Made by a program: the position numbers and the translations under genes | Assembly (NCBI GenBank): GCA_900290255.1 | Contig: OMOD01000125.1 | Span: 1 to 64,000, forward strand | Length of the DNA stretch: 64,000 nucleotides | DNA from: Candidatus Sulfotelmatobacter kueseliae | GTDB taxonomy: Bacteria; Acidobacteriota; Terriglobia; Terriglobales; Acidobacteriaceae | Direction of reading: 5' to 3' | The notes under the pieces: generated by a model | What the model was told of the DNA's origin: nothing | The model's input: the letters and a program-made list of their open reading frames with translations, nothing else | The model's database searches: none | Shown here: piece after piece, positions 1 to 64,000 of the stretch | Numbering within the stretch: the first letter of the stretch is position 1 | Layout: each line of letters starts with the position of its first letter

Positions 1-132
1 GGAAACAAGAGAGTTTCGTGGTACTGCATCCGCTTCAAATCGAGTTTTTCCGCAACCTGCTAGTGCCGGTTGCCACCGCCGGCGGGGTTGCTAGGAACAT
101 CGGGACTTGTCTAGGTGGGGAGCCTGGCCAGT

Positions 133-161
133 TTGACAATAGTTACGCAGAAGCCTAACAT
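133..161 (+). promoter_or_regulatory. Candidate sigma-70 type promoter for the Hsp20 gene
   Basis: A perfect TTGACA (133-138) is followed after exactly 17 bases by TAACAT (156-161), which matches four of six -10 positions. It would give a leader of about 100 bases before the Hsp20 start. No CIRCE or ROSE-type heat-shock element was recognised. The rest of 1-266 holds no supportable gene. Confidence 0.45.
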
Positions 162-266
162 CGTAAGTGAGCAAGTTACCTCTTCTTACTCTTTCAGGTT
201 CTCTGAACTAAGTCAGCCCATCTGAAGTTCTCCCTCTTAGTTTCCCTCTGAAGGAGGAACTACGCT

Positions 267-767
267 ATGACACTATTGACCCGCTGGGAACCCTTCCGTG
301 AGTTGTCCACCATGCAAGATCGCATCAATCGCATGAATCGTCTTTTCCGTGAGTCCTCCAGCGCCGAAGTGCCGGAAGAGGCGTTGACGACTACCAGCTT
401 TGCACCACCGGTGGACATCTACGAAGACGAGCACAACATTACTCTGAAGCTTGAGGTCCCGGGCATCGACGAAAAGGACATCGATGTCCGCATCGAAAAC
501 ACCACTCTCACCGTCCACGGCGAGCGCAAGATCGAGAAGGAAGAGAAAGAGGAGAACTTCCGTCGCGTCGAGCGGCAGTACGGAAGCTTCACCCGCTCGT
601 TCACGCTGCCCAGTTCTGTAGACCCGTGTCAGGTGAGTGCCCACTACGACAGGGGCGTGCTGAAGATCAACCTCGCTAAGAGGGCCGAGGCCAAGCCCAA
701 GCAGATCAAGGTGAATGTTGGTAGCGAGAAGACCGTCGAAGCCAAGGGTCACGGCAAAGCCGCCTAA
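267..767 (+). CDS. Small heat-shock protein, Hsp20/alpha-crystallin family
   Basis: This is an ATP-independent holdase chaperone that would bind unfolding proteins in the cytoplasm as an oligomer. The 166-residue length is normal for bacterial Hsp20. An alpha-crystallin domain runs from about residue 45 to 150: it opens with PPVDIYEDEHNITLKLEVPG, continues through ENTTLTVHGERK and the FTRSFTLP strand, and ends with a GVLKINLAKR block, the family's G-V-L signature. The short acidic N-terminal arm and the charged C-terminal tail are typical. The start is supported by AAGGAGGAACTACGCT directly upstream. It is followed by a strong hairpin terminator, so it is probably monocistronic. Identification is secure; the client proteins are unknown. 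Confidence 0.95.
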   Translation: MTLLTRWEPFRELSTMQDRINRMNRLFRESSSAEVPEEALTTTSFAPPVDIYEDEHNITLKLEVPGIDEKDIDVRIENTTLTVHGERKIEKEEKEENFRRVERQYGSFTRSFTLPSSVDPCQVSAHYDRGVLKINLAKRAEAKPKQIKVNVGSEKTVEAKGHGKAA

Positions 768-791
768 AACACAGGCAGTTGATGAAGGAAT

Positions 792-825
792 GGGAGGCGG
801 CTTATCTCGCCTCCCGTTTGTTTCT
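792..825 (+). terminator. Rho-independent terminator after Hsp20
   Basis: GGGAGGCG (792-799) pairs perfectly with CGCCTCCC (808-815) across an 8-base loop and is followed by GTTTGTTTCT. It lies 25 bases after the Hsp20 stop, as expected of an intrinsic terminator. Confidence 0.75.
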
Positions 826-850
826 CGCACCGAGTTAAACAGGAGAAATC

Positions 851-1060
851 ATGACAAACATCAAATTTGTTGTAAGAGTGAGACGCGGTGGTACTAGCGC
901 CCCTGCCTACGTGCAGCGGATTGATCGCACCCCCGTCCAGATGACAACTAACCGCAAGCTGGCACTGATGATGGGAAAATTCACGGCCGAAGACGCGGTC
1001 AAATCCATCCAGAATTCTCGGTGCATCCCGGAGTTAGTGCCCGTGCACGTGAATGCCTAG
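851..1060 (+). CDS. Short basic protein of unknown function (69 aa)
   Basis: I do not recognise this protein. It has a well-placed ribosome site (AGGAGAAATC before the ATG), which argues that it is translated. It is soluble and basic in its first half (KFVVRVRRGG) and contains MTTNRKLALMMGKFTAEDAVKSIQ, which reads as a short helix. No signal peptide, membrane segment or cysteine pair is seen. It stands alone between the Hsp20 terminator and the glycosyltransferase cluster, so context does not suggest a role. A DNA- or RNA-contacting role would be a guess from charge alone. Confidence 0.55.
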   Translation: MTNIKFVVRVRRGGTSAPAYVQRIDRTPVQMTTNRKLALMMGKFTAEDAVKSIQNSRCIPELVPVHVNA

Positions 1061-1201
1061 TAGACGCCGCGCCTTCTGCGGAATTGGTCCCTGAATATCT
1101 GCAAATGCCGAGGCGCGACTGGTCAATTTTGATCAGTCCGCAAGTTCACTCCCGTTGAATACTGGCAGGAGGTGAATCCATCTGTGGACGCAAACACCAA
1201 T

Positions 1202-1234
1202 CCAAGGCCGAGGGTGTCTAAACACCCACCTTGG
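1202..1234. other. Two-tier hairpin in the 1061-1314 intergenic region
   Basis: CCAAGG (1202-1207) pairs with CCTTGG (1229-1234), and inside it GGGTGT (1212-1217) pairs with ACACCC (1222-1227) around a CTAA loop. There is no U-tract, so it may be a terminator of the upstream short gene that does not rely on one, or a leader structure of the glycosyltransferase mRNA 80 bases downstream. Confidence 0.4.
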
Positions 1235-1314
1235 TCTCAAAGCGCCGGCGATTGCAGGAGACCGATCGGAAATCCTGCTTTTTTAGTCGCCTGTTCTCAG
1301 CAGGTGAGGGATAG

Positions 1315-3705
1315 ATGTCCGTACTAAACACCGTGTTTGCCAAAAGGGCCTTGGAAGTGGTCGCCCAGCGGTCTGCGTTACGACGCGAACCTGCAGCAGT
1401 GCGCGCCCGATTGCTGTCGAAGCCGTCGCTCCCCAGTCGAATCGCGGTGATCGGCAATTATCTTCCGCGACATTGTGGGATTGCTACCTTTACCACGGAT
1501 CTGTGCGCAGCCATATCGACGGAGTGCGGATCAGCTCGACTGTTGGCGCTCCCGGTCAACGACACCGAAGAGGGATACGACTATCCCGATCGCGTGAGAT
1601 GGTCGCTCGGACAAGACGATGTGAAATCGTATCAGGAAGCCGCCGAATTCCTGAACTTCAACAACATCGACATGGTATGCCTGCAGCATGAGTATGGAAT
1701 CTTCGGTGGTCCGGCCGGAAGCCATATCTTGCATCTGCTGCGCGGGCTGAAAATGCCGGTAGTAACCACGCTGCACACAGTGTTGCGCGAGCCAAATCCA
1801 GACCAAATGCTGGTCATGGAAGAGATCGCGGAGCTCTCGGATCGCCTCATTGTCATGAGCCAGCTCTCGTCCCAGTTCTTGCAGGAAATCTTCAAGGTGC
1901 CTGGCAGCAAGATCGACATGATTCCGCACGGTGTTCCTGACCTGCCATTCCTGGACCCAAATTTCTATAAGGACCGCTTTGGCGTGGAAGGGAAAGCGGT
2001 TCTGCTCACATTCGGCCTGCTCTCGCCGAACAAGGGGATCGAAAACGTCATTCAAGCGTTGCCTCAGATTTTGTCCAAACACAGTAATGTTGCCTACATC
2101 GTTGCCGGCGCGACCCACCCTCACATTCTGCGTCGCGAGGGGGACAAGTACCGAGCCAGTTTGCGGGCTTTGGCGAAGGAAATAGGCGTGGAATCGCAAG
2201 TGATCTTCCACAACCGCTTCGTCAGTCCCGAGGAGATGGTTGAGTTCATTGGCGCCGCCGACATCTACATCACTCCCTATCGCCATGAGGCGCAGGTGGT
2301 TTCCGGAACGCTCGCCTATGCACTAGGTGCGGGCAAGGCGATCATTTCAACACCCTACTGGCACGCGATCGAACTCTTGGACGACCGAAGAGGCGTACTG
2401 GTCCCATTCCAAAACCCCGACGCGATTGCGCATAAGACGATCGAACTCCTTGACACTCCTGCGATTCGTCACGCCATGCGAAAACGTGCTTACCTGTTTG
2501 CGCGAGAGATGGTTTGGAAACGAGTGGCGCAAGGTTACATGGAAAGTTTCGCCCGGGTTCGTAGTGACCGTATGGAAAGTCCAAGAGTTCAGTTCCCGGC
2601 CCGCATCGCAAAGAAATCGCTGAATCAGTTGCCCGAGTTAAGACTGGATCATTTTCATCGGCTGACCGATGACACGGGAATGCTGCAGCACTCGATCTTC
2701 ACGATCCCGAATCGCGGGGAGGGCTACACCACCGACGACAATGCCCGCGCACTCATTCTGACGGTGCTGCTGGAACAACCGCGTGAAGAACAACCTGCAG
2801 AAAACCGCTCAGCGGTTCCAGACTCGGCTATCAGGTATCTGGCGTTCCTGCAGCATGCATTCAATCCAGCGACGGGCAGATTTAAGAACTTTCTCGCCTA
2901 CGATCGCCGGTGGAACGAAACTGACGGGTCGGAAGACTGTCATGGGCGCGTCTTGTGGGCGCTGGGAACGGTTTTGGGCAGACCCGGAGACCATGGGTTG
3001 AGAGGAGCCGCCGGGCGTTTGTTCGAGTCTTCTCTCCCCGCGGCTGTGGAATTCAGCAGTCCGCGAGCCTGGGCCTACACTCTGCTTGGAATTCATGAAT
3101 ACCTCACTTCGTATCCCGGAGATCGCGGTGCACAGAAAACACGATCGGTTCTCAGCCGGCGGCTGCTCCAAATGTATGAGTCGATCCGACAGCCGGATTG
3201 GAAATGGTTCGAGGACGTTCTAGCCTACGGCAACGCCAGGCTACCCCAATCCATGCTGCTCGTGGGCTCAGCTTGCTCGGATGATCGGATGGTCTCCGCC
3301 GGTCTGGAATCACTGGATTGGCTGCTGGAGACGCAGCGGCTCGAAGCCGGCGGCCACTTTGTTCCGATCGGTTCACAAGGCTTTTACCGCCAGGGGGGTG
3401 AAAGAGCACGCTTCGATCAACAGCCGCTCGAAGCCGCCGGAGCGGTTTCTGCTTGTCTGCAAGCGTACCGCATAACTGGTGACAGCCGCTGGCGCAGCGA
3501 AGCCTGGTCGGCCTTCAACTGGTTCCTCGGCGACAACGATCTGCAACTGCCTCTGTATGATTCCACAACCGGCGGCTGCCGGGACGGCCTGCATCCCGAC
3601 CGCGCCAATCAGAACCAGGGGGCAGAATCAACACTATCGTTCTTGATGGCACTCCTCGAAATGCGATCTCTGCACGACTCTGAACCCGGGGATATCCCGT
3701 CATGA
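1315..3705 (+). CDS. GT4 glycosyltransferase fused to a helical (alpha/alpha toroid-like) domain
   Basis: The 796-residue protein has two halves. Residues about 40-425 are a GT-B fold glycosyltransferase of family GT4: the acceptor lobe starts IAVIGNYLPRHCGIATFTTD, and the donor lobe carries LLTFGLLSPNKGIENVIQA and ends with the SGTLAYALGAGKAIISTPYW block, where family enzymes bind the sugar nucleotide. Residues about 430-790 form a second domain with TIPNRGEGYTTDDNARALIL and repeated Trp/Leu helices, resembling the (alpha/alpha)6 barrels of glycan-active enzymes. There is no signal peptide, so it should be cytoplasmic. The stop overlaps the next start (ATGA), implying translational coupling with the GH130-type enzyme. 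The donor sugar is unknown; the GH130 partner hints at mannose. Confidence 0.85.
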   Translation: MSVLNTVFAKRALEVVAQRSALRREPAAVRARLLSKPSLPSRIAVIGNYLPRHCGIATFTTDLCAAISTECGSARLLALPVNDTEEGYDYPDRVRWSLGQDDVKSYQEAAEFLNFNNIDMVCLQHEYGIFGGPAGSHILHLLRGLKMPVVTTLHTVLREPNPDQMLVMEEIAELSDRLIVMSQLSSQFLQEIFKVPGSKIDMIPHGVPDLPFLDPNFYKDRFGVEGKAVLLTFGLLSPNKGIENVIQALPQILSKHSNVAYIVAGATHPHILRREGDKYRASLRALAKEIGVESQVIFHNRFVSPEEMVEFIGAADIYITPYRHEAQVVSGTLAYALGAGKAIISTPYWHAIELLDDRRGVLVPFQNPDAIAHKTIELLDTPAIRHAMRKRAYLFAREMVWKRVAQGYMESFARVRSDRMESPRVQFPARIAKKSLNQLPELRLDHFHRLTDDTGMLQHSIFTIPNRGEGYTTDDNARALILTVLLEQPREEQPAENRSAVPDSAIRYLAFLQHAFNPATGRFKNFLAYDRRWNETDGSEDCHGRVLWALGTVLGRPGDHGLRGAAGRLFESSLPAAVEFSSPRAWAYTLLGIHEYLTSYPGDRGAQKTRSVLSRRLLQMYESIRQPDWKWFEDVLAYGNARLPQSMLLVGSACSDDRMVSAGLESLDWLLETQRLEAGGHFVPIGSQGFYRQGGERARFDQQPLEAAGAVSACLQAYRITGDSRWRSEAWSAFNWFLGDNDLQLPLYDSTTGGCRDGLHPDRANQNQGAESTLSFLMALLEMRSLHDSEPGDIPS

Positions 3706-4706
3706 CCATGCCCGCAGAAAAACCTATGAGCCTGCTGAGTACTCGCTTCGAGCCACTGCTTCTTCGCCATCCCGCAAACCCGATCCTGACCAGTAAGGAT
3801 TGGCCGTACCCCATCAATAGTGTGTTCAATGCGGGTGCAACACTACTCGCGGATGGCACGACCCTGCTGCTTTGCCGTGTGGAAGACCGCCGTGGCTTGT
3901 CGCATCTTTGCGCCGCGCGTTCTCGAAACGGCGTCGATGGATGGCAGATCGATAGTGAGCCCACATTGATGTCCGACCCGAAGAACTATCCGGAAGAGAT
4001 CTGGGGCATTGAAGATCCTCGCATCACGTTCGTCCCCGAATTGCAGCAATACGTGGTTACTTACACTTCCTATTCGCGCGGCGGTCCCGGAGTGTCTCTG
4101 GCCCTGACCAAAGACTTCCGCACCTTCGAACGATACGGCGTAATCATGCCGCCGGACGACAAAGACTCCGCGCTTCTGCCTCGGCGAATCGACGGATGCT
4201 GGGCGCTCATTCATCGTCCCATGACGAAGCTCGGGTCGCACATGTGGATTTCATATTCTCCCGACCTGCGTTATTGGGGCAGGCACAGGCTCATGCTGGA
4301 AGCTCGCCGCGGCGCCTGGTGGGATGCCAACAAAATCGGGTTATCGCCGCCGCCCATCGAGACTTCCCGAGGATGGCTCCTGTTCTACCACGGAGTGCGG
4401 CACACGCCTTCCGGCTGTTTGTATCGATTGGGCTTGGCGCTTTTCGATCTTGAGAATCCGGAAAAATGCCTGCTGCGTGGAGATTCGTGGATCTTTGGCC
4501 CGGAGGCGTCCTACGAACGCCACGGCGACGTGGACGATGTCGTGTTCCCCTGCGGATACACCATGGGCGCCGATGGCGACACGGTCAACATTTATTACGG
4601 AGCCGCAGATTGCGCGATTGCCCTGGCCCGGGCCAGCGTTCGCTCTCTACTGGAGTGGCTGGATGCCAATGGAAGTTGCGAACGCCGCCAGAGAGCGCAG
4701 GATTGA
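3702..4706 (+). CDS. GH130 family glycoside phosphorylase or hydrolase
   Basis: GH130 proteins are five-bladed beta-propellers that phosphorolyse or hydrolyse beta-mannosides and related glycosides. The 334-residue length fits. The conserved blade motifs are present: FNAGATLLADGTTLLLCRVE near the N-terminus, WGIEDPRITFV (the family's catalytic Asp region) at about residue 100, and YHGVRHTPSGCLYRLGLALF, followed by YYGAADCAIALA near the C-terminus. It has no signal peptide and should act in the cytoplasm. The start overlaps the glycosyltransferase stop by four bases; an ATG at 3708 is an alternative. The pairing of a GT4 with a GH130 suggests synthesis and turnover of one intracellular mannosyl-type glycan. 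Whether it is a phosphorylase or a hydrolase cannot be told by eye. Confidence 0.85.
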   Translation: MTMPAEKPMSLLSTRFEPLLLRHPANPILTSKDWPYPINSVFNAGATLLADGTTLLLCRVEDRRGLSHLCAARSRNGVDGWQIDSEPTLMSDPKNYPEEIWGIEDPRITFVPELQQYVVTYTSYSRGGPGVSLALTKDFRTFERYGVIMPPDDKDSALLPRRIDGCWALIHRPMTKLGSHMWISYSPDLRYWGRHRLMLEARRGAWWDANKIGLSPPPIETSRGWLLFYHGVRHTPSGCLYRLGLALFDLENPEKCLLRGDSWIFGPEASYERHGDVDDVVFPCGYTMGADGDTVNIYYGAADCAIALARASVRSLLEWLDANGSCERRQRAQD

Positions 4707-4900
4707 TGAAACCACTAGGTTGGATTTTCCAGTTTGCCTTTGGCTGCCGGCATCGTCACCTCAGCCGTGTGTTCACAATCAAACACCGCACCTATCGGGT
4801 GTGTTTCGACTGTGGACGGGAATTCAATTTGCCTGACGCGCACTCATCCATCCTGTCCAACGCTTCTCCGGATGCCCGCGTGCGGACGAATCCTCTGTGA
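4706..4900 (+). CDS. 64-aa zinc-ribbon-like protein coupled to GH130
   Basis: The ATG shares its A with the TGA stop of the GH130 gene (TGATG at 4704-4708), so it is almost certainly translated by reinitiation. The protein begins MKPLGWIFQFAFGCRHRHLS and continues FTIKHRTYRVCFDCGREF, so a Cys/His pair (CRHRH) and a CxxC pair (CFDC) could bind one metal ion. The tail is short and polar. I recall similar short proteins in acidobacterial genomes but no assigned function. The ribbon may bind nucleic acid or act as a small adaptor for the two enzymes upstream. The gene is shorter than usual annotation cut-offs and easily missed. Confidence 0.7.
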   Translation: MKPLGWIFQFAFGCRHRHLSRVFTIKHRTYRVCFDCGREFNLPDAHSSILSNASPDARVRTNPL

Positions 4901-4992
4901 ACTGAACGGCGTTGCCCTGTTTACACACGAAGAAGAAGGGATTCATGGAGATCCCAAACTTCACAAAGGTTTCGGGCTGGCCCCGAAAACCC

Positions 4993-6906
4993 TTACTTAC
5001 ACACTCCGCCGAGAAAACCGTTTCCGCGTCCGGGCTGGAACGATATGGTGCAGTCGGCACCGCTTGGCAGATGGATAACGGCCTGATACGACAGGTAATC
5101 CTTGTCCGGCGCAAAGCGGATGCCCCTTGAGTTCTCCCCGCAACAGTATCGAGCTCCGGAATGGGGCTTGTCGGCAGCGACACTGATACTGGAGTTGCGC
5201 AGCCAGCGCTGCGTCCGTTCCGAGAGGGGAGCAGCCTTGACCAGATCCTCAGCTGTCAATTGCAGCGGATGCGTGGCGTCCAGCTTCGCAGTGCCGGGCT
5301 GGATTTTCTCAATCGCTTCGTGGGTTTCACGAAACATGGTCCACATCTGCTGCCGGGCGTCGGCCACGAGCGCATAGAGGGCCATCAAAGAAAAGGAGCC
5401 CAAGAAGGCCGCGATGGCCAGAGGCAACAGTTTTCGGGTCACAGACAATATGCTGTCCTGGATCTGCTCCCGAAACATCCGGTAACTTTGGATCACCGCG
5501 ATGACCAACGTGGGGACTAACAAGAGCGTTATAACCCGCAGTGGCGTTGCCAGTATGACGACTGACTGGAGGTTCGAAACCGCGTTGGTGAATCGGAAAT
5601 CTGTGAATGGATCGAATCGCGAAACGGCGAGGTCGACCAGTTTGGGCGCAACCCAGTTGCCGAACCCACCAGCGACCAGCAGGGCACCCATCGCCGGAAA
5701 GACCCACAGCGCGGCACGCACGGTGCCGTTGACCGCGCAGGCACACCAAAATGAGGCAAAGCTCAGAAGCAATATCGCCGCCGCCCATACCGTTCCGCCA
5801 TGCACATCCACAAACATGGAGGGCGACCCGAATAGATCCAGCACCAGTATTGGAAGCAACACCGAGCAAACAAGTCCCGCGAACAAGGCTGTGCACAGCT
5901 TGATGAGCCATTGGCGGCGGGCCGACACCGGCAGGGCCATGTGCCAGGAGTGCATTCCCGACGATCTTTCTTCCCCCAGCGACAGGGCTCCGGCGAGAAC
6001 TGCAATCAACGGAGTAACCGCGATCACCACGGCGACGCTTCCATTCGCCATAATCATTGCCGGTACCGATCCGCGTTCGAGTTTGCCCAGCATGGACAGG
6101 CACATCCAGCCCACTAGACCCAGCGGCGCGATCAGCCAGAGCGGCCGCAGCAAACGCAGCTCTTTCCGGATCAGGTTGAGGACCGCCCCGGTGGGCCGGC
6201 AGCGAAGCAATCCAGCCAACGCCTCCGGCATCACTCTCGGACCGGCCATCAGCAAATCGTCGCCAGCCATACCTCCCGTCACCTGGAACCGCGCCAGCGT
6301 TCGCCGGCCCAGCCAGAGCATCACGCCTGCGTAACCAAGGACGAGGAAAGCGGCGATCGAACGGGCGGTCATGGTTTCGGGACTCCAGTCCCGCCGGAAT
6401 AACCACGGGATAAAGAAGAAGTAGTGGATCCCGCCGGCCAGGACCATGCCCCCCAAGGTTGATCTGGCGAAAAGCGTCCAAAATAACGCCGAAGCGATCA
6501 TGGCAATGATCCATGCTCCAGCGGCCATCCAAAGATCTGGGGCTTGATCCAGTGCAGACCGCCAGCTAACGCCAAAAACCAGAGTCGCCGACAGGGCGGC
6601 AACAATCGTGACGGTCATTTTCTCGCCCCAGATCTCCATCCGGACAACCGGTTGACTGAGCAGGAGGGACATGGTTCGGTATTGGAATTCATTGCCCAGC
6701 GAGAGGGTCGCCAGCAGCGGGATGCCCAGGAAGAAGCCCAGAAAACTGGCAGGCTCGATCAAATAATGAACTCCCCAAACAGGGCCGCCCATCTGGGCGG
6801 AATGTGACTGCTCCAGCAGCGGCAGCGCGCCGGCGATCATCACCGCACACCAGGGCCAGAACAAGGAGCGCGCTTCCTTGTGGATTCGCATGGTTTTGGC
6901 GTTCAT
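4993..6906 (-). CDS. ABC-2 type transporter permease
   Basis: The 637-residue protein is an integral membrane subunit with about twelve hydrophobic segments in two halves (roughly residues 15-205 and 255-520) joined by a cytoplasmic linker. The first half has the ABC-2 export pattern ending LGNEFQYRTMSLLLSQPV, a region usually facing the ATPase. After the last membrane segment a soluble tail of about 110 residues (MWTMFRETHEAIEKIQ onward, with a Cys-Cys pair) probably lies outside the membrane. It starts 9 bases after the ATPase stop, in the order regulator, ATPase, permease. Such three-gene units act in export or antibiotic and cell-envelope stress resistance; the substrate is unknown. The size and duplicated layout suggest a fused permease pair. 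Confidence 0.85.
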   Translation of the reverse strand: MNAKTMRIHKEARSLFWPWCAVMIAGALPLLEQSHSAQMGGPVWGVHYLIEPASFLGFFLGIPLLATLSLGNEFQYRTMSLLLSQPVVRMEIWGEKMTVTIVAALSATLVFGVSWRSALDQAPDLWMAAGAWIIAMIASALFWTLFARSTLGGMVLAGGIHYFFFIPWLFRRDWSPETMTARSIAAFLVLGYAGVMLWLGRRTLARFQVTGGMAGDDLLMAGPRVMPEALAGLLRCRPTGAVLNLIRKELRLLRPLWLIAPLGLVGWMCLSMLGKLERGSVPAMIMANGSVAVVIAVTPLIAVLAGALSLGEERSSGMHSWHMALPVSARRQWLIKLCTALFAGLVCSVLLPILVLDLFGSPSMFVDVHGGTVWAAAILLLSFASFWCACAVNGTVRAALWVFPAMGALLVAGGFGNWVAPKLVDLAVSRFDPFTDFRFTNAVSNLQSVVILATPLRVITLLLVPTLVIAVIQSYRMFREQIQDSILSVTRKLLPLAIAAFLGSFSLMALYALVADARQQMWTMFRETHEAIEKIQPGTAKLDATHPLQLTAEDLVKAAPLSERTQRWLRNSSISVAADKPHSGARYCCGENSRGIRFAPDKDYLSYQAVIHLPSGADCTISFQPGRGNGFLGGVCK

Positions 6907-6915
6907 TCTCGTCTC

Positions 6916-7809
6916 CTACGACTTCAAGGTGGCGACAAAGATTTCCTCGAGCGTCAGCGACTCCGTCGAGAGCATCTCGGGATTGTGCTGCCGCAGGCGC
7001 TCCAGCAATTCCGCGCCCCCGCCATTGGCAATCAACTCCAGTTCGCGCCCGTTGCGCCGCACACGCAACGCGGCCCGGAGGTCGAGTTCCGGCGGGGATT
7101 GCGCAAAGCGCGCGCGGATTTTCTGGTAACGCTCGCGCGCCTGGTCGGAGTCGAGAGACAGCACGGCGACGCCGTGATCGATGATCGTGAACTCGTCAAT
7201 CAATCCCTCGAATTCCGTGATCAGGTGGGTGGAGACCAGAATCGTGCGCTGGCCCGGATTGCCTTCCTGATACGCGCCGATTACCGTCTCGATGAACTCG
7301 CGGCGAACGATGGGATCCAGGCCCGAGGTCGGTTCGTCGAGCACGAGCAACTCAGTCTCCGGACAAACGGCCGCAATCAACGCGACCTGGGTTCGCTGAC
7401 CTCTCGACAGACTCCCGGTGCGCTGCGCCGGATCGAGTTGGAAACGATCCAACAACTCCTGCTCTGTCTTGCGGTTCCAGTGCGCTCGAAATGACGCCAG
7501 GTAATCGAGCGTCTCGCGAACGCTCATCCATGGATAAAAGGCGACCTGGTCCGGCACGTAAGCCAAGCGGCGCTTCACCTCCACTTCATTCCTGGCCGGG
7601 TCGAGACCGAACATGCGAACCTGTCCGCGCTGTGGACGCAGCAGATGGAGCAGGCACTTCATGGTGGTTGTCTTGCCCGCACCGTTGCGGCCGAAGAGTC
7701 CGTAACAGCGGCCGGGCTGCACGGTGAGCGTCAGGTCATGGACCGCCTCCGCGCGCCCGTAGGCATAGGAGAGATTTTCGATTTGGATCGCGGGACTTGG
7801 AGAGCTCAT
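6916..7809 (-). CDS. ABC transporter ATP-binding protein
   Basis: This is the nucleotide-binding subunit that would power the permease encoded next. It has a Walker A (GLFGRNGAGKTTTMK), a Q-loop, an ABC signature in the variant form LSRGQRTQVAL, and Walker B plus D-loop in LLVLDEPTSGLDP, followed by the switch histidine in ILVSTHL. The 297-residue length and the C-terminal accessory part after residue 215 are typical of the single-domain ATPases of ABC-2 systems. Its ATG overlaps the stop of the GntR gene (ATGA), so the three genes form one coupled operon. Confidence 0.93.
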   Translation of the reverse strand: MSSPSPAIQIENLSYAYGRAEAVHDLTLTVQPGRCYGLFGRNGAGKTTTMKCLLHLLRPQRGQVRMFGLDPARNEVEVKRRLAYVPDQVAFYPWMSVRETLDYLASFRAHWNRKTEQELLDRFQLDPAQRTGSLSRGQRTQVALIAAVCPETELLVLDEPTSGLDPIVRREFIETVIGAYQEGNPGQRTILVSTHLITEFEGLIDEFTIIDHGVAVLSLDSDQARERYQKIRARFAQSPPELDLRAALRVRRNGRELELIANGGGAELLERLRQHNPEMLSTESLTLEEIFVATLKS

Positions 7810-8228
7810 GACTGGTCATCCTCCTGGTGATGTTCATGGGTACGCCGTTTGCGGTCGAGCGCGTCCATTCGTTCATGAATCAATGCGAGAAATTCATCCC
7901 GGCGGACTTGCAAATGGTGCGCTTGCACGATGGCCTGGTCGATCTCCACGGTCAAGAGCTTGCGCCGGACTTCCTTGCGCAATGCCGTGTGATTCTCTTT
8001 CAGGAAACAACCCCGCCCGGGCAGCGTCTCGATCACACCCAGACTTTCCAGTTCGGAATAAGCTTTGGCGATTGTGTTGCGATTGACGCGAAGTTCCTCA
8101 GCCAGCGGACGGATGGATGGCAGAACCTCGCCGGGCCGCAGCGCCCCCGATGCGGCCGCAACCTTGATCTGATCTACCACCTGAAGGTAAATCGGCATGC
8201 CGGACTTGAAATTGATTTGGAGGATCAT
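7806..8228 (-). CDS. GntR family regulator, YtrA-like
   Basis: This is a 140-residue DNA-binding repressor. The N-terminal winged helix opens with MPIYLQVVDQIKVAAASGAL, followed by RPLAEELRVNRNTIAKAYSE, which is the recognition helix-turn-helix, and the wing GVIETLPGRGCFL. The short helical C-terminus without a large effector domain is the hallmark of the YtrA subfamily, which usually controls an adjacent ABC-2 transporter, as here. I chose the ATG at 8228 because AGAGAGGCGG stands just before it; an ATG at 8252 is possible. The inducer is unknown. A 12-bp palindrome immediately upstream is a possible autoregulatory site. Confidence 0.88.
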   Translation of the reverse strand: MILQINFKSGMPIYLQVVDQIKVAAASGALRPGEVLPSIRPLAEELRVNRNTIAKAYSELESLGVIETLPGRGCFLKENHTALRKEVRRKLLTVEIDQAIVQAHHLQVRRDEFLALIHERMDALDRKRRTHEHHQEDDQS

Positions 8229-8559
8229 GCCCGCCTCTCTGTCATATGACACTAGGACAGTGAGGCGAGTATCCGCCTGGACTACAATCCGGGCAAGATT
8301 ACCGAGGTCATCCTCCTCAGGTAACCCACCTATTTATCGGTATCGGTATTGTCGATTTGGTTTATTCCTTCTTCTCGTCCGGTGGCGGATTGCGTTTCTT
8401 GCGCATGGACTCGCCGGGATCAGGAGCTTGGGAACGGGTTTCATGCAACAATCTTATTGCTCTCAGACGTTTGGCCGGTCGCATTTGTTCTTGCGACGGG
8501 GAGCCGACAGGATTTGAGCCGGGACGACCCGACATCTGGCAACACATAAGGTGGAAAAC
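8229..8559. promoter_or_regulatory. Divergent control region between the GntR operon and the PFK gene
   Basis: These 331 bases separate divergent genes. A perfect 12-bp palindrome, TGTCATATGACA, lies at 8240-8251, 11 bases upstream of the regulator's chosen start, with CACT-N5-AGTG partly overlapping it; either could be the GntR operator. A small direct repeat TATCGGTATCGGTATT lies at 8334-8349. Nothing else coding was found here. Confidence 0.4.
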
Positions 8560-9759
8560 GTGAAAACAAAAAAAGGTGTGATTGGAATCCTCACTGGTGG
8601 CGGCGATGTGCCGGGCCTCAACCCCGCCATCCGTGCCGTGACCATCCGTGCGCTGCGCGAGGGCTGCGAGGTGGTTGGCATCCGCCGGGGGTGGGCCGGA
8701 CTGGTCGACCTCGTCCGCGAAAAGGACTACGACAACCGGGAGAACTTCCAGACGTTGTCGGAGGATCTGGTCAACCGCACCGGTCGAACGGGCGGCACGT
8801 TCCTGCATACCTCGCGGACCAACCCCAGCAAGGTGAAGAGGGCCAGCGTTCCTGCCCATTTGCAGTCCACATACAACGCCGAGAAGAACGACCTGACCGC
8901 AGAAGTCCTGAAGAACCTGGATTGGCTCGGCATCGACTACCTCATCCCCATTGGCGGCGACGACACGCTGAGTTACGGCGTGCGTCTCTATCAGGAAGGA
9001 GTGAAGGTGGTCGCGATTCCCAAGACCATGGACAACGATGTTCCGGGCACCGACTACTGTATCGGTTTCAGCACCTGCGTAACGCGCACCATTTCCATGA
9101 CCAACAGTCTGCGCACCAGCGCTGGCTCCCACGAGCGCTTCATGGTCCTCGAAGTCTTCGGCCGTTATGCCGGGTTTACCGCCATGCTGCCCACCATGGC
9201 TGGAGCCGCGAACCGCTGCGTGATCCCGGAACACAAATTCGACATCGAGCGACTCACCGAGTTATTGGTCTCGGACCGCCAGAAGAACCCCAGCCACTAT
9301 TCCGTTGTCCTGGTTTCCGAGGGAGCAATGTTCCAGGGCGGAGAAATGGTCTTCGAGGCTGAAACCACCGACGCTTTCGGCCACAAGAAACTAGGCGGCA
9401 TTGGGGACCTGGTGTCGGAAAAGCTGAAAGAGCTTTCCCCGAAGTACAACAACGGCAAAACCATCGACACTATTAACCAGAAACTCGGCTACCTGGTCCG
9501 CTGCGGTGATCCCGATGCCATTGATTCCATCGTTCCCATGGCCTATGGCAACCTCGCCTTGGACCTGCTCCTGGGCAAGATCCATGGGCGACTTGTCGTC
9601 CTCAGGAATGGCCGTTACGACAACATGCCCATCGACACAGTTACTGCTTCAAAAAAAGTCGTTAACGTGAAAGAGCAGTACAACATCGACCGCCTCCGCC
9701 CCCATTACAAAAGCTTCGAGATGAAACCACTCTTCATCATGACCAGCGAAATGGGATAG
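8560..9759 (+). CDS. 6-phosphofructokinase, pyrophosphate-type active-site residues
   Basis: The enzyme phosphorylates fructose 6-phosphate in glycolysis. Family A motifs are clear: GILTGGGDVPGLNPAIRA at the N-terminus, the phosphoryl-donor loop PIGGDDTLSYG, the catalytic loop PKTMDNDVPGTDY and the substrate region ERFMVLEVFGRYAG. In this family Gly at the second loop residue and Gly before TxDND mark ATP users, while Asp (GGDD, residue 135) and Lys (PKTMDND, residue 155) mark pyrophosphate users; this protein has both pyrophosphate-type residues. I place the start at the GTG at 8560 because AAGGTGG sits five bases before it; a GTG at 8551 lacks such a site. The length (399 residues) is normal. 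Donor use is predicted, not shown. Confidence 0.9.
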   Translation: MKTKKGVIGILTGGGDVPGLNPAIRAVTIRALREGCEVVGIRRGWAGLVDLVREKDYDNRENFQTLSEDLVNRTGRTGGTFLHTSRTNPSKVKRASVPAHLQSTYNAEKNDLTAEVLKNLDWLGIDYLIPIGGDDTLSYGVRLYQEGVKVVAIPKTMDNDVPGTDYCIGFSTCVTRTISMTNSLRTSAGSHERFMVLEVFGRYAGFTAMLPTMAGAANRCVIPEHKFDIERLTELLVSDRQKNPSHYSVVLVSEGAMFQGGEMVFEAETTDAFGHKKLGGIGDLVSEKLKELSPKYNNGKTIDTINQKLGYLVRCGDPDAIDSIVPMAYGNLALDLLLGKIHGRLVVLRNGRYDNMPIDTVTASKKVVNVKEQYNIDRLRPHYKSFEMKPLFIMTSEMG

Positions 9760-9846
9760 CCATCCCGATCAATGATGGTAATGTGCTGAGTGGTTCATCC
9801 GATCTGCCGAGTGGCGTGAACACGACATTACCCTTTGATATACAAT

Positions 9847-9864
9847 TGCGTTTACCTTACCGCA
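9847..9864. promoter_or_regulatory. LacI-type operator, copy 1 (autoregulatory)
   Basis: TGCGTTTACCTTACCGCA is a near-palindrome matching the sites at 12226 and 17285. It ends seven bases before the ATG of the LacI gene and is preceded directly by a -10-like TACAAT (9841-9846), so binding would block its own transcription and ribosome access. Confidence 0.65.
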
Positions 9865-9871
9865 GGAGAGC

Positions 9872-10954
9872 ATGAAGAAGAGTGTCGGCCTTCTAGAGAT
9901 TGCAAAACTGGCGAATGTTTCATTGGGGACCGTCGATCGGGCGATACACAACCGCGGCCGGATCGGCGAAGAAACTCGCAAACGGGTTCTGGCTGTCGCT
10001 AAGCAGCTGGGATACAAGCCCAACCTTGCGGCGCGGGCACTCTCCCGAGGACCCGATTCCATCTCTGTAGCAGTCTGCATTCCCCGCGAGATCCGCTATT
10101 ACTTCGATCAGCTGCGCCAGGGTATCCTCGATGAAGCCAGGCACTTTGAACATCTCGGGCTTCAGGTGAAGTACACCGCAATCGAACGATTGGGAGTGGG
10201 CGAGGCGGCCGCAGTGCAGGCGAGCATTGACCGTGAACCACAGGCCCTGATTATCGTGCCTGGCGATACTGAGAGCCTCACTCCGCTGATCAATGAAGCC
10301 GAGAGGCGAAATATTCGCGTCGTCTGCCTCGATAGTGATGCGCCCTTAAGCCGGAGGACGACAGCCGTATGTGTAGATGCTGAAGTGGGAGGGAGGCTGG
10401 CGGCTGAGTTGTTGGGCAGATTCGTTCCTCCCGGTTCCGATGTAGCGGTGGTCACGGGCGATTTGCACACCGAGGATCATCGTAGGAAAGTCGCAGGCTT
10501 TACCGATCTGTTTCAGCGGATTTGTCCGGGCGGACAGGTGGTGGAGGTAATCGAGGACCACGAAAGCGAAGAAGAGTCTTATCAGAAATGCTGCCGTTTG
10601 CTCGAGGAAAGGACGACGATCGCCGGTCTCTATGTGAGCACTGCCAATTGCCTGCCCGTTTGCCGAGCCGTAACCACTCTCGGTCTGTCACAGAAGGTCA
10701 AACTTATCGCCAGTGATCTCTTTCTGGAGATGATGCCTTACTTCGACATGGGCGTGATTGCAGCATCTATCTATGCCAGACCGTTTTCACTGGGACGCAT
10801 GGCCGTACGAGCGATTGTGGAGCATGTTCTATACGGGCGTCGGATACGTTCGAAATATTACGTCCCACCGCAGGTGGTAACGCGTTCCACCATGCACCTG
10901 TTTCGCGAGGCAAAGAGCCTTCAAAGAAAAGGTCGGGATGAAGGTGGGGAGTGA
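9872..10954 (+). CDS. LacI family transcriptional regulator
   Basis: This 360-residue regulator has an N-terminal LacI helix-turn-helix (GLLEIAKLANVSLGTVDRAI, residues about 6-26) with the hinge-proximal block RKRVLAVAKQLGYKPNLAARALS, then a periplasmic-binding-protein-like sensor domain to the C-terminus. The sensor differs from the usual GalR type (for example SISVAVCIPREIRYYFDQLR) and resembles ribose-binding folds. The ATG is preceded by CAGGAGAG. An 18-bp near-palindrome overlaps its own leader, and two more copies lie before the beta-helix gene at 12163 and between 17110 and 17417, so it probably controls those genes. The ligand is likely a sugar from the glycans handled by that regulon, but its identity is unknown. 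Confidence 0.92.
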   Translation: MKKSVGLLEIAKLANVSLGTVDRAIHNRGRIGEETRKRVLAVAKQLGYKPNLAARALSRGPDSISVAVCIPREIRYYFDQLRQGILDEARHFEHLGLQVKYTAIERLGVGEAAAVQASIDREPQALIIVPGDTESLTPLINEAERRNIRVVCLDSDAPLSRRTTAVCVDAEVGGRLAAELLGRFVPPGSDVAVVTGDLHTEDHRRKVAGFTDLFQRICPGGQVVEVIEDHESEEESYQKCCRLLEERTTIAGLYVSTANCLPVCRAVTTLGLSQKVKLIASDLFLEMMPYFDMGVIAASIYARPFSLGRMAVRAIVEHVLYGRRIRSKYYVPPQVVTRSTMHLFREAKSLQRKGRDEGGE

Positions 10955-10970
10955 TCCGGTAACGTTGGCA

Positions 10971-10990
10971 CCGGGCTGGGCGCAGCCCGG
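10971..10990. terminator. Candidate shared terminator hairpin between convergent genes
   Basis: CCGGGCTG (10971-10978) pairs perfectly with CAGCCCGG (10983-10990) around GGCG. It lies in the 66-base gap between the convergent LacI and beta-helix genes. There is no clear U-tract on either side, so its role as terminator is tentative. Confidence 0.45.
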
Positions 10991-11020
10991 AGGTCCCGAA
11001 GCGCCCGGCGCCTTGGCGAT

Positions 11021-12163
11021 TCAGTCGCAGGGCGGCCATTTTGTCTGCGTCGAGTAAGGCGATCGAACAACACAAGTCCTGGGCCCAGGAGGAATTAAGG
11101 GCGGCGGCAACTTGGTTTCGACTGGGTCAAGCTGCTTTCGCGCTGGCTCGCCCCAGATGTTGTCCTTCAGGGTCACCGGCTCGCATCCGCCACCGTTCGA
11201 GAATCCGTCCAGAGTGCCGCCCTGCTTTACCGCCGTTCCGATGTTATTTGAAACTGCCACCGGCCCGCAGGGCAATCTCTTGTATTGATTCCACACGTAC
11301 ACGGCAGTGTTTCCACCTTTAGGCACGGGGTTACGATTGACAACCCAATTGCCCTCTACCACCTGGTCGGTGCCGCTGGCGATTCCAATGCCGCACTGCC
11401 CGGTGTCTACCAGCCGGTTGGCAGTGAACTGCGCGCTGTTTGCGCCTTCATCGGCAATCAGCCCACATCCCGACGGGCTGTGCCCGCCTTTTATATAGTT
11501 GCCGCTGGCGACGATGTTCGAAGCGAATCCAAAGTTGATAGAGTCCTCCTGGTTTTCGGCATAACGATACTTTTGTGTATCGAGGCTGCTGAGCGCGTAG
11601 TTGTCCTTCACGACAATATCGCTCGCTTTCCAGGCTTGGACATTCTGGCCTCTGGGGTAGGGGCCGCGGGGATTGAGAAAGAAATTTCCAATGACCACAA
11701 GCCCGGCTACGTTCTTGGTGGCTTCAATATTGGATTCACCGTAGGCAATCACATTCCCCTGGACAGTGATTCGAGAGGTATGGTGCGCATAGACGCCATC
11801 GTTGTGGTCGCAACAGCCTTTGCTCAACGTCTCGGGATGGATGTAGCTGTCGAAGATCTGAATGTCGCCGCCGCCGCTGATATTGACGCCGTTTCCAGCG
11901 CAGGGCCCGATCTCGGAGTTCTCGATAGTGATGTCGTACGAGTCTATGATCTTGACGCAGTCTCCAGTGCTGGAAGTAATTCTTAGGCGCTGGTAGACCT
12001 TGTGACTCTGATTCTTGATGATGAGCGGTCCATGGGCAGGGATGGGCGCCGCGCCAGCTTCGCCACTGCCGGCGAGCCAGCAGGGAATTGCCACAAAGGC
12101 CACGAGGCAGCCGCAGGAAAGGACCACCCGAAGGCAGCGTTCAGGCCATCGCTTAGCGAACAT
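11021..12163 (-). CDS. Secreted right-handed parallel beta-helix protein
   Basis: This 380-residue protein starts at 12163, where CTGGAG precedes the ATG; an upstream ATG at 12190 lacks a ribosome site. A signal peptide (VVLSCGCLVAFVAIPCWLAG, about residues 13-32) leads to repeated short strand-turn units such as ITIENSEIGPC, ITVQGNVIAYGESN and IVVKDNYALSS, the pattern of parallel beta-helices. Cysteines are numerous and paired (GCCDHNDG, LVDTGQCGIGIASGT). It is a clear paralogue of the protein at 26051-27202, sharing the tail PPPLIPPGPRTCVVRSPYST. Beta-helices of this kind are often polysaccharide lyases, hydrolases or glycan-binding proteins; I see no catalytic signature. An 18-bp operator lies 62 bases upstream. 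Confidence 0.8.
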   Translation of the reverse strand: MFAKRWPERCLRVVLSCGCLVAFVAIPCWLAGSGEAGAAPIPAHGPLIIKNQSHKVYQRLRITSSTGDCVKIIDSYDITIENSEIGPCAGNGVNISGGGDIQIFDSYIHPETLSKGCCDHNDGVYAHHTSRITVQGNVIAYGESNIEATKNVAGLVVIGNFFLNPRGPYPRGQNVQAWKASDIVVKDNYALSSLDTQKYRYAENQEDSINFGFASNIVASGNYIKGGHSPSGCGLIADEGANSAQFTANRLVDTGQCGIGIASGTDQVVEGNWVVNRNPVPKGGNTAVYVWNQYKRLPCGPVAVSNNIGTAVKQGGTLDGFSNGGGCEPVTLKDNIWGEPARKQLDPVETKLPPPLIPPGPRTCVVRSPYSTQTKWPPCD

Positions 12164-12225
12164 AGGTGAATCTCCAGAGTTACAGCGCACGGGGAAGGTA
12201 CGAGACTCCCTTGATTGTTTGGTAT

Positions 12226-12243
12226 TGCGGTAACGTTACCGCA
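12226..12243. promoter_or_regulatory. LacI-type operator, copy 2 (perfect palindrome)
   Basis: TGCGGTAACGTTACCGCA is a perfect 18-bp inverted repeat with the central CG typical of LacI operators. It lies upstream of the minus-strand beta-helix gene, after a TTGCAT that could be the -35 element, so the palindrome would cover the -10 region. Confidence 0.75.
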
Positions 12244-12287
12244 GCTCCGGTTCGAATGCAAGAACTATTCGCACAGAAAGGGAATTT

Positions 12288-13718
12288 TCAAACTCGGCCA
12301 TTGGCAAACTCCCGCTCGATTTCCTCAAGAGCCCGGCCTTTCGTTTCCGGGACGCGCAGGTAAATGAACAACAGGCCGATGAAACAGACGCTTGCATAAC
12401 CCCAGAACACTCCAGAGGAACCGAGGGTGCAGTTCAATATCGGAAAAGTAAAGGCGAGCAAAAACGACGCGATCCAGAGCGCGGACACCGAAACCGAAAC
12501 CGCCGCGCCGCGAACACGGTTTGGGAAAATCTCTGAGATCAGAACCCACGTGACCGGCGCTAATGATAAGGCATAGAAGCCGATGGCGAAGAGAGTGAAC
12601 ACCAAAATCGGCCATCCCTTGACTCCAGCGCGATAGGTGAATCCCAGCACGGTGTGTGACAGGGCAATTCCGGCGCAACCAAACAGCATCAAGGCGCGAC
12701 GTCCAAACCAATCAACGAGTCCGAGGGCCACCAAAGTGAAGAGCAGGTTGACTGTGCCGGTAATCACGATATTGAACAGAATGCCGCTGACTCCGTACCC
12801 CGCATTGCGATAAACCTCTTCCGCATAGTTAAAAAGAATGTTGATGCCGCTCCACTGCTGCAGAACGGCGAGCGACATTCCTATGAGCAAGATTCTCAAA
12901 ATACGCGGGGAGAGCAACATACGCCAGACCGGCCCGACCTGTGCTTCTGCCGAAAGTGAATTCTGAATGTCTGACAGAGCTTGCTGAGCGTATGGTTCTC
13001 CGCCGATGCGCGCCAAGACGCCACGGGCACTGTTGTGATCGCCGCTCTTGGCCAGCCAGCGCGGACTTTCAGGGATGAACAGCGAGCCGAGAAAGAAAAT
13101 GGTCGAGGGGACCACGATCGCCGTGAACATCCAGCGCCAGCCGTACTGGCCGTTCCAGGACTGGCGGATCATTTCGCTGGTTGCGCCGTCGGGGACTCTT
13201 TCCGCCAGCAACCAATTCACAATCTGCGCGGCCAAAACGCCAACGACAATGCTCAACTGATTCAGCGTAACCAATCGTCCGCGCCACGGTGCTGGGCTGA
13301 TCTCCGCGATGTAGGTGGGCGAAGCGTTGGAGGCAATGCCGATGGCAACCCCGCCGATAATGCGCCAGGTAATAAACGCTGAAAAGCTATACGCCCAGCC
13401 GGTCAGCAGGGATGAGATCGCAAACAGAACCGCCGAAAGAATCAGCATTTTCTTGCGGCCGAAGCGGTCGCTCATTCCACCAGCCAAAATGGAGCCGAGC
13501 AGGCAGCCAATGAGGGCACAGCTATTGGCCCAACCGATGAGTTGTTCGGAAGTGAGCTGAAAGTATTTTTCGTAAAAGGGTTTGGCGCCACCGATCACGA
13601 CCCAGTCATAACCGAAAAGAAGTCCGCCGAGGGCACCCACCGAAGAGATGGTCCAGACATAGACGCCGTTGTAGAGTCCGTCACCGGGTGTTGAAGAAAC
13701 GGTTGCCGTGGAGTGCAT
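12288..13718 (-). CDS. Sugar porter, major facilitator superfamily
   Basis: This 476-residue inner-membrane carrier belongs to the sugar porter family (XylE, AraE, GalP type), which imports monosaccharides with protons. Twelve hydrophobic segments are visible. Family signatures are present: GLLFGYDWVVIGG in helix 1, DRFGRKK between helices 2 and 3, IPESPRWL after helix 6, QQWSGINILFNYAEEVY in helix 7 (the sugar-binding QQxxG-N block), WFGRRALM between helices 8 and 9, and VPETKGR at the end. It starts 8 bases after the stop of the DUF5107-TPR gene and must share its transcript and the operator at 17285. No strong ribosome site precedes the ATG, which fits coupled translation. The substrate is inferred to be a released sugar. 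Confidence 0.92.
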   Translation of the reverse strand: MHSTATVSSTPGDGLYNGVYVWTISSVGALGGLLFGYDWVVIGGAKPFYEKYFQLTSEQLIGWANSCALIGCLLGSILAGGMSDRFGRKKMLILSAVLFAISSLLTGWAYSFSAFITWRIIGGVAIGIASNASPTYIAEISPAPWRGRLVTLNQLSIVVGVLAAQIVNWLLAERVPDGATSEMIRQSWNGQYGWRWMFTAIVVPSTIFFLGSLFIPESPRWLAKSGDHNSARGVLARIGGEPYAQQALSDIQNSLSAEAQVGPVWRMLLSPRILRILLIGMSLAVLQQWSGINILFNYAEEVYRNAGYGVSGILFNIVITGTVNLLFTLVALGLVDWFGRRALMLFGCAGIALSHTVLGFTYRAGVKGWPILVFTLFAIGFYALSLAPVTWVLISEIFPNRVRGAAVSVSVSALWIASFLLAFTFPILNCTLGSSGVFWGYASVCFIGLLFIYLRVPETKGRALEEIEREFANGRV

Positions 13719-13726
13719 GAGTGAAT

Positions 13727-16700
13727 TTAACCAGAAGTAGCAACCAGGTGCGTCTCGATTTCGTCCAGCAGATCGGCGGCCAGCGGATGGTTCCGGTCGG
13801 ACTCCAGCACTTCGTTGATCAGCCGCTGTGCTTTTTCCTTGTCTCCCAGGCCGAACCAGGCTTGAGCTTGAAGAAAAGTGGCGGCGATCCGATGCCGCTT
13901 CTGCAGGTCGTCTTCAAAAAGCAACATGGTGGGTAATGATGTTGCGAAGTAATCGATCTTGACCGGTTGTCGCGCGAGGCTTTCGGCATACGCAAACAAA
14001 GAACGCAGAAGGGCTTCGGCTTCTGTCCTCCGATTGAGGCGCTTTAGCGCGAGTGCGTTGTAGTAAGTCATCTCCGAATACGATTTGACGTGCATTTCCT
14101 GGAAGTCCCCCTGTTGCCGGGCGGCGCGTTCCCACCACTGGCGAGCCGATGCAGGGTCGCCAGCGGCGTCTAGAGCGACTCCCAGCCAGTAGTAGATGTC
14201 GCTCTGATTGGCGAGGAGGTGTTTAGCTTCTCCGAGATTCCGTGGGCAGGTTAGTGCAGCTTCGAAAAGTTTCTGCGCTTCTCCAGTGTTTTTCTCGGCT
14301 AGAGCGTTTCGTCCGAGTGCGAGATGTGTGCGCACATGTTGCCCCAGTACCAGACCTTCCCCTCCTTCCCACGGCTGAAACTGGCGCGACCTGATCAGTG
14401 CCAGTGCTTGTTGATGGTGGCGGGTTTGGTTGTAAAGGCTGGCGAGCTCAATCGACAAATCGTCGCGAAGGCGGACTAAATCGGGGAATCTCTCCAGTTC
14501 AGCAAGACGCCTCTGCGGCAATTCTCCAATCCGCTTCCAAAGCTGATCGCGCTCGTAGAGTATGCGGGCATCACCGGGATTAGCTTGAAAAGCCTTTTCA
14601 AACGCACTACGAGCTTGATCGGGATCGTGCAGAACGTTGAAATACCCAATTGCCAGATTGCGCCACACTACGGAGAAAGAAGGATCCAGCCGCGCGGAGT
14701 GCTCCCACAGGGAAATGGTTTCGCGATGCCGGCGCCGGTCATAAAGCAAATTGCCCAGATAGTACGCGCACCGCGCATCCTGCGGGTTGGCCCCTAGCGC
14801 CGCTTGCAGGATAAGCAGTTCGTCCAGGCGACTCGGGAAGCAATAGTCCGGAGAAGCCGCAGCTGCCTGGGCGAAAGCGGAATGGGCAGCGGAGATATTC
14901 CCAAGTTGCTGGTGAAAAAATCCAACTGCATAAAGCACCATCGGCGCTGAACCGTCGTTGGCTTGGGAATTGGCGTGCGCGAGGATCTCCAACGCTTCGG
15001 TCAATAGGCCGGCACGCGCGTAGTCGAGCGCCAAATCCAGAAGCATCGGATTGTCTGCCGGCAGCGAGCCGTCGGCGAGATAGCGAGCCCAGCAATCCAT
15101 GAGGTCCAGCTTCAAGGTCTCGCGCAGTAAGCGTTCTGCTTCTTCTTTCTCACCCAGTTTGCGCAAGACAACTACCGCCAGGTTCCGAGCGTTTAAGTGG
15201 TCGGTATTGTTGCGCGCCGAATTCCTGAGGTGCCGGATGGCGTCCTGCCATTCGCCGCGCTTTGCGTCTATCTCTGCCAGGGCAAGATGCGCCGGCGATC
15301 GCCATGCATAGTTCCACGTAGCCTTGCCGAAGGCGTCATAGGCCTCTTGCTCACGGCCCAGGTAACGGAGGGCGAGTCCAAGATTGTAGTATGGCTCCCC
15401 GTCTCGAGGATTAGGGTTGCGTTTGGTAAGCCTCGCGATAGCCTGGCGGAAATGCTTCTCGGCTTGCTCAAACTCGCCACGGCGCAGGTGCCACAGTCCC
15501 ATGGCATCATTGCAGCGGCTATCGCCGGGATCGCGACGCAGCGCCTCTCGCCAGTAGTCCTGGGGGTACCGGGTAGCGTGGCGATACTGATCGAGATGCA
15601 ATCCGGTGACGTACAGTTCGTCGTTGCTGGCGATCTCTTCCGGCAGGAGTGGCTCGGTTGCGGGCGCGGGCGCTTCGCTTTCCGAAATCCGAGCGGGCGC
15701 GTAGCGCAGCAGTTCATTCCCCTCCTTCGTTTCAACAACAACTAAGAGATCAGTCTCGCTGATGCCCGAGGGCAGGGGGGCAGTCTTGACAAAAGCAGAG
15801 CCGGGCGCCATTTCGGTGGTCCACGTTGCGACTTCCCCGCGATTGGCTTTCAGGCACACACGCGCCGCCGGAAATGTTTGTGTAGCACAGATCCCGACCC
15901 GCGCCGTGCGGTTCTCGATTGTCAAGCTGAGAGCAATATCCCGGTTTGCCTTCTGCGCCGGGCCGATTTCTCGAATGGGGTACCAATAGTGGCTGAAAAC
16001 TCTCGTTTCGCCCGGTGAGAGGAAAGAAAAGTCGGGCTGATTATCGGTGAAGACGCCGGCCATCAGTTCGATGTAGGGTCCGTCTTCATCGGTCAGATTG
16101 CGGTCCCAGGCATAGCCAAATTCGTGGTTTCCCCAGGTCCACTGCTTCTTACCCGGTGAAATGTGATGGTCAGCGACGTGAATAAGGCCAGCTTTTTGCT
16201 TGTGGTCGTAGCCTCCGAAGAAATCCTCGACTGAGCCGACAGCCATGTAACTGGTGGGCACGGGGATGTTCGCGTACCAACTCAAATCGTTTGGCGCGTA
16301 GTGACCGGGAGGAATAAACTGACGCGGCCTCTCTTCCAGGGGCACACCGTGCTCGCCTCGTTCCGCGTAGTTCACGCCATAGTATCGGGATTCGCACAGC
16401 GGGAAGCGGCTCACCGCTCGCTTGGCGTGATCGGTAACGTAGTGCACATCGGGCGGAAAGAAGGATTGGTACAGTTCATGAACCCGGATGCCAACGTTTG
16501 CCCACCACAGAAATGTCTGCACGAACGGCGTGCGATTGTACAGCCGGACCTTGAGCTCGAGGTAAGCTTTCCCGGGATGCAGGCAAACCCCGTGCATGCC
16601 TTTTAACCGGTTCATGGGGTCGTGATCGGAACACCAGATGGTTTGCGAGCCGTCAGGGCTTTTTTCGATCTCCACTCCTACGGGCATGAAAGTAGCCGGC

Positions 16701-17110
16701 CGGTGATGCTGCGGCCAGTTGAATTCCACTCCGCCCGACATCCATGGCCCGGCAAGACCGACCAAAGCAGGCTTGATGACATTCTGACGGTAAAAAAAGT
16801 CGTAGCCGTTGCTCTTGTCCAAGCCCACGTGTATGCGGCCGCCAATTTCCGGAAGCACCATCACGCGAAGGAATTCGTTTTCCAGGTGTACCGCCTGCCA
16901 GGACTGATCAACGGCTTCGGTAGCAATGCGGTCAATGAAGGGAAGCGGGTACACGCGCCCATTACTGCCTTGATAGATGCGCTTCTCGAGAAACATCGGG
17001 TTCTTCTCGGGCAGCAGGGGCAGATACGAGGGAATGACCACAGGATCAAACCAGGCTTTCACCGCACCATTCTGCTCCGGGGGCGCTTTCGGCAGTTCAA
17101 ATCGCTTCAC
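13727..17110 (-). CDS. DUF5107 domain protein with C-terminal TPR repeats
   Basis: The 1127-residue protein begins with a DUF5107 domain (residues about 20-420). It includes FLRVMVLPEIGGRIHVGLDK and WMSGGVEFNWPQHHRPATF, a pattern resembling galactose-mutarotase-like beta-sandwich domains, where glycan-active enzymes place catalytic His and Glu residues; this resemblance is my inference. From about residue 500 to the end there are many TPR units, for example YYNLGLALRYLGREQEAYDA and YYLGNLLYDRRRHRETISLW. No signal peptide is seen, so it is probably cytoplasmic. It is the first gene of an operon with the sugar porter, under a divergent LacI-type operator, so it may act on the sugar that the porter brings in. 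Confidence 0.8.
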   Translation of the reverse strand: MKRFELPKAPPEQNGAVKAWFDPVVIPSYLPLLPEKNPMFLEKRIYQGSNGRVYPLPFIDRIATEAVDQSWQAVHLENEFLRVMVLPEIGGRIHVGLDKSNGYDFFYRQNVIKPALVGLAGPWMSGGVEFNWPQHHRPATFMPVGVEIEKSPDGSQTIWCSDHDPMNRLKGMHGVCLHPGKAYLELKVRLYNRTPFVQTFLWWANVGIRVHELYQSFFPPDVHYVTDHAKRAVSRFPLCESRYYGVNYAERGEHGVPLEERPRQFIPPGHYAPNDLSWYANIPVPTSYMAVGSVEDFFGGYDHKQKAGLIHVADHHISPGKKQWTWGNHEFGYAWDRNLTDEDGPYIELMAGVFTDNQPDFSFLSPGETRVFSHYWYPIREIGPAQKANRDIALSLTIENRTARVGICATQTFPAARVCLKANRGEVATWTTEMAPGSAFVKTAPLPSGISETDLLVVVETKEGNELLRYAPARISESEAPAPATEPLLPEEIASNDELYVTGLHLDQYRHATRYPQDYWREALRRDPGDSRCNDAMGLWHLRRGEFEQAEKHFRQAIARLTKRNPNPRDGEPYYNLGLALRYLGREQEAYDAFGKATWNYAWRSPAHLALAEIDAKRGEWQDAIRHLRNSARNNTDHLNARNLAVVVLRKLGEKEEAERLLRETLKLDLMDCWARYLADGSLPADNPMLLDLALDYARAGLLTEALEILAHANSQANDGSAPMVLYAVGFFHQQLGNISAAHSAFAQAAAASPDYCFPSRLDELLILQAALGANPQDARCAYYLGNLLYDRRRHRETISLWEHSARLDPSFSVVWRNLAIGYFNVLHDPDQARSAFEKAFQANPGDARILYERDQLWKRIGELPQRRLAELERFPDLVRLRDDLSIELASLYNQTRHHQQALALIRSRQFQPWEGGEGLVLGQHVRTHLALGRNALAEKNTGEAQKLFEAALTCPRNLGEAKHLLANQSDIYYWLGVALDAAGDPASARQWWERAARQQGDFQEMHVKSYSEMTYYNALALKRLNRRTEAEALLRSLFAYAESLARQPVKIDYFATSLPTMLLFEDDLQKRHRIAATFLQAQAWFGLGDKEKAQRLINEVLESDRNHPLAADLLDEIETHLVATSG

Positions 17111-17416
17111 AGGTTGTTCTCTCCAGGAGAATCACGGGCCGACGCGGCGTGCCACCGCTATTGCCTGTTCATCCAAGTGAGTCGTGAGGAGTATACGCAC
17201 CGCATTTGCGATAGCGCGAGCATGTCGCCATCCCGCCTTGCCGGAAAAAGACTTGACAAACACGCACGGCCAGGATAATCATTCTGCGTGTACGTTAACG
17301 CAGATCCAACGACCTGTCAACTCCGAAAGAAAACTGCTCCGCTAATCCGTAGAGGGTCCGACGACTCATAGGCAAATCTACGAGCAGCTCGTGCCGAGCA
17401 ACCTGAGGAATCTGGA
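17111..17416. promoter_or_regulatory. Divergent promoter region of the DUF5107-porter operon and the six-hairpin glycosidase
   Basis: This 306-base gap contains two facing promoters around one operator. On the plus strand TTGACA (17253-17258) precedes GATAAT (17274-17279) by 15 bases. On the minus strand TTGACA (17320-17315) precedes a -10 that would fall at about 17298-17293, inside the operator at 17285-17302. No gene was found in it. Confidence 0.5.
17285..17302. promoter_or_regulatory. LacI-type operator, copy 3
   Basis: TGCGTGTACGTTAACGCA matches the other two sites at both outer arms and is palindromic except for two position pairs. It lies between the divergent genes at 17110 (minus) and 17417 (plus), so a single bound repressor could shut both. 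Confidence 0.65.
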
Positions 17417-19393
17417 ATGAGAATGAACCGTCGCACCAATATGCAGCGCCTCATGCTTGTGGTGATCGCAGTTGCACTTCGACTACCCCTCACCGGCGCA
17501 CAGGATGCCCCAAACGGCCCAGTGCTGGCAAAGCTGTCCGACGCCTCGTTCTGGACCTTTGAGAAGTTTCGCGGCGAGGGCACCATGAGGGTCATTCAGA
17601 GCGGACGAGGAGATGTTATCGAGGTTTCAGCGGATGGGATTGAAGGCATGGCCGCTTCGGTCCGCAGCCACGCCTTTCCGGTCGAGCCCAACCGACAGTA
17701 CGTCATCACGATGGACCTCAAGACCGACGGGCTTGAAGCCATCGATGCGAATCTGACCGGCGGAGTCTACATGCAGTTCTGGGACGCCCAGAATATGCAA
17801 GGCAGCTATCAGCCCGCAGACGCGGTCAGCACTCCGGCTCCGGAGAACTCCGAGTGGCACATCGTCTCGCAGAAAGTGACCGTGCCCAGTACTGCCAGGA
17901 CAGCCGAACTACGCCTCGTCTTCGCGGCATTCGGACCGTATACCGACAAGCTGCGCCCGCGAGACAGTGGGCGCGCCAAAGGGCGCCTCTGGATCAGAAG
18001 TGTCCATATCGAAGCCTCGGATCGCGTGACTCCGCTCCCCTCCACGATTCGCGTGTCCGACCCTAAGATCCAGGCGGCAATTGACATTGTCGCGGAGTGC
18101 ATGCACAACGGCTCGCTGAACGGGATTTTCGTTGACAGCGACGGTTACACCGACTCGAGCAACATTGTCCCGGACATCAGTTTTGGGCTTTATGGAGTGC
18201 GGCGCCAGGGACAGGCAAAATATCTCGACATTCTCCGCAAGCAATGGGAGGACCTTGGAGCCTCCGCCACCGCCGACGGGAGACTGCCTCAGCGCGTTAT
18301 GAGTCAAATTCTGTTCCCGATTGGCGTCGATGAAATCTTTTCCTTCACCGGAGATCGGGCGTTTCTGGCGAAGACCCTGCCCATGGCCGATCGGACTCTG
18401 GATTACGTCAACAAGCGAGCTGATAGCAATGGTCTGGTGCGGCTCGTCGACCATGGGAAGTGGGTGATTGGCGAGGGCGCTGACTGGGTGGATTGGTATC
18501 CCACGCGGATGGAGGGGAAAACTTTCAATTTTCATCAATGGTACGTTCACGCTCTCCGGCGCATGGCAGCGTTGCACGAAGAATTCAGCAACACTCCCGA
18601 CGGCCGGTCTTTTGCCAGCGCCGAGCGCGCACGCGAATATCGAAAGCGCGCCGATCAGGTTGAGCAGGCGTTGCGCCAACTTTACTGGGCTGACGATCAC
18701 TTCGTTACCAATGTTGATTACGACGGCAAGGTTGCCAACCAGAGGTGGATGGACGATCAGATGTGGGCCATACGCTTCGGCATCGCAACACCGGAGCAGG
18801 CTGGAAAAATCTGGGCCTGGGTCGACCGCCGGCCTCAGGAACTTGAGGGCGTACCGACAGCGTGGGCAGCGTTCGACGGCCCAGAGCATGGCACAAAAAG
18901 CTGGTTCGGCCGCACGGGAGCGGGCGACATTCTGGCTCGTTATCGCTCAGGCAATCCGGCGCGAGGTCTGGCGCTGCTGAAACGAATCAGCGAAGTGTTT
19001 GCTCGGGATCGCAACGTGTACGAAGCCTACAAGATGGATGGATCTGTCGTGCCCGGAACGCTGGGCTGGGGGAATTATACCGAGCACTGCGGCGGCTTCA
19101 TCATGGCGCTCATCGGAGGGCCGTTCGGCCTGGATTTCGACAGCGACCATGATGCCGTCGCTACTTTTGCTCCTCAATTCCCCAGGGAGTGGACTTCCGC
19201 GCAGGCTGAAGTTTACGTCCGAGGCACTCGGATAAAGGTTGAGTACGCCCGTACTGGAGCGAAAGCGACGGTAACCCTCTCCGGCGAGGCCGGCGCTGAG
19301 CAACCCATCCGGGTCGTGCTTCCCCGTGGCGGCACTCAGCTGGTTCGCATCGGTGCAAGCGGCAAACGTACCTTTGATTTGTCTGAGCCGTAG
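17417..19393 (+). CDS. Secreted six-hairpin glycosidase, GH78-like
   Basis: The 658-residue protein starts with a signal peptide (MQRLMLVVIAVALRLPLTGA after a short basic stretch), so it is exported. Residues about 30-205 form a beta-sandwich resembling a carbohydrate-binding domain. Residues about 220-560 have the helical pattern of an (alpha/alpha)6 barrel, with GEGADWVDWYPTRMEGKTFN, MDDQMWAIRFGI and GWGNYTEHCGGFIMALIGG; acidic residues at WVDWY and TEHCGG are in places similar to catalytic acids of GH78 alpha-L-rhamnosidases and relatives. A short beta C-terminal domain follows. It is divergent from the DUF5107-porter operon across a LacI-type operator. I am confident of the fold but not of the family or substrate. 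Confidence 0.75.
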   Translation: MRMNRRTNMQRLMLVVIAVALRLPLTGAQDAPNGPVLAKLSDASFWTFEKFRGEGTMRVIQSGRGDVIEVSADGIEGMAASVRSHAFPVEPNRQYVITMDLKTDGLEAIDANLTGGVYMQFWDAQNMQGSYQPADAVSTPAPENSEWHIVSQKVTVPSTARTAELRLVFAAFGPYTDKLRPRDSGRAKGRLWIRSVHIEASDRVTPLPSTIRVSDPKIQAAIDIVAECMHNGSLNGIFVDSDGYTDSSNIVPDISFGLYGVRRQGQAKYLDILRKQWEDLGASATADGRLPQRVMSQILFPIGVDEIFSFTGDRAFLAKTLPMADRTLDYVNKRADSNGLVRLVDHGKWVIGEGADWVDWYPTRMEGKTFNFHQWYVHALRRMAALHEEFSNTPDGRSFASAERAREYRKRADQVEQALRQLYWADDHFVTNVDYDGKVANQRWMDDQMWAIRFGIATPEQAGKIWAWVDRRPQELEGVPTAWAAFDGPEHGTKSWFGRTGAGDILARYRSGNPARGLALLKRISEVFARDRNVYEAYKMDGSVVPGTLGWGNYTEHCGGFIMALIGGPFGLDFDSDHDAVATFAPQFPREWTSAQAEVYVRGTRIKVEYARTGAKATVTLSGEAGAEQPIRVVLPRGGTQLVRIGASGKRTFDLSEP

Positions 19394-19527
19394 GGTTCAG
19401 GAAGAGGATAGAGACCGTCCTGCCTCATTATGGGGGTACGCTGTATAGCAGCGTGGACGCCAGGGCGTCCTCACTTGGAACGAATACAAACGTGCGGATC
19501 CAGGTTTTCCCGCACGGGACGACGAAC

Positions 19528-20691
19528 ATGCCGAAAAAGCGAACAGCGCTCGGCCTGTTGCTGGTCACCCTTTCTTTCGCGATCAGCTGTCAGGCGGTCG
19601 AGATAGCAACCGGCAAAATGCTGGGCAGGGAATACCAGGCTCGATGGTTCTATGTTCGCGAAAGCCCGTCCGCCCAGTGGGTGCCCACCTACACCGGGCT
19701 GAAGTATCGTTCTGAAGCGGCTGGCCGATTGATGAACATTCGGATTGCCCAGGCGCTCTTTGATGACGAATGGCTGACTGAGGTTCCGTTCAATCCCGAA
19801 GCCAATACCGGTCGCGTGATTGCAGCTCTCGACACCTACCGCGAAAATGGCGTGCTTGCCATCAATGTTTCCCTGCAGGGCGGAAATCCCGGCTATAGAG
19901 AGGTAGTTTCTGAAATCCAGCGTGATCACGAGGCCAGCCCCGGCCGCGGTAAGGGAGCTCTGATCAGTGCGCTTCTGCCCGATGGCTCACTGAAGCCGGC
20001 ATGGATGCGGCGTTTGCTGCGGCTTCAGCGCGCGCTCAACGAGCGTGGCATGATTCTCACACTGATGTATTTTTACCAGGGGCAAAATGGGGTCTTGCGC
20101 GATCCTGCTGCAATTCAGCAAGCGGTCACTAACGCCACCGACTGGCTGGTCCAGAACGACTGTCGAAACGTCATCATCGAAATCGCCAACGAGTTTGATT
20201 GGGGATACGATCCCTGGATCAAGAATCACATGGGCGAGTTGATCGAACTCGCCCGCAGCCGGTTCGGGCCCAAATTCCGGTTGCCTATCGGCGCTTCCAT
20301 ACTCGGGATCGGCGTACCGGACTCGACTCGCGACCACGCCGATCTGGCCATCGTTCACGGAAACGGCCGCAAGCCGGAGGAAAAGCGCAAAGCGGTCGCT
20401 GATCTTTTCAGGGACCCAAAGATACCTGGCCCGGTCTACATGGACGAGGATGACAACGGCAGGAATACAACGAGCGAGACGTTCGCAGCACAGATGGCGA
20501 GCGTGGACGGAGTCTGGCTGAGTGGTGGAAGCTGGGGCTATATGCCGTGGCGTCAGGTTCAGATGTTTCCCTTCCGATACTACCTTCCGAAGTGCGGCCA
20601 GAAGCTTGACGATCACCTTCCGGTGGATGAGCGCGACCCGGCGTACTTCTGCGCGGTACTCGAACACATCCATTCGCTGGTGTTCAGATAA
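19528..20691 (+). CDS. Exported protein resembling a clan GH-A glycoside hydrolase
   Basis: I place the start at 19528, where MPKKRTALGLLLVTLSFAIS followed by Cys reads as a signal peptide, possibly with a lipoprotein cleavage site; a GTG at 19453 would add 25 residues before it. The mature part has alternating strands and helices with VIIEIANEFDWGYDPW at about residue 180, where Asn-Glu fits the acid/base pair at strand 4 of TIM-barrel clan GH-A enzymes, and GPVYMDEDDNGRN further on, a possible second acidic site. No family is recognised. It follows the six-hairpin glycosidase by 134 bases on the same strand and may share its promoter. Enzymatic activity is an inference from this single motif and from context. 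Confidence 0.6.
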   Translation: MPKKRTALGLLLVTLSFAISCQAVEIATGKMLGREYQARWFYVRESPSAQWVPTYTGLKYRSEAAGRLMNIRIAQALFDDEWLTEVPFNPEANTGRVIAALDTYRENGVLAINVSLQGGNPGYREVVSEIQRDHEASPGRGKGALISALLPDGSLKPAWMRRLLRLQRALNERGMILTLMYFYQGQNGVLRDPAAIQQAVTNATDWLVQNDCRNVIIEIANEFDWGYDPWIKNHMGELIELARSRFGPKFRLPIGASILGIGVPDSTRDHADLAIVHGNGRKPEEKRKAVADLFRDPKIPGPVYMDEDDNGRNTTSETFAAQMASVDGVWLSGGSWGYMPWRQVQMFPFRYYLPKCGQKLDDHLPVDERDPAYFCAVLEHIHSLVFR

Positions 20692-20846
20692 CCACGTGGA
20701 GAAATGGAGTACGGGAAGAGATCGCGTCAATGGGAAGCCTGGTTCCGAAATAGCTGTTCGCAACACTGCAATGGCTGAGCCCCCCGGTAAGGTGCAGCCT
20801 GCCGCCCTGAGCCGCCGCCTATAATCGGACACGCTAGCGTAAGCCG

Positions 20847-23414
20847 TCAGTGATAAACACCCAGCTCGAGGGAACACTCGGACTCAGAAGCGCACTCAGA
20901 AATCCTCACTCGCACCCAGCGGGCTGGCGTAGCTGGAAACCGAACTGTGTCCAGGCGCCGGTGGCCTCTCTCGCTTGAATGGACCGTCTTCCAGGTAACT
21001 CCATTGCTTGAAACTTCAATGGCATAGGACTTGACTGTGCCTCCCCATACCAATTCCACGCGCGACACACTTTCAGTCTCACCGAGGTCCACGGCCAGCC
21101 ACTGGGGACCGCCTCCGAGGGCTGGAGCCCATTGAGTGTCGCCATTGTCGTCGACCGCAAACGCAGCTCGCCACTCGGGACCTCGCTCCGACGAGGCGGT
21201 GGCCTGTCTACCCAGGACGAGGTTGCGGCGAGTCTCTCGTTGGTCGGCGGTGAGCACTCGAAACTCACGGAAGCTGTGGACTGCGCCAAACGGTGTGTCG
21301 AGCAGAGTGGCTTCTACCTGGTACGTGCCCGGCGCCTGCGGGATGGACAACGCAAAAGCGACCTTTACGGTGCCGAAACCGGCAATCTCGGAGGGCTCGG
21401 TCTTTTCCTGCAGAACCTTTCCGTCTTGCAACAAACGGAAGCGCACATCGCCTTTCCAGTCTTCGTCCAGATCGTTGACCAGCAACACGGGAAAGTTTTG
21501 TGTCGCGCCCGCAGTGTACTCTTCGGCCCAGCTGTCCACCATGAGCCCCACCGGGGCAAAGGAGTCGCGGACGTAGTTGTAGAAATCCGGATCTCGCGTG
21601 AGCTTTTCCAGGTCGGTCCAGTCGTCGCTGGTTTGACCATCAGGGCGAGAGTAGGTGAGGGCGGAAAACTGAAGGACGCCGGCGGCTTGGCGATGCACTC
21701 GAAAGAACTCGGTTAGGGCTGCCATATCTTGCGCGTACACACGGCGGCGTTTGGCCACCGTGGCCCTAGGCCCCAGCAGGTAGTCGTAGACGGGCCGCGA
21801 CAGCGTAGTGGGCGTGCCGTCACGGTTCAGCCACAGTCCGCCGTACTCGTTGATGATAAGCGGGTTCTTTCGGAGCAATTTCTCCTCGGCATAAGGTTGA
21901 GCAATGAGCAATCCCGCCTTCGTGCCGGGATCGCGGGCGATCTTGTACATGCGGAATGGCTGATCAGGCCCGAAAATGAAATGGTAGGGGTGAACCTCGT
22001 CGGAATCGCCGGGATCGTCCGGGACGCCCCAGCCGTTATCCCATGGGCGGTTTGAATAATCGAGGGCGCGCACTTGACGGATGGCGCGCCCGGTCTCGGA
22101 AGAGCGGGTTTCGTTGCAGGCGTCCCAAATGACGACCGAGGTGTGGTTCCAACGTTCTTCCATCCATTCGCGGAACTCCGCCGCAAGCTCGTTCCCGTCG
22201 ATAGTCGCAGCCGTTTCGTCCGTGTCTTGCCAGATGGGAAACTCATCCTGGATGAGAATGCCTTCCTCGTCGGCGATTCGGTACCAGAATTCGGGAGCGG
22301 GGCCGATGGAATAGCGCACGGCATTCCAGTGCATGTCGCGAAACGACTGGTCGAGGCGCCGCACCCATTCCTCCCGCCACGGTTTGTCACCGCGCAGCGG
22401 ATCTTCCAAGAAACGGTAAAAAGTCACATTGGTGCCGCGCAAGAAATATGGGTGTCCGTTGAGAACTGCGTGGCCCGTAGTTGGATCCAAGCGGAAAGTA
22501 CGCATGCCAAAGCGCGTCGAAAAGTCATCCGCACTCCCTTGTACCTTCAACTCGTAGAGGAAGGGATGTTCCGGAGACCAAAGCTGGCAATGACGAATGG
22601 GAATCGTTGCAAACATCTTCTGCTGGTTCCCGTCTGTCGGAGCAGGGATTTCGCTCTCCGCTTCACCGGCCAACTGACCGGTGGACGCTTCGCGAATCGT
22701 AAAGCGCAGCTTCTCGGACGAAGGTGTGCCAGTGTAATGAAGCCAGACATGTACCGTGACTGCTTGCTTCTCAATGTCCGGAACAACCTGAAGGTTCAAA
22801 ATGTGGGGCGTCCCAGACAGGATGAGTTCAACCGAATCGAAGATGCCTGGAATGTATCGCTGCTTTTCTCCATCGTGGCCGGACTCGGCGTGGCCAAAAA
22901 CAGCATCGCGGTCTGCGCCGACGCGCACGATCAATTCGTTGGTTCCCTCTTTCAGAGCGGCTCCTGCTTCAAAAAAGCCTGGAGTATAGCAGGGCGCATG
23001 ATCGCCCAGGAGTTTTCCATTCAGAAAGACGCGTGTGCCAAACATCGCCTTGCCGATCTTGAGCCGCGCTACGGCGGGGACCGGCCCTGAGAGCTGGAAG
23101 GTACGCCGGTACCAGAAGGCATCCCGCCGAGGATCTTTCTGTCGCAGCTGTTCGCGGTCGTGAACTCGGGGTCCCGGTTCAACAAAGGGTGGCGTGGCCA
23201 TGTCGACCAAGCCAGGAACGGGAACCCGATGTTCAAACTTCGCGGGCACGGCGTTCCGCCCACCTTCAGCGATTTGCCACGCGCCGTCGAGAGAGATAAC
23301 CCGGCGCAGGGGTGCTGACGCGGTGGAGGTTGCCATCATGTCGGGCGGCTTTGCCGACGGCTCTCCGCATGCCAGGATGGCGAGTACCATGATCGTACTT
23401 GGAAGATGTTTCAT
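20847..23414 (-). CDS. Glycoside hydrolase family 2 with C-terminal F5/8C (discoidin-like) domain
   Basis: The ATG at 23414 has AAAGGTGAAG in place; a GTG four codons earlier is less likely. Residues 1-16 (MKHLPSTIMVLAILAC) look like a lipoprotein signal. The sugar-binding jelly roll (about 40-200) and immunoglobulin-like domain (about 205-310) lead to the TIM barrel. The acid/base is likely Glu435 in WDACNETRSS and the nucleophile Glu523 in LIINEYGGLW, both in the expected GH2 positions. The last about 135 residues (VSRVELVWGGTVKSYAIEVS, WVRVRISEC) form an F5/8 type C carbohydrate-binding domain. GH2 members act on beta-galactosides, beta-glucuronides or beta-mannosides; the exact one is not decidable. 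It follows a DMT transporter and a fucosidase on the same strand. Confidence 0.88.
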   Translation of the reverse strand: MKHLPSTIMVLAILACGEPSAKPPDMMATSTASAPLRRVISLDGAWQIAEGGRNAVPAKFEHRVPVPGLVDMATPPFVEPGPRVHDREQLRQKDPRRDAFWYRRTFQLSGPVPAVARLKIGKAMFGTRVFLNGKLLGDHAPCYTPGFFEAGAALKEGTNELIVRVGADRDAVFGHAESGHDGEKQRYIPGIFDSVELILSGTPHILNLQVVPDIEKQAVTVHVWLHYTGTPSSEKLRFTIREASTGQLAGEAESEIPAPTDGNQQKMFATIPIRHCQLWSPEHPFLYELKVQGSADDFSTRFGMRTFRLDPTTGHAVLNGHPYFLRGTNVTFYRFLEDPLRGDKPWREEWVRRLDQSFRDMHWNAVRYSIGPAPEFWYRIADEEGILIQDEFPIWQDTDETAATIDGNELAAEFREWMEERWNHTSVVIWDACNETRSSETGRAIRQVRALDYSNRPWDNGWGVPDDPGDSDEVHPYHFIFGPDQPFRMYKIARDPGTKAGLLIAQPYAEEKLLRKNPLIINEYGGLWLNRDGTPTTLSRPVYDYLLGPRATVAKRRRVYAQDMAALTEFFRVHRQAAGVLQFSALTYSRPDGQTSDDWTDLEKLTRDPDFYNYVRDSFAPVGLMVDSWAEEYTAGATQNFPVLLVNDLDEDWKGDVRFRLLQDGKVLQEKTEPSEIAGFGTVKVAFALSIPQAPGTYQVEATLLDTPFGAVHSFREFRVLTADQRETRRNLVLGRQATASSERGPEWRAAFAVDDNGDTQWAPALGGGPQWLAVDLGETESVSRVELVWGGTVKSYAIEVSSNGVTWKTVHSSERGHRRLDTVRFPATPARWVRVRISECASESECSLELGVYH

Positions 23415-23502
23415 CACAAGCTTCACCTTTCAACAGGACTAACGGCGCAAGCTTTCTGCGTCATTCGAAGTTGGAGTCCCTCGAACGCGTCCACTTTCGT
23501 CC

Positions 23503-24405
23503 TCACGGACTCGGAGCTGCGTGACGAACCTCGTCGAATGCCATCAGGATGATCGCGACCAGCGCCAGAACCATTCCTGCCAGGTTATACCGGCTGGGGA
23601 GGCTGTGGTAGAGCAACAAAGAAAGGACGATGGTCACCAGTGGAAACAGGCCATTTACCATGGGAACCACGATGATGGCTTTGCCGTAGCGGATGGCATA
23701 GACGAACAGGAGGGCTCCAGCCGCGTTAAACGCCTGAATCCCTGCCGTCAGGAAAGGTCCCGAGAGACTCCAGTTGATGGGCGCAGCGAAGTTGGTCATC
23801 AGCAACGCCACGGGCGCCAGAGCAATCCCTGTAACAGTCATATAGAAGAACAGTCCTTCCGGACTAATGCAGTTGGCGGATGACTTCATAAAGTAGGCCT
23901 GAATGCCCCACATGACAAAAATAGAAATGGTCCACACCAGCCAGGCGTAACCATGCACAGGGCTGTTGACTGGTTCTTGCAACGAGAGGAGAAAGATGGC
24001 AGGGATCGACAGACCAATGCCGGTTGCCGCCAGCGCATAGGTTCTTTCCCGCAGAAGAGTTGCCGAAAGAAGAATCGTGACCACTGGCGAAAGACAGATG
24101 ATGGGAAAGATGATGTACGCAGGCCCCTGGGTCAGTACCCAGAAGAGCATGAGCTGCCCCAACGCTCCTGACGAACCGACGGCGCAGCCGTACAGGACGG
24201 CGCGTCGCCCCGTTTCCAGCTTCCAGTGAATCTTTTTCAGCGCAATCGCCGCGAAGGGAATCATCGTCAGCGACCACACCGCATATCCCAGAGTAGGAGG
24301 GAACGGCGGCGAGATCCATTTCTCCGGAATTTCCGTTAAGCCGCCCCAGAGTCCCCAGAACGTTGGAACAAGAATCGCCGGCACCAGCCATTTCGGAATT
24401 TTCAT
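23503..24405 (-). CDS. DMT superfamily transporter (EamA-like)
   Basis: The 300-residue protein is a ten-segment inner-membrane carrier with two repeated halves, as in EamA/RhaT-type drug/metabolite transporters. It opens MKIPKWLVPAILVPTFWGLW and has the repeat-half motifs PIICLSPVVTILLSATLLRE and VVPMVNGLFPLVTIVLSLLL. I chose the ATG at 24405, which leaves no overlap with the fucosidase; upstream in-frame starts add a non-hydrophobic stretch. It lies between the GH29 and GH2 genes with gaps of 56 and 88 bases, so co-transcription is likely. Some relatives carry sugars such as L-rhamnose, so a sugar from the local hydrolases is a reasonable but unproven substrate. Confidence 0.85.
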   Translation of the reverse strand: MKIPKWLVPAILVPTFWGLWGGLTEIPEKWISPPFPPTLGYAVWSLTMIPFAAIALKKIHWKLETGRRAVLYGCAVGSSGALGQLMLFWVLTQGPAYIIFPIICLSPVVTILLSATLLRERTYALAATGIGLSIPAIFLLSLQEPVNSPVHGYAWLVWTISIFVMWGIQAYFMKSSANCISPEGLFFYMTVTGIALAPVALLMTNFAAPINWSLSGPFLTAGIQAFNAAGALLFVYAIRYGKAIIVVPMVNGLFPLVTIVLSLLLYHSLPSRYNLAGMVLALVAIILMAFDEVRHAAPSP

Positions 24406-24461
24406 CTGCACAACTTTCGCTGCCTGAAGAGTAAGCACAGCGCCATGGCAAGAATCTCGGT

Positions 24462-25940
24462 TCAACGGCTCAACTTCAACACCCACGCGGGTTGCGACCA
24501 AAGGCCGCCGGGCAACTCCGGCAGGTCCACGGTTACGGAGCTACCGACCTGGCGGAAGCGCAACGGCTGCGAAGATCCGAGGAGGGTCACGGACTTTACG
24601 CCCGCCCCATCGACGTCCTTGGCCGCGAACTGTTTCCCGGGCCAGCGCGGGAGAATCGCATAGAGATCGCTGCCCTTGGAAGTGTAGAAGGCTTCGATCG
24701 TTGCCCTGCCGGCCTCCGGCCTGTCGACGAGTTTTGTCAGATCGTAAGCAGCGTTGAACTCCTGGTTGTAGTCGAAGTTCGGAACCTGACCGGCACTCCA
24801 TTGTTGCGAGTGTCTGTAAGGTTTGGTTCCGTAGATGGCTTCGCCGTTAACCTGCAACCAGGATCCGACTTCGAGCAGGCGCTGCTCCATGATCGGCGGG
24901 ATCGTCCCGTCTGCGGCAGGGCCGATGTCGAGCAGCAGGTTGCCTCCCCGGCTCACTATATCGACGAGTAAAAGGACCAATTCTCGCCCGGTGTGATAGT
25001 GCTCCAGACGCTCAGCCCGGTTGTAACCATACGAGAATGCCATGCCGCGGCTTTCTTCCCAAGGATGATCGATTCCCTTCATGCCGGCCGTGTACTCGGT
25101 GGTCCAATACCCGCCATGCTGGTGTCGCGTGTCTTTGCCCCACCGGTCGTTGATCACGACATCGTCTTTCACCGGGGACTCGTTGAAAAGCCAGGCCAGG
25201 AGTTCGGGACTGTGCCACTCGGAGGACGGCATTTCCCATTCCCCGTCGGCAAAAATGATTGCCGGCTTATAGCGGGTCACTACGTCCTTAAACTGCGGGA
25301 ACATGTGCTCGGCAACGTACCTGGGCTTATCCGAAAGCCACAACGGGTTGTACCACTCGTACAGCGAGTAGTAGAAGCCCATCTTGAGCTCTTTGGCCCG
25401 CACGGCATTTGTGAGGTCGCCGAGTAGGTCGCGCTTGGGGCCAATCTCCATTGCGTTCCAAGGTCGCCCCCAGGTGAGAGATGCCTCGCGACTGGGCCAG
25501 AGGGCAAAACCTTCGTGATGCTTCGAGGTCAGAACGACGTATTTGGCCCCGGAGCGCTGGAACACGTCGGCCCAGTGATCCGGGTCGAACAGTTCTGCGT
25601 GAAACTCAGGGGCGAAGTTCTGATAAGGAAAGTCCGCACCGAACATTTTGCGATGGTACGCCCAACTTCCGGTTTCGACTGGGTCGGTTGAATTCTTGCC
25701 CTCGGTTATGGCATGCCAGTACCACTCCGCATAGGCGAGATGGCCGGGAATGATCGGAGCATAGGAGGGCACCGAATAAACACCCCAATGGATGAAGATG
25801 CCGAACTTGGCGTCAGAGAACCACTTCGGTGTCGGGCGCCGGTCAAGGGAGTCCCATGTGGGTTGATAGGTCTGGCCCATCAGTAGGGCAGTGCTGGCGA
25901 GGACAATTGCCACGGATAGATAAGGACGAAGTCGGTTCAT
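24462..25940 (-). CDS. Alpha-L-fucosidase, GH29
   Basis: This exported enzyme should release L-fucose from glycans by retaining hydrolysis. The 492-residue protein starts at 25940 with a signal peptide (LSVAIVLASTALLMG). The GH29 barrel has GIFIHWGVYSVPSYAP, VVLTSKHHEGFALWPS (HHEGF is a family hallmark), and the nucleophile candidate Asp232 in AIIFADGEWE. The GNLLLDIGPAADGTIPP segment and the C-terminal beta domain are also typical. It lies 110 bases downstream of the second beta-helix gene and 56 bases upstream of the DMT transporter. The acid/base residue of GH29 is poorly conserved and I do not assign it. Confidence 0.93.
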   Translation of the reverse strand: MNRLRPYLSVAIVLASTALLMGQTYQPTWDSLDRRPTPKWFSDAKFGIFIHWGVYSVPSYAPIIPGHLAYAEWYWHAITEGKNSTDPVETGSWAYHRKMFGADFPYQNFAPEFHAELFDPDHWADVFQRSGAKYVVLTSKHHEGFALWPSREASLTWGRPWNAMEIGPKRDLLGDLTNAVRAKELKMGFYYSLYEWYNPLWLSDKPRYVAEHMFPQFKDVVTRYKPAIIFADGEWEMPSSEWHSPELLAWLFNESPVKDDVVINDRWGKDTRHQHGGYWTTEYTAGMKGIDHPWEESRGMAFSYGYNRAERLEHYHTGRELVLLLVDIVSRGGNLLLDIGPAADGTIPPIMEQRLLEVGSWLQVNGEAIYGTKPYRHSQQWSAGQVPNFDYNQEFNAAYDLTKLVDRPEAGRATIEAFYTSKGSDLYAILPRWPGKQFAAKDVDGAGVKSVTLLGSSQPLRFRQVGSSVTVDLPELPGGLWSQPAWVLKLSR

Positions 25941-26050
25941 TGTTCTCGTTTCCTGGATGGAGATTTTAGAAGATCGCAACTTGATCACCGCAGCGGCATT
26001 CCCTTGATGGCTTCCGCGCGAGGATCATTCCAGTTGACCACAACGCGAGA

Positions 26051-27202
26051 CTAATGGCATTTTGGCCAACGAGTCTGCGTCGAGTACGGCGACCTCGCGA
26101 CGCAGTTCCTGGGCTGGGGCGGAATCAGAGGCGGCGGCATCTTCTCTGAAGGCGGATAAAGAATGTCCCAGGCGGCTTGGTCCCATCTATTGTTCGTTAC
26201 CGTCGCCGGGTCGCATCCCCCGCCATTCCAAAACGAATTGTACGTGCCATCCTCTAATCGGAAGACGCCGATGTTGTGGGAAACAGTCACCGGGCCGCAC
26301 GGCTCGGAGTATTGGTTCCACACGTAGATCGCAGTGTTCCCGCCTCCGGCGATTGGGCGTGCGTTGAAAATCCGATTGCCGTCCACCAACTGGTTCGTGC
26401 CACTGGCGATGCCGATGCCGCATTGGCCGGTGTTAACGAGCCAGTTGCGCGCAAACAGAACGTTGTTGGCGGCCTCGTCGGCGATCATTCCGCATCCCGA
26501 CGCGCTATGCCCGCCCGTAACGTAATTATGGTCGGCAACAAAACCCGCTCCGAGCCCGAAGTTGATCGAGTCCTCCTGAATCTCAGGATACTTGTATCCC
26601 TTTCGGCTGGAGAGTGCGTAATTCTGAAATACAAGAACGTTGGTCGCGTACCACGCAGCTATATTCTGGCCCCTGGAAGAGTCACCTCCGCGCGGATTGA
26701 GAAGAAAATTTCCCGTGACCGTCACACGGTTGATGGTTGAGTTGTTGTCAACCCCATCATTTCCATTGATTACGACATTGGACTCGCCATAGGCGATCAC
26801 GTTCCCCTGGATGGTGACATCCGATACGCCCGGCGTGATGAAGATCCCATCGTTGTAGTCGCAACAGGCATTGTTGTGAGTTTCCGGATGAATATAGTTG
26901 TCGTACATATGGATCTGGCGGACGGAGCCGGTGTTCGTAAAGATGTTAATGCCGTTGCCGCCGCAGGGACCGATCTCAGAATTCTCAATCGTGATGTTGG
27001 TGGAATCGATGATCTGAATACAGTCGAGACCCGACTCGGGAGTGGTGCGAATTTGGAGGCCCGAGTAAACCTGGTTGCTCTGATTCTGGATGACCAAGGT
27101 TTGACCTTGAGTCTGACTGCAGTGGATCAATACGAAAGCAACGAGAGATACGAGACCAACAACTGCGGATCGCCGGCGCGTCGACACGTATGACCCGAAC
27201 AT
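26051..27202 (-). CDS. Secreted parallel beta-helix protein, paralogue of the one at 11021
   Basis: The ATG at 27202 is preceded by AAAGGAGAATCGC. The 383-residue protein has a signal peptide (VVGLVSLVAFVLIHCSQTQG) and the same chain of short beta-helix turns as the protein at 11021-12163: ITIENSEIGPCGGNGINIF, NNACCDYNDGIFI, VTIQGNVIAYGESN, LVNTGQCGIGIASGTNQLVD and a closing PPPLIPPQPRNCVARSPYST. The conserved cysteines suggest disulphide-stabilised coils in the periplasm or outside the cell. It heads the run containing the GH29, DMT and GH2 genes. A glycan-binding or lyase role is inferred; no known catalytic motif was recognised. Confidence 0.8.
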   Translation of the reverse strand: MFGSYVSTRRRSAVVGLVSLVAFVLIHCSQTQGQTLVIQNQSNQVYSGLQIRTTPESGLDCIQIIDSTNITIENSEIGPCGGNGINIFTNTGSVRQIHMYDNYIHPETHNNACCDYNDGIFITPGVSDVTIQGNVIAYGESNVVINGNDGVDNNSTINRVTVTGNFLLNPRGGDSSRGQNIAAWYATNVLVFQNYALSSRKGYKYPEIQEDSINFGLGAGFVADHNYVTGGHSASGCGMIADEAANNVLFARNWLVNTGQCGIGIASGTNQLVDGNRIFNARPIAGGGNTAIYVWNQYSEPCGPVTVSHNIGVFRLEDGTYNSFWNGGGCDPATVTNNRWDQAAWDILYPPSEKMPPPLIPPQPRNCVARSPYSTQTRWPKCH

Positions 27203-27321
27203 GCGATTCTCCTTTGAGACACAATGAGTGCCCCGCAACCCTCCGAGAGAGGACTAGCAGCCCGTGGTGAAACGTCAGCGCCCAGAAGCAGCGCCCAAAG
27301 GCGCGTTCCTAACACGGCACT

Positions 27322-27347
27322 CAGGGTATGCCTAACGGCATACCCTG
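27322..27347 (-). terminator. Hairpin after the first TonB receptor gene
   Basis: CAGGGTATGCC (27322-27332) and GGCATACCCTG (27337-27347) form a perfect 11-bp stem with a four-base loop. It lies 35 bases past the TonB receptor stop on the minus strand and separates it from the beta-helix operon. It lacks a U-tract, so it could also be an mRNA-stabilising or processing structure. Confidence 0.55.
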
Positions 27348-27381
27348 ATACAAATCGCACTTGCACCACGAGCGGCCAGGC

Positions 27382-30300
27382 CTAGAAGCTGAGCTTAGCT
27401 CCCACCTGCAGGTTCCGGTTAGTGTTGGCAGACGTGATGCTTCCTTCCGAACCGCTACCGATGCTTGCGTTGGGCTGCCCGAAGTTGGGATGATTCGCGA
27501 TGTCGTAGACATCCACTCTCATCTCCAACTGGCCGCCCTCGCCCAGCTTCTTTAGCGCGAAATGCTTGGCCAGCGACATGTTTACAGTTCTCCAATCGGG
27601 ACCCCGGATGACGTCCCGCCTCGAGTCGCCATAAGTGTACTCAGCTGGCGCCTGGAAGCACGTCGTATCGAACCACCCCGTTGCCGTCGGACTGTTGGTG
27701 GTAACCACCGGATGGGAGAGTGTGCCGTTGCACACACGGTTTGGCCACCAGGAGCTGCCGTTGATAGCTCCACTCAGGTTATAGGCCATAAGCGGAGTGA
27801 AAGGGAGACCCGAGTGAACCTGGAAGACGCTGGAGACCTGCCATCCGCCTACCAATGTGTTCAGGAGACCGCTACGATTAAGCAGTTGTTTCCCGGTTCC
27901 GAACGGCAGGTCGTACACTGCTGACCCGCTCCACAACTGCGGAACGTCGTAACTGGCGACGGCGTACATGGAACGCGGATTGTAGGCGTTTTGCCAGGCG
28001 CCGCTATCTGATGTACAGCAGGAACCCGGCGAAGTGAACTCGTCCAAAGCCTTCGAGAATGTGTAATTGACCCGGAAACTCAAGCCATGCGAAACCATGG
28101 TTCGCGCACTGAGCTGCAGAGAGTTATAGTTGGAGATACCATCGTAGATATTGGCGGGGATCCCCCCTCCCGGGTACTGGGGATAAGGCAGACCGGCAAG
28201 GCCTTGTCCCAGAAATGCTGCTGGAGTTTCATCGATCTGCCGGCTAAAGAGCAGATGCTCTCCTTTGCTGCCCACATAAGCCGCATCCAGGCCTACACGC
28301 CCGATCTGGTGCTGGATGTCGAGAGAAAACTGCTGCACATAGGCTGCCTTCGCGTGATATTGCATCCAGGAGGTGCCCTGCCCGTTCAATGACCACGGCT
28401 GCCGTGCAGCAGGGCCTGGGTACAGAATCGCCCCTTGCGGAATGCTTGGGGACGCTAGAGTGAAGGTAGGGCCATTGTTGAGTGGGAACGTGGGAAGGTT
28501 CAGTATATTGTTGTCCGTGATAATCGAACCATTGATCTGGAAACCCGCGGGAAAGGTATTGAAATAGTTGTTTCCTCCCCACATCTCCGAAAACATCCCG
28601 TATCCGCCGCGAACCGACCATTTTTCCTTTGGCGACCAGGCAAACCCAAAGCGTGGCTGAAAGATGTCTTTCACGGTCGCAATCTGGGCTGTCGGACAGT
28701 GGTATCCGTTGAAGTTCACGCCGCCATAGCAGTTTGCGCCATAACCAGGAGGGAAATTACTCGCTCCACTGGGATCGGTGGGATTGATTCCCGAGTTGTA
28801 CAAGTTGGGAGTGAAATTCGCCCACTGATTCTTGACTTCCGACCATCCGGTCTGCAGTAGGTATCGCACGCCCAGATTCAAGGTCAGGTGCGGGGTAATT
28901 TTGTAATCGTCGTTGGCAAAGCCTTGCAGGTTCCACGCCCTGCCCCCAACCTCCGGCGTTACGGTTACGCCCCAATTGTCGGTCAGCCCCAACAGGAAAT
29001 CTGCATAGCCGACGCTCTGTGGACTCGGGTCCATGGGGTTTGTCGTGTAGTTGCCGCTGAAGTCGTAGTTGCCGGCATCGAGGTTAGCCCATGACTGGGT
29101 GTCTTGCCACCGGTCGAACTCGCCCCCGAATTTCAGGATGTGCTTGCCCCTGGACCAGGTCACCGTATCGGAGGCCATGTAAAAGTCGAACCCGAGTTTC
29201 GCCGAAAGACTAGTTCCGAGACTGGTCCCGGCTGTTCCATCGATACTGATGTTGGGAAACACATCGGATTGCCCGTCAAAGAGCGGGATTCCGAGCTTCG
29301 CCGGAAACCCTGCCCCCACGTCCGGCGAGTACCAGAGTCCGTATTGTCGAACGAAAGACACCCGCGCCTCATTCACCAGCTTGGAGCTCATCGTCCAGAC
29401 GTCGGTAATCTGCGCCTGGCTCCCCTTGCCAGTTGTCTTGGAGCAGCCTCCGCCACCCGCCGAGATCGGACAGGCAGGGCCCGGACTACTGCTGTGGCCC
29501 GGGTTAAACATGGCCGAGCCCGACACGCGGTTCGACGCTGACACGTCGTAGTCAATCTTGAAATTGTAGGAAATCGAGGCGTTGCTATTCACCGCGTTGA
29601 AATAGTAGTTATTGGACGGTATTCCGGCCGAGTCGGGGACAGAAGGGAAAAATGCCTGGAGCTTAAGCGCCAACGGATTGAGGGTATCCGTGATTTTGTT
29701 GCCCGCGTAGGGCGTGCGGCAAGTCACCTCCTGCCCGTTGTAATCGCTGGGTCCACCGCCGGGCTGCTGGTAGGTAAGCGTCTGCACGGTGTTGAACTGG
29801 TAGATTTGACCTGCAAATAGTGGACCGTAGTTGTTGCAAGGATTGTAAATGAGGTTGCCGTTCGTGTCGGTTTCCTGCGCGCCCTCGAAGGCCGAAAAGT
29901 CACCCTGCTGCATGGCTGGCGTTGGGAAGGTATAGAAACCCGGCGAATAGGTGATGGTGGGATTATCCTGCAGGCTAAAGAAGAAAAAGGCCTTGTTGTG
30001 CCGGATCGGCCCCCCGATGGTACCGCCGAACATATGCCAGCGCAGAGGCAACGGGGAAGACGCGAAGTAATTGCGCGCTTCGCCCAGGGCATTATTCTGC
30101 TCGAAGTCGTACAAGGAACCGTGGAACTTGTTTCCGCCGCTCTTGGTGATCACGTTAAGAGCGGCCACGCCACCTCCGTACTCGGCGCCGAAATTGCTCG
30201 TGCTCATGTCAACTTCGGAAATGTCGTCTAGCGGCACCATGTTCCCTGGATTCTGGCTCACGGGTAAGGTAGTTACCCCGCCATCGGTCAGGAAGTTCTC

Positions 30301-30894
30301 CATATAGCCAGGGTTTCCGTTCACACCAAACCCCGCGCCGGACGCATCTTGCCCGGCACCGGTCGAGTTACCGCCTGGGTTCACGCCAGGAAGTTGGCCG
30401 GTAATGTCCCACCATGCCCGACCAATGTTGGGCAAATCGTTGATCGTCTCACCGCTAAACACGACACTCCGATCCGAGGTCTCGGTCTGGACCAAAGGAA
30501 CATCCGCGGTCACGGTAACTGTTTCGTTGGTCGCGCCGACGACCAGCATGGCGTCGAGCGTAACGATTTCGACGTGCAGCGTAATGCCCTGGCGAACAAA
30601 CTTCTTATAGCCTTCCTTGGAAAACTCGACCGTGTATTCGCCGGGCGGCAACAGAAGCACATCGTAGGTGCCGGTGGCATCAGCCACAACTTTGGTAGCG
30701 ATTCCAGTCTGTGTGCTCGTGACGACAACATGCACCTCAGCGACCCGGGCCCCGCTCGAGTCAGTGATCGTTCCGCGGATCTCACCCGTGTTTCGGTTCT
30801 GGGCAAACAGTGAGGGCAACGGCAGCGTCAACAGAAACGCCACCAACACCCCGTTTATCACTTTGTTTAATTGCTTGCCGGTGGGAGTCGGCAT
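27382..30894 (-). CDS. TonB-dependent receptor, Oar-like, with carboxypeptidase-regulatory-like domain
   Basis: This 1170-residue outer-membrane receptor would import large substrates, probably oligosaccharides, using TonB energy. After a signal peptide (VLVAFLLTLPLPSLFAQ) residues about 37-120 form a carboxypeptidase-regulatory-like beta-sandwich (GEIRGTITDSSGA, YTVEFSKEGYKKFVRQGITL). A plug follows (about 130-245, with VVFSGETINDLPNIGR and ISEVDMSTSNFGAEYGGG), then a 22-strand-type barrel ending in LQVGAKLSF, with a terminal Phe as usual for outer-membrane proteins. No SusD-like partner is present, as is normal in Acidobacteriota. A TTGACA promoter and a 22-bp operator-like motif lie 86-147 bases upstream of its start, pointing to control by one of the two paralogous LacI regulators. 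The substrate is not known. Confidence 0.93.
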   Translation of the reverse strand: MPTPTGKQLNKVINGVLVAFLLTLPLPSLFAQNRNTGEIRGTITDSSGARVAEVHVVVTSTQTGIATKVVADATGTYDVLLLPPGEYTVEFSKEGYKKFVRQGITLHVEIVTLDAMLVVGATNETVTVTADVPLVQTETSDRSVVFSGETINDLPNIGRAWWDITGQLPGVNPGGNSTGAGQDASGAGFGVNGNPGYMENFLTDGGVTTLPVSQNPGNMVPLDDISEVDMSTSNFGAEYGGGVAALNVITKSGGNKFHGSLYDFEQNNALGEARNYFASSPLPLRWHMFGGTIGGPIRHNKAFFFFSLQDNPTITYSPGFYTFPTPAMQQGDFSAFEGAQETDTNGNLIYNPCNNYGPLFAGQIYQFNTVQTLTYQQPGGGPSDYNGQEVTCRTPYAGNKITDTLNPLALKLQAFFPSVPDSAGIPSNNYYFNAVNSNASISYNFKIDYDVSASNRVSGSAMFNPGHSSSPGPACPISAGGGGCSKTTGKGSQAQITDVWTMSSKLVNEARVSFVRQYGLWYSPDVGAGFPAKLGIPLFDGQSDVFPNISIDGTAGTSLGTSLSAKLGFDFYMASDTVTWSRGKHILKFGGEFDRWQDTQSWANLDAGNYDFSGNYTTNPMDPSPQSVGYADFLLGLTDNWGVTVTPEVGGRAWNLQGFANDDYKITPHLTLNLGVRYLLQTGWSEVKNQWANFTPNLYNSGINPTDPSGASNFPPGYGANCYGGVNFNGYHCPTAQIATVKDIFQPRFGFAWSPKEKWSVRGGYGMFSEMWGGNNYFNTFPAGFQINGSIITDNNILNLPTFPLNNGPTFTLASPSIPQGAILYPGPAARQPWSLNGQGTSWMQYHAKAAYVQQFSLDIQHQIGRVGLDAAYVGSKGEHLLFSRQIDETPAAFLGQGLAGLPYPQYPGGGIPANIYDGISNYNSLQLSARTMVSHGLSFRVNYTFSKALDEFTSPGSCCTSDSGAWQNAYNPRSMYAVASYDVPQLWSGSAVYDLPFGTGKQLLNRSGLLNTLVGGWQVSSVFQVHSGLPFTPLMAYNLSGAINGSSWWPNRVCNGTLSHPVVTTNSPTATGWFDTTCFQAPAEYTYGDSRRDVIRGPDWRTVNMSLAKHFALKKLGEGGQLEMRVDVYDIANHPNFGQPNASIGSGSEGSITSANTNRNLQVGAKLSF

Positions 30895-30979
30895 GGGAAT
30901 GTCCTTTCGTCCAAGGGCGCCGCGATGTTTGCGCTCTTGCCTTAAAATGAGAGCTTTTGAAACGGCACGGGAGTGTCAA

Positions 30980-31001
30980 CTTAAGCGATTCCTTTACCGT
31001 T
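30980..31001. promoter_or_regulatory. 22-bp operator motif, copy B1 (TonB receptor promoter)
   Basis: Read on the minus strand the site is AACGGTAAAG, then GA, then ATCGCTTAAG. It begins 12 bases after a -10-like GATAAA, so bound protein would block transcription start. It matches four other sites in this window (33410, 42790, 48621, 48923). Confidence 0.6.
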
Positions 31002-31013
31002 TATTCCAGGAGG

Positions 31014-31041
31014 TTTATCACACGCCGGAAACCGTTGTCAA
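31014..31041 (-). promoter_or_regulatory. Promoter of the first TonB receptor gene
   Basis: On the minus strand a perfect TTGACA (31041-31036) is followed after 16 bases by GATAAA (31019-31014). The operator motif begins 12 bases further downstream. The same TTGACA, 16-base spacing, -10, operator order is seen at 42834-42861 and 48884-48911. Confidence 0.55.
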
Positions 31042-31147
31042 CCCAAAAAAGGGGGGCTGCCGACGGGAGCGAAGTTCGACAAAAGCTGAGTTGCCTTCGT
31101 CCGAACTTGGCGGCCAACCAGTGGGTTGTTGATGATGTTCCGACCTG

Positions 31148-32323
31148 TCAGTTTGAGGGCTGCTCCGGATGCAGCGCCTTTTGCAGTTGGCTCTGGACTT
31201 TCTCCAACTCTTGAAAGGCCGACAATTCTCGGTCCGCCTCTTGGTTCCGTCCCATGCCGCGATACAGGACGGCGAGCCGGTGGTGAACTTGGGCGTTATA
31301 CGGATCGGCACCCGCAGCAGATTGCAGGTACTCCAAGGCTTGCTGCGTCTTGCCTTCTTCTATCAGCAGTCCCGCTAAGCCGAGTTTCGCGCATGCCTGT
31401 TCCGGATTCAGCTTGAGCGCCCGCTCATAGTGGTCGAACGCCGTCGCCGAACTGGATCGCCAGAGCTCAATTTCCCCCAACTTACATTCGGAGCGTGCGT
31501 CGGTCGGATTCAAGAGCAGGGCGGCGGCAAACTCCTTTTGCGCCTCTGCCAGGCTGGCTTCCAGATGGGAGTCCGCAAGAATGGCTTCGCCGAACTCATA
31601 GTGCAGTCCGGGCACGCCTGGGCTGCTGGCGAGAGCCTTCCGGTATTCGCCGATTGCGTCCTGGGCATGCCCTGCATTCACCATGTGTTCGGCCAGGGCC
31701 CTATGAAGCTGCGCGGAGTCTGGAGCGGTGAGAGCGAGCGATTCGACAGCTTGGAAAGCCAGGTCGGTGTGCACGCGATAGGCGGCATACAACACGGTGG
31801 CATCGGTGGGGTAGAACTGTTGCAGTTGGCCGAGAACTGCGTTCGCCTTTTCCAACTCACCGCCCTGGTGCCAGATCTCCAACAGCTGCAGTCCTACCTC
31901 CCGGCGCAGTTTCGGATCCTCTAAATGCGGGAAGGAGCTGGAGAGCAGCTTGACCGCATCCTCGAGACGTCCCAAGTGCACTTCGCAAAGCCCCAGCAGC
32001 GCCTGGACTTTCCTATGGGAGGGACGCAGTTTGAGCGCTCTCTGCAGTTCCTCGGCCGCCTCGCCCCAGTTTCCCTGCACCATCGCCACGATCCCGAGGT
32101 TGGCGCGGGCTTCCACGTTGACCGGGTCGATCTTTAGAACGGCACGATACGCTTGCGCCGCCTCCTCCGGACGGTTGTCCTTTAGCGCCGTTTGCCCTTG
32201 CTCCAAGTATCCCTTGACCTCAGCCGCGTGGGAAACGTTTGATTGACCAACGCCATGCGGACTGAAAAGCAAGGCCATAGCGAGGTAGCTAATCACCACC
32301 GATATTCTGGCATGCCGTGTCAC
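31148..32323 (-). CDS. Exported TPR repeat protein
   Basis: I place the start at a GTG at 32323 because GGAGG stands five bases before it; an earlier ATG at 32374 would overlap the LacI gene. The 391-residue protein has an N-terminal hydrophobic stretch (ISVVISYLAMALLFS), a signal peptide or anchor, and then about eight to ten TPR units such as GQTALKDNRPEEAAQAYRAV, ANLGIVAMVQGNWGEAAEEL and HYERALKLNPEQACAKLGLA. TPRs are protein-binding scaffolds. The gene follows the LacI regulator by 19 bases and precedes the TonB receptor, a frequent arrangement in acidobacterial glycan loci; a role next to the receptor in the periplasm is plausible but not shown. Confidence 0.85.
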   Translation of the reverse strand: MTRHARISVVISYLAMALLFSPHGVGQSNVSHAAEVKGYLEQGQTALKDNRPEEAAQAYRAVLKIDPVNVEARANLGIVAMVQGNWGEAAEELQRALKLRPSHRKVQALLGLCEVHLGRLEDAVKLLSSSFPHLEDPKLRREVGLQLLEIWHQGGELEKANAVLGQLQQFYPTDATVLYAAYRVHTDLAFQAVESLALTAPDSAQLHRALAEHMVNAGHAQDAIGEYRKALASSPGVPGLHYEFGEAILADSHLEASLAEAQKEFAAALLLNPTDARSECKLGEIELWRSSSATAFDHYERALKLNPEQACAKLGLAGLLIEEGKTQQALEYLQSAAGADPYNAQVHHRLAVLYRGMGRNQEADRELSAFQELEKVQSQLQKALHPEQPSN

Positions 32324-32342
32324 ATAGTCCTCCGCGACGGGA

Positions 32343-33365
32343 TCAGGCGGGTCCTCCGCGTTTAGTAGAGGCACGAACCACGAGCTTCACCGGCATCAGC
32401 ATGTTTCGCTGCGGGGCATTCGGCTTTCGCTTGGTAAGGCCAATGGCGAGTTTCGCTGCATTTAATCCCAGTCCCTCGCTGTCCTGATCGATGCTGGTGA
32501 GCGGTATGCGTAGCAGATCGTCATAATCGAAGTTTCCGCAGCCGACAATCGCTACGTCCTGGGGAATCCGAAGGCCGGCATCGAATATCGCCCGCATCGC
32601 CCCCATGGCGATCGTATCGTTGTAACAGAAAACACCATCCGGCATCGGATGCAGTGATAACAGATGCTTCATTCCTTTGTAGCCGGAGGCTTCACCAGAG
32701 TCGTCAGTGCTTTCGTGGGCGACGACATACTGGGAGGGCAGGCTTAACCCATGCTTGGCTAGAGTCGCCAAGTACCCTGCTTGACGATCTACCGCCGTGC
32801 TGACCGCGGATCCGCCCAGGTAGGCGATGGTTTTGCAACCAACCTCGACCAGATGACCTGTAGCTAAAGATCCTGCCATGACATCGTCGTTCCCGACGGA
32901 GCTGGCCGAAAACCCCGGCATCTTCCGGTCCAGAAGGACATAGGGCACCTGACTCTGTTCGATTCTGCTTACGTTCTCCCCATTGGGTTGAGTCGAAGCC
33001 ACAATCAGGGCATCGACCCTGCGCGCAAGGATCTGCTCGATCTCGCGTTTTTCCAGGTGGGGATCGTCCTCAGAAGATGCGATGATCAGACTATATTCTT
33101 GCGACCGCAGCCGGGCCGAAATAGCCTTGGCGACTTTCGCAAAGAAGGGATGCAGCAAATCAGGCACCACGAGACCAATCAAGTTCGTGCGGCCCGTGAC
33201 CAGCGCTCGCGCGGCAGGATTAGGGTGATAGTTGAGCTCTTTTATCCGTTGCAGGACTCGCTTACGGGTCGCGGCGCTGATGTCGGAGTGGTTGCGTAGA
33301 ACCTTCGACACGGTTACGACGGAGACGCCCAGCGACTGGGCGATGTCTTTCATGGTTGCGATCAT
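32343..33365 (-). CDS. LacI family transcriptional regulator (paralogue of 47550-48608)
   Basis: This 340-residue regulator has a classical LacI helix-turn-helix (MKDIAQSLGVSVVTVSKVLR) and hinge (NPAARALVTGRTNLIGLVVP), then a GalR/PurR-type sugar-sensing domain ending GCGNFDYDDLLRIPLTSIDQ. The recognition helix SVVTVSKVLR is nearly the same as in the regulator at 47550 (SVVTISKVLR), so both should recognise very similar DNA. The 22-bp motif at 33410-33431 lies 45 bases before its start, between it and the divergent isomerase gene. The start is taken at the first Met; Met5 is an equal choice. The ligand could be L-fucose or a derivative judging from neighbours, which is inference. Confidence 0.92.
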   Translation of the reverse strand: MIATMKDIAQSLGVSVVTVSKVLRNHSDISAATRKRVLQRIKELNYHPNPAARALVTGRTNLIGLVVPDLLHPFFAKVAKAISARLRSQEYSLIIASSEDDPHLEKREIEQILARRVDALIVASTQPNGENVSRIEQSQVPYVLLDRKMPGFSASSVGNDDVMAGSLATGHLVEVGCKTIAYLGGSAVSTAVDRQAGYLATLAKHGLSLPSQYVVAHESTDDSGEASGYKGMKHLLSLHPMPDGVFCYNDTIAMGAMRAIFDAGLRIPQDVAIVGCGNFDYDDLLRIPLTSIDQDSEGLGLNAAKLAIGLTKRKPNAPQRNMLMPVKLVVRASTKRGGPA

Positions 33366-33409
33366 AGGCAGGGCTATTATCCCACTTCACCCCGGGCATG
33401 AACAGAAAT

Positions 33410-33431
33410 AGTCGCCGTTCACTTTATCGTA
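33410..33431. promoter_or_regulatory. 22-bp operator motif, copy B2 (LacI / isomerase divergent region)
   Basis: On the minus strand the site reads TACGATAAAG, then TG, then AACGGCGACT. Its left part (ACGATAAAGTGA) is shared with the site at 42790. A -10-like TATGAT (33432-33437) for the plus-strand isomerase directly adjoins it. It could therefore serve both the LacI gene and the isomerase gene. Confidence 0.5.
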
Positions 33432-33585
33432 TATGATCGTGCTGTCTGGACAGGGATCGATCACCCCTACGACCGCTTCTGTTGTAACCTCGAAGCGGCA
33501 TAGCTGTTCCCGACGATCTTGGCTTGCGAATATGAACGACTTGCAGTGAGCACGGAATTATTACGAAAAATGGAGGCACTTCTAT

Positions 33586-35229
33586 ATGTCATCGTATTCG
33601 ATCCCAAAAGTTGCATCTCCCGCGCGGGTCAAGCGCAACGAAGTGCTGCTGATCGCCAGCGGTGACCTGCGGCAGTCGGCCAACAAAGTTTGCTGGCCGG
33701 CACAAGCGGAAGCTGAAAAGAAGATCGCGGCCGCGTTCAAAGCCGAGGGCATCACCCTGCGCCGCGCGCATCCCTGCCGCGAAGACGTCGGCCACGGTTT
33801 CATCTGGAACCAGCGCATGGGCATGGATGTATTCATGAACATCCATCCCGACGCGCCTCTGGTGGTCGCCGAATCCGTGTGGCAATACAGCGCCAACGTG
33901 CTGGCCGGCATGCGCAGTCATCGCGGTCCGATTCTCACCATGGCCAACTGGTCAGGCGAATGGCCGGGGCTGGTCGGCATGCTCAACCTCAACGGCTGCC
34001 TTTACAAAGCCGGGGTCAAGTTCAGCACGATCTGGAGCAAGGATTTCGACGATGACTTTTTCAAAAGCAAACTCCGGCAATGGCTGAAGCAAGGAAAGAT
34101 CACCCACGATGCCAGCCACGTGCGCGACTTCGATATTGCCAAGGCGCCGGCAGCCGAGCGCAAGCTGGGACAGGCGCTGGCCCACCAGTTGCGACATCGC
34201 AAGGCCGTCATGGGTGTGTTCGACGAGGGCTGCATGGGCATGTACAACGCCATCATTGAAGATGAATTGCTGAATCCGTGCGGAGTCTACAAGGAACGGC
34301 TCAGCCAGTCGGCCCTGGTTGCGGCCATGAGACTGGTCACCGACAACGAAGCGCAAGCGGTCCGCAAGTGGCTGGATCAGCGCGGGGTAACGTTTGTCAC
34401 CGGGCCCGATCCGGACAACGACTTAACCGACGCCCAGATTCTCGAGCAGTGCAAGATGTACATCGCGGCCATACGGATCGCGGCCGAGTTCGGATGTGAT
34501 CTGATCGGCATCCAGTACCAGCAGGGACTGAAGGATATGGCTCCGGCGTCGGATCTGGTGGAAGCGCTGCTCAACAATGCTGAGCGCCCGCCGGTCACCG
34601 CAAACGGCGCGGGGCGCGAACTGTATCAGGGACAGCCGCTCCCGCACTTCAATGAAGTGGACGAATGCGCCGGCCTCGATGCGCTCATCACGAATCGGGT
34701 GTGGAACGCCATGGGATTCGATCCCGCCACCACGCTGCATGACGTGCGTTGGGGTGAACATTACAAAGGCGACGGCGTGGATGACTTTGTTTGGGTATTT
34801 CAGATCTCCGGCGCCGTTCCGGCTTCGCACATCCAGGGCGGCTACGCCAAAGCGATCAGCGTTCGTCAACCCGCAATGTATTTCCGTCTGGGCGGCGGCA
34901 CGTTCAAAGGCATCTGCAAACCGGGCGCGGTGGTTTGGAGCCGGGTGTTCGTGGAGGGCGGCCGGCTGCACGCTGACATCGGACGCGCCACCGCTATCGA
35001 GCTACCCATCGGGGAAACAATGCGCCGGTGGAAGGCGACCACCGAACAGTGGCCGATCATGCACACGGTTTTGCACGGAATCACGCGCGACCAGTTCATG
35101 GCGCGGCATCACGCCAACCACGTGAATGTGGGCTACGCGCCCTCGGCGAAAGCTGCCGATAAAGCGCTGGCCGCCAAAGCGGCCATGATGTGTGAGTTGG
35201 GCATCAAGGTCCATCGCTGCGGCAGCTAG
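33586..35229 (+). CDS. L-fucose/L-arabinose isomerase-like protein
   Basis: The 547-residue protein resembles the sugar isomerase fold of FucI/AraA, which interconvert aldoses and ketoses with a divalent metal ion. Recognisable segments are LLIASGDLRQSANKVCWPAQ near the N-terminus, VMGVFDEGCMGMYNAI (Glu214 is a candidate metal ligand), FNEVDECAGLDALITNR, and near the C-terminus RHHANHVNVGYA with a His fitting the last metal ligand of FucI. It is somewhat shorter than FucI (about 590 residues). The start has GGAGG nine bases upstream. It is divergent from a LacI regulator with an operator between, next to fucosidase-containing loci, so L-fucose to L-fuculose conversion is the best guess. Confidence 0.75.
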   Translation: MSSYSIPKVASPARVKRNEVLLIASGDLRQSANKVCWPAQAEAEKKIAAAFKAEGITLRRAHPCREDVGHGFIWNQRMGMDVFMNIHPDAPLVVAESVWQYSANVLAGMRSHRGPILTMANWSGEWPGLVGMLNLNGCLYKAGVKFSTIWSKDFDDDFFKSKLRQWLKQGKITHDASHVRDFDIAKAPAAERKLGQALAHQLRHRKAVMGVFDEGCMGMYNAIIEDELLNPCGVYKERLSQSALVAAMRLVTDNEAQAVRKWLDQRGVTFVTGPDPDNDLTDAQILEQCKMYIAAIRIAAEFGCDLIGIQYQQGLKDMAPASDLVEALLNNAERPPVTANGAGRELYQGQPLPHFNEVDECAGLDALITNRVWNAMGFDPATTLHDVRWGEHYKGDGVDDFVWVFQISGAVPASHIQGGYAKAISVRQPAMYFRLGGGTFKGICKPGAVVWSRVFVEGGRLHADIGRATAIELPIGETMRRWKATTEQWPIMHTVLHGITRDQFMARHHANHVNVGYAPSAKAADKALAAKAAMMCELGIKVHRCGS

Positions 35230-38200
35230 TTAGAACGTAAATCGTATTGAAAACTGCAACACGCGAGGAAGTCCGTTTGGGCTAATTTCCTGCAGCGCTC
35301 CGAAATTGCCCGGGCCCGAGTTGGGTACCAGATAGCAGAGCTGGTTCGGCGTTGCGCCATCACCGCAGTTGGTGCCGATGGGGTTGTATTGCAACTGGTT
35401 GATCCCGTCGCCATTCTGCACGTAGTAGTTGGCATGGTTGAATAAATTAAACGCTTGCACTTGAAACTGCAGTTCCTTGCCTTCTTGGATCGAAAAACTG
35501 CGGGCTAGTCCGACGTCGATCCTCTCCAGCCATGGGCCGTAGAAAGAATTCAGGCCGATTCCCGGCGTGGGGCCACCGCCATTGATGCCGGCCGCGGTGT
35601 TCGCGGTGTCCTGGTTAAAGGCGCTGTCGTTCAGGTTTCCATTGGCGCCGTCGCAATTGCTGAAAGACAGGGTCGAACTGGTGCACGCGGGACTCAGCAA
35701 ACCCGCGTAGGGACGCCCGGAAGAGAACTCCAGGACACTGCTCAGCCTCCAGCCCGAGAGGATCGCGCGCCCAGTTTCCGAACTCGTCAGTCTTTCCATC
35801 TCCGGCCGATAAACGCCCGCAAAAGCGATGCGATGCCGCTGGTCGAGCAGCGATGGGGCGTGGGTATTGCTGAAGTCGAACTGATTGTTGAAGTCCATCC
35901 CATCCAGCATGATGCTCTTGGCGAAGGTGTAAGACAATTGCAAAGCAAGGCCTCGCGACATGCGGCGCTGCAATTGCACGAAGAAAGAGTTGTAATAGTT
36001 TTGCCCGGGGCTGATCAGTTCGTTGATCTCGTCGAAGTTGGGGTTGATGCGGCCTTCGGTGAGCAGACCGTTGTCCATGTTCGGCAGGATCATCGTCCGT
36101 CCAGTGCAGGGCGCTGCGGTTGCGCTGGGAGGACACACCACATACGTCGTCGTGCCTTGCAAGGGATTTAGGTTCAAGTCATAGGCGCTGCCGGAAAGCA
36201 GATGAACGCCGTGATTCCACGTGGTACCGATACTTAGAGTTGTGTTCTCGAAAATCTCGCGCTCAATCTGCAAGCTCGCCTGCAAAATATACGGTGCCCT
36301 AAACTGCGGAGAAACCAGGGAAATGTCCGGGGAAGCCCCGAACAGGGGGGAGTTACCGGAGAGGATGTTGGGAAACGTTGGCAGCTGCTGGTTCGGCGGA
36401 CCTGAGGTGTAACTGGCACTTACCGAAGACTGCTGTGAAGCCAGACCGTTGGAAACCACTGCGTTGCGGTAGTTCAGGCCGTTCATGTTGGTGTAGAACT
36501 GTCCGAATCCTCCGCGCACTACGGTCTTGGCTGCAGGTTGCCAGGCAAATCCCACGCGCGGCGCAAGGCGGCGAAACTGGTTGGGATACTGCCCGGTGAG
36601 AGGGAAGGCCGGATTTTCCGCCGGCTGCGGATAAACCTGGAAATCTTCACGCAAGCCCATTTCCAGCGTCAAGTGCGGCAAAGCCCGAAACGTGTCCTGC
36701 GCGTAGAACCCGTAGTACGGCACAGCAAAAGAAAAAGTCGGATTTCCCGAAGACTGACTGAAGACGTTGTATTCGCCGAGAGCAAGAGCCTCCAGATTGG
36801 AAAATTCATAGCTGCCGAGGAATGACCCAAACTCGACGGCCTCGTTCGGGTCCGCCCCGCCATCATTGTTGTCCGAATCCCAAGCACGGTTCATATCGAA
36901 ACCGAATTGCAACGTGTGTTTGCCAATTACGTAGTCGACCCGGTCGGCCAGAGACCACTGTCTTTCGAAAACCCTCCCCACAGAGAAAGGAGCGTTGCCT
37001 AGAATGAAAGGGGCCGGACTGTCCAGAATTATTGTGGGCGTGTTTGGAGCCATGCCGGTGGGCGTGGAGATCTGGTTGTCGTCCGAACTGCCTGCGTGGA
37101 ATTCGTTCAGCAGATTGGAGGAGAAGGTGTGCGTCCATCCCAGGCTGGCCTGGAAGGTACGGACGTAGGCGTTAGCCAGCGTCTGCGTCCCATAGTTCCC
37201 TACGGTAGGGTCGGTGATGACGCCTCCGGGCGAGTTGAACCGGTTCACGTTGAAGCTGAGGAACAGGCCATCGCGAGAACTGGGCTGATAGTCCAGCCGA
37301 GGCGTGAACACCAGGTCGTTGCGCTTTCTTGCTTTGGTTCCGAGATTCGAGTTCAGCGCGCTCAGAGTGTTCGACACTTGCTGCAGGTACACAGGATTGG
37401 TGGGATCAGGCGTGCGGTCGCTGCCGGGCATCGGGTAGGGCCCGTTCGGCGGAGGTAGCGTCGTCCCGGTCGGAATCCCAAAATTGGCCAGCAAGAAAGA
37501 AGATAAGTTCGCCGGCGTTGTTGCCAATGCCGAGTTGATGACGGAAATCGGATTGTTCCGCAGTTGCTGTTCGTAATCGGCGAAGAACCATAAACGGTTT
37601 CGCAGGATCGGCCCACCCATCCCGGCGCCGAATTGCTGCAAGTCATCTTCGGGCCTGGGAAAGCCGGCAGCCTTGTCGAGGGCGTCGTTGGCTGCAGTCG
37701 CGGAGTTCCGGTTGTAATAGAACGCGCTGCCGTGGAACACGTTGCTGCCAGATTGGGTCACCGCATTTACGAAGCCCGCTCCACCTCCATAGATTGCCGA
37801 GTAGGGGCTAACCGCAACTTGAAACTCCTGGATCGCGTCCTCGCCGTACAGGTACGGGATGCGGTAACGGCCGATAATGTCGGCAAAGTAGTTGCTGGTG
37901 GCGTTGGATCCGTCCACCGTGAAGGCATTGGAGCCATTTCCATTGGCGTATCCGGAGTCTTCTCCGCCCTGTTGCCCGGCTATGCTCACAAGACCCGTGT
38001 CGCCGTCGTAGCTGGTATTCGGCGTGAGAGCAGCAAAGTCCGTGTATTTTCGTCCGTTGAGAGGCAACTCCTCAATCAACGACCGATCCAGCGCTGTGCT
38101 GGCGGAGGATTCCTCCGGCCGCAGCAGCGCCGTCGTGCCGCTTACTTTAACGATGTTCGCGCCGGTTCCCACCAGCAGCTTGATGTCCTGTGAAGTGGTG

Positions 38201-38547
38201 CTTCCGACCAGCACTCGCACCAGGACCTGGATATCGCGAAACCCTTGGAGACTTGCAGTGATGGAATAAGTGCCCGGCATGACCACGGGAAACCGGTAGA
38301 GTCCGGCATGATTGGTCTCGGCAGATTCCTGCACTCCGGTCGCGAGGTTCCGCACCACAACTGACGCGCCCGGCACCACCGCTCCGCTCTGGTCCGTGAC
38401 CCGGCCGCCGAGCGAGCCCGTCAATACGACATTCTGGGCAGTCACGAATACGCCGCTCGCCAACACGACCAAAATGCTGCACACCGCCAGGCGATTGGCC
38501 AAGGGACGGATTCTTCCGCTTGGTCGAATGACAGATTCTCTTCTCAT
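35230..38547 (-). CDS. TonB-dependent receptor, Oar-like (second copy)
   Basis: This 1105-residue outer-membrane receptor has a signal peptide (LAVCSILVVLASGVFVTAQN), a carboxypeptidase-regulatory-like domain (LGGRVTDQSGAVVPGASVVV), a plug with LIEELPLNGRKYTDFAALTP and FTVDGSNATSNYFADIIGRY, and a long barrel ending VLQFSIRFTF. The start is well supported by GGAGGAGTCCAG. It is only moderately similar to the receptor at 27382, so it probably takes a different ligand. No copy of the 22-bp motif was found upstream; a weaker A/T-rich match (TATAAAATTGCGTATT, minus strand, near 38580) may or may not be related. Its stop codon abuts that of the isomerase gene. Confidence 0.93.
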   Translation of the reverse strand: MRRESVIRPSGRIRPLANRLAVCSILVVLASGVFVTAQNVVLTGSLGGRVTDQSGAVVPGASVVVRNLATGVQESAETNHAGLYRFPVVMPGTYSITASLQGFRDIQVLVRVLVGSTTSQDIKLLVGTGANIVKVSGTTALLRPEESSASTALDRSLIEELPLNGRKYTDFAALTPNTSYDGDTGLVSIAGQQGGEDSGYANGNGSNAFTVDGSNATSNYFADIIGRYRIPYLYGEDAIQEFQVAVSPYSAIYGGGAGFVNAVTQSGSNVFHGSAFYYNRNSATAANDALDKAAGFPRPEDDLQQFGAGMGGPILRNRLWFFADYEQQLRNNPISVINSALATTPANLSSFLLANFGIPTGTTLPPPNGPYPMPGSDRTPDPTNPVYLQQVSNTLSALNSNLGTKARKRNDLVFTPRLDYQPSSRDGLFLSFNVNRFNSPGGVITDPTVGNYGTQTLANAYVRTFQASLGWTHTFSSNLLNEFHAGSSDDNQISTPTGMAPNTPTIILDSPAPFILGNAPFSVGRVFERQWSLADRVDYVIGKHTLQFGFDMNRAWDSDNNDGGADPNEAVEFGSFLGSYEFSNLEALALGEYNVFSQSSGNPTFSFAVPYYGFYAQDTFRALPHLTLEMGLREDFQVYPQPAENPAFPLTGQYPNQFRRLAPRVGFAWQPAAKTVVRGGFGQFYTNMNGLNYRNAVVSNGLASQQSSVSASYTSGPPNQQLPTFPNILSGNSPLFGASPDISLVSPQFRAPYILQASLQIEREIFENTTLSIGTTWNHGVHLLSGSAYDLNLNPLQGTTTYVVCPPSATAAPCTGRTMILPNMDNGLLTEGRINPNFDEINELISPGQNYYNSFFVQLQRRMSRGLALQLSYTFAKSIMLDGMDFNNQFDFSNTHAPSLLDQRHRIAFAGVYRPEMERLTSSETGRAILSGWRLSSVLEFSSGRPYAGLLSPACTSSTLSFSNCDGANGNLNDSAFNQDTANTAAGINGGGPTPGIGLNSFYGPWLERIDVGLARSFSIQEGKELQFQVQAFNLFNHANYYVQNGDGINQLQYNPIGTNCGDGATPNQLCYLVPNSGPGNFGALQEISPNGLPRVLQFSIRFTF

Positions 38548-38841
38548 CTGGACTCCTCCAGCAACGCAATGGCAAGCAGAAAAATACGCAATTTTATACT
38601 AGCTTGAGCTGAACAAGTGGCGCAAACACTCTTTGCTGAGTGGCCTGCGCATAGATCGCCGAGATACAATTTGTCGTCGCCGCCTAGATGCCCGTCGTGG
38701 TTACTACATTATCCGCAGAAAAGGCGGAGTCTGGCCTGGAAGACACCGACTGCCCGGTATCTCCGGCCCGGCCCCGCCACCCAGATTGACACCGCGATAT
38801 CGTCGCCAAAGTGAGGCGAAGACATCGCAGGCATTAGCCTT
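38548..38841. other. Intergenic region upstream of the second TonB receptor
   Basis: These 294 bases must hold the receptor's promoter and the end of the phosphoesterase transcript. I see no convincing hairpin terminator, no copy of either operator family and no supportable gene. Confidence 0.4.
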
Positions 38842-41800
38842 TCATTTCAGCGCCACAATCAGATTGACGAATGTGTCCGAAGTACTTGCCGTCGCCGTCG
38901 CCGTCTGAATTGCCGCTGTGTTTGCTAGCTCATCCTCAGAGAAGCCGCAGTCATCGCTGGGAGAGTCCGTGGTTTCGGTATCTGCAAAGCCCGACCCCGC
39001 GGTAAAGGTTGCCTCCGAGTTCGCGCCGCTGAAGTAAGCGAAGATGTAATCGTTGGCATTGGTGGTTGCCGCGGAAGTGGATACGGAGAGAGCCGTGCCG
39101 GTCTGCACTACAGTTCCCGTGGTGTCCACTACTGCGGTCGCGCCACTGACTTCGTAAATGTGGCAGTGCATGTTGCCCGCAGTGCCTATGTTGCAGTTTA
39201 CGGTATCGGCCCCGGAGCTGGCGGCCACGGCAACGTATATAGCGGCCGCCGCGTTTCCCGTACTGTTCGCCGTTACCAGCTGAGTGAAGGTGTTACCTTG
39301 CGAGTCCGTCGGAGCCGCAAGTGGGTGAGTGTAATATGCGCTCTCGGCCACCAGTACCAGGTTTCCGGAGGTCACGTTGTTGGCAAACGCAATCGGAACC
39401 GAGGTGCCATATCCGAATCCGCTGTTGTGTTGAACCGCCTGCGCGGCTGTGCTCGGCTTCGGCTTCAGAGCCACAATCAGCTCGACAAACGTATCCGAAG
39501 TACTTGCCGTCGCCGTCGCCGTCTGAATTGCCATCGTGGTTACGAGTTCGTCCTCAGAGAAGGCGCAGTCATTGCTGGGGTCATCCGTGGTTTCAGTATC
39601 TGCAAAGCCCGACCCCGCCGTAAAGCTTGCCTTCGAGTTGTCGCCGCTGAAGTAAGCGAAGATGTAATCGTTGGCACTGGTGGTTGCGGTGGCAGTGGAC
39701 ACGGACAGTGCCGTGCCGGTCTGCACAGAAGTTCCCTGGGCGTCTACTAGGGCCGTCGCGCCACTGAGTTCGTAAATGTGGCAGTGAATGTTGTTCGCAC
39801 TGTTTATGTTGCAGGTCACGGTATCGGCCCCGGTGCTGTTGGCCGTGCCAACGTATATGCCGGCGACCGAGTTTCCCGCACTGTTCGCCGTCACCAGCTG
39901 AGTGAAGGTATTGCCTTGCGAGTCCGTTGGAGCTTGCAGCGTCTGTCCGGCGTATGTGCTCTCGGCCACCAATACCAGGTCTCCGGAGGTCACGTTGCTG
40001 GTAAACGCAACTGCAACTGAGGCGGCATTTCCGTTGAATCCGCTGTTGTGTTGAACCGTCTGCACGCTACCGGCCGGCAACGGCACAACCAGGCTGACCG
40101 TGGCCGCGTGACTCACGCTGCCACTGCTGCCAGTGATGACAAGCGTAAAGGTCCCCGCCCGAGTCGAAGTGGTGGTCGAAACGGTCAAGGTCGAGGATCC
40201 CGAGCCGCCACTGATCGAGGTGGGACTGAAGCTGGCCGTGGCGCCCGTGGGCAAGCCACTCACCCCCAGAGACACCGCTGCCGTGAATCCGTTAAGCGGT
40301 GAAACGCTGGCCGTGTAGGCGGTGTTCCCGCCAGGAGACACCGTCTGCGAACCCGGCGTTGCCGATAACGTAAAGTCCGCCGTTTTCGCTGATTGCACAA
40401 CCAGCGTGACAGTGGCTGTGTGGATTAAGCTGCCGCTGGTGCCTGTGATGGTCAGCGTAGAGGTTGCCAACGGAGTCGAAGCGGTGGTCGAAACGATCAA
40501 GATCGAGGATCCCGAACCGCCGCTGATCGAGGCGGGGTTGAAGCTGGCCGTAGCGCCCGTGGGCAAGCCACTCACGACCAGAGACACGGTTCCCGTGAAT
40601 CCGTTAAACGGGGCAACGTTGGCTGTGTATGTGGTGTTCGCGCCGGCGTTTACCGTATGCGAACTCGGCGTCGCCGAGAATATAAAATCCGGCGGCGTAG
40701 GAGTTGTAAAAGGACGCGGATTGAAATCTGGGGGGATCGGATTAACGATACCTTTTGCCCGATCTGTTGTGGTGATTCCCAGGTCTGCACAGCCGTATCC
40801 CGTGGTTTGGGGCAAGGTCTTGATCAGCGATTCCGAAATTTCCACGTATTGCGGTGGCAATGGTAAGGCTTTGCCGGTCAGGCGCGAAGGGCTGAAAGCA
40901 TCAAGGAGATCAGTCACATGAGGGGTAATTGCGTCCTGCGGACCCAACTGCGTCTGCCCGAACTCAAGTTTCCCTTCCTGGCGCGCAGCCTTCTCATCGG
41001 GTAAGGTCGCCAGCGGCGGCAGATCGAACACCGTCTCAACGAATTTCAATACCGAAGCGTGGTTTCCGTGAGCCTTGGCCACGTATTGGGTGCGGGCGTA
41101 GGGTGAAATGAGAACCAGCGGAACGCGGGGCCCGTCACTGATCCACGAGCCGTCCGGACCCGTGACGAGAAGCGGAGGAATAACATGGTCATAATCGCCC
41201 TCGGAATCGTCATAGGTGATAATGATCGCACTCCGGGCCCAGTACGGGCTCTTGGCGATCTTGTTGATGCCTTCGGCCACCGTGGCTTCGCTGATCTGAG
41301 CGTCCGAATAGCCGGGATGCTCATCATCGCCCCCGAAATTCGATTGCACTGCCGAAGCCGGATCGGCCGGTGTCAAGTTAAGGTTATTGGGCCCAGTCCC
41401 CCCCTTGATGAAAAAGACGCCGCCTTGACTCGGGAGGGTTTTCTTATCGAGCGCATCCCAGAAGTCCTGCAAACCATGGAAATAATCGTTTCGCAGGGTG
41501 AGGTTGTTTGAGAGGTAACCGAAATACTGCGGGGCGTCGTGGTGAGTAGAGTAGGAACTGTGCGTTCCCTCGGGACCCGAGGTACTCGAATCGGTGGGTT
41601 CCTTGTCGAAGCCCTCCTGATACCAGCCAAACGCCACTCTGTCTTTGCCATGTGCAGCAAGAAACTCGATGTCGTTCTGCACGTCGTCCAAGTCGCCCAC
41701 CGGGTCACGGTCCGCCTTGAGCGCCTTCTTGGCATCTTTTCCTAATAAGCTGAGCGGGAGCGTGGCATAACTGAGATTAATACTGGGAGAGTTGTCGGGT

Positions 41801-42615
41801 AGATCGCCTGGGTTGTAGGGCATCTGTTCGGCCAGTGGTGTAGGGTCCAAAGAGGATCCCCAGAAGGGATTGGGGTCACCCAGCACCGGCACATTGCCTG
41901 CCTCGTCCGGATGCAGAGCCCACTGGGTTACGCCGGTCTGGGCCCCAATAATAGAAAGATTTCCAGGCGTTGAGGGGCCGATCATCAGTTGGAATATGTG
42001 GTCGAATAGCACAAACCTGTCAGCGTACCTCCAAAGAAATGGGAGCGTGTCGCAGTCCATGTACGCCATTGTCAATTCCCCAGCCTGCTTTGCCGCCAGA
42101 TTGGGGAAAGCGCCTGAAGTGTTGTTGTTTTCCTCGGTGAGTGCATACATGTCCATTAAGGGCTTGGGCGGAGTACCTTGGATGTCCATCTTATTGATGA
42201 GCGCCCCATGGTCGTGACCGACATCGTCGGTGTCTGCCGCGAACTCCTTTGGCCCCATACGAAACGGCCGGATGGTGGTTGTGGTGCCGTCGGTGTTTAT
42301 GAGTTGCTGCACGAAACCGGGAGTTTGTGCAGGAGGGTTGGTGAAGAGCCCTTCAGCGTTGGGAAAAGTGCCGAGGACGGAGTCGAAGGAACGATTCTCC
42401 TGGTAGAACACAAAGACGTACTGAACCTTTTTTCGAAGTTCGTTGACCAGGTCTGTGGTGGTTAGCGTAGGTTCATTCTCCGGACGAATCAAGTACTTGC
42501 TCACGGCTTGTTGATGTGCCGTGGGCTTTTCTTGTGCAAACAGCGTGGTGGCTGCCAGCGACGCCAGACAGATGGCCAGTCCCGCAAGCAAACCCTTGCA
42601 TCGATCAACCTGCAT
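38842..42615 (-). CDS. Secreted phosphoesterase (AcpA/phospholipase C type) with Ig-like and tandem C-terminal repeats
   Basis: The 1257-residue exported protein (signal LLAGLAICLASLAATTLFAQ) carries a phosphoesterase domain of the acid phosphatase/phospholipase C superfamily at about residues 65-600. It has FYQENRSFDS (residues 71-79, the family's ENxSFD motif), DVGHDHGALINK, IITYDDSEGDYDHVIPPLLV and GPRVPLVLISPYARTQ, all contributing metal and nucleophile sites. Two Ig-like repeats follow (each with VSGLPTGATASF and SISGGSGSS), then two copies of an about 206-residue module (APTDSQGNTFTQLVTANS, ANDYIFAYFSG, SGFADTETTD). It would cleave phosphate esters or phospholipids at the cell surface. 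A ribosome site (AAGGAGGGTTT) and a promoter with the 22-bp operator lie upstream, placing it in the glycan regulon. Confidence 0.9.
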   Translation of the reverse strand: MQVDRCKGLLAGLAICLASLAATTLFAQEKPTAHQQAVSKYLIRPENEPTLTTTDLVNELRKKVQYVFVFYQENRSFDSVLGTFPNAEGLFTNPPAQTPGFVQQLINTDGTTTTIRPFRMGPKEFAADTDDVGHDHGALINKMDIQGTPPKPLMDMYALTEENNNTSGAFPNLAAKQAGELTMAYMDCDTLPFLWRYADRFVLFDHIFQLMIGPSTPGNLSIIGAQTGVTQWALHPDEAGNVPVLGDPNPFWGSSLDPTPLAEQMPYNPGDLPDNSPSINLSYATLPLSLLGKDAKKALKADRDPVGDLDDVQNDIEFLAAHGKDRVAFGWYQEGFDKEPTDSSTSGPEGTHSSYSTHHDAPQYFGYLSNNLTLRNDYFHGLQDFWDALDKKTLPSQGGVFFIKGGTGPNNLNLTPADPASAVQSNFGGDDEHPGYSDAQISEATVAEGINKIAKSPYWARSAIIITYDDSEGDYDHVIPPLLVTGPDGSWISDGPRVPLVLISPYARTQYVAKAHGNHASVLKFVETVFDLPPLATLPDEKAARQEGKLEFGQTQLGPQDAITPHVTDLLDAFSPSRLTGKALPLPPQYVEISESLIKTLPQTTGYGCADLGITTTDRAKGIVNPIPPDFNPRPFTTPTPPDFIFSATPSSHTVNAGANTTYTANVAPFNGFTGTVSLVVSGLPTGATASFNPASISGGSGSSILIVSTTASTPLATSTLTITGTSGSLIHTATVTLVVQSAKTADFTLSATPGSQTVSPGGNTAYTASVSPLNGFTAAVSLGVSGLPTGATASFSPTSISGGSGSSTLTVSTTTSTRAGTFTLVITGSSGSVSHAATVSLVVPLPAGSVQTVQHNSGFNGNAASVAVAFTSNVTSGDLVLVAESTYAGQTLQAPTDSQGNTFTQLVTANSAGNSVAGIYVGTANSTGADTVTCNINSANNIHCHIYELSGATALVDAQGTSVQTGTALSVSTATATTSANDYIFAYFSGDNSKASFTAGSGFADTETTDDPSNDCAFSEDELVTTMAIQTATATASTSDTFVELIVALKPKPSTAAQAVQHNSGFGYGTSVPIAFANNVTSGNLVLVAESAYYTHPLAAPTDSQGNTFTQLVTANSTGNAAAAIYVAVAASSGADTVNCNIGTAGNMHCHIYEVSGATAVVDTTGTVVQTGTALSVSTSAATTNANDYIFAYFSGANSEATFTAGSGFADTETTDSPSDDCGFSEDELANTAAIQTATATASTSDTFVNLIVALK
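38845..40072 (-). repeat. Direct repeat of a 618-bp module inside the phosphoesterase gene
   Basis: Two copies (about 38845-39450 and 39463-40072) lie in tandem. The stretch AGTACTTGCCGTCGCCGTCG recurs at 38880 and 39498, an offset of 618 bp, in a longer identical run. The encoded modules are closely similar, including APTDSQGNTFTQLVTANS and TATATASTSDTFV. An equally clear pair of Ig-like units precedes them at about 40085-40690. The nucleotide similarity suggests recent duplication or gene conversion. Confidence 0.8.
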
Positions 42616-42789
42616 AAACCCTCCTTGATTGGGGTGGTCCTATCTTCCTTACCTAAATCGACTGACCGTTCGCGCGCGGGTTCATCGTGCCAATACTCTG
42701 TTTTGCGATCGTTGGTCTCTTGTCCTTCAAGTCAAATGGCCCGCGTCTCGAAAGCCCCCAGTGTGCGATGCCCGCCAAAAAAGAAGTTA

Positions 42790-42811
42790 CGTAATCGCTC
42801 ACTTTATCGTT
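42790..42811. promoter_or_regulatory. 22-bp operator motif, copy B3 (phosphoesterase)
   Basis: On the minus strand it reads AACGATAAAG, then TG, then AGCGATTACG. It is identical at 18 of 22 positions to the site at 48923 and lies 22 bases downstream of the -10 of its promoter, a road-block position. Confidence 0.65.
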
Positions 42812-42833
42812 GCTTTTCCAGGGGTGCCGTACT

Positions 42834-42861
42834 TTATTACACCTGAAAGAGGACTTGTCAA
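42834..42861 (-). promoter_or_regulatory. Promoter of the phosphoesterase gene
   Basis: On the minus strand TTGACA (42861-42856) is followed after 16 bases by TAATAA (42839-42834). The -35 is perfect; the -10 is weak. The operator at 42790 follows downstream. Confidence 0.45.
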
Positions 42862-43081
42862 GCACATTCCGCGCCGACAACAGAGACAGCGATGGCAGGT
42901 CCCCCATTAAGTCGCGATGCGGCCGGACAGGGGAAGTTACCGCATCCGGCTCTCGGAAAAGAGGCGCGGTTTCCCGTGTTGCGTCCGGCCCCCTATGTCT
43001 GCATGCCGGGTGGAGCGATCCAGTTCCCGGGCGGGCCTTTCATCCCGTAATGGGCCGGTGCCTTTTCACGGCGCACTGAAA

Positions 43082-43100
43082 CGCGGAGAATTATTCCGCG
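43082..43100 (-). terminator. Hairpin after the GHMP kinase gene
   Basis: On the minus strand CGCGGA (43100-43095) pairs with TCCGCG (43087-43082) around a seven-base A/T-rich loop and is followed by TTTC. It lies 20 bases after the kinase stop and would end the GDP-sugar transcript. The U-tract is short. Confidence 0.4.
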
Positions 43101-43120
43101 CGGACACGATGGGATCTATA

Positions 43121-43948
43121 TCACCGTTTCAGAGTTGAGGTTAGCCGTCGATCCTTCTGCGCGAGACGGATCTTCACCTGGATCGAGCCGGGCACCTTGT
43201 CTTCGGAAGCAACATAGAGATAGCCGCCACCGGACCCTGAGTACATTGCCCCGGCATAACGGGACTGGTAAGAAGCCAGCAAGCTGAGCAGGTCCAGCTT
43301 GATGGCCGGATGTCGGACGGTATGGGGCAGGAGCGCTTCCCAGCACCTCATGCATTCATTCATCGACTCCCCCAGTTCCCGTAAATTCTTGGTGACAATC
43401 GCATGGAAGCACACTTTTCCGGATTCGCCCAGCCGACGGACCCATTCGGCGCTCAAATGCTGCTCCCCGAGGGGGTTGTAGCCGTCCGGACGAGGAGCAA
43501 CGGGTAGGACGTGCAAAACGTCCTCCAGCCAGATCATCACCTCCTCATCGTGGCAGGATTCGACATGGACCGGAAAGAGTCCTCCACGATGGTCATAGTC
43601 GTAGTCGAGCCGGTTGACGCCGGGCAAGATGAGTCCAGCCATGTCCTGCGAACCCGATGGTTGCGCCACTCCCTGGTTCTCGGCCTCGTACAGCTCCCGA
43701 ATCAGCTGCATCGGGTCTCCATCCGGCAACGTGCCGTTCCATAGCCTGGCAGCGGCAGCTCGCGTACTGGTGGCCATCCCCGCCCGATCCATAAAAGGGA
43801 AGGAAGGCTCCAGCCCGACCACGACCATCGAACCGGGCGGCTGGGGATTGAGCTTGGACATGAATGGCTGATCAATCCAGCCGCCAGCCAGTGCCATTCG
43901 ATAAGGAATCTCATCCGCCAGCCAGTGCCATTCGATAAGGAATCTCAT
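43121..43948 (-). CDS. GHMP-family sugar kinase, putative L-fucokinase, with a disrupted 5' end
   Basis: GHMP kinases phosphorylate sugars at the anomeric carbon; here L-fucose to fucose 1-phosphate is inferred from the guanylyltransferase encoded two genes upstream. Visible motifs are ALAGGWIDQPF (family motif 1, substrate loop), AGMATSTRAAA (motif 2, the ATP-binding helix) and YSGSGGGYLYVAS (motif 3). The reading frame now opens at 43948 with MRFLIEWHWLADEIPYRMAL, whose first 11 residues come from an out-of-frame copy of a 34-bp tandem duplication. Without the duplication the frame would read MNEVNNTQAMNEIPYRMALA from 43979, close to the mutarotase stop. An internal ATG at 43897 (MALAGGW) would retain motif 1. 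Activity is therefore uncertain; a sequencing or assembly error is possible. Confidence 0.75.
   Translation of the reverse strand: MRFLIEWHWLADEIPYRMALAGGWIDQPFMSKLNPQPPGSMVVVGLEPSFPFMDRAGMATSTRAAAARLWNGTLPDGDPMQLIRELYEAENQGVAQPSGSQDMAGLILPGVNRLDYDYDHRGGLFPVHVESCHDEEVMIWLEDVLHVLPVAPRPDGYNPLGEQHLSAEWVRRLGESGKVCFHAIVTKNLRELGESMNECMRCWEALLPHTVRHPAIKLDLLSLLASYQSRYAGAMYSGSGGGYLYVASEDKVPGSIQVKIRLAQKDRRLTSTLKR
43881..43948 (-). repeat. Perfect 34-bp tandem duplication at the start of the kinase gene
   Basis: The unit 43881-43914 is repeated base for base at 43915-43948. On the minus strand each copy begins ATGAGATTCCTTATCGAATG and ends with GCTGGCGG. As 34 is not a multiple of three, it shifts the frame, and a ribosome starting at 43979 would meet TGA at the copy junction. 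Confidence 0.95.
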
Positions 43949-43999
43949 TCATGGCTTGCGTATTATTGACTTCATTCATGGCATGAGTCTTTCCGGGTA

Positions 44000-44389
44000 T
44001 TAGGCCGACTCCACAATCATGTTGGCGTACTGTATCGTGTCGCCCGTGCGGATCAGTCCGATCGCCTGCGGCACACGTTCCTTGAACCGCACGTGCGGCT
44101 CGAAGATGGTCTCAACATTCCCAATGCACCGTTCAAAGCTGCGCAGCGTTTTTGAGCTGTTTACTTGCCGAAATTCTTCCGCCATTACGATCTTTCCAAT
44201 CGTGAAATTCGTTTGCACGGCTTTAAGAACATCCAGCACCCGAGGAATGTCGTCCACCAAAGAGATGTCGATGGTCTCGATTTGGGGCCAGTACGGGAAT
44301 CCTCGGTCCGCGATCACCAGCGTGTTTGTGTGCCGAATCCGGCTCAGTAGTGAATTGATGGCGGGATTAAGGATTCCGTGTTTCAGCAT
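44000..44389 (-). CDS. RbsD/FucU family sugar mutarotase
   Basis: The 129-residue protein matches the RbsD/FucU family, which interconverts anomers or ring forms of D-ribose or L-fucose. It has the N-terminal signature MLKHGILNPAINSLLSRIRH, with the His following LLSRI that is catalytic in the family, then TLVIADRGFPYWP, and a C-terminal block IGLIRTGDTIQYANMIVESA, where family members close their active site with Tyr and Asn. The ribosome site AGGAGGGTGATTC is excellent. It lies between the guanylyltransferase and the kinase; supplying the fucose anomer that a fucokinase uses is the natural role. The family members are hard to separate by eye, so L-fucose is inferred from the neighbours. Confidence 0.9.
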   Translation of the reverse strand: MLKHGILNPAINSLLSRIRHTNTLVIADRGFPYWPQIETIDISLVDDIPRVLDVLKAVQTNFTIGKIVMAEEFRQVNSSKTLRSFERCIGNVETIFEPHVRFKERVPQAIGLIRTGDTIQYANMIVESA

Positions 44390-44423
44390 GAATCACCCTC
44401 CTGTTGCTGCCCACTTGTGCCCG

Positions 44424-46118
44424 TCAGATCGTTCCACATTCTTGACGCTGCCTGGTCTCGGCTTGAACTGTCGAACTTGCAGTCGACCACAGCATCGAAC
44501 GCCGCTTGTGGAACGCAGATTGACTGAGCAACAACGCTATTTGCGACGAACTATAGCGGTCCGCCGCCAGAAAGCTGCGCTTCTGCTCCGGCGTCGCGCG
44601 CTCAACGTCGAACATCCACAACCAACGGCGATAGGCCAGGTGCTCGGCCTCCGCGGGGCATACTCGCGCGTTCCACAGTGTGTGGTCTCGTTCCGGCAAC
44701 TCCGGCGTCCAGAGGTCGGATGCGCTTACACCGACGACCCGCATCCACTCCAACAGCGGTTTGCCGCAGAAGGTGCCGCCCGCTGCTGCCGTCTGCTTGT
44801 AGTTGTCGTCAACGCCACAGCATCGTACCAGCCAGATGGATTTTCCCTTTCGATCAGAGCCCGCCGACACATCCAGGCACGCCCCTGGCGACAGAGTAAG
44901 AGGCTCCAGCACGTCCAGCCCTACTGCCACATTGTCCCCTGCCAGGACGAGCGCGGCGCTTATACAGCAGCCTTCCACCCAAGCGTGATCTCCTGACACG
45001 CTCCCCTGGCCAATAACTTGGCTGCTGAGAACCAGCACAGACGTATCCGGAGGAGCAGATTGGTGGCCAGCCCGCAGAGCGATCCCGCTCGTGATAAGCT
45101 GCCGGGTTGTACCGAAATGAAGGAAGTCACAATCGCTGAGGACCTGCAGATGGACGTGAACACCACTCAAGGCCTCGAATAGCTCTTTTAGGATCGCGGC
45201 GTCAAGTTTCGACCCGCTTGCCCGCACACCCTCGCTGTAGCTGGTGAACGTGGCCTCCGCCCCCAGCGCGCAGCAAATCTCACGGTATAGGTCGAGGCCG
45301 TGGGTCATGAGAACATCCTGCATCCCGGCACGCCAACGAAGAGTCGGTCCGCCAGCGGCCGGCGTCAACTCAAAAAAGGCCCGCATCAACCTGATCGCGG
45401 TACCGGCATCCATGCTCATAACGCCAAGGTCCAGGATCGATTGGCCAGCCTGGTTCACAGCCCCGTTGTTGATCTGTGCATCCACCGAGGGTTTCTGCAG
45501 ATAGAGGCGAAGCAAACCTCCGCTGCCCGCACAGAACACACCATGGCGAGCCGCTTCTTCCGGCGAGGTGAACGATCCTAAAAGCGTCATGCCGGGAGCC
45601 GCGAGATCCAGATCTGAAACTTCGAACTGGAGGAGTGCGTCCCCGGAGGCAACTACAATTTGTCCTCCTCCCTGGGGGCCTTTCGGTAAAGCGAGAAGCG
45701 CTGGTATCAGCAAGTCGAAAAGCGTGACGGGAATTGGCGAGGTGCTTGAGGCAGGGACTGGAACAAAAATCTTCCCGCCGTGGGAGTATGCGGGCAAGCG
45801 CCGCGAATCGCCGCCGGCGTGAACCATGAGAATGCGCAGGCGGCGCAGTACCGAGCTCGCTTCTTCAAAATCGCCGATTCCACCCTGGGGCGCTTCACGC
45901 TGCAAAACTTCCGCCAAACAATGCAGCGTGCTTCCCGCGCTGCCAATCCGCTTGTCATCAATGTCCGCCACCACAAGGAAATGGCGGACTTGGGAAAGCT
46001 CGCCCGCTTCATGGCGCAGCCGGATCTGGTCTTCGTACGCCGCGGCTTGCCGCGCATTGGCGGCGGTGAGAATCAGATAATCCCATGACTGTGTCATCTT
46101 GGCGGACGAGCCTGACAT
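44424..46118 (-). CDS. Fucose-1-phosphate guanylyltransferase-like protein (FKP N-terminal half)
   Basis: The 564-residue protein resembles the nucleotidyltransferase half of bifunctional FKP and mammalian FPGT, which turn fucose 1-phosphate and GTP into GDP-L-fucose. Diagnostic parts are RIGSAGSTLHCLAEVLQ (residues about 57-73), ILMVHAGGDSRRLPAYSHGG with the following KIFVPVP (about 96-122), the nucleotide-binding loop of the family, and a C-terminal part with VIGQGSVSGDHAWVEGCCIS resembling a left-handed beta-helix. It lacks a kinase domain, which is supplied by the separate GHMP gene downstream. The start could equally be Met8 (46097); neither has a strong ribosome site. It follows the epimerase gene by nine bases. 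Together with the mutarotase and kinase this forms a GDP-fucose salvage block. Confidence 0.8.
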   Translation of the reverse strand: MSGSSAKMTQSWDYLILTAANARQAAAYEDQIRLRHEAGELSQVRHFLVVADIDDKRIGSAGSTLHCLAEVLQREAPQGGIGDFEEASSVLRRLRILMVHAGGDSRRLPAYSHGGKIFVPVPASSTSPIPVTLFDLLIPALLALPKGPQGGGQIVVASGDALLQFEVSDLDLAAPGMTLLGSFTSPEEAARHGVFCAGSGGLLRLYLQKPSVDAQINNGAVNQAGQSILDLGVMSMDAGTAIRLMRAFFELTPAAGGPTLRWRAGMQDVLMTHGLDLYREICCALGAEATFTSYSEGVRASGSKLDAAILKELFEALSGVHVHLQVLSDCDFLHFGTTRQLITSGIALRAGHQSAPPDTSVLVLSSQVIGQGSVSGDHAWVEGCCISAALVLAGDNVAVGLDVLEPLTLSPGACLDVSAGSDRKGKSIWLVRCCGVDDNYKQTAAAGGTFCGKPLLEWMRVVGVSASDLWTPELPERDHTLWNARVCPAEAEHLAYRRWLWMFDVERATPEQKRSFLAADRYSSSQIALLLSQSAFHKRRSMLWSTASSTVQAETRQRQECGTI

Positions 46119-46127
46119 CGACGTGCG

Positions 46128-47153
46128 CTACGTTTGTGACGCGGTGACGAATTCTCGGACAATGCCGGCCTGGCCGCTCTCGCGGGCCCGGTACTGGTCG
46201 TAGATCCAGGCGTACGTTTTCTCCAGCCCCTCTCGTAGAGGGATGCTTGGCTCCCAGTTAAGATATTTTTGAATCAGCGTGTTGTCGCTGTTGCGGCCGT
46301 TCACTCCCCGGGGAGCCTCCAAATCGTATTTGCGATTCAGCTGGATGCCGGCAATGTCCTCGACCAGGTCAACCAGCCGGTTGATGCTGACGGCTTCGGC
46401 CGAGCCGAGATTTATCGGCTCTGGAATGTTGGAATTCATGATCTTCTGCACGCCTTCGAGACAGTCATCGATGTACATGAAGCTCCGCGTTTGATTTCCG
46501 CTGCCCCAGATTTCGATCTCACGCTTGCCGCTTTCCTTGGCTTCGATGACTTTTCTGCAGATTGCCGCCGGCGCCTTCTCGCGCCCACCAAACCAAGTGC
46601 CCCACGGACCGTAAACGTTATGAAAGCGCGCCACACGTGTATACAAGCCGAAATCCTCGTGAAAATGCCGGCACATGCGCTCCGAGAAGAGTTTCTCCCA
46701 ACCGTAACCATCTTCGGCCAATGCGGGATACGCATCCTCTTCCCGCAGCAGGGGAGCCTCAAAAGACTTCTGCTTGTCGCCGTTGTAAACGCACGCCGAA
46801 GAAGAATAGAAATACCTGGCCACGCGGTATTTCACCGCCGCCTGCAACATGTGCGTATTGATGAGAACGGAAAGCATGCACAGGGCCTTGTTCTTCTCGA
46901 TGAACCCCATGCCGCCCATGTTCGCCGCCAAGTTGTAGACATCGCAGGCGTCCCGTACCGCCTTTTCGCAGTTCTCCTTGATATTCAGGTCCAAGGAGAG
47001 ATTTTCGACGTCATCGAAATGCTGATACCAATGGTCCAACGGTTTAACGTCGACTGCGCGAATGCGCTTGTAGTCCTGTTGGCGAAGCGAGGCAACCAGT
47101 GCTCCCGCTATGAAACCGCCCGCCCCGGTAACAACTACCAACTCCTCATGCAT
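46128..47153 (-). CDS. GDP-mannose 3,5-epimerase-like NAD-dependent epimerase
   Basis: The 341-residue protein is an extended SDR sugar epimerase. The Rossmann motif VTGAGGFIAGALV binds NAD; the active site has SSSACVYN and YGWEKLFSE (Tyr and Lys of the YxxxK motif), and the segment NLAANMGGMGFIEKNKALCM closely follows the GDP-mannose 3,5-epimerase pattern. Plant enzymes of that type make GDP-L-galactose and GDP-L-gulose from GDP-D-mannose. The later HNVYGPWGTWFGGREKAPAA is also shared. The start has GGAG seven bases upstream. It is the first gene of a four-gene run ending with the kinase, so it may supply a second GDP-L-sugar for glycan building. Other NDP-sugar epimerases cannot be excluded. 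Confidence 0.8.
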   Translation of the reverse strand: MHEELVVVTGAGGFIAGALVASLRQQDYKRIRAVDVKPLDHWYQHFDDVENLSLDLNIKENCEKAVRDACDVYNLAANMGGMGFIEKNKALCMLSVLINTHMLQAAVKYRVARYFYSSSACVYNGDKQKSFEAPLLREEDAYPALAEDGYGWEKLFSERMCRHFHEDFGLYTRVARFHNVYGPWGTWFGGREKAPAAICRKVIEAKESGKREIEIWGSGNQTRSFMYIDDCLEGVQKIMNSNIPEPINLGSAEAVSINRLVDLVEDIAGIQLNRKYDLEAPRGVNGRNSDNTLIQKYLNWEPSIPLREGLEKTYAWIYDQYRARESGQAGIVREFVTASQT

Positions 47154-47549
47154 GTCATTTCTCCAATAATCGATGCGACGCGGCTTCTTGGCATCGAGCT
47201 TGAGCGCTACAATTATCCTCCACAGACCTGAGCGCCCCTCTCAGGCTTCTGGGGTTCGGGTCCATGCCGTAGTCTTAGCCGCGCTTGCTCAATCTTATTC
47301 GATACAGTAAACGATTGCTACATGAAATTTTCGGCTCAGCCCCTATTTTTTCTTTTTTTCGCTGCCTGGGTCCAGTGGCTCGGGGCAGAGCCGGGACTGC
47401 CGCAAGGCGAGTCCCGAAACCATTCACCGCCGTACTGTCATCCACTTTTTTCAGGACACCTTGTCTTTTGTGCCTGCCAGCAGCAGGTCGAACAAGTCAT
47501 CGGCTGGCAAGGCACAAGCCGGGTATCAGCGCACAGGGGCGCTGATTCT
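47154..47549. other. Intergenic region upstream of the GDP-sugar operon
   Basis: In 396 bases I see a weak match to the 22-bp operator (47305-47326) about 150 bases before the epimerase start. The A/T-rich stretch 47339-47360 follows. A plus-strand reading frame beginning at 47322 starts like a signal peptide but runs antisense into the LacI gene and is not supported. Confidence 0.35.
47305..47326. promoter_or_regulatory. Weak sixth match to the 22-bp operator motif
   Basis: The minus-strand sequence AGCAATCGTTTACTG matches the right arm of the motif (ANCG-MTTAM) but the left arm is poor. If real it would tie the GDP-sugar operon to the same LacI regulators. Confidence 0.25.
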
Positions 47550-48608
47550 CTATTCCGACGTAGTGCGGGTTGTTTCCGGAGGAAGGCGCGCCTTGTCGGT
47601 TCTAGCAGTGGAAGCGCGGACCACAAGCGATGGATCCAGTATGATGCGCCTCCTGCGGGGAGGTGTTTTCGCCGCAATGATGCTCAGAGCAAGGCGGGCG
47701 GATCTTTCCCCTATCTGCTGACTTTGCTGGTCAATGCTAGAGAGTGGGACACGCAGCGAGTCATCGTAGTGAAGATTGCCGCAGCCAATGATTGCAATGT
47801 CCCTGGGTACATTTAATCCTGCTTCTAGAGTTGTGTCGATAGCTCCCATTGCCATCGGGTCGTTATAACAAAATACGCCGTCGGGCGGAGGTTGTACGCT
47901 CAACAGGCGCCTCATGCCTTCCGCTCCTTGCTGGCGGCTCTGGACATCGGCCGTCCGCTCAGCGACAACGTATTCGGCATGAAACTGCATGCCGTGCTGC
48001 GCCAGAGATTTCTTGTACCCTTCAAAGCGTCGAATGCCAGGGCTAATTTCCGGGCCGCGAATGTGAGCGATGCGCTCACACCCCACTGCAATCAGATGGT
48101 CGGTTGCGAGGATGCCGGCAGCCTCGTCGTCGATGCCAACAAAGCTAGCCGGGAAACCCACAAACTCCCTGTCGATTAAAATATAGGGCGTGACTTGGTT
48201 CTCAACGCGGTGGGGCGGCTCACCTGTCTTACGCGAAGACGCGATGATCAGGGCATCGAGCTGCCGCCCCAATAAATGATCGATTTGTTGCTCTTCCAGT
48301 TCCGGGTCCTCTTCCGAAGACGAGATGATGAGCGAGTATCCCTTCTTTCTCAACGCAGTTGAGAGCGCCTTCGCGACCTCGGCGAAGAAGGGGTGCAAAA
48401 GGTCAGGCACGACCAAGCCTATCAGGTAACTACGCCCGGTCACCAAGCTGCGTGCTGCCAGATTAGGACGGTAGTTCAGCTCCTTAACGCGCGCTAGCAC
48501 TCGTTCCCGGGTTTCGTCCCCGATATCGTCGTGATGGCGCAAAACTTTGGAGATAGTCACCACGGACAGACCCAGATCCTTGGCGATGTCCTTCAATCGA
48601 ACGGTCAT
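47550..48608 (-). CDS. LacI family transcriptional regulator (paralogue of 32343-33365)
   Basis: This 352-residue regulator has a helix-turn-helix LKDIAKDLGLSVVTISKVLR, hinge NLAARSLVTGRSYLIGLVVP and a PurR/GalR-type sugar-binding domain. Identity with the regulator at 32343 is high throughout, including DLLHPFFAEVAKALS and YDDSLRVPLSSIDQ against YDDLLRIPLTSIDQ. The near-identical recognition helix means both could bind the 22-bp motif, a copy of which lies 13-34 bases upstream of this gene (48621-48642), suggesting autoregulation. It adjoins the GDP-sugar operon and the scar region upstream of the Tat-exported gene. The ligand is unknown and may differ from that of its paralogue. Confidence 0.92.
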   Translation of the reverse strand: MTVRLKDIAKDLGLSVVTISKVLRHHDDIGDETRERVLARVKELNYRPNLAARSLVTGRSYLIGLVVPDLLHPFFAEVAKALSTALRKKGYSLIISSSEEDPELEEQQIDHLLGRQLDALIIASSRKTGEPPHRVENQVTPYILIDREFVGFPASFVGIDDEAAGILATDHLIAVGCERIAHIRGPEISPGIRRFEGYKKSLAQHGMQFHAEYVVAERTADVQSRQQGAEGMRRLLSVQPPPDGVFCYNDPMAMGAIDTTLEAGLNVPRDIAIIGCGNLHYDDSLRVPLSSIDQQSQQIGERSARLALSIIAAKTPPRRRRIILDPSLVVRASTARTDKARLPPETTRTTSE

Positions 48609-48620
48609 ACACTGAGTTTA

Positions 48621-48642
48621 GTCATTAAAGTTAACGCCTGCA
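48621..48642. promoter_or_regulatory. 22-bp operator motif, copy B4 (LacI autoregulation)
   Basis: On the plus strand it reads GTCATTAAAG, then TT, then AACGCCTGCA, keeping the core TAAAG-N2-A-N-CG of the family but degenerate at the outer ends. It lies just upstream of the minus-strand LacI start. Confidence 0.4.
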
Positions 48643-48729
48643 ATGGCCGGTAATGGTGTGCGCATCAACGCGGTCCAGCCGGGGCATATTGCCGAGATGT
48701 CCGCGCTTTCGGATCGCCTGGTGCAGGGC
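48643..48729 (+). pseudogene. Possible short-chain dehydrogenase fragment
   Basis: A plus-strand frame reads MAGNGVRINAVQPGHIAEMS and continues ALSDRLV. It resembles the N-A-V-x-P-G block found after the active site of short-chain dehydrogenases. Nothing homologous follows. It is very short, so chance resemblance is quite possible. Confidence 0.2.
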
Positions 48730-48775
48730 AGACTGTGCCTCTGCTGCCGATTTACAGGTGATCACCCGGTAAGTC

Positions 48776-48850
48776 GCCTCAGGGAGTCTTACCCCGAGGC
48801 GCCCGCAGAACTGTGCGTGAGCCTCTCGACTCATACAGTTCCCATCAGGG
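48776..48850 (-). mobile_element. Remnant of a group II intron 3' end (domains V and VI)
   Basis: On the minus strand 48841-48808 folds as a 34-base domain V-like hairpin: GAACTGTATGAGTC, a GAGA tetraloop, then GGCTCACGCACAGTTC with a two-base bulge. The length, tetraloop and bulge match group II intron domain V. The catalytic AGC triad reads AAC here. It is followed by GCCTCGGGGTAAGACTCCCTGAGGC (split as GCCTCGGGG, TAAGA, CTCCCTGAGGC; 48800-48776), a domain VI-like hairpin, and then GACTTACC. No intron-encoded reverse transcriptase lies upstream, so only the 3' end remains. Confidence 0.6.
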
Positions 48851-48883
48851 AGCCTTCGTTTCGGTTCGGTATCCTTATTGTGA

Positions 48884-48911
48884 TTGACAGTGCTCTTCTG
48901 AGTGTGATAGT
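48884..48911 (+). promoter_or_regulatory. Promoter upstream of the broken TonB stub
   Basis: TTGACA (48884-48889) is followed after 16 bases by GATAGT (48906-48911). The 22-bp operator starts 12 bases later. The arrangement is the same as at the intact TonB receptor gene (31014-31041 with 30980-31001). Confidence 0.55.
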
Positions 48912-48922
48912 TATCCACCCTT

Positions 48923-48944
48923 AACGCTAACGCAAGCGATTACG
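48923..48944. promoter_or_regulatory. 22-bp operator motif, copy B5 (upstream of the TonB stub and the six-hairpin gene)
   Basis: On the plus strand it reads AACGCTAACG, then CA, then AGCGATTACG. It differs from the phosphoesterase site at only four positions. Confidence 0.65.
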
Positions 48945-48950
48945 TAGCGA

Positions 48951-49069
48951 GGCTCTATTGCTTACTGCTTCACTTTTCGCCCAGAACCGCAACACGGGCG
49001 AGATTCGGGGCACAGTTACCGATTCCAGTGGAGCCCCGAGTAACCGGTGCTAAAGTTGTCGTCACAGAG
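48951..49069 (+). pseudogene. 5' stub of a TonB-dependent receptor gene, frameshifted
   Basis: In one plus-strand frame this stretch reads LLLTASLFAQNRNTGEIRG, continuing TVTDSSGAP. It matches the start of the intact receptor at 30894 (SLFAQNRNTGEIRGTITDSS). After the Pro codon an extra base (CCGAGTAACC for CCGGTAACC) shifts the frame and gives a stop; skipping it restores VTGAKVVVTE, again family-like. The receptor then ends and the six-hairpin gene begins 11 bases later. The signal peptide start is also missing or altered. It is a remnant whose promoter and operator survive. Confidence 0.7.
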
Positions 49070-49080
49070 TTCGAGTATCT

Positions 49081-51420
49081 ATGAATCAGGAAGTGTCGCG
49101 AAGAGATTTCTTTGGCTTGTCCTTTGGCGGAATAACACTGCTGGCGGGGGCTCTACAGCCTTCGGGAGCGATGGCCGCAGCCTCTCGCGAGAGTTCTGCG
49201 AACGGGGTTCAGGTTCGGCTGGCACGCTACGATCGTAACCAGCTCATCGACCAAGCTACGTGGCCTCTGGCGGGGAACGGGTCTGGTCCGCTCTCGCTCA
49301 AGTTCGCCGGCGCCGAATGGGTTTGCGATTACAAGGTGGCACCGGTGCCGGACCGGCCGGACGCCATCGATTTGGTGCTGAATTTCAAAGTGGGTCAAGG
49401 ATCGCCGAAGAATCACAGCGTTGGCGTCGTGCTCACCGTGGATCGCTGGTCAACCGACAACTATGTCTTGATTCCTGCCGCATTGTACAACGGCAACCGG
49501 TTTGAATCACGGCATCTGGACTATCCCCCGCTCCTGACCGATCCCAGAGACATCGGTCCGAATGTGCCGACGATTATCTCCGACGTGCCACGGCTCAACC
49601 TTGCTGCGGGTCCTTCGAAAGTTCAGCTCCTAAGCGGGGATATGTCCACACCTGCGATCGGATTTTATGCTCCCGATTCTAAGCACGGCGTCTGGTTGCT
49701 CACGGATCAGAGTACGCGCTTGGGCGACACCGGACTGGGCATTGAAGAGAGTTCCAGCCGCGATCACGCTTCCATCACCCTGACCGCACCTCATGTCAGG
49801 GAAAAGTACAAGTATCATCTGTGCACCACAAAACAGCCTTCGGATGACCGAGGGTCCGATTTTCAGCCTGGTGACGAAGTCCGCCTCCGTTGTCGAATCT
49901 ATTCGTTTCCTTGTGCGAAGATTCAAGACCTGTTTGACCGCTTTGTCGAGATCCGCAAGGATTTGTCGGGCAGTGTCAAGCTTTATCACCAGTTACCATT
50001 TTCCGCCGCCTGGAAGATTCAAGAAGAGAAGTACCGCTACAACTGGGTGGATGACCCTGGCTACTATGCCGTGGGCATGCGGACGGACCGATATGAGGAC
50101 TGGCAGCCGGGCTGGACGGGCGGACTCATGGCTACCTACCCGCTCTTGATTGAGGGGGATGACATCTCCCGCGAACGTGTGTTCAAGAGTTTTGATTTCG
50201 TGTTTTCATCCGGTACAGGGACCTCCGGTTATCTTCGCGGTGTCGAACATGAAGGGAAGTGGTACAGCGACGGATTTGAGAAGCCCCACGCAACGAAGTG
50301 GGTCATGACGCGCAAGAGCGCTGATTCGCTTTATTTCATGGTGAAGCAGTTCCTGCTCCTGGATGGGCAATCCGACGGCCCGAAGCCCTCGCCCGCGTGG
50401 ATGGAAGGAACTCGCCGGTGCGCGGATGCGTTTGCGCGGACATGGACCAAGTTCGGGCAGTTCGGTCAGTTCGTGGACATCGATACCGGGGATGTAATCG
50501 TCGGCGGTTCCACCGCTGCTGGCATTGCTCCGGCTGGTTTGGCGCTCGCTTCGGGGTACTTCAAGGAAGCAGAGTACCTGCGCGTAGCGGCCGCCGCCGC
50601 CGATTCCTACTACGAGCATTACGTAAGCCGAGGGCTATCTACAGGTGGGCCTGGCGAAGCCTGCCAGTGTCCGGACAGCGAATCCTCTTTCGGCTTACTC
50701 GAATCGTTTGTGGTCTTATATGAGGTCTCGGGCGAGCAGAAGTGGCTGCGACGTGCCACGGAAATGGCGCATCAGTGCGCGACCTGGATGGTTTCCTATG
50801 ATTTCGAATTTCCACCGCAGTCGCTCTTTGGCAGGCTGAACATGCATTCCGCCGGCGCCGTCTTTGCCAACGCCCAGAACAAGCATGGTGCTCCGGGGAT
50901 TTGCACTCTTTCCGGAAACTCGCTTTTTAAGCTGTATCGGTACACCGGCCGTAAACTCTACCTGGAAATGATCCAGGAATTGGCCCACAACCTGACACAG
51001 TATCTTTCGCGTTCGGATCGTCCCATCGGGAAGATGCCAGCGGGTTGGATCAATGAGCGCGTGCAGTTGAGCGACTGGCTCGAGCCGATTGGTGAGATTT
51101 TCTATCAGTCTACATGGCCTGAGGTCTCAAACATGTTGACCTACGTCGAGGTTCCCGGCCTCTATGTGCAACCGGATACCGGTTTTTTCTGTGCCATCGA
51201 CCACATTGATGTTGCGCTTTGCGAGCAAAAGGGAAAAGAACTCATCCTGACGCTCACCAATCCCACTTCCTTTGATGCTTCCGTGAAAGTCATGTGTGAA
51301 GACTCCACGGAGGCAAAGCGGATTCTGGGGCAGAATTACCTGGTTGATTGTCCGCGAATCGATCTTCGGGCTGGGGCCAGCCGGACCGTAACCTTTCCCC
51401 GTAAAGCCAGGTCGTTGTGA
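49081..51420 (+). CDS. Tat-exported protein with six-hairpin (alpha/alpha toroid) architecture
   Basis: The 779-residue protein begins with a twin-arginine signal (VSRRDFFGLSFGGITLLAGA), so it is exported folded. Residues about 45-330 are beta-rich. Residues about 340-690 have alternating helices with GYYAVGMRTDRYEDWQPGWT, SADSLYFMVKQFLLLDG, PGEACQCPDSESSFGLLESF and LFKLYRYTGRKLYLEMIQEL, the pattern of (alpha/alpha)6 glycan-active enzymes; a short beta tail follows. I do not recognise a named family or catalytic pair. No clear ribosome site precedes the ATG. It lies directly after a broken TonB receptor start and appears to have inherited that receptor's promoter and LacI-type operator. Polysaccharide lyase or hydrolase activity is the likeliest role. 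Confidence 0.75.
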   Translation: MNQEVSRRDFFGLSFGGITLLAGALQPSGAMAAASRESSANGVQVRLARYDRNQLIDQATWPLAGNGSGPLSLKFAGAEWVCDYKVAPVPDRPDAIDLVLNFKVGQGSPKNHSVGVVLTVDRWSTDNYVLIPAALYNGNRFESRHLDYPPLLTDPRDIGPNVPTIISDVPRLNLAAGPSKVQLLSGDMSTPAIGFYAPDSKHGVWLLTDQSTRLGDTGLGIEESSSRDHASITLTAPHVREKYKYHLCTTKQPSDDRGSDFQPGDEVRLRCRIYSFPCAKIQDLFDRFVEIRKDLSGSVKLYHQLPFSAAWKIQEEKYRYNWVDDPGYYAVGMRTDRYEDWQPGWTGGLMATYPLLIEGDDISRERVFKSFDFVFSSGTGTSGYLRGVEHEGKWYSDGFEKPHATKWVMTRKSADSLYFMVKQFLLLDGQSDGPKPSPAWMEGTRRCADAFARTWTKFGQFGQFVDIDTGDVIVGGSTAAGIAPAGLALASGYFKEAEYLRVAAAAADSYYEHYVSRGLSTGGPGEACQCPDSESSFGLLESFVVLYEVSGEQKWLRRATEMAHQCATWMVSYDFEFPPQSLFGRLNMHSAGAVFANAQNKHGAPGICTLSGNSLFKLYRYTGRKLYLEMIQELAHNLTQYLSRSDRPIGKMPAGWINERVQLSDWLEPIGEIFYQSTWPEVSNMLTYVEVPGLYVQPDTGFFCAIDHIDVALCEQKGKELILTLTNPTSFDASVKVMCEDSTEAKRILGQNYLVDCPRIDLRAGASRTVTFPRKARSL

Positions 51421-51574
51421 GAATCTACATCACAGATCCTGCCTAGTGGGTTTCTTGGAAGTCGGGGTGGCGAGGGCACCGCAGGCGGGCCCGCAGTTCG
51501 GCCTCGCGGTATGGAGGCTCTCCCAAGCAGAGCGATAACTCATTCACTGAACGCAAGTTCGAAAGGTTGTGGGT

Positions 51575-53146
51575 ATGAAACACGTCGCGCGCAGTAGGCG
51601 TGCCCCGCTTGTGGCGTTGGGGGCTCTCTTTTTATGGTGGAGTGCTGCCCTTCCCGCATGCGCGCAGAGCTGTACGGGAGTTCAGATCGCCGGCGGCACG
51701 AGCAATGCCAACATTCAGATAGCGCTTAACACCCACCCTGCGGGAACCACGTTCTGCTTCGCGAAAGGAACGTATCGCATCGCTACGCCTCTGCAACCCA
51801 AGAACAATCAGCGACTCATGGCGGTCCAGGCGCGGGCGGCAACCCTGAACGGAGCGAAAGTAATTTCCGCGTTTGTGAAGTCCGGCTCGAATTGGGTCGC
51901 GGCTGGGAATCTGCCGCAAACAGCCACGGCGGATAAGGAATGCATCGTTAAGGGCTGCACAATTGAGCAGGACGTTTACCTGGACAACCTCCCCTTAACC
52001 CGCGTACTCAGCCCGTCCGCTTTAGGGCTGGGAAAATTCTATGAACAGTTCGGCGCGAACGGGGGCCAGATCTACCTGCGCGATAACCCCACAGGTCACA
52101 CGGTCGAACAGGCGTATGCACCAAACGTTATCCGCTCTGCCTCCAGCGGAGTTGCGGTGCAAGGCTTTGTGGTAGAAAAAGTGGCGTCCTCCGCCCAGTT
52201 TGGCGCCATTGACGCCGAATATTCCAGCGGGCCGGGATGGACCATTGAGAACAACGAAGTGCGTTACAGCCACGGGGTGGGGATCACATCTTTTCCGCAC
52301 GCGTCCGGAACAGGCGGCTCCACGATCGCAGGCAACTATGTTCATCACAATGGGCAGGAAGGAATTGAGGGCTACGGTGACAACCTAACGGTGTCCAACA
52401 ACGAGATCGCTTTCAACAACACCGCGGGTTTTAATCCCGAATGGGAATCGGGCGGCGCGAAGTTTGGAGGGGCTCCGGAAATCCAGAATCTACTGGTAAA
52501 GGGCAACAATGTCCACGACAATTACGGTCCCGGCTTGTGGTGCGATATTAACTGCTACAACGTAACCTTCGAGAGCAACACGGTCGCGAATAACAAATAT
52601 AACGGCAGTGGGGTGGGGATCTTTTACGAGATCAGCGACCTGGCGGTTATCAAGAATAATACTTTAAGCAACAACGGTCCTGCCGCGGGGAATAACGGCT
52701 TCTATGCGGGCGCGGATATCATCATTTCGGCTTCACCGCATGTGACTGTGTATGGAAATACGCTCTCTTCCTCGGTGAACGGGATTGGTATGTTGCAGCA
52801 GGTACGAGACGACACCTGCTCGTTTCACGGCAACTCCACGTACCCGGATGGAACTCAAGTTTGTCCCAACCTGGGGGCCAGCGGCCCATCTCATCAAGTG
52901 CACGACACGTTAATTCACGACAACAATTCGACGGAGACTGCCGGTGATGGCCTCGGCGAAATTGCCGGACTAGATGACGACACCGGGGTTAACAGCTCCT
53001 TCAGCGGCAACAATCTGTATGTGCATAACACTTATCATCTCCCTGCTCTTGGCAACGTTTACTTCTCGTGGTCCAAGGTGAAGGTGGATCCGGCAAGGTG
53101 GCAGAGCGATGGGCAGGATCTGACCGGAACGTTTGTGTCCCCATAG
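51575..53146 (+). CDS. Secreted right-handed parallel beta-helix protein
   Basis: The ATG at 51575 has AAAGG eight bases upstream; an in-frame GTG at 51569 is also present. The 523-residue product has a signal peptide (LVALGALFLWWSAALPACAQ) and a pectate-lyase-like start, SNANIQIALNTHPAGTTFCF followed by AKGTYRIATPL. Many turns follow, such as GWTIENNEVRYSHGVGITSF, NLTVSNNEIAFNNTAGF, NLLVKGNNVHDNYGPGLWCD and HVTVYGNTLSSSVNGIG. The helix is long (about fifteen turns). Such proteins bind or cleave acidic polysaccharides. No family-specific catalytic triad was recognised. It follows the Tat-exported six-hairpin protein and precedes another beta-helix gene on the same strand. Confidence 0.82.
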   Translation: MKHVARSRRAPLVALGALFLWWSAALPACAQSCTGVQIAGGTSNANIQIALNTHPAGTTFCFAKGTYRIATPLQPKNNQRLMAVQARAATLNGAKVISAFVKSGSNWVAAGNLPQTATADKECIVKGCTIEQDVYLDNLPLTRVLSPSALGLGKFYEQFGANGGQIYLRDNPTGHTVEQAYAPNVIRSASSGVAVQGFVVEKVASSAQFGAIDAEYSSGPGWTIENNEVRYSHGVGITSFPHASGTGGSTIAGNYVHHNGQEGIEGYGDNLTVSNNEIAFNNTAGFNPEWESGGAKFGGAPEIQNLLVKGNNVHDNYGPGLWCDINCYNVTFESNTVANNKYNGSGVGIFYEISDLAVIKNNTLSNNGPAAGNNGFYAGADIIISASPHVTVYGNTLSSSVNGIGMLQQVRDDTCSFHGNSTYPDGTQVCPNLGASGPSHQVHDTLIHDNNSTETAGDGLGEIAGLDDDTGVNSSFSGNNLYVHNTYHLPALGNVYFSWSKVKVDPARWQSDGQDLTGTFVSP

Positions 53147-53338
53147 TCCACTCATGTGGGGGCATGGAGATTCAGCAAACGAAGGATGCTTCCGCCGTCG
53201 CCAAGCACATTACGGGCGACATTTCTCCCGCCAGCGGAAGCTTCTCGCGTTCAAATTGGCGGGATGGACGTCGCGGGGCAAAAGCTGCACCAGGTCAACA
53301 AGCCCATGGAATCGTTTCGAATATGGAGGAGAGGAAAT

Positions 53339-55438
53339 ATGTTCTGGCTTCGAGTACTGAGGGGGTGCTTGTTGAATCTACTCGTGCTGGCGGCTGCGGC
53401 GAGCGGACAAACTGTTCAGCAGCCAACACCATCCGATGGCGGGACCGTGATGTACGTTTCCACGGAAGGCAATGACGCCTGGTCGGGGAAACTGGCTCAG
53501 CCGAACGCCCAGCACTCGGACGGGCCCTTCGCCAGTCTTGCAGCCGCTCGGGACGCCATCCGGAAACTCAAGTCGCAGGGGCCTTTCACGCGGCCTGTGA
53601 CCGTTTACGTGCGTGGCGGGACTTACACTCTTTCTGAACCGCTGGTGTTCACTGTCGCCGATTCTGGCACGGAGAAAACGCCGATCTCCTATACAGCCTA
53701 TCGCGGGGAGACGCCGCTGTTGAGCGGAGGCAGACAGATTACAGGATGGAAAACAATCGCTAAAGGAGAGCTGTGGCAAGCTGACGTGCCTGGCGTCAGG
53801 GAGGGAAGATGGTATCCGCACCAGCTCTTCGTGAACGGACAGCGGCGGCAGCGCGCACGCACGCCAAGTACTGGATTCTTTCGCATCGAGGGCAAGATGA
53901 TGCAGGAGAAACCGGCGATGTTCAAGTTTCGTGACCATGAGATCAGGCCGGAATGGGCCGGTCAAGATGCGGAGATTGTCCTGCTCCAGGCATGGATGGT
54001 TCTGCGCAAGCATATCGCCGAGGTGAACATGAGTGCGAGAACGGTAAGCTTGTCAGGAGACAAGGCACCCTACGTGGAGGAACAAGGCGCGCGCTACTGG
54101 ATCGAGAACACTTTCGACGCACTCGATTCACCGGGGGAATGGTACCTGGATCGTCGATCGGGCAAGCTCTATTACTGGCCGATGCCCGGGGAGGACATGA
54201 AGCGAGCCGAAGTGATCGCCCCGATGCTGACCGAGCTCGTGCGCTTTGCAGGAGGCACATGGGGCGACGCCCGCCCAGCCGGCATAGCGTTCGAGTTTAA
54301 TCCGGTTCATGACATTCGCCTCCAGGGGTTCACGCTGAGCTACGCAGATTGGTCGATGCCACCGGATGGTTACGTAGACGTTCAAGCAGGATTTACCCTT
54401 CCGGCAGCGCTGGAGGCCTCGGATGCTACTTCCATCGTGATTGAGGACTCTGTTTTCAAGCACCTCGGTCAGTTCGCTATTGAGTTGGGCAAGGCTTGCA
54501 GGGGGAATCGCATTGTGGGAAACGAAATGGCGGATCTTGGCGCTGGAGCAGTGAAGATTGGCGAGCCTAAGGACCCCAATAATACCGATGAAGCGACCAG
54601 CGGAAACATCGTCTCCGATAATCGCATCCACGATGTAGGTGCGGTTGACCCGGGAGCGGACGCGGTATGGGTTGGCCAGAGCAGCGGCAATACGATTGCC
54701 CATAACGAGATTTCCAACGTTTACCATAGCGGAATCGGCGTAGGCTGGACTTGGGGCTATCTGCCCACGGCCGCACATTCGAACGTCATCGAATTCAACC
54801 ACATTCACGATATCGGCCGCGGAGTCATGGCTGATTTGGGGTGTGTGTACTTGCTGGGCGTGCAGCCGGGAACCGTGGTGCGCAATAACTTTTGCCATGA
54901 CGTGACCCGCCCGGATGCTTCTTATGGCGGCTGGGGCATTTATACCGACGAGGGAAGCAGTGAGATTGTTATCGAAAACAACCTAGTCTTTCGCACCCAG
55001 GATGCAGGCTTTCATCAGCACTACGGCCAAAACAACGTCGTTCGCAATAACATCTTTGCTCTGGGCCAAGGCTCACAGCTTCGGCGGACCGACGAGGAAG
55101 CGGGCCACAGCTTCGACGTTGAGCACAACATTTTCGTGTGGGACAGCGGGACGCTGCTCGATCAGGAGTGGAAGGATAATAACTTCCTTTTTGACAATAA
55201 TCTTTACTTCTACGCCGGAAGCGGAGGCGGTTCGGCAATTCGATTCGGCGACCTGAGTTTCGAGGAATGGCAGAAGAACGGCCAGGACGTCCACTCGATT
55301 GTTGCAGACCCACTCTTCGTCGATCTCCAGAAGGGCAACTTCTCCCTTCAACCCGAGTCACCCGCGCTGAAGATCGGCTTCAAACCTATCGATCTCAGCG
55401 AAGTCGGTCCGCGGGCCAAGTACCGAAGGCAGCCATGA
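53339..55438 (+). CDS. Secreted beta-helix glycosidase, GH141-like
   Basis: I choose the ATG at 53339 because GGAGGAGAGGAAAT precedes it; the frame is open further upstream but without a signal peptide. The 699-residue protein has a signal peptide (GCLLNLLVLAAAASG), then MYVSTEGNDAWSGKLAQPNA and DGPFASLAAARDAIRKLKSQ, an opening I associate with GH141-type beta-helix enzymes, then a beta-sandwich insertion, and many beta-helix turns (SIVIEDSVFKHLGQFAIELG, NTIAHNEISNVYHSGIGVG, EIVIENNLVFRTQDAGFHQH). GH141 contains alpha-L-fucosidase and xylanase activities, so fucose release would fit the locus. The family assignment is from memory of the pattern and needs a profile search; the beta-helix fold itself is clear. 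Confidence 0.78.
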   Translation: MFWLRVLRGCLLNLLVLAAAASGQTVQQPTPSDGGTVMYVSTEGNDAWSGKLAQPNAQHSDGPFASLAAARDAIRKLKSQGPFTRPVTVYVRGGTYTLSEPLVFTVADSGTEKTPISYTAYRGETPLLSGGRQITGWKTIAKGELWQADVPGVREGRWYPHQLFVNGQRRQRARTPSTGFFRIEGKMMQEKPAMFKFRDHEIRPEWAGQDAEIVLLQAWMVLRKHIAEVNMSARTVSLSGDKAPYVEEQGARYWIENTFDALDSPGEWYLDRRSGKLYYWPMPGEDMKRAEVIAPMLTELVRFAGGTWGDARPAGIAFEFNPVHDIRLQGFTLSYADWSMPPDGYVDVQAGFTLPAALEASDATSIVIEDSVFKHLGQFAIELGKACRGNRIVGNEMADLGAGAVKIGEPKDPNNTDEATSGNIVSDNRIHDVGAVDPGADAVWVGQSSGNTIAHNEISNVYHSGIGVGWTWGYLPTAAHSNVIEFNHIHDIGRGVMADLGCVYLLGVQPGTVVRNNFCHDVTRPDASYGGWGIYTDEGSSEIVIENNLVFRTQDAGFHQHYGQNNVVRNNIFALGQGSQLRRTDEEAGHSFDVEHNIFVWDSGTLLDQEWKDNNFLFDNNLYFYAGSGGGSAIRFGDLSFEEWQKNGQDVHSIVADPLFVDLQKGNFSLQPESPALKIGFKPIDLSEVGPRAKYRRQP

Positions 55439-55504
55439 GGGTTCAATCGGACGTTCCGGACTTGGATTGTCCACGGCGTTTTCCCCCGCCATCCTGACCC
55501 GCCC

Positions 55505-56431
55505 TCATTGTGGCGCTGATACTGAGGCGGACCTTCGGGATTGTCTGTTTTCCCAGGCAGTAATCAGTAATGTGCTGCCCAAAATCAGGACTCCACCAAT
55601 GATCGCCAGTGAAGTTAGTTTCTCCTTTAGCCAGATGGCCGCGATCGGAATCCCAAAGAACGTAATCAAATAGTTCGACAGCGCGGCCTGAATCGCATCG
55701 AGCTGTTTGAGAGCCTTGAGAAAGAGAACCATTGACAGATAATTATGGAAGAACGTGAGCAGGGCCAGTCCAATCCATGTTCGGAGCAAGAAATGAGGAA
55801 TGTTCGCGAACACTTTGGGTTCCTGGGCCATCGTCAACGGAGTCATAACAACAAACATCGCCAGGTAAGTGAAAAATAACATTTCTGTCGGCGAGTAGCG
55901 CTCCAATATCTTCTTGCCGTAAGAGTTATAGAAGGCACTGCCCAGAGTACCTAAGAAAATCAGCACATTCCCGTACAGATAGCCCTTGCCAAAGTTAAGG
56001 GTTCGGAAATCGATATCGGAGCACATTATGACGCCGATGATTGCCAGGCCGAAACTGACCCACCGGATAGTTGTCATTTTTTCATGCAGAAAGAGAAACG
56101 CCAGAAACGCGGTGGACACCGGCAGGGTCAACATGAGCAAAGCGGCATTACTAGCGAGCGACATGCGGGTGCCCCAGGTGATAAGCACTTGTCCGGGAAA
56201 CACCCCGACTACAGCGAGCAACAGGAAAATCAGAATGTCGCTGCTTCGCCTGTCGGTTCTCCTGACACCTTTCGCCTCCAACCTAATAAGCGGATAGAGC
56301 ATTATCGTAGCCAGGGTCATTGGACCCCAGACAGTGAACAGGGAGCCAACCTGATCCTGAACCAATTTGATGCACGTAAACTGCAGTGCCCACATGAAAT
56401 TACAGCTGAATAGAAGTAACCAGGAGCGCAT
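55505..56431 (-). CDS. DMT superfamily transporter (EamA-like)
   Basis: The 308-residue ten-segment membrane carrier starts at 56431, where GAGGTGAGG precedes the ATG; this leaves an 8-base gap after the aminotransferase gene. Two repeated halves are visible: SLASNAALLMLTLPVSTAFL ending the first and AIQAALSNYLITFFGIPIAA ending the second. It is the last gene of the amino-sugar operon. It shares the superfamily but not close sequence with the DMT protein at 23503. Import or export of a small metabolite made by the aminotransferase, or of a released sugar, is possible; direction and substrate cannot be read from sequence. Confidence 0.85.
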   Translation of the reverse strand: MRSWLLLFSCNFMWALQFTCIKLVQDQVGSLFTVWGPMTLATIMLYPLIRLEAKGVRRTDRRSSDILIFLLLAVVGVFPGQVLITWGTRMSLASNAALLMLTLPVSTAFLAFLFLHEKMTTIRWVSFGLAIIGVIMCSDIDFRTLNFGKGYLYGNVLIFLGTLGSAFYNSYGKKILERYSPTEMLFFTYLAMFVVMTPLTMAQEPKVFANIPHFLLRTWIGLALLTFFHNYLSMVLFLKALKQLDAIQAALSNYLITFFGIPIAAIWLKEKLTSLAIIGGVLILGSTLLITAWENRQSRRSASVSAPQ

Positions 56432-56439
56432 GGGGTTCC

Positions 56440-57873
56440 TCACCTCGACATTGCACTTAACTGTTTGTGGATTTGCTCCAACGTGGCTTCGATGTCTGCT
56501 ATGGTGTGGGCGAAGGAAATAGAACATTGCTTTGCGGCAACCGGGAAGAAGTAAGTGCCACGCTGGATGAGCTTCTTGCGCAGCTCTTCATCAAAACCGA
56601 AATCGTGGTGGCCCGCCAGGTCGTGCCAATCTCTTGGGCAATGGTCCATGAAATAGATACAGAACGCAGAACCTTGCCTGGCTACTACTGCCTCACAACC
56701 CAAGGCACAGAGGATTTTCTCCAAACCTTCCTGCATTTTGCGCCCTAACGATTCCACATGGCGATAGACTTCCCCATCATTCATCAGCAGGCGCTCGATC
56801 GTGGCAATGGCGGCTGCGGTAGGAACAGGGTGCGCATTGTACGTACCGGCCAAAAGTACCCGTTTCGAAGGGTCGGGATGGACGAACCAATCCATCAACT
56901 TCTTCTTGCCTCCGAGCGCGGCGATAGGGTAGCCGTTAGCCATAGCCTTGCCAAAAACGACTAAGTCAGGCGTCACGCCGGCAATCTTTGCATAGCCGCC
57001 GATCCCATGGCGGAACCCAGTCTTCACCTCATCAATAATGAGGACAAAGCCCCACCGATCAGCTAATCGCCGCAGTCCTTGCAGATATCCAGTTGAAGGT
57101 TTGATGATTCCGATATTTTGCAGAATCGGCTCCGTGATGAGGGCCGCCGTGGGATATTTCTGGCAGACATACTCCACTGACTCAAGATCGTTGAAGTTAA
57201 TAGGGTGAACAAGTTGTTGATGTTCGCGCGGGATTCCCGCACTAATCGGAATGTAAGGGTATTCACCGGGAGAAAGTCTCGGCCCGATCACGTCAAGCGG
57301 CGTCATTAAATTACAGGAGACGTCGTCATGCCACCCGTTGTAGCCGCCCTGCATAACGACGATGTGATCCCTGCCCGTGACCGCGCGAGCTAAACGAATC
57401 GCCTGGTAGGTAGCTTCGCTGCCAGTATTCAAGAACTGAACCGATTCTACGGCTGGTATATGCCGGCAGATGAGTTCCGCAAGATGCCCCTCCAACTCTG
57501 TCGTTCCAGAGCCGTAAAGGCTAGCCCCGTTCTGCAGCACGGAAATGACTGCGTCGGTGACGTAGGGATCGTTGTGCCCTAAGAAGTGAGGAGCAAACGC
57601 TGCATGATAATCAATGTACTGGTTTCCGTCCGCGTCCCAGATATGCGCGCCTTGACCTTTGACGAAGACGATCTCCGGTTGAACGGCCCGGTTCACTGAG
57701 ACGACGCCGCCGGGTATGAAGCGCCGATTGTGATTTAGAATCTGGGCGGACTTTGCATAGGCACCGGAGCCGTCCGTGTCCATTCCGGCCTGGTGACAGA
57801 ATTCATCCGGAGACGGACTAGGGGAAGCAACTTGGGTGTCGAGAACCTTGTCACTGTTGTGAAGAGTCATCAT
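56440..57873 (-). CDS. Class III PLP-dependent aminotransferase (GSA-aminomutase-like)
   Basis: The ATG at 57873 shares its A with the TAA of the GH20 gene and has CAGGAG upstream, so I discard a longer frame that begins inside that gene. The 477-residue protein is a fold-type I aminotransferase. It has FLNTGSEATYQAIRLARAVT (phosphate-binding), IIDEVKTGFRHG (Asp281 binds the PLP ring nitrogen) and VVFGKAMANGYPIAALGG (Lys309 forms the Schiff base). It resembles glutamate-1-semialdehyde aminomutases, but it lies within a glycan-degradation operon rather than with haem genes, so it more likely transaminates a sugar or sugar-derived aldehyde or ketone. The exact reaction is unknown. Confidence 0.88.
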   Translation of the reverse strand: MMTLHNSDKVLDTQVASPSPSPDEFCHQAGMDTDGSGAYAKSAQILNHNRRFIPGGVVSVNRAVQPEIVFVKGQGAHIWDADGNQYIDYHAAFAPHFLGHNDPYVTDAVISVLQNGASLYGSGTTELEGHLAELICRHIPAVESVQFLNTGSEATYQAIRLARAVTGRDHIVVMQGGYNGWHDDVSCNLMTPLDVIGPRLSPGEYPYIPISAGIPREHQQLVHPINFNDLESVEYVCQKYPTAALITEPILQNIGIIKPSTGYLQGLRRLADRWGFVLIIDEVKTGFRHGIGGYAKIAGVTPDLVVFGKAMANGYPIAALGGKKKLMDWFVHPDPSKRVLLAGTYNAHPVPTAAAIATIERLLMNDGEVYRHVESLGRKMQEGLEKILCALGCEAVVARQGSAFCIYFMDHCPRDWHDLAGHHDFGFDEELRKKLIQRGTYFFPVAAKQCSISFAHTIADIEATLEQIHKQLSAMSR

Positions 57874-59999
57874 TAGGGCTCCTGGGCGAGCTTCTCCAGC
57901 GGAGGCAGGACATCCCCTTCGTGCGAGCTGTCCGAGAACTGCTGCAATCGCTGTTGGAGTCTTCGCCAATATTCGTATTCAGCATCCCATCTCCCCAGTG
58001 CCGAAGCGAGGCGGTAGGGAGAATACTCATCCATCCACTCCGCACGGTAAAGTGGGCGCAGTTCCGTAATAGCGTCGATCAGGTCTACGATGTGGGAGTG
58101 ATCCTGGTAAACGACCTGGGACTCCCACTCGTTCCACCACTTGTCGGGATCTGGACGCGTGGTACCAATTCGTCCCCACAACTCTATAAGTTCTGGGGGC
58201 GTTTGAAACTTCTGCCCTGCATAGTCGAGCAATCGGGCCCCGACCAAAAGGCTGTTTAACGTCGTGGGGTCGGCCCCGGAGGCTAAAGCATGGTAGAGAT
58301 GAGTCTCAGCCTCTTCAGCCAGTAGACGGGTCTGCCGCAAGTTTCCTTGATTCGGCACCAGGCCCTTGAGGTAGGTTGGGAAAAAAGGATCTTCCCACAA
58401 GGCAGATTGCGTGGCCGGCCCGAGGACTTTTTGCAATTCGGTTTCAGACTGAGAAAGCTTTTCGAGTGCCGTGGCAACATCCCTGGAAATACCTGCCGGG
58501 TACATGATCCGCGCGTAATTCGAGAAAAAATGCGGCCGATCTATAAGCGTGGATTGCCACGCCGCAGCGGCTCCATAAGCCATCCCCGGCAGCGACATGC
58601 GCAGCAAGATCTGGCCATCGTCCGCCCAGATGGAGTTGATGACGCCGAGCGCGTTCGACTTTCGCCCAGCTGCGAGGAAGGTGTCGATATTCTCAAAACT
58701 TGTGTCAAAGTCGGGGGCAATCTGGGACCAACTGGTCACACCCGGTTGCACAAAATGTGGCACACCCTTTGCCACCAGAGGCCCCAGCCAGTGCTTGTAC
58801 TCCTTGTCATCAGAATCAGCCGTGTAATACCAAGCGACCGCGATGAGGCCGGGTGGCAGGTCCGCAACGATCTCCGGATACCTGACCATGATGTCGGCCC
58901 AAGCCATCACCTGCTTACCGTGTTGCTGAAAAAGCCGGGTGACATCGGTGAGCTGCTTAACAAACAATCGGGTTGCCGAAGCGGACGCACCCTGTTGCTT
59001 GACGGCCATCTCGATTTGGAAAGTCTCGTCGAATCCGATACAGACGAATGGACTCGGAAATAGATCGGCCAACTGGCCAATCCAATTACTCAACAAAGCG
59101 ATTACGCCGGGGTCGCTCGGGTTGAACTCGACTCCGTGCGGCAGGTCTGAGAGTTGGGAGTATTCTTCCACTCGAAAGAGGTCGTGTAGGTGAGCATAGA
59201 GCTCCAGATTGGGGATGACGTCAATGTGACGCTCACGGCCGTAAGCGATGATCCTCCGCACTTCATCCTTGGAGAGACGGCCTTCGGGATTGAGTAGCGG
59301 ATATCCTTCCAATTCAATACTGGCTTCACTATAAAGGTAATACTGGTTAGCCTTCCAACGGGCAAGGAAGTCCAGTTGCCGCTTGATCTCAGCCTCGGTA
59401 GGCAGAGGTCCGTGACTCATGTCCACCATGGTTCCCCGGTACGCCAGCGATGGCCAGTCATGAATTTCCACTTCCGGGAGCACCGCATCAGCCGCATCTC
59501 CTTCGATCAACTGGCATAGAGTTTGTGCTCCGTAGAACAAGCCGGCCGATGACACCGCTTGGACTTCAGTTCTATCGGGAGTGACCTTCAAACTGTAGGC
59601 TTCGCGAGACGTCGGTCCGGGATGTTCCCCGGGAAGCGGTAACGCAGCGACCTCTCCAGTCCGTTTAAACACAATCGGCGTGCTCCCTGTCTCGCCCTGA
59701 GAAACACGAACAGGTTCCTTCGCGGCATCGGAAAGGCAGCTCGACAACTGCTCCGCAGCGAAGCGATCCTCAATGGCAGGATCCGCTGTTAACCGGATAC
59801 CGAGCCCTCGTATTCGAACTCGATGCGGGCCATAGCGTATCTGCTGAGGTTGAGGCAGGAGCACATTATGTCCGTCGCTTGCCCATGCGGGGTTAAGGAA
59901 AAGGCACGCCAACACCACGGTACAAAGTGACCACACAAAAGCTCGCGGTCCTAAGTCGGCACATACCCTGTGCTGTTTGGTTTGAACTCTGACAGCCAT
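57873..59999 (-). CDS. Glycoside hydrolase family 20, beta-N-acetylhexosaminidase-like
   Basis: GH20 enzymes remove terminal beta-linked GlcNAc or GalNAc by substrate-assisted catalysis. The 708-residue exported protein (signal FVWSLCTVVLACLFLNPAWA) has the N-terminal GH20b alpha/beta domain (about 45-180, with EAYSLKVTPDRTEVQAVSSA and GLFYGAQTLCQL), then the barrel starting LAYRGTMVDMSHGPLP. The catalytic Asp-Glu pair is Asp324-Glu325 in CIGFDETFQ. The C-terminal third is helical. The barrel lacks the usual GMLLDVSRH wording, so the exact substrate may differ from simple hexosaminides. It is coupled to the aminotransferase and follows GH27 by 5 bases. Confidence 0.88.
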   Translation of the reverse strand: MAVRVQTKQHRVCADLGPRAFVWSLCTVVLACLFLNPAWASDGHNVLLPQPQQIRYGPHRVRIRGLGIRLTADPAIEDRFAAEQLSSCLSDAAKEPVRVSQGETGSTPIVFKRTGEVAALPLPGEHPGPTSREAYSLKVTPDRTEVQAVSSAGLFYGAQTLCQLIEGDAADAVLPEVEIHDWPSLAYRGTMVDMSHGPLPTEAEIKRQLDFLARWKANQYYLYSEASIELEGYPLLNPEGRLSKDEVRRIIAYGRERHIDVIPNLELYAHLHDLFRVEEYSQLSDLPHGVEFNPSDPGVIALLSNWIGQLADLFPSPFVCIGFDETFQIEMAVKQQGASASATRLFVKQLTDVTRLFQQHGKQVMAWADIMVRYPEIVADLPPGLIAVAWYYTADSDDKEYKHWLGPLVAKGVPHFVQPGVTSWSQIAPDFDTSFENIDTFLAAGRKSNALGVINSIWADDGQILLRMSLPGMAYGAAAAWQSTLIDRPHFFSNYARIMYPAGISRDVATALEKLSQSETELQKVLGPATQSALWEDPFFPTYLKGLVPNQGNLRQTRLLAEEAETHLYHALASGADPTTLNSLLVGARLLDYAGQKFQTPPELIELWGRIGTTRPDPDKWWNEWESQVVYQDHSHIVDLIDAITELRPLYRAEWMDEYSPYRLASALGRWDAEYEYWRRLQQRLQQFSDSSHEGDVLPPLEKLAQEP

Positions 60000-60004
60000 G
60001 AAAT

Positions 60005-61171
60005 TTAGGTACCTCGCTTCACCTGGATCAGGACGACTCCATGCTGCGGAACAACCGCGCTGTAGGTCTCTTGGAATGCCCCCAGATCTTTCTTTGCCCA
60101 GAGATCCCGCACAACTGCCGAGTTGCCAAGACCAACATCACGAAAGTTCACGCTCACCGGCATTGCTCCCCATCCTCGATTAAATAGGCCCACCGCAATG
60201 CTTCCATCTTTGAGAGGCTTCATCCAAACCTCTAAGGGTCCTTCTTGCCTGATCCGGCGCCCCTGGATTCCGAGGGGATCTTGGTCAATCGCGATGATCT
60301 CCGGGTTTGTGAGAATAGCCCGCGTCTCATCATCCATGGCGGCCAGATTGTTACCGGTAATAAGCGGAGCCGCCAGGATGCACCACAAACTCATGTGTGT
60401 CCGATACTCGTCGGTTGTCATCCCACCGTTACCCACCTCAAGCATATCCGGATCGTTCCAGTGCCCCGGGCCGGCGAACTGCTCAAGACCGTTCTGCCCG
60501 AATCCAAGTTCCGCCATGGTGTAATAGTCGTCGCGAATATCATCATCTGTGCGCCACAGATTGCCGCCCACGGACGCACCCCACTGCCAGCCTTTTTGCA
60601 TTCCGTATTGGCAAAGGGCAAAAACTATAGGCCGACCGGTTCTCTTGAGCGCATCACCCATTTTCTTGTACGCGGCAACCTGATCGCCCATTCCGTCATA
60701 GCTGCACAAGTCATACTTCAAATAGTCCATTCCCCAGTCGGCGTAAGTTTGGGCATCCTGCTCCTCATGACCATAACTTCCCGTGTAACCCTCGCAGGTT
60801 TTCGGACCAGGCGACGAATAGATGCCAATCTTTAGGCCTTTGCTGTGGACATAGTTGGCCAGCGCTTTCATGTCAGGAAACTTTGCGTTGGGACGAATGT
60901 ATCCTGCAGCGTCCCGAGTTCCTTGCCAGCAATCGTCGATGAGGATGTATACATATCCAACGGACTTCATGCCACTGGTAACGATGGCATCAGCCTGAGC
61001 CCGCACCACGGCGTCGCTCACTTCGCATGCAAAATGATTCCAGCTGTTCCATCCCATAGGCGGTGTGCTGGCCAGCATGGAATCCTGTGCCCGGGCAATC
61101 CCGTTCCACGGCGACAGGATGAGAGCGCTCAGCAGGACAAAAGAACCGTAAAAGGTGATTTTCATTCTCAT
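60005..61171 (-). CDS. Glycoside hydrolase family 27, alpha-galactosidase or alpha-N-acetylgalactosaminidase
   Basis: The 388-residue exported enzyme (signal GSFVLLSALILSPWNGIARA) is a compact GH27. It has the N-terminal ASTPPMGWNSWNHFACEVSD, the DDCWQ block, the nucleophile Asp154 in DYLKYDLCSYDG and the acid/base candidate Asp211 in LWRTDDDIRDD, all spaced as in known members, followed by a short beta C-terminal domain. GH27 members cleave alpha-galactosides; a few also cleave alpha-GalNAc. Its operon partners (GH20, GH123-like, NagX-like) make hexosamine-containing substrates plausible. The start may be Met1 or Met3, which hardly changes the signal peptide. Confidence 0.93.
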   Translation of the reverse strand: MRMKITFYGSFVLLSALILSPWNGIARAQDSMLASTPPMGWNSWNHFACEVSDAVVRAQADAIVTSGMKSVGYVYILIDDCWQGTRDAAGYIRPNAKFPDMKALANYVHSKGLKIGIYSSPGPKTCEGYTGSYGHEEQDAQTYADWGMDYLKYDLCSYDGMGDQVAAYKKMGDALKRTGRPIVFALCQYGMQKGWQWGASVGGNLWRTDDDIRDDYYTMAELGFGQNGLEQFAGPGHWNDPDMLEVGNGGMTTDEYRTHMSLWCILAAPLITGNNLAAMDDETRAILTNPEIIAIDQDPLGIQGRRIRQEGPLEVWMKPLKDGSIAVGLFNRGWGAMPVSVNFRDVGLGNSAVVRDLWAKKDLGAFQETYSAVVPQHGVVLIQVKRGT

Positions 61172-61246
61172 TTCTCGTTCGAAGACAGAAGCTGTCTGGA
61201 CTCGGTTCGTATTACTACCGCAGTCACAGGGTTGTGGCAGACTTCT

Positions 61247-62425
61247 CTAAGCTTTAAGAAAAATCTTCCGTTTGTACATCCAGAACAGGATGCACCATTC
61301 AACCACGAGAACCGCGACCTGTTGGAAGAGCATTTCGGAGGTCGGCAAGAACCGCGCGACCTCCCGAGTAAAAACGTCGACGATTGCATCAAGGTGAATC
61401 AGGCTGGTGAAGATGTAAATGAAAATGGCATTCATCCCGATGACGGTCAAAGGAAAGGCCCATTTCCGATACCCGCGGATGTCAATAACCCAATAGAAAA
61501 ACAGCAGCATGAGACACGCACAACCAGCAGACATGAGACCGTACGAAGCAGTCCACATCTTCATGACCACCGGCACAACAAAGCTTGTTCCATAACCAAT
61601 CGCCAAGCACCCAAGTCCTATACCGCCGATGAACTTGGCCTTGCTTTTCTTCGACCGTGCGCTCATGAATAGCTCGCCAATGAGCAAGCCTAGCAGCGTG
61701 GTTGAGATGGTGGGAATCGTGCTGAGCACCGTCCCCCAGCCCTCGTCTGCATAAGGCCAGCGGTCCCAGTGAGCTTGGCCGAGCCAAGCAATATCTACCC
61801 AGTGAACCAGGTTGTGGTTGAACCCATAGCTGCCCGCCGCTATGCCGGGAGCCCGGATGAATGCCAGGACGAGCGCATAGGCAGCTAGGATTCCGGCGCC
61901 AAGCCCCGCCTGGAATCTCCAAGACTTGTGGGCTATCAAAACAGCCACGAAGTAGGCAATCGCTATGGGCTGCAAGGCGCTGCTCAATTCGATTAAGTAA
62001 GGTGAACCAAGCAATACCGATTCGCGCACCGAGCCCAGCAAGAAAAGCACGAGCGCGCGCTTTGCGGCGTGGGCCAATTGTTGTTGACGAGTTTGTGTAA
62101 GGGAGCGCTTGGCAAACGAGAGGGATACTGAGACTCCGACCATCAGCATGAAGGAAGGCCAAATACAGTCGTAAAAGCGCAGTCCCTGCCAAGGACTGTG
62201 GTTTAGCTCGTAAACGACAGCGTCGATGACTCGATTGTGCCCCAGGGCCGCTAAGCCTGCCATTAACCCGTCGCCGCCGATAATCCAAAGCATCACGAAA
62301 CCACGGAAGGCGTCGAGCGAACCTAACCGCTCAGAGGCTGCAGGGGCAGGCATTCGCTGAGTCTCCGGCCCCACGGCTGGAGAGCTTCTGGCATCTAGGG
62401 CGGGAAGAGAGGGGAGGTTTGCCAT
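61247..62425 (-). CDS. NagX-like membrane protein (heparan-alpha-glucosaminide N-acetyltransferase family)
   Basis: The 392-residue inner-membrane protein has about eleven hydrophobic segments. It starts with the family hallmark RLGSLDAFRGFVMLWIIGGD and includes LNHSPWQGLRFYDCIWPSFM, where the His is the expected acyl-relay residue of the HGSNAT/YeiB-like family. Bacterial relatives (NagX) sit in N-acetylglucosamine utilisation loci and are proposed to acetylate or carry hexosamine units across the membrane. Placement upstream of GH27 and GH20 fits this. The ribosome site GGAGAATGAA supports the start; it follows the DUF4091 gene by 12 bases. Confidence 0.85.
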   Translation of the reverse strand: MANLPSLPALDARSSPAVGPETQRMPAPAASERLGSLDAFRGFVMLWIIGGDGLMAGLAALGHNRVIDAVVYELNHSPWQGLRFYDCIWPSFMLMVGVSVSLSFAKRSLTQTRQQQLAHAAKRALVLFLLGSVRESVLLGSPYLIELSSALQPIAIAYFVAVLIAHKSWRFQAGLGAGILAAYALVLAFIRAPGIAAGSYGFNHNLVHWVDIAWLGQAHWDRWPYADEGWGTVLSTIPTISTTLLGLLIGELFMSARSKKSKAKFIGGIGLGCLAIGYGTSFVVPVVMKMWTASYGLMSAGCACLMLLFFYWVIDIRGYRKWAFPLTVIGMNAIFIYIFTSLIHLDAIVDVFTREVARFLPTSEMLFQQVAVLVVEWCILFWMYKRKIFLKA

Positions 62426-62437
62426 TTCATTCTCCAG

Positions 62438-64000
62438 TCAGGGCGCGCAATGGGTGGCCGCGATCTGACTTCCCAATTCCTCACGAATCGATTCCAACAA
62501 GCCTGCGTCTCTGGTCCAGTGGGTCCAGTCAGGCCCGACCCTTTCGGCCTCGGCCAATGCAAATGCAGCCTGGCCGCAATTCTTGAGCAACTGCACATAT
62601 TCGTAGTCCTCAACCCCATCCCGCAAATATTTGAGCCGCATAGACGGAGCCACACCCTTGAGACCCGCAGGCCCTCCTGGATAGACCAGCACGCCTTCTC
62701 CGGGGTAATCCGGGTTCTGCCCGCCTTGCGGGTTTTTCCACGGGTCTGCAGACCAGTCGTCTACGCTCCAATAGAGGAGTCCGGTTAATCCCAGGCTCTG
62801 GCTGATAAAACCTGCCTGGATGCGATAGTTGATGGGCAGGAAATCCAGTTCCCACTTCGGGGAGTAGGAGTCTTGCACCAGGTCGTTATACGACCATACT
62901 TTGTCTCCCTTTTGCAGGACGTAGGTCACTCGGGGAGGTGAAAAGGACTGAGCGTCGTTATAGGCGAGCGGGAGCATCGTCCAGATATCGACGGCGGACC
63001 TGCCGGTCCCCAAGCCGTCAACGTAGAGTTGGGGCACCGGTTCCTGAGTTACCAGGTTATCGACGCCGGCTCGATGCAAGTTCTGTGCCCAGGCGATCAC
63101 CGAACGGTAAAATGCCGGGCTCGTGCAGCTACTCTCCGGGTCGGCGGTTTCGTCATATAGATACAAATCAGGCTGGTGGGTCGCCTTGGCACTTTCTATC
63201 TCTGCCAGGGAAGGACGCTCGGACAGATCGCACTGGCCATAGGAAACTCCACTGAAGAAGCCGAGGTCCGTAGCGTTGAGGCCATAACGATTCATCAATT
63301 GTTTTTCGTTCGCCGGATCGACCGTATCCGGCATTATCCTGTTTCTGAGCAGTTCTTCGTTAACACCCTGCACTGTTGTCCCACCACCGTTGAAACTTGA
63401 CTTGAGGGATGGTTCGAGCGGCAGAGTGAATCCCCACACCTCCATACAAATGTGGCCTATGAAAACGCCCTGATCGCTGGTTACGGTATAGGTGCCCCGG
63501 TAATGGCCCGCCGTCGTGCCCCGCGGCACAAAGACATCGACCCAGACTGCGTTGTGACCAGCAGAGAGGGCGAGTGGAACTGCTCTGAATACGGCTTCCA
63601 CCGGCGGCTTACCTGTAGCGGGATCAAGAAACGGAATGAGCGGATCAGGAAAGGTCCGAACCTGGGTGATCGGAAGATTAGGCGGGCCGTTGTATGTGGG
63701 GCTGTGTTGCTTAACTGTTATGTACCATTCCCGATAAAGGATCAGGTTTGTGCGAGAAAGTACTGCGCCTCGCGGGCCCACCAAGTTGGAAACCGAAAAG
63801 TTGACGTTAGTGAGTCCGCCGCTAGGCGCCTGAATCGCAACTTGGAACGGTTTGTATTCTCCTCGGGCCGCACGGATCGCTACGATGGTTTCGACACCCG
63901 GAGCATCGGTCGGCCCCACCCGGTGCAAAGAGCTTGGAACGACCCAGACGATCGGTTGCGCACCAAAAGCGCTACAACAAGCCGGAGCGATCCAAACCAT
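62438..64000 (-). CDS. DUF4091 / GH123-like secreted glycosidase, possibly truncated by the window edge
   Basis: At least 520 residues are present. An ATG lies exactly at the window edge (64000), so the true start may be further upstream. The N-terminal about 200 residues are a beta-sandwich (ARGEYKPFQVAIQAPSG, GTTAGHYRGTYTVTSD). The following barrel has LYLYDETADPESSC, where Asp-Glu recalls the adjacent acid pair of GH123 beta-N-acetylgalactosaminidases, and ends with the DUF4091 block MRLKYLRDGVEDYEYVQLLK. It is the first visible gene of the amino-sugar operon with NagX-like, GH27 and GH20 genes, and a GalNAc- or GlcNAc-releasing role is the best inference. The family call rests on these two motifs. 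Confidence 0.72.
   Translation of the reverse strand: MVWIAPACCSAFGAQPIVWVVPSSLHRVGPTDAPGVETIVAIRAARGEYKPFQVAIQAPSGGLTNVNFSVSNLVGPRGAVLSRTNLILYREWYITVKQHSPTYNGPPNLPITQVRTFPDPLIPFLDPATGKPPVEAVFRAVPLALSAGHNAVWVDVFVPRGTTAGHYRGTYTVTSDQGVFIGHICMEVWGFTLPLEPSLKSSFNGGGTTVQGVNEELLRNRIMPDTVDPANEKQLMNRYGLNATDLGFFSGVSYGQCDLSERPSLAEIESAKATHQPDLYLYDETADPESSCTSPAFYRSVIAWAQNLHRAGVDNLVTQEPVPQLYVDGLGTGRSAVDIWTMLPLAYNDAQSFSPPRVTYVLQKGDKVWSYNDLVQDSYSPKWELDFLPINYRIQAGFISQSLGLTGLLYWSVDDWSADPWKNPQGGQNPDYPGEGVLVYPGGPAGLKGVAPSMRLKYLRDGVEDYEYVQLLKNCGQAAFALAEAERVGPDWTHWTRDAGLLESIREELGSQIAATHCAP

Follow-up and report, generated by a model that had tools for sequence, protein, structure and literature searches.

Candidate operators for two paralogous LacI-type regulators in a probable fucoside-utilization locus of Candidatus Sulfotelmatobacter kueseliae

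Similar short motifs stand ahead of several probable operons on contig OMOD01000125.1 of Candidatus Sulfotelmatobacter kueseliae, a locus which also encodes two related LacI-type proteins. Are these motifs the operators of a single regulon and, if so, which regulator reads them? The window analysed here is a 64,000-nt stretch of this contig, from a genome of 5.39 Mb. On sequence grounds, the sites are probably where LacI-type repressors bind to control a fucoside-utilization locus (Table 1).

Table 1. Features of the window, with scores of the candidate operators; background counts are positions, out of 399,660, scoring as high
Feature	Coordinates	Strand	Details	Matrix from relatives (background)	CG-centred matrix (background)
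Strong putative operator	30976..31001	-	5' of TonB-type receptor 27382-30894; CG centres 30986, 30998; exact 22-mer	16.2 (0)	14.9, rank 1 in window
Strong putative operator	42786..42811	-	5' of phosphoesterase 38842-42615; CG centres 42796, 42808; exact 22-mer	16.9 (0)	13.6, rank 2 in window
Strong putative operator	47298..47322	-	5' of epimerase 46128-47153 and fucose pyrophosphorylase 44424-46118; CG centres 47300, 47312	18.3, rank 1 in window (0), for 47298-47315	13.3, rank 3 in window
Strong putative operator	48923..48946	+	Before TonB remnant and 49081-55438 genes; CG centres 48925, 48937; exact 22-mer	13.9 (1)	11.4-11.6 only, in the region (7-8)
Weak candidate operator	33414..33431	-	Between LacI-1 and fucose-isomerase-like gene (Pfam match under cut-off); CG steps 12 bp apart	8.5 (32)	9.1 (40)
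Weak candidate operator	48621..48638	+	Directly 5' of LacI-2; no CG pair at 12 bp	8.2 (40)	10.9 (11)
Sigma-70-like promoter, TTGACA-16-GATAGT	48884..48911	+	Ahead of 48923 operator; 10/12 consensus matches		
TonB-receptor remnant	48952..49035	+	Matches residues 19-49 of 27382 protein; tblastn 80.6% identity, E 8e-8		
LacI-1	32343..33365	-	PF00356 66.2 bits (cut-off 27); PF13377, PF00532 above cut-off		
LacI-2	47550..48608	-	PF00356 49.0 bits (cut-off 27); PF13377, PF00532 above cut-off		
Probable operon behind 30976 operator	20847..30894	-	TonB receptor, beta-helix protein, GH29 alpha-L-fucosidase, EamA transporter, GH2-type glycosidase (Pfam); co-transcription probable (same strand, short gaps)		
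Genes behind 42786 operator	35230..42615	-	Phosphoesterase, then TonB-type receptor (Pfam); presumed co-transcribed		
Genes behind 47298 operator	43121..47153	-	Epimerase (PF01370), fucose pyrophosphorylase (PF07959), unnamed protein		
Genes behind 48923 operator	49081..55438	+	Unnamed protein (49081, no Pfam match), beta-helix protein (PF13229), GH141-domain protein (PF21231); presumed co-transcribed		

Candidate operators and their putative promoters

A preliminary description had listed five shared sites with a common 22-bp motif. The first point to note is that a whole-genome search with this 22-mer, AACGNTAAMGNNANCGMTTAMG, gave exact matches only at 30980-31001 (-), 42790-42811 (-) and 48923-48944 (+), all in this locus and none elsewhere. 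Direct reading also bore out the reported agreement of 42790 with 48923, which carry the same letter at 18 of 22 positions. The remaining two, at 33410 and 48621, differ from the 22-mer by five and six mismatches (the latter being the best fit nearby). Both score weakly, and their equal standing with the others is not supported. The list was also incomplete, the stronger site at 47298-47315 having been missed. As for possible autoregulation, the window sites near the LacI genes (48621 and 33414) are weak, but several orthologues do carry sites close upstream.

When up to three mismatches were allowed, the 22-mer was found at 16 places in the genome, against 35 for a reversed control. The pattern WNCGNTAMMKKTANCGNW, picked once the window sites were already known, occurs with at most one mismatch at 16 places, four of them intergenic in contig OMOD01000125.1; 11 of the 12 matches outside the contig were inspected, and all 11 overlap reading frames. 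A genome-wide regulon was dropped because nearly all relaxed matches beyond this contig lie within reading frames. At one intergenic place off the contig (C85:1831, score 15.6), inspection revealed no clear target gene.

Three of the sites were said to follow promoters of the form TTGACA, 16 bases and a -10 hexamer. By direct reading this holds for all three exact-match sites (GATAAA, TAATAA and GATAGT), whereas a mechanical promoter scan accepts only 48884-48911 among them and found 5 promoters in the region against 7.0 expected, which is no excess. No TTGACA lies within 75 bases upstream of the 47298 site.

The promoter and operator at 48884-48946 align with genome G152, and a TonB-receptor remnant follows in the window. 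The 48923 operator appears to be left over from the promoter of a TonB receptor that has been lost, and to stand today ahead of another operon. The G152 TonB gene nearest to 27382 (80%) has an upstream region without such a site. As 30984 and 48923 both sit in alignable TonB promoters, some of the strong similarity might reflect common ancestry of duplicated promoters and not selection on operators; however, 42794 and 47298 stand before unrelated genes, and sites of this kind are also seen in other families of the class. We regard ancestry as a very improbable explanation.

The palindrome and its possible second CG centre

A palindromic matrix built from the promoters of LacI orthologues in other genomes placed 47298, 42794, 30984 and 48923 within the top six positions of the window, whereas background positions from 400 kb of this genome score no higher than 14.4. 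With a CG-centred matrix, near-copies removed, the overlapping positions 30978, 42788 and 47304 rank first to third; that is, an even palindrome with a central CG, learned from relatives, recovers three of the four strong sites at the top of the window. Both matrices were applied to the window and to 400 kb of the genome; for the remainder, consensus patterns alone were used, and the background sample of 399,660 positions comprises intergenic and other DNA alike. The first training set (34 rows) left out L084-L090, L092 and L093, which have a different upstream element, and a near-copy, L111; the second, CG-centred set (29 rows) additionally left out L091, L079 and L081-L083. The motif fits used more random starts for real data than for shuffled controls.

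These palindromic matrices, which recover the window sites, speak against the earlier view of a motif without a palindrome. The exact 22-mer was rejected as a conserved motif: matches with one mismatch occur in 10 of 150 family genomes, its own included, and eight of the nine outside places lie inside stop-free stretches of at least 150 codons. The conserved element is the palindrome and not the 22-mer. Across the genus, exact palindromes turned up at 12 places, spread over 11 of 45 genomes, while the reversed control on one strand had 20, and thus there is no overall excess; four of the 12 lie upstream of LacI-2 orthologues, and one is 163 bases before a TonB-like match.

The 22-mer can also be read as a pair of similar units with a spacing of 12 bp, as would suit a direct repeat bound by some other regulator, for example a response regulator. 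This reading was dropped because the promoters of LacI orthologues themselves yield palindromic motifs; a perfect 18-bp palindrome also precedes two LacI-2 orthologues (L080 and L082), and we consider a direct repeat extremely unlikely.

Taken singly, the window sites are imperfect palindromes that also fit an alternative, MG-centred phase. The strong sites look like imperfect LacI-type palindromes, readable as CG-centred (roughly AAMGNAANCGNTTNCKTT), that overlap a further CG step at a distance of 12 bp. Where the CG step alone was compared, 22 of 38 related sites and every one of the four strong window sites had a second CG at this distance, but so did 10 of 30 background matches. The working operator of this LacI subfamily might conceivably be double-centred, with two CG centres 12 bp apart and a common inner arm, on which two dimers or paralogues compete or alternate, although we regard this as rather doubtful.

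Two regulators and one probable local regulon

LacI-1 and LacI-2 are 54% identical and, as the preliminary description held, have nearly the same recognition helix (SVVTVSKVL and SVVTISKVL). Among the 11 LacI-family proteins of the genome, the SVVT(V/I)SKV helix is confined to these two. Each falls in a separate clade together with its orthologues, those of LacI-1 being in G152, G013, G381, G330 and G433 and those of LacI-2 in G150, G165, G167, G176, G070 and G284; the two are old paralogues, each separately conserved. Of the 399 genomes drawn, 61, this one included, have a match to the subfamily with an E-value no higher than 1e-105.

Because the recognition helices are nearly identical, both proteins could bind the strong sites, and cross-talk on common sites is plausible. 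It is possible, if on balance unlikely, that LacI-1 and LacI-2 act largely on separate sites, for example the 47298 type (ACAGTAAACG) and the AACGNTAAMG type, with little cross-talk. The age and separate conservation of the paralogues point that way, as do the ACAGTAAACG-type sites in the LacI-1-clade loci L144 and L145 and the occurrence of ATCGRTAACTTTACCGAT at LacI-2 orthologues; but the helices differ by a single residue, and G152, where LacI-1 alone was matched in the stretches examined, has a AACGCTAA-type site before a TonB gene. The window encodes a third LacI protein (9872-10954), and it seems improbable that this protein also acts on the same sites. The CGGTAA half-site does occur in its likely sites, TGCGGTAACGTTACCGCA at 12226 and TGCGTTTACCTTACCGCA at 9847, and the matrix from relatives gives 12226 a score of 17.5, yet the helix of this protein is different (SLGTVDRAI) and its sites have TGCGG ends.

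Alpha-L-fucosidases and fucose-pathway genes adjoin orthologues of both LacI-1 and LacI-2, and homologues of the epimerase and fucose pyrophosphorylase neighbour LacI-1 orthologues in L079 and L144. A site precedes the homologous epimerase (loci L144, 23.4, and L079, 12.3; genomes G381 and G152); sites also lie ahead of FKP in L147 (20.3) and of TonB-like genes in L079, L081, L155, L156 and L160. Two of the 25 related loci (L095 and L151) gave no site at the thresholds used, and some related-locus matches fall within predicted reading frames. A separate related-locus search returned just three distant loci, at 27-35% identity.

Site positions, conservation, near-confinement to the contig, regulator families and linkage with fucose genes are all computed. 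One local regulon tied to both LacI proteins, as originally suggested, is well supported: training data free of the window still yield a motif that finds its sites, the helix is unique to these two among the LacI-family proteins of the genome, and the fucose loci that hold their orthologues have similar operators. We infer binding, repression, an inducer and the sharing of sites by LacI-1 and LacI-2, as follows. As three of the four strong sites sit just 3' of a sigma-70-like promoter, a LacI dimer bound there would block transcription; a fucose- or fucoside-derived inducer would release the repressor, and TonB receptors, glycosidases and fucose-pathway genes would then be turned on jointly.

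Comparison with known systems

Polysaccharide utilization loci of the Bacteroidetes type cluster TonB receptors with glycosidases and local regulators, as in the window. Unlike in those loci, the window receptors are OMP_b-brl_4 proteins with CarboxypepD_reg, and no SusD-like protein was found among the Pfam-scanned window proteins. A literature search on LacI in Acidobacteri-/Terriglob- found nothing using the term 'operator motif'. With the present sites, a LacI subfamily common in this class would gain a concrete operator and regulon and a tie to fucose-rich glycans.

The local LacI sugar regulons of Ravcheev et al. 2014 (PMC4052901), whose main text contains neither 'acidobacter' nor 'fucose', are, as far as they are described there, similar in that regulators adjoin sugar genes, sites are even palindromes of 18-20 bp and stand before several local operons, and autoregulation is possible. 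In contrast, the window operators are imperfect and phase-dependent, one phase giving a central AG, CG or GG. The control system is of an ordinary kind; the layout of its putative binding sites is unusual, overlapping and in part unexplained. In the account of gntKU in the same paper, two GntR sites overlap by roughly one helical turn within a single promoter, as the two putative centres would here, although the distance there is ∼13 bp and the genes are those of gluconate, compared with 12 bp between CG steps in the window. According to that account (PMC4052901), overlapping LacI operators are hard to square with the structural evidence. The putative 12-bp double centre is relevant to this problem and, if true, would make the fucoside locus a natural test case for such unexplained overlapping operators.

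Candidate operators and their symmetry

The 22-bp motif of the preliminary description, AACGNTAAMGNNANCGMTTAMG, matches exactly at just three places in the 5,391,637-base genome, all inside the window; allowing up to three mismatches raises the count to 16, whereas the reversed control then gives 35. Five sites had been claimed, and three are real by that definition, since 33410 differs at five positions and the best alignment near 48621 at six. Pfam recovered the genes named with them, namely the TonB-type receptors (27382 and 35230, both with an OMP_b-brl_4 barrel), two LacI genes, the phosphoesterase (38842) and an isomerase-like gene; the fucose-isomerase domains of the 33586 protein score under Pfam's cut-off. 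Inside the phosphoesterase gene, two 22-base stretches identical to each other start at 39033 and 39651, 618 bases apart, which suggests an internal repeat.

Features in the window
Feature	Position	Strand	Remark
Exact 22-mer match	30980-31001	-	genome pattern search
Exact 22-mer match	42790-42811	-	genome pattern search
Exact 22-mer match	48923-48944	+	genome pattern search
34-region 18-mer matrix	47298		18.3, rank 1
34-region 18-mer matrix	12226		17.5, rank 2
34-region 18-mer matrix	42794		16.9, rank 3
34-region 18-mer matrix	30984		16.2, rank 4
34-region 18-mer matrix	38137		14.9, rank 5, within a gene
34-region 18-mer matrix	48923		13.9, rank 6
CG pair at 12 bp	30986/30998		strong site 30976
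CG pair at 12 bp	42796/42808		strong site 42786
CG pair at 12 bp	47300/47312		strong site 47298
CG pair at 12 bp	48925/48937		strong site 48923
Promoter, operator, TonB-receptor remnant	48884-49080		now ahead of 49081 gene
GH29 fucosidase	24462-25988		
GH141-domain protein	53156		

The motif was also said to lack the strict palindrome of common LacI sites, which is not borne out: palindromic motifs emerge from regions upstream of LacI orthologues, taken from other genomes with the window excluded, and their matrices recover the window sites. From 34 regions we obtained the 18-mer AtCG.TAAcgTTA.CGaT (log-likelihood 100.6 vs 32-39 in three shuffled controls) and a CG-centred 20-mer, T.aaGTtAtCGaTaACtt.A (111.9 vs 34-42), and from the 29 regions left after removal of near-copies a CG-centred 18-mer, a.aGTTAaCGtTAACt.t (61.6 vs 31-39 in six dinucleotide-shuffled controls), the controls having been fitted from a smaller number of random starts. 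The fits give two candidate operator phases, offset by six bases.

Against 399,660 background positions from the same genome, coding and intergenic alike, the highest score with the 34-region 18-mer matrix was 14.4. The 20-mer matrix ranked 42787 and 47303 first and second, with 30977 equalled or exceeded at 10 background positions and 48928 at 11; the 29-region matrix ranked 30978, 42788 and 47304 first to third and gave the 48923 region 11.4-11.6 (7-8 background positions as high). The weak sites 33414 (8.5, 32 as high; 9.1, 40 as high with the 29-region matrix) and 48621 (8.2, 40; 10.9, 11) are suggestive only as candidate operators.

Pattern WNCGNTAMMKKTANCGNW, with at most one mismatch, occurs at 16 places genome-wide vs 58 for its reversed control, although this is no independent test because the pattern was written with the window sites already known. 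The four matches on this contig (12226, 30984, 42794, 47298) are all intergenic; of the 12 elsewhere, each of the 11 inspected overlaps a reading frame, although C28:28099 (on another contig) does so just at a frame's end. Five of the 22 places matching ANCGNTAAMKTTANCGNT (at most two mismatches) lie on this contig, and among nine examined off it eight are in frames and one is intergenic (C85:1831).

Each strong site carries two CG steps 12 bp apart, as does 33414; no such pair was found at 48621. Across the window, 554 of 5,645 CG steps have a second CG at +12. In 37 related loci, a CG stands at +12 or -12 in 22 of 38 non-redundant CG-centred sites (some overlapping sites being counted twice), and offset 12 is CG on 25 of 76 sides vs a mean of 6.5 at offsets 13-30. 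Because the matrix spans just nine bases per side, the fit did not impose this spacing; however, the pair also occurs in 10 of 30 background matches (lower threshold, mostly coding).

A TTGACA and, after a 16-base spacer, a -10 hexamer can indeed be read directly upstream of 30980, 42790 and 48923, but a promoter scan accepts just one of the three. At L081-L083, loci of LacI-2 orthologues, the operator sits between TTGACA and a -10-like hexamer, both pointing away from LacI. Either placement of the putative operator would suit repression.

Regulators and fucose genes

The near-identical recognition helix reported for LacI-1 (32343..33365) and LacI-2 (47550..48608), SVVT(V/I)SKV, is confined to these two among 11 LacI-family proteins in the genome. 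It recurs in 32 of 44 orthologue rows examined; the four closest LacI-2 orthologues (L080-L083) have SVITISKV or SLITISKV. In a maximum-likelihood tree with starred support, LacI-1 groups with proteins from genomes G152, G013, G381, G330 and G433, and LacI-2 with those from G150, G165, G167, G176, G070 and G284. The two are paralogues of long standing rather than the product of a recent duplication.

A related, genus-wide LacI group (L084-L093) adjoins TonB-like genes and has its own element upstream of these LacI-2-like genes: 8 of the 10 loci share CGTTAACC followed by a TATGCT-like box. In the window, a third LacI protein (9872-10954) has the helix SLGTVDRAI. A perfect palindrome, TGCGGTAACGTTACCGCA, lies at 12226-12243 ahead of a beta-helix gene, with a looser copy at 9847-9864 just 5' of the third LacI gene; the 12226 site probably belongs to this protein, which with its sites probably forms a separate regulon.

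LacI-1 orthologues adjoin the epimerase (L079, L144), and fucose pyrophosphorylase, a 43121-type protein and GH29 fucosidases (L079, L143, L144). At L082, the one LacI-2 locus scanned for neighbours, there are two GH29 fucosidases, an aldo/keto reductase, two alcohol dehydrogenases and an MFS transporter. We infer an inducer derived from fucose. Across 25 related loci, sites precede the epimerase (L144, L079), TonB-like genes (L079, L081, L155, L156, L160) and fucose pyrophosphorylase (L147, yet within an opposite-strand frame); several matches fall in reading frames, and L095 and L151 had no site at the thresholds used. Nor was one found in the stretch read upstream of the TonB gene that is the nearest G152 counterpart of 27382.

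A probable captured promoter before 49081

The segment 48884-48946 can be aligned to the promoter-operator stretch of a G152 TonB gene, which is followed there by a beta-helix gene and then the 49081 homologue. What is left of the TonB match in the window (48952-49035) covers residues 19-49 only, and 49081 comes next. The simplest reading is that the receptor was lost and the genes behind it kept its putative operator. The 49081-51420 product (779 residues; no Pfam or NCBIfam family) is 93% identical to its G152 homologue (L079, L095) over the first 458 residues and 95% over residues 293-779, its neighbours there reaching about 52-84%; either recent exchange or strong constraint would account for this.

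Comparison with known LacI-family operators

Literature on LacI with Acidobacteri- or Terriglob- yielded no 'operator motif', subscription papers lying mostly outside the search. Judged from sequence, the proposal of one regulon at these sites stands as a putative local LacI-family regulon, a finding that is real and ordinary in kind; its double centre and captured promoter are the less ordinary parts. According to PMC4052901, most LacI-family operators are even palindromes with CG at the centre, and 110 operons are preceded by overlapping sites spaced by about 13 bp.
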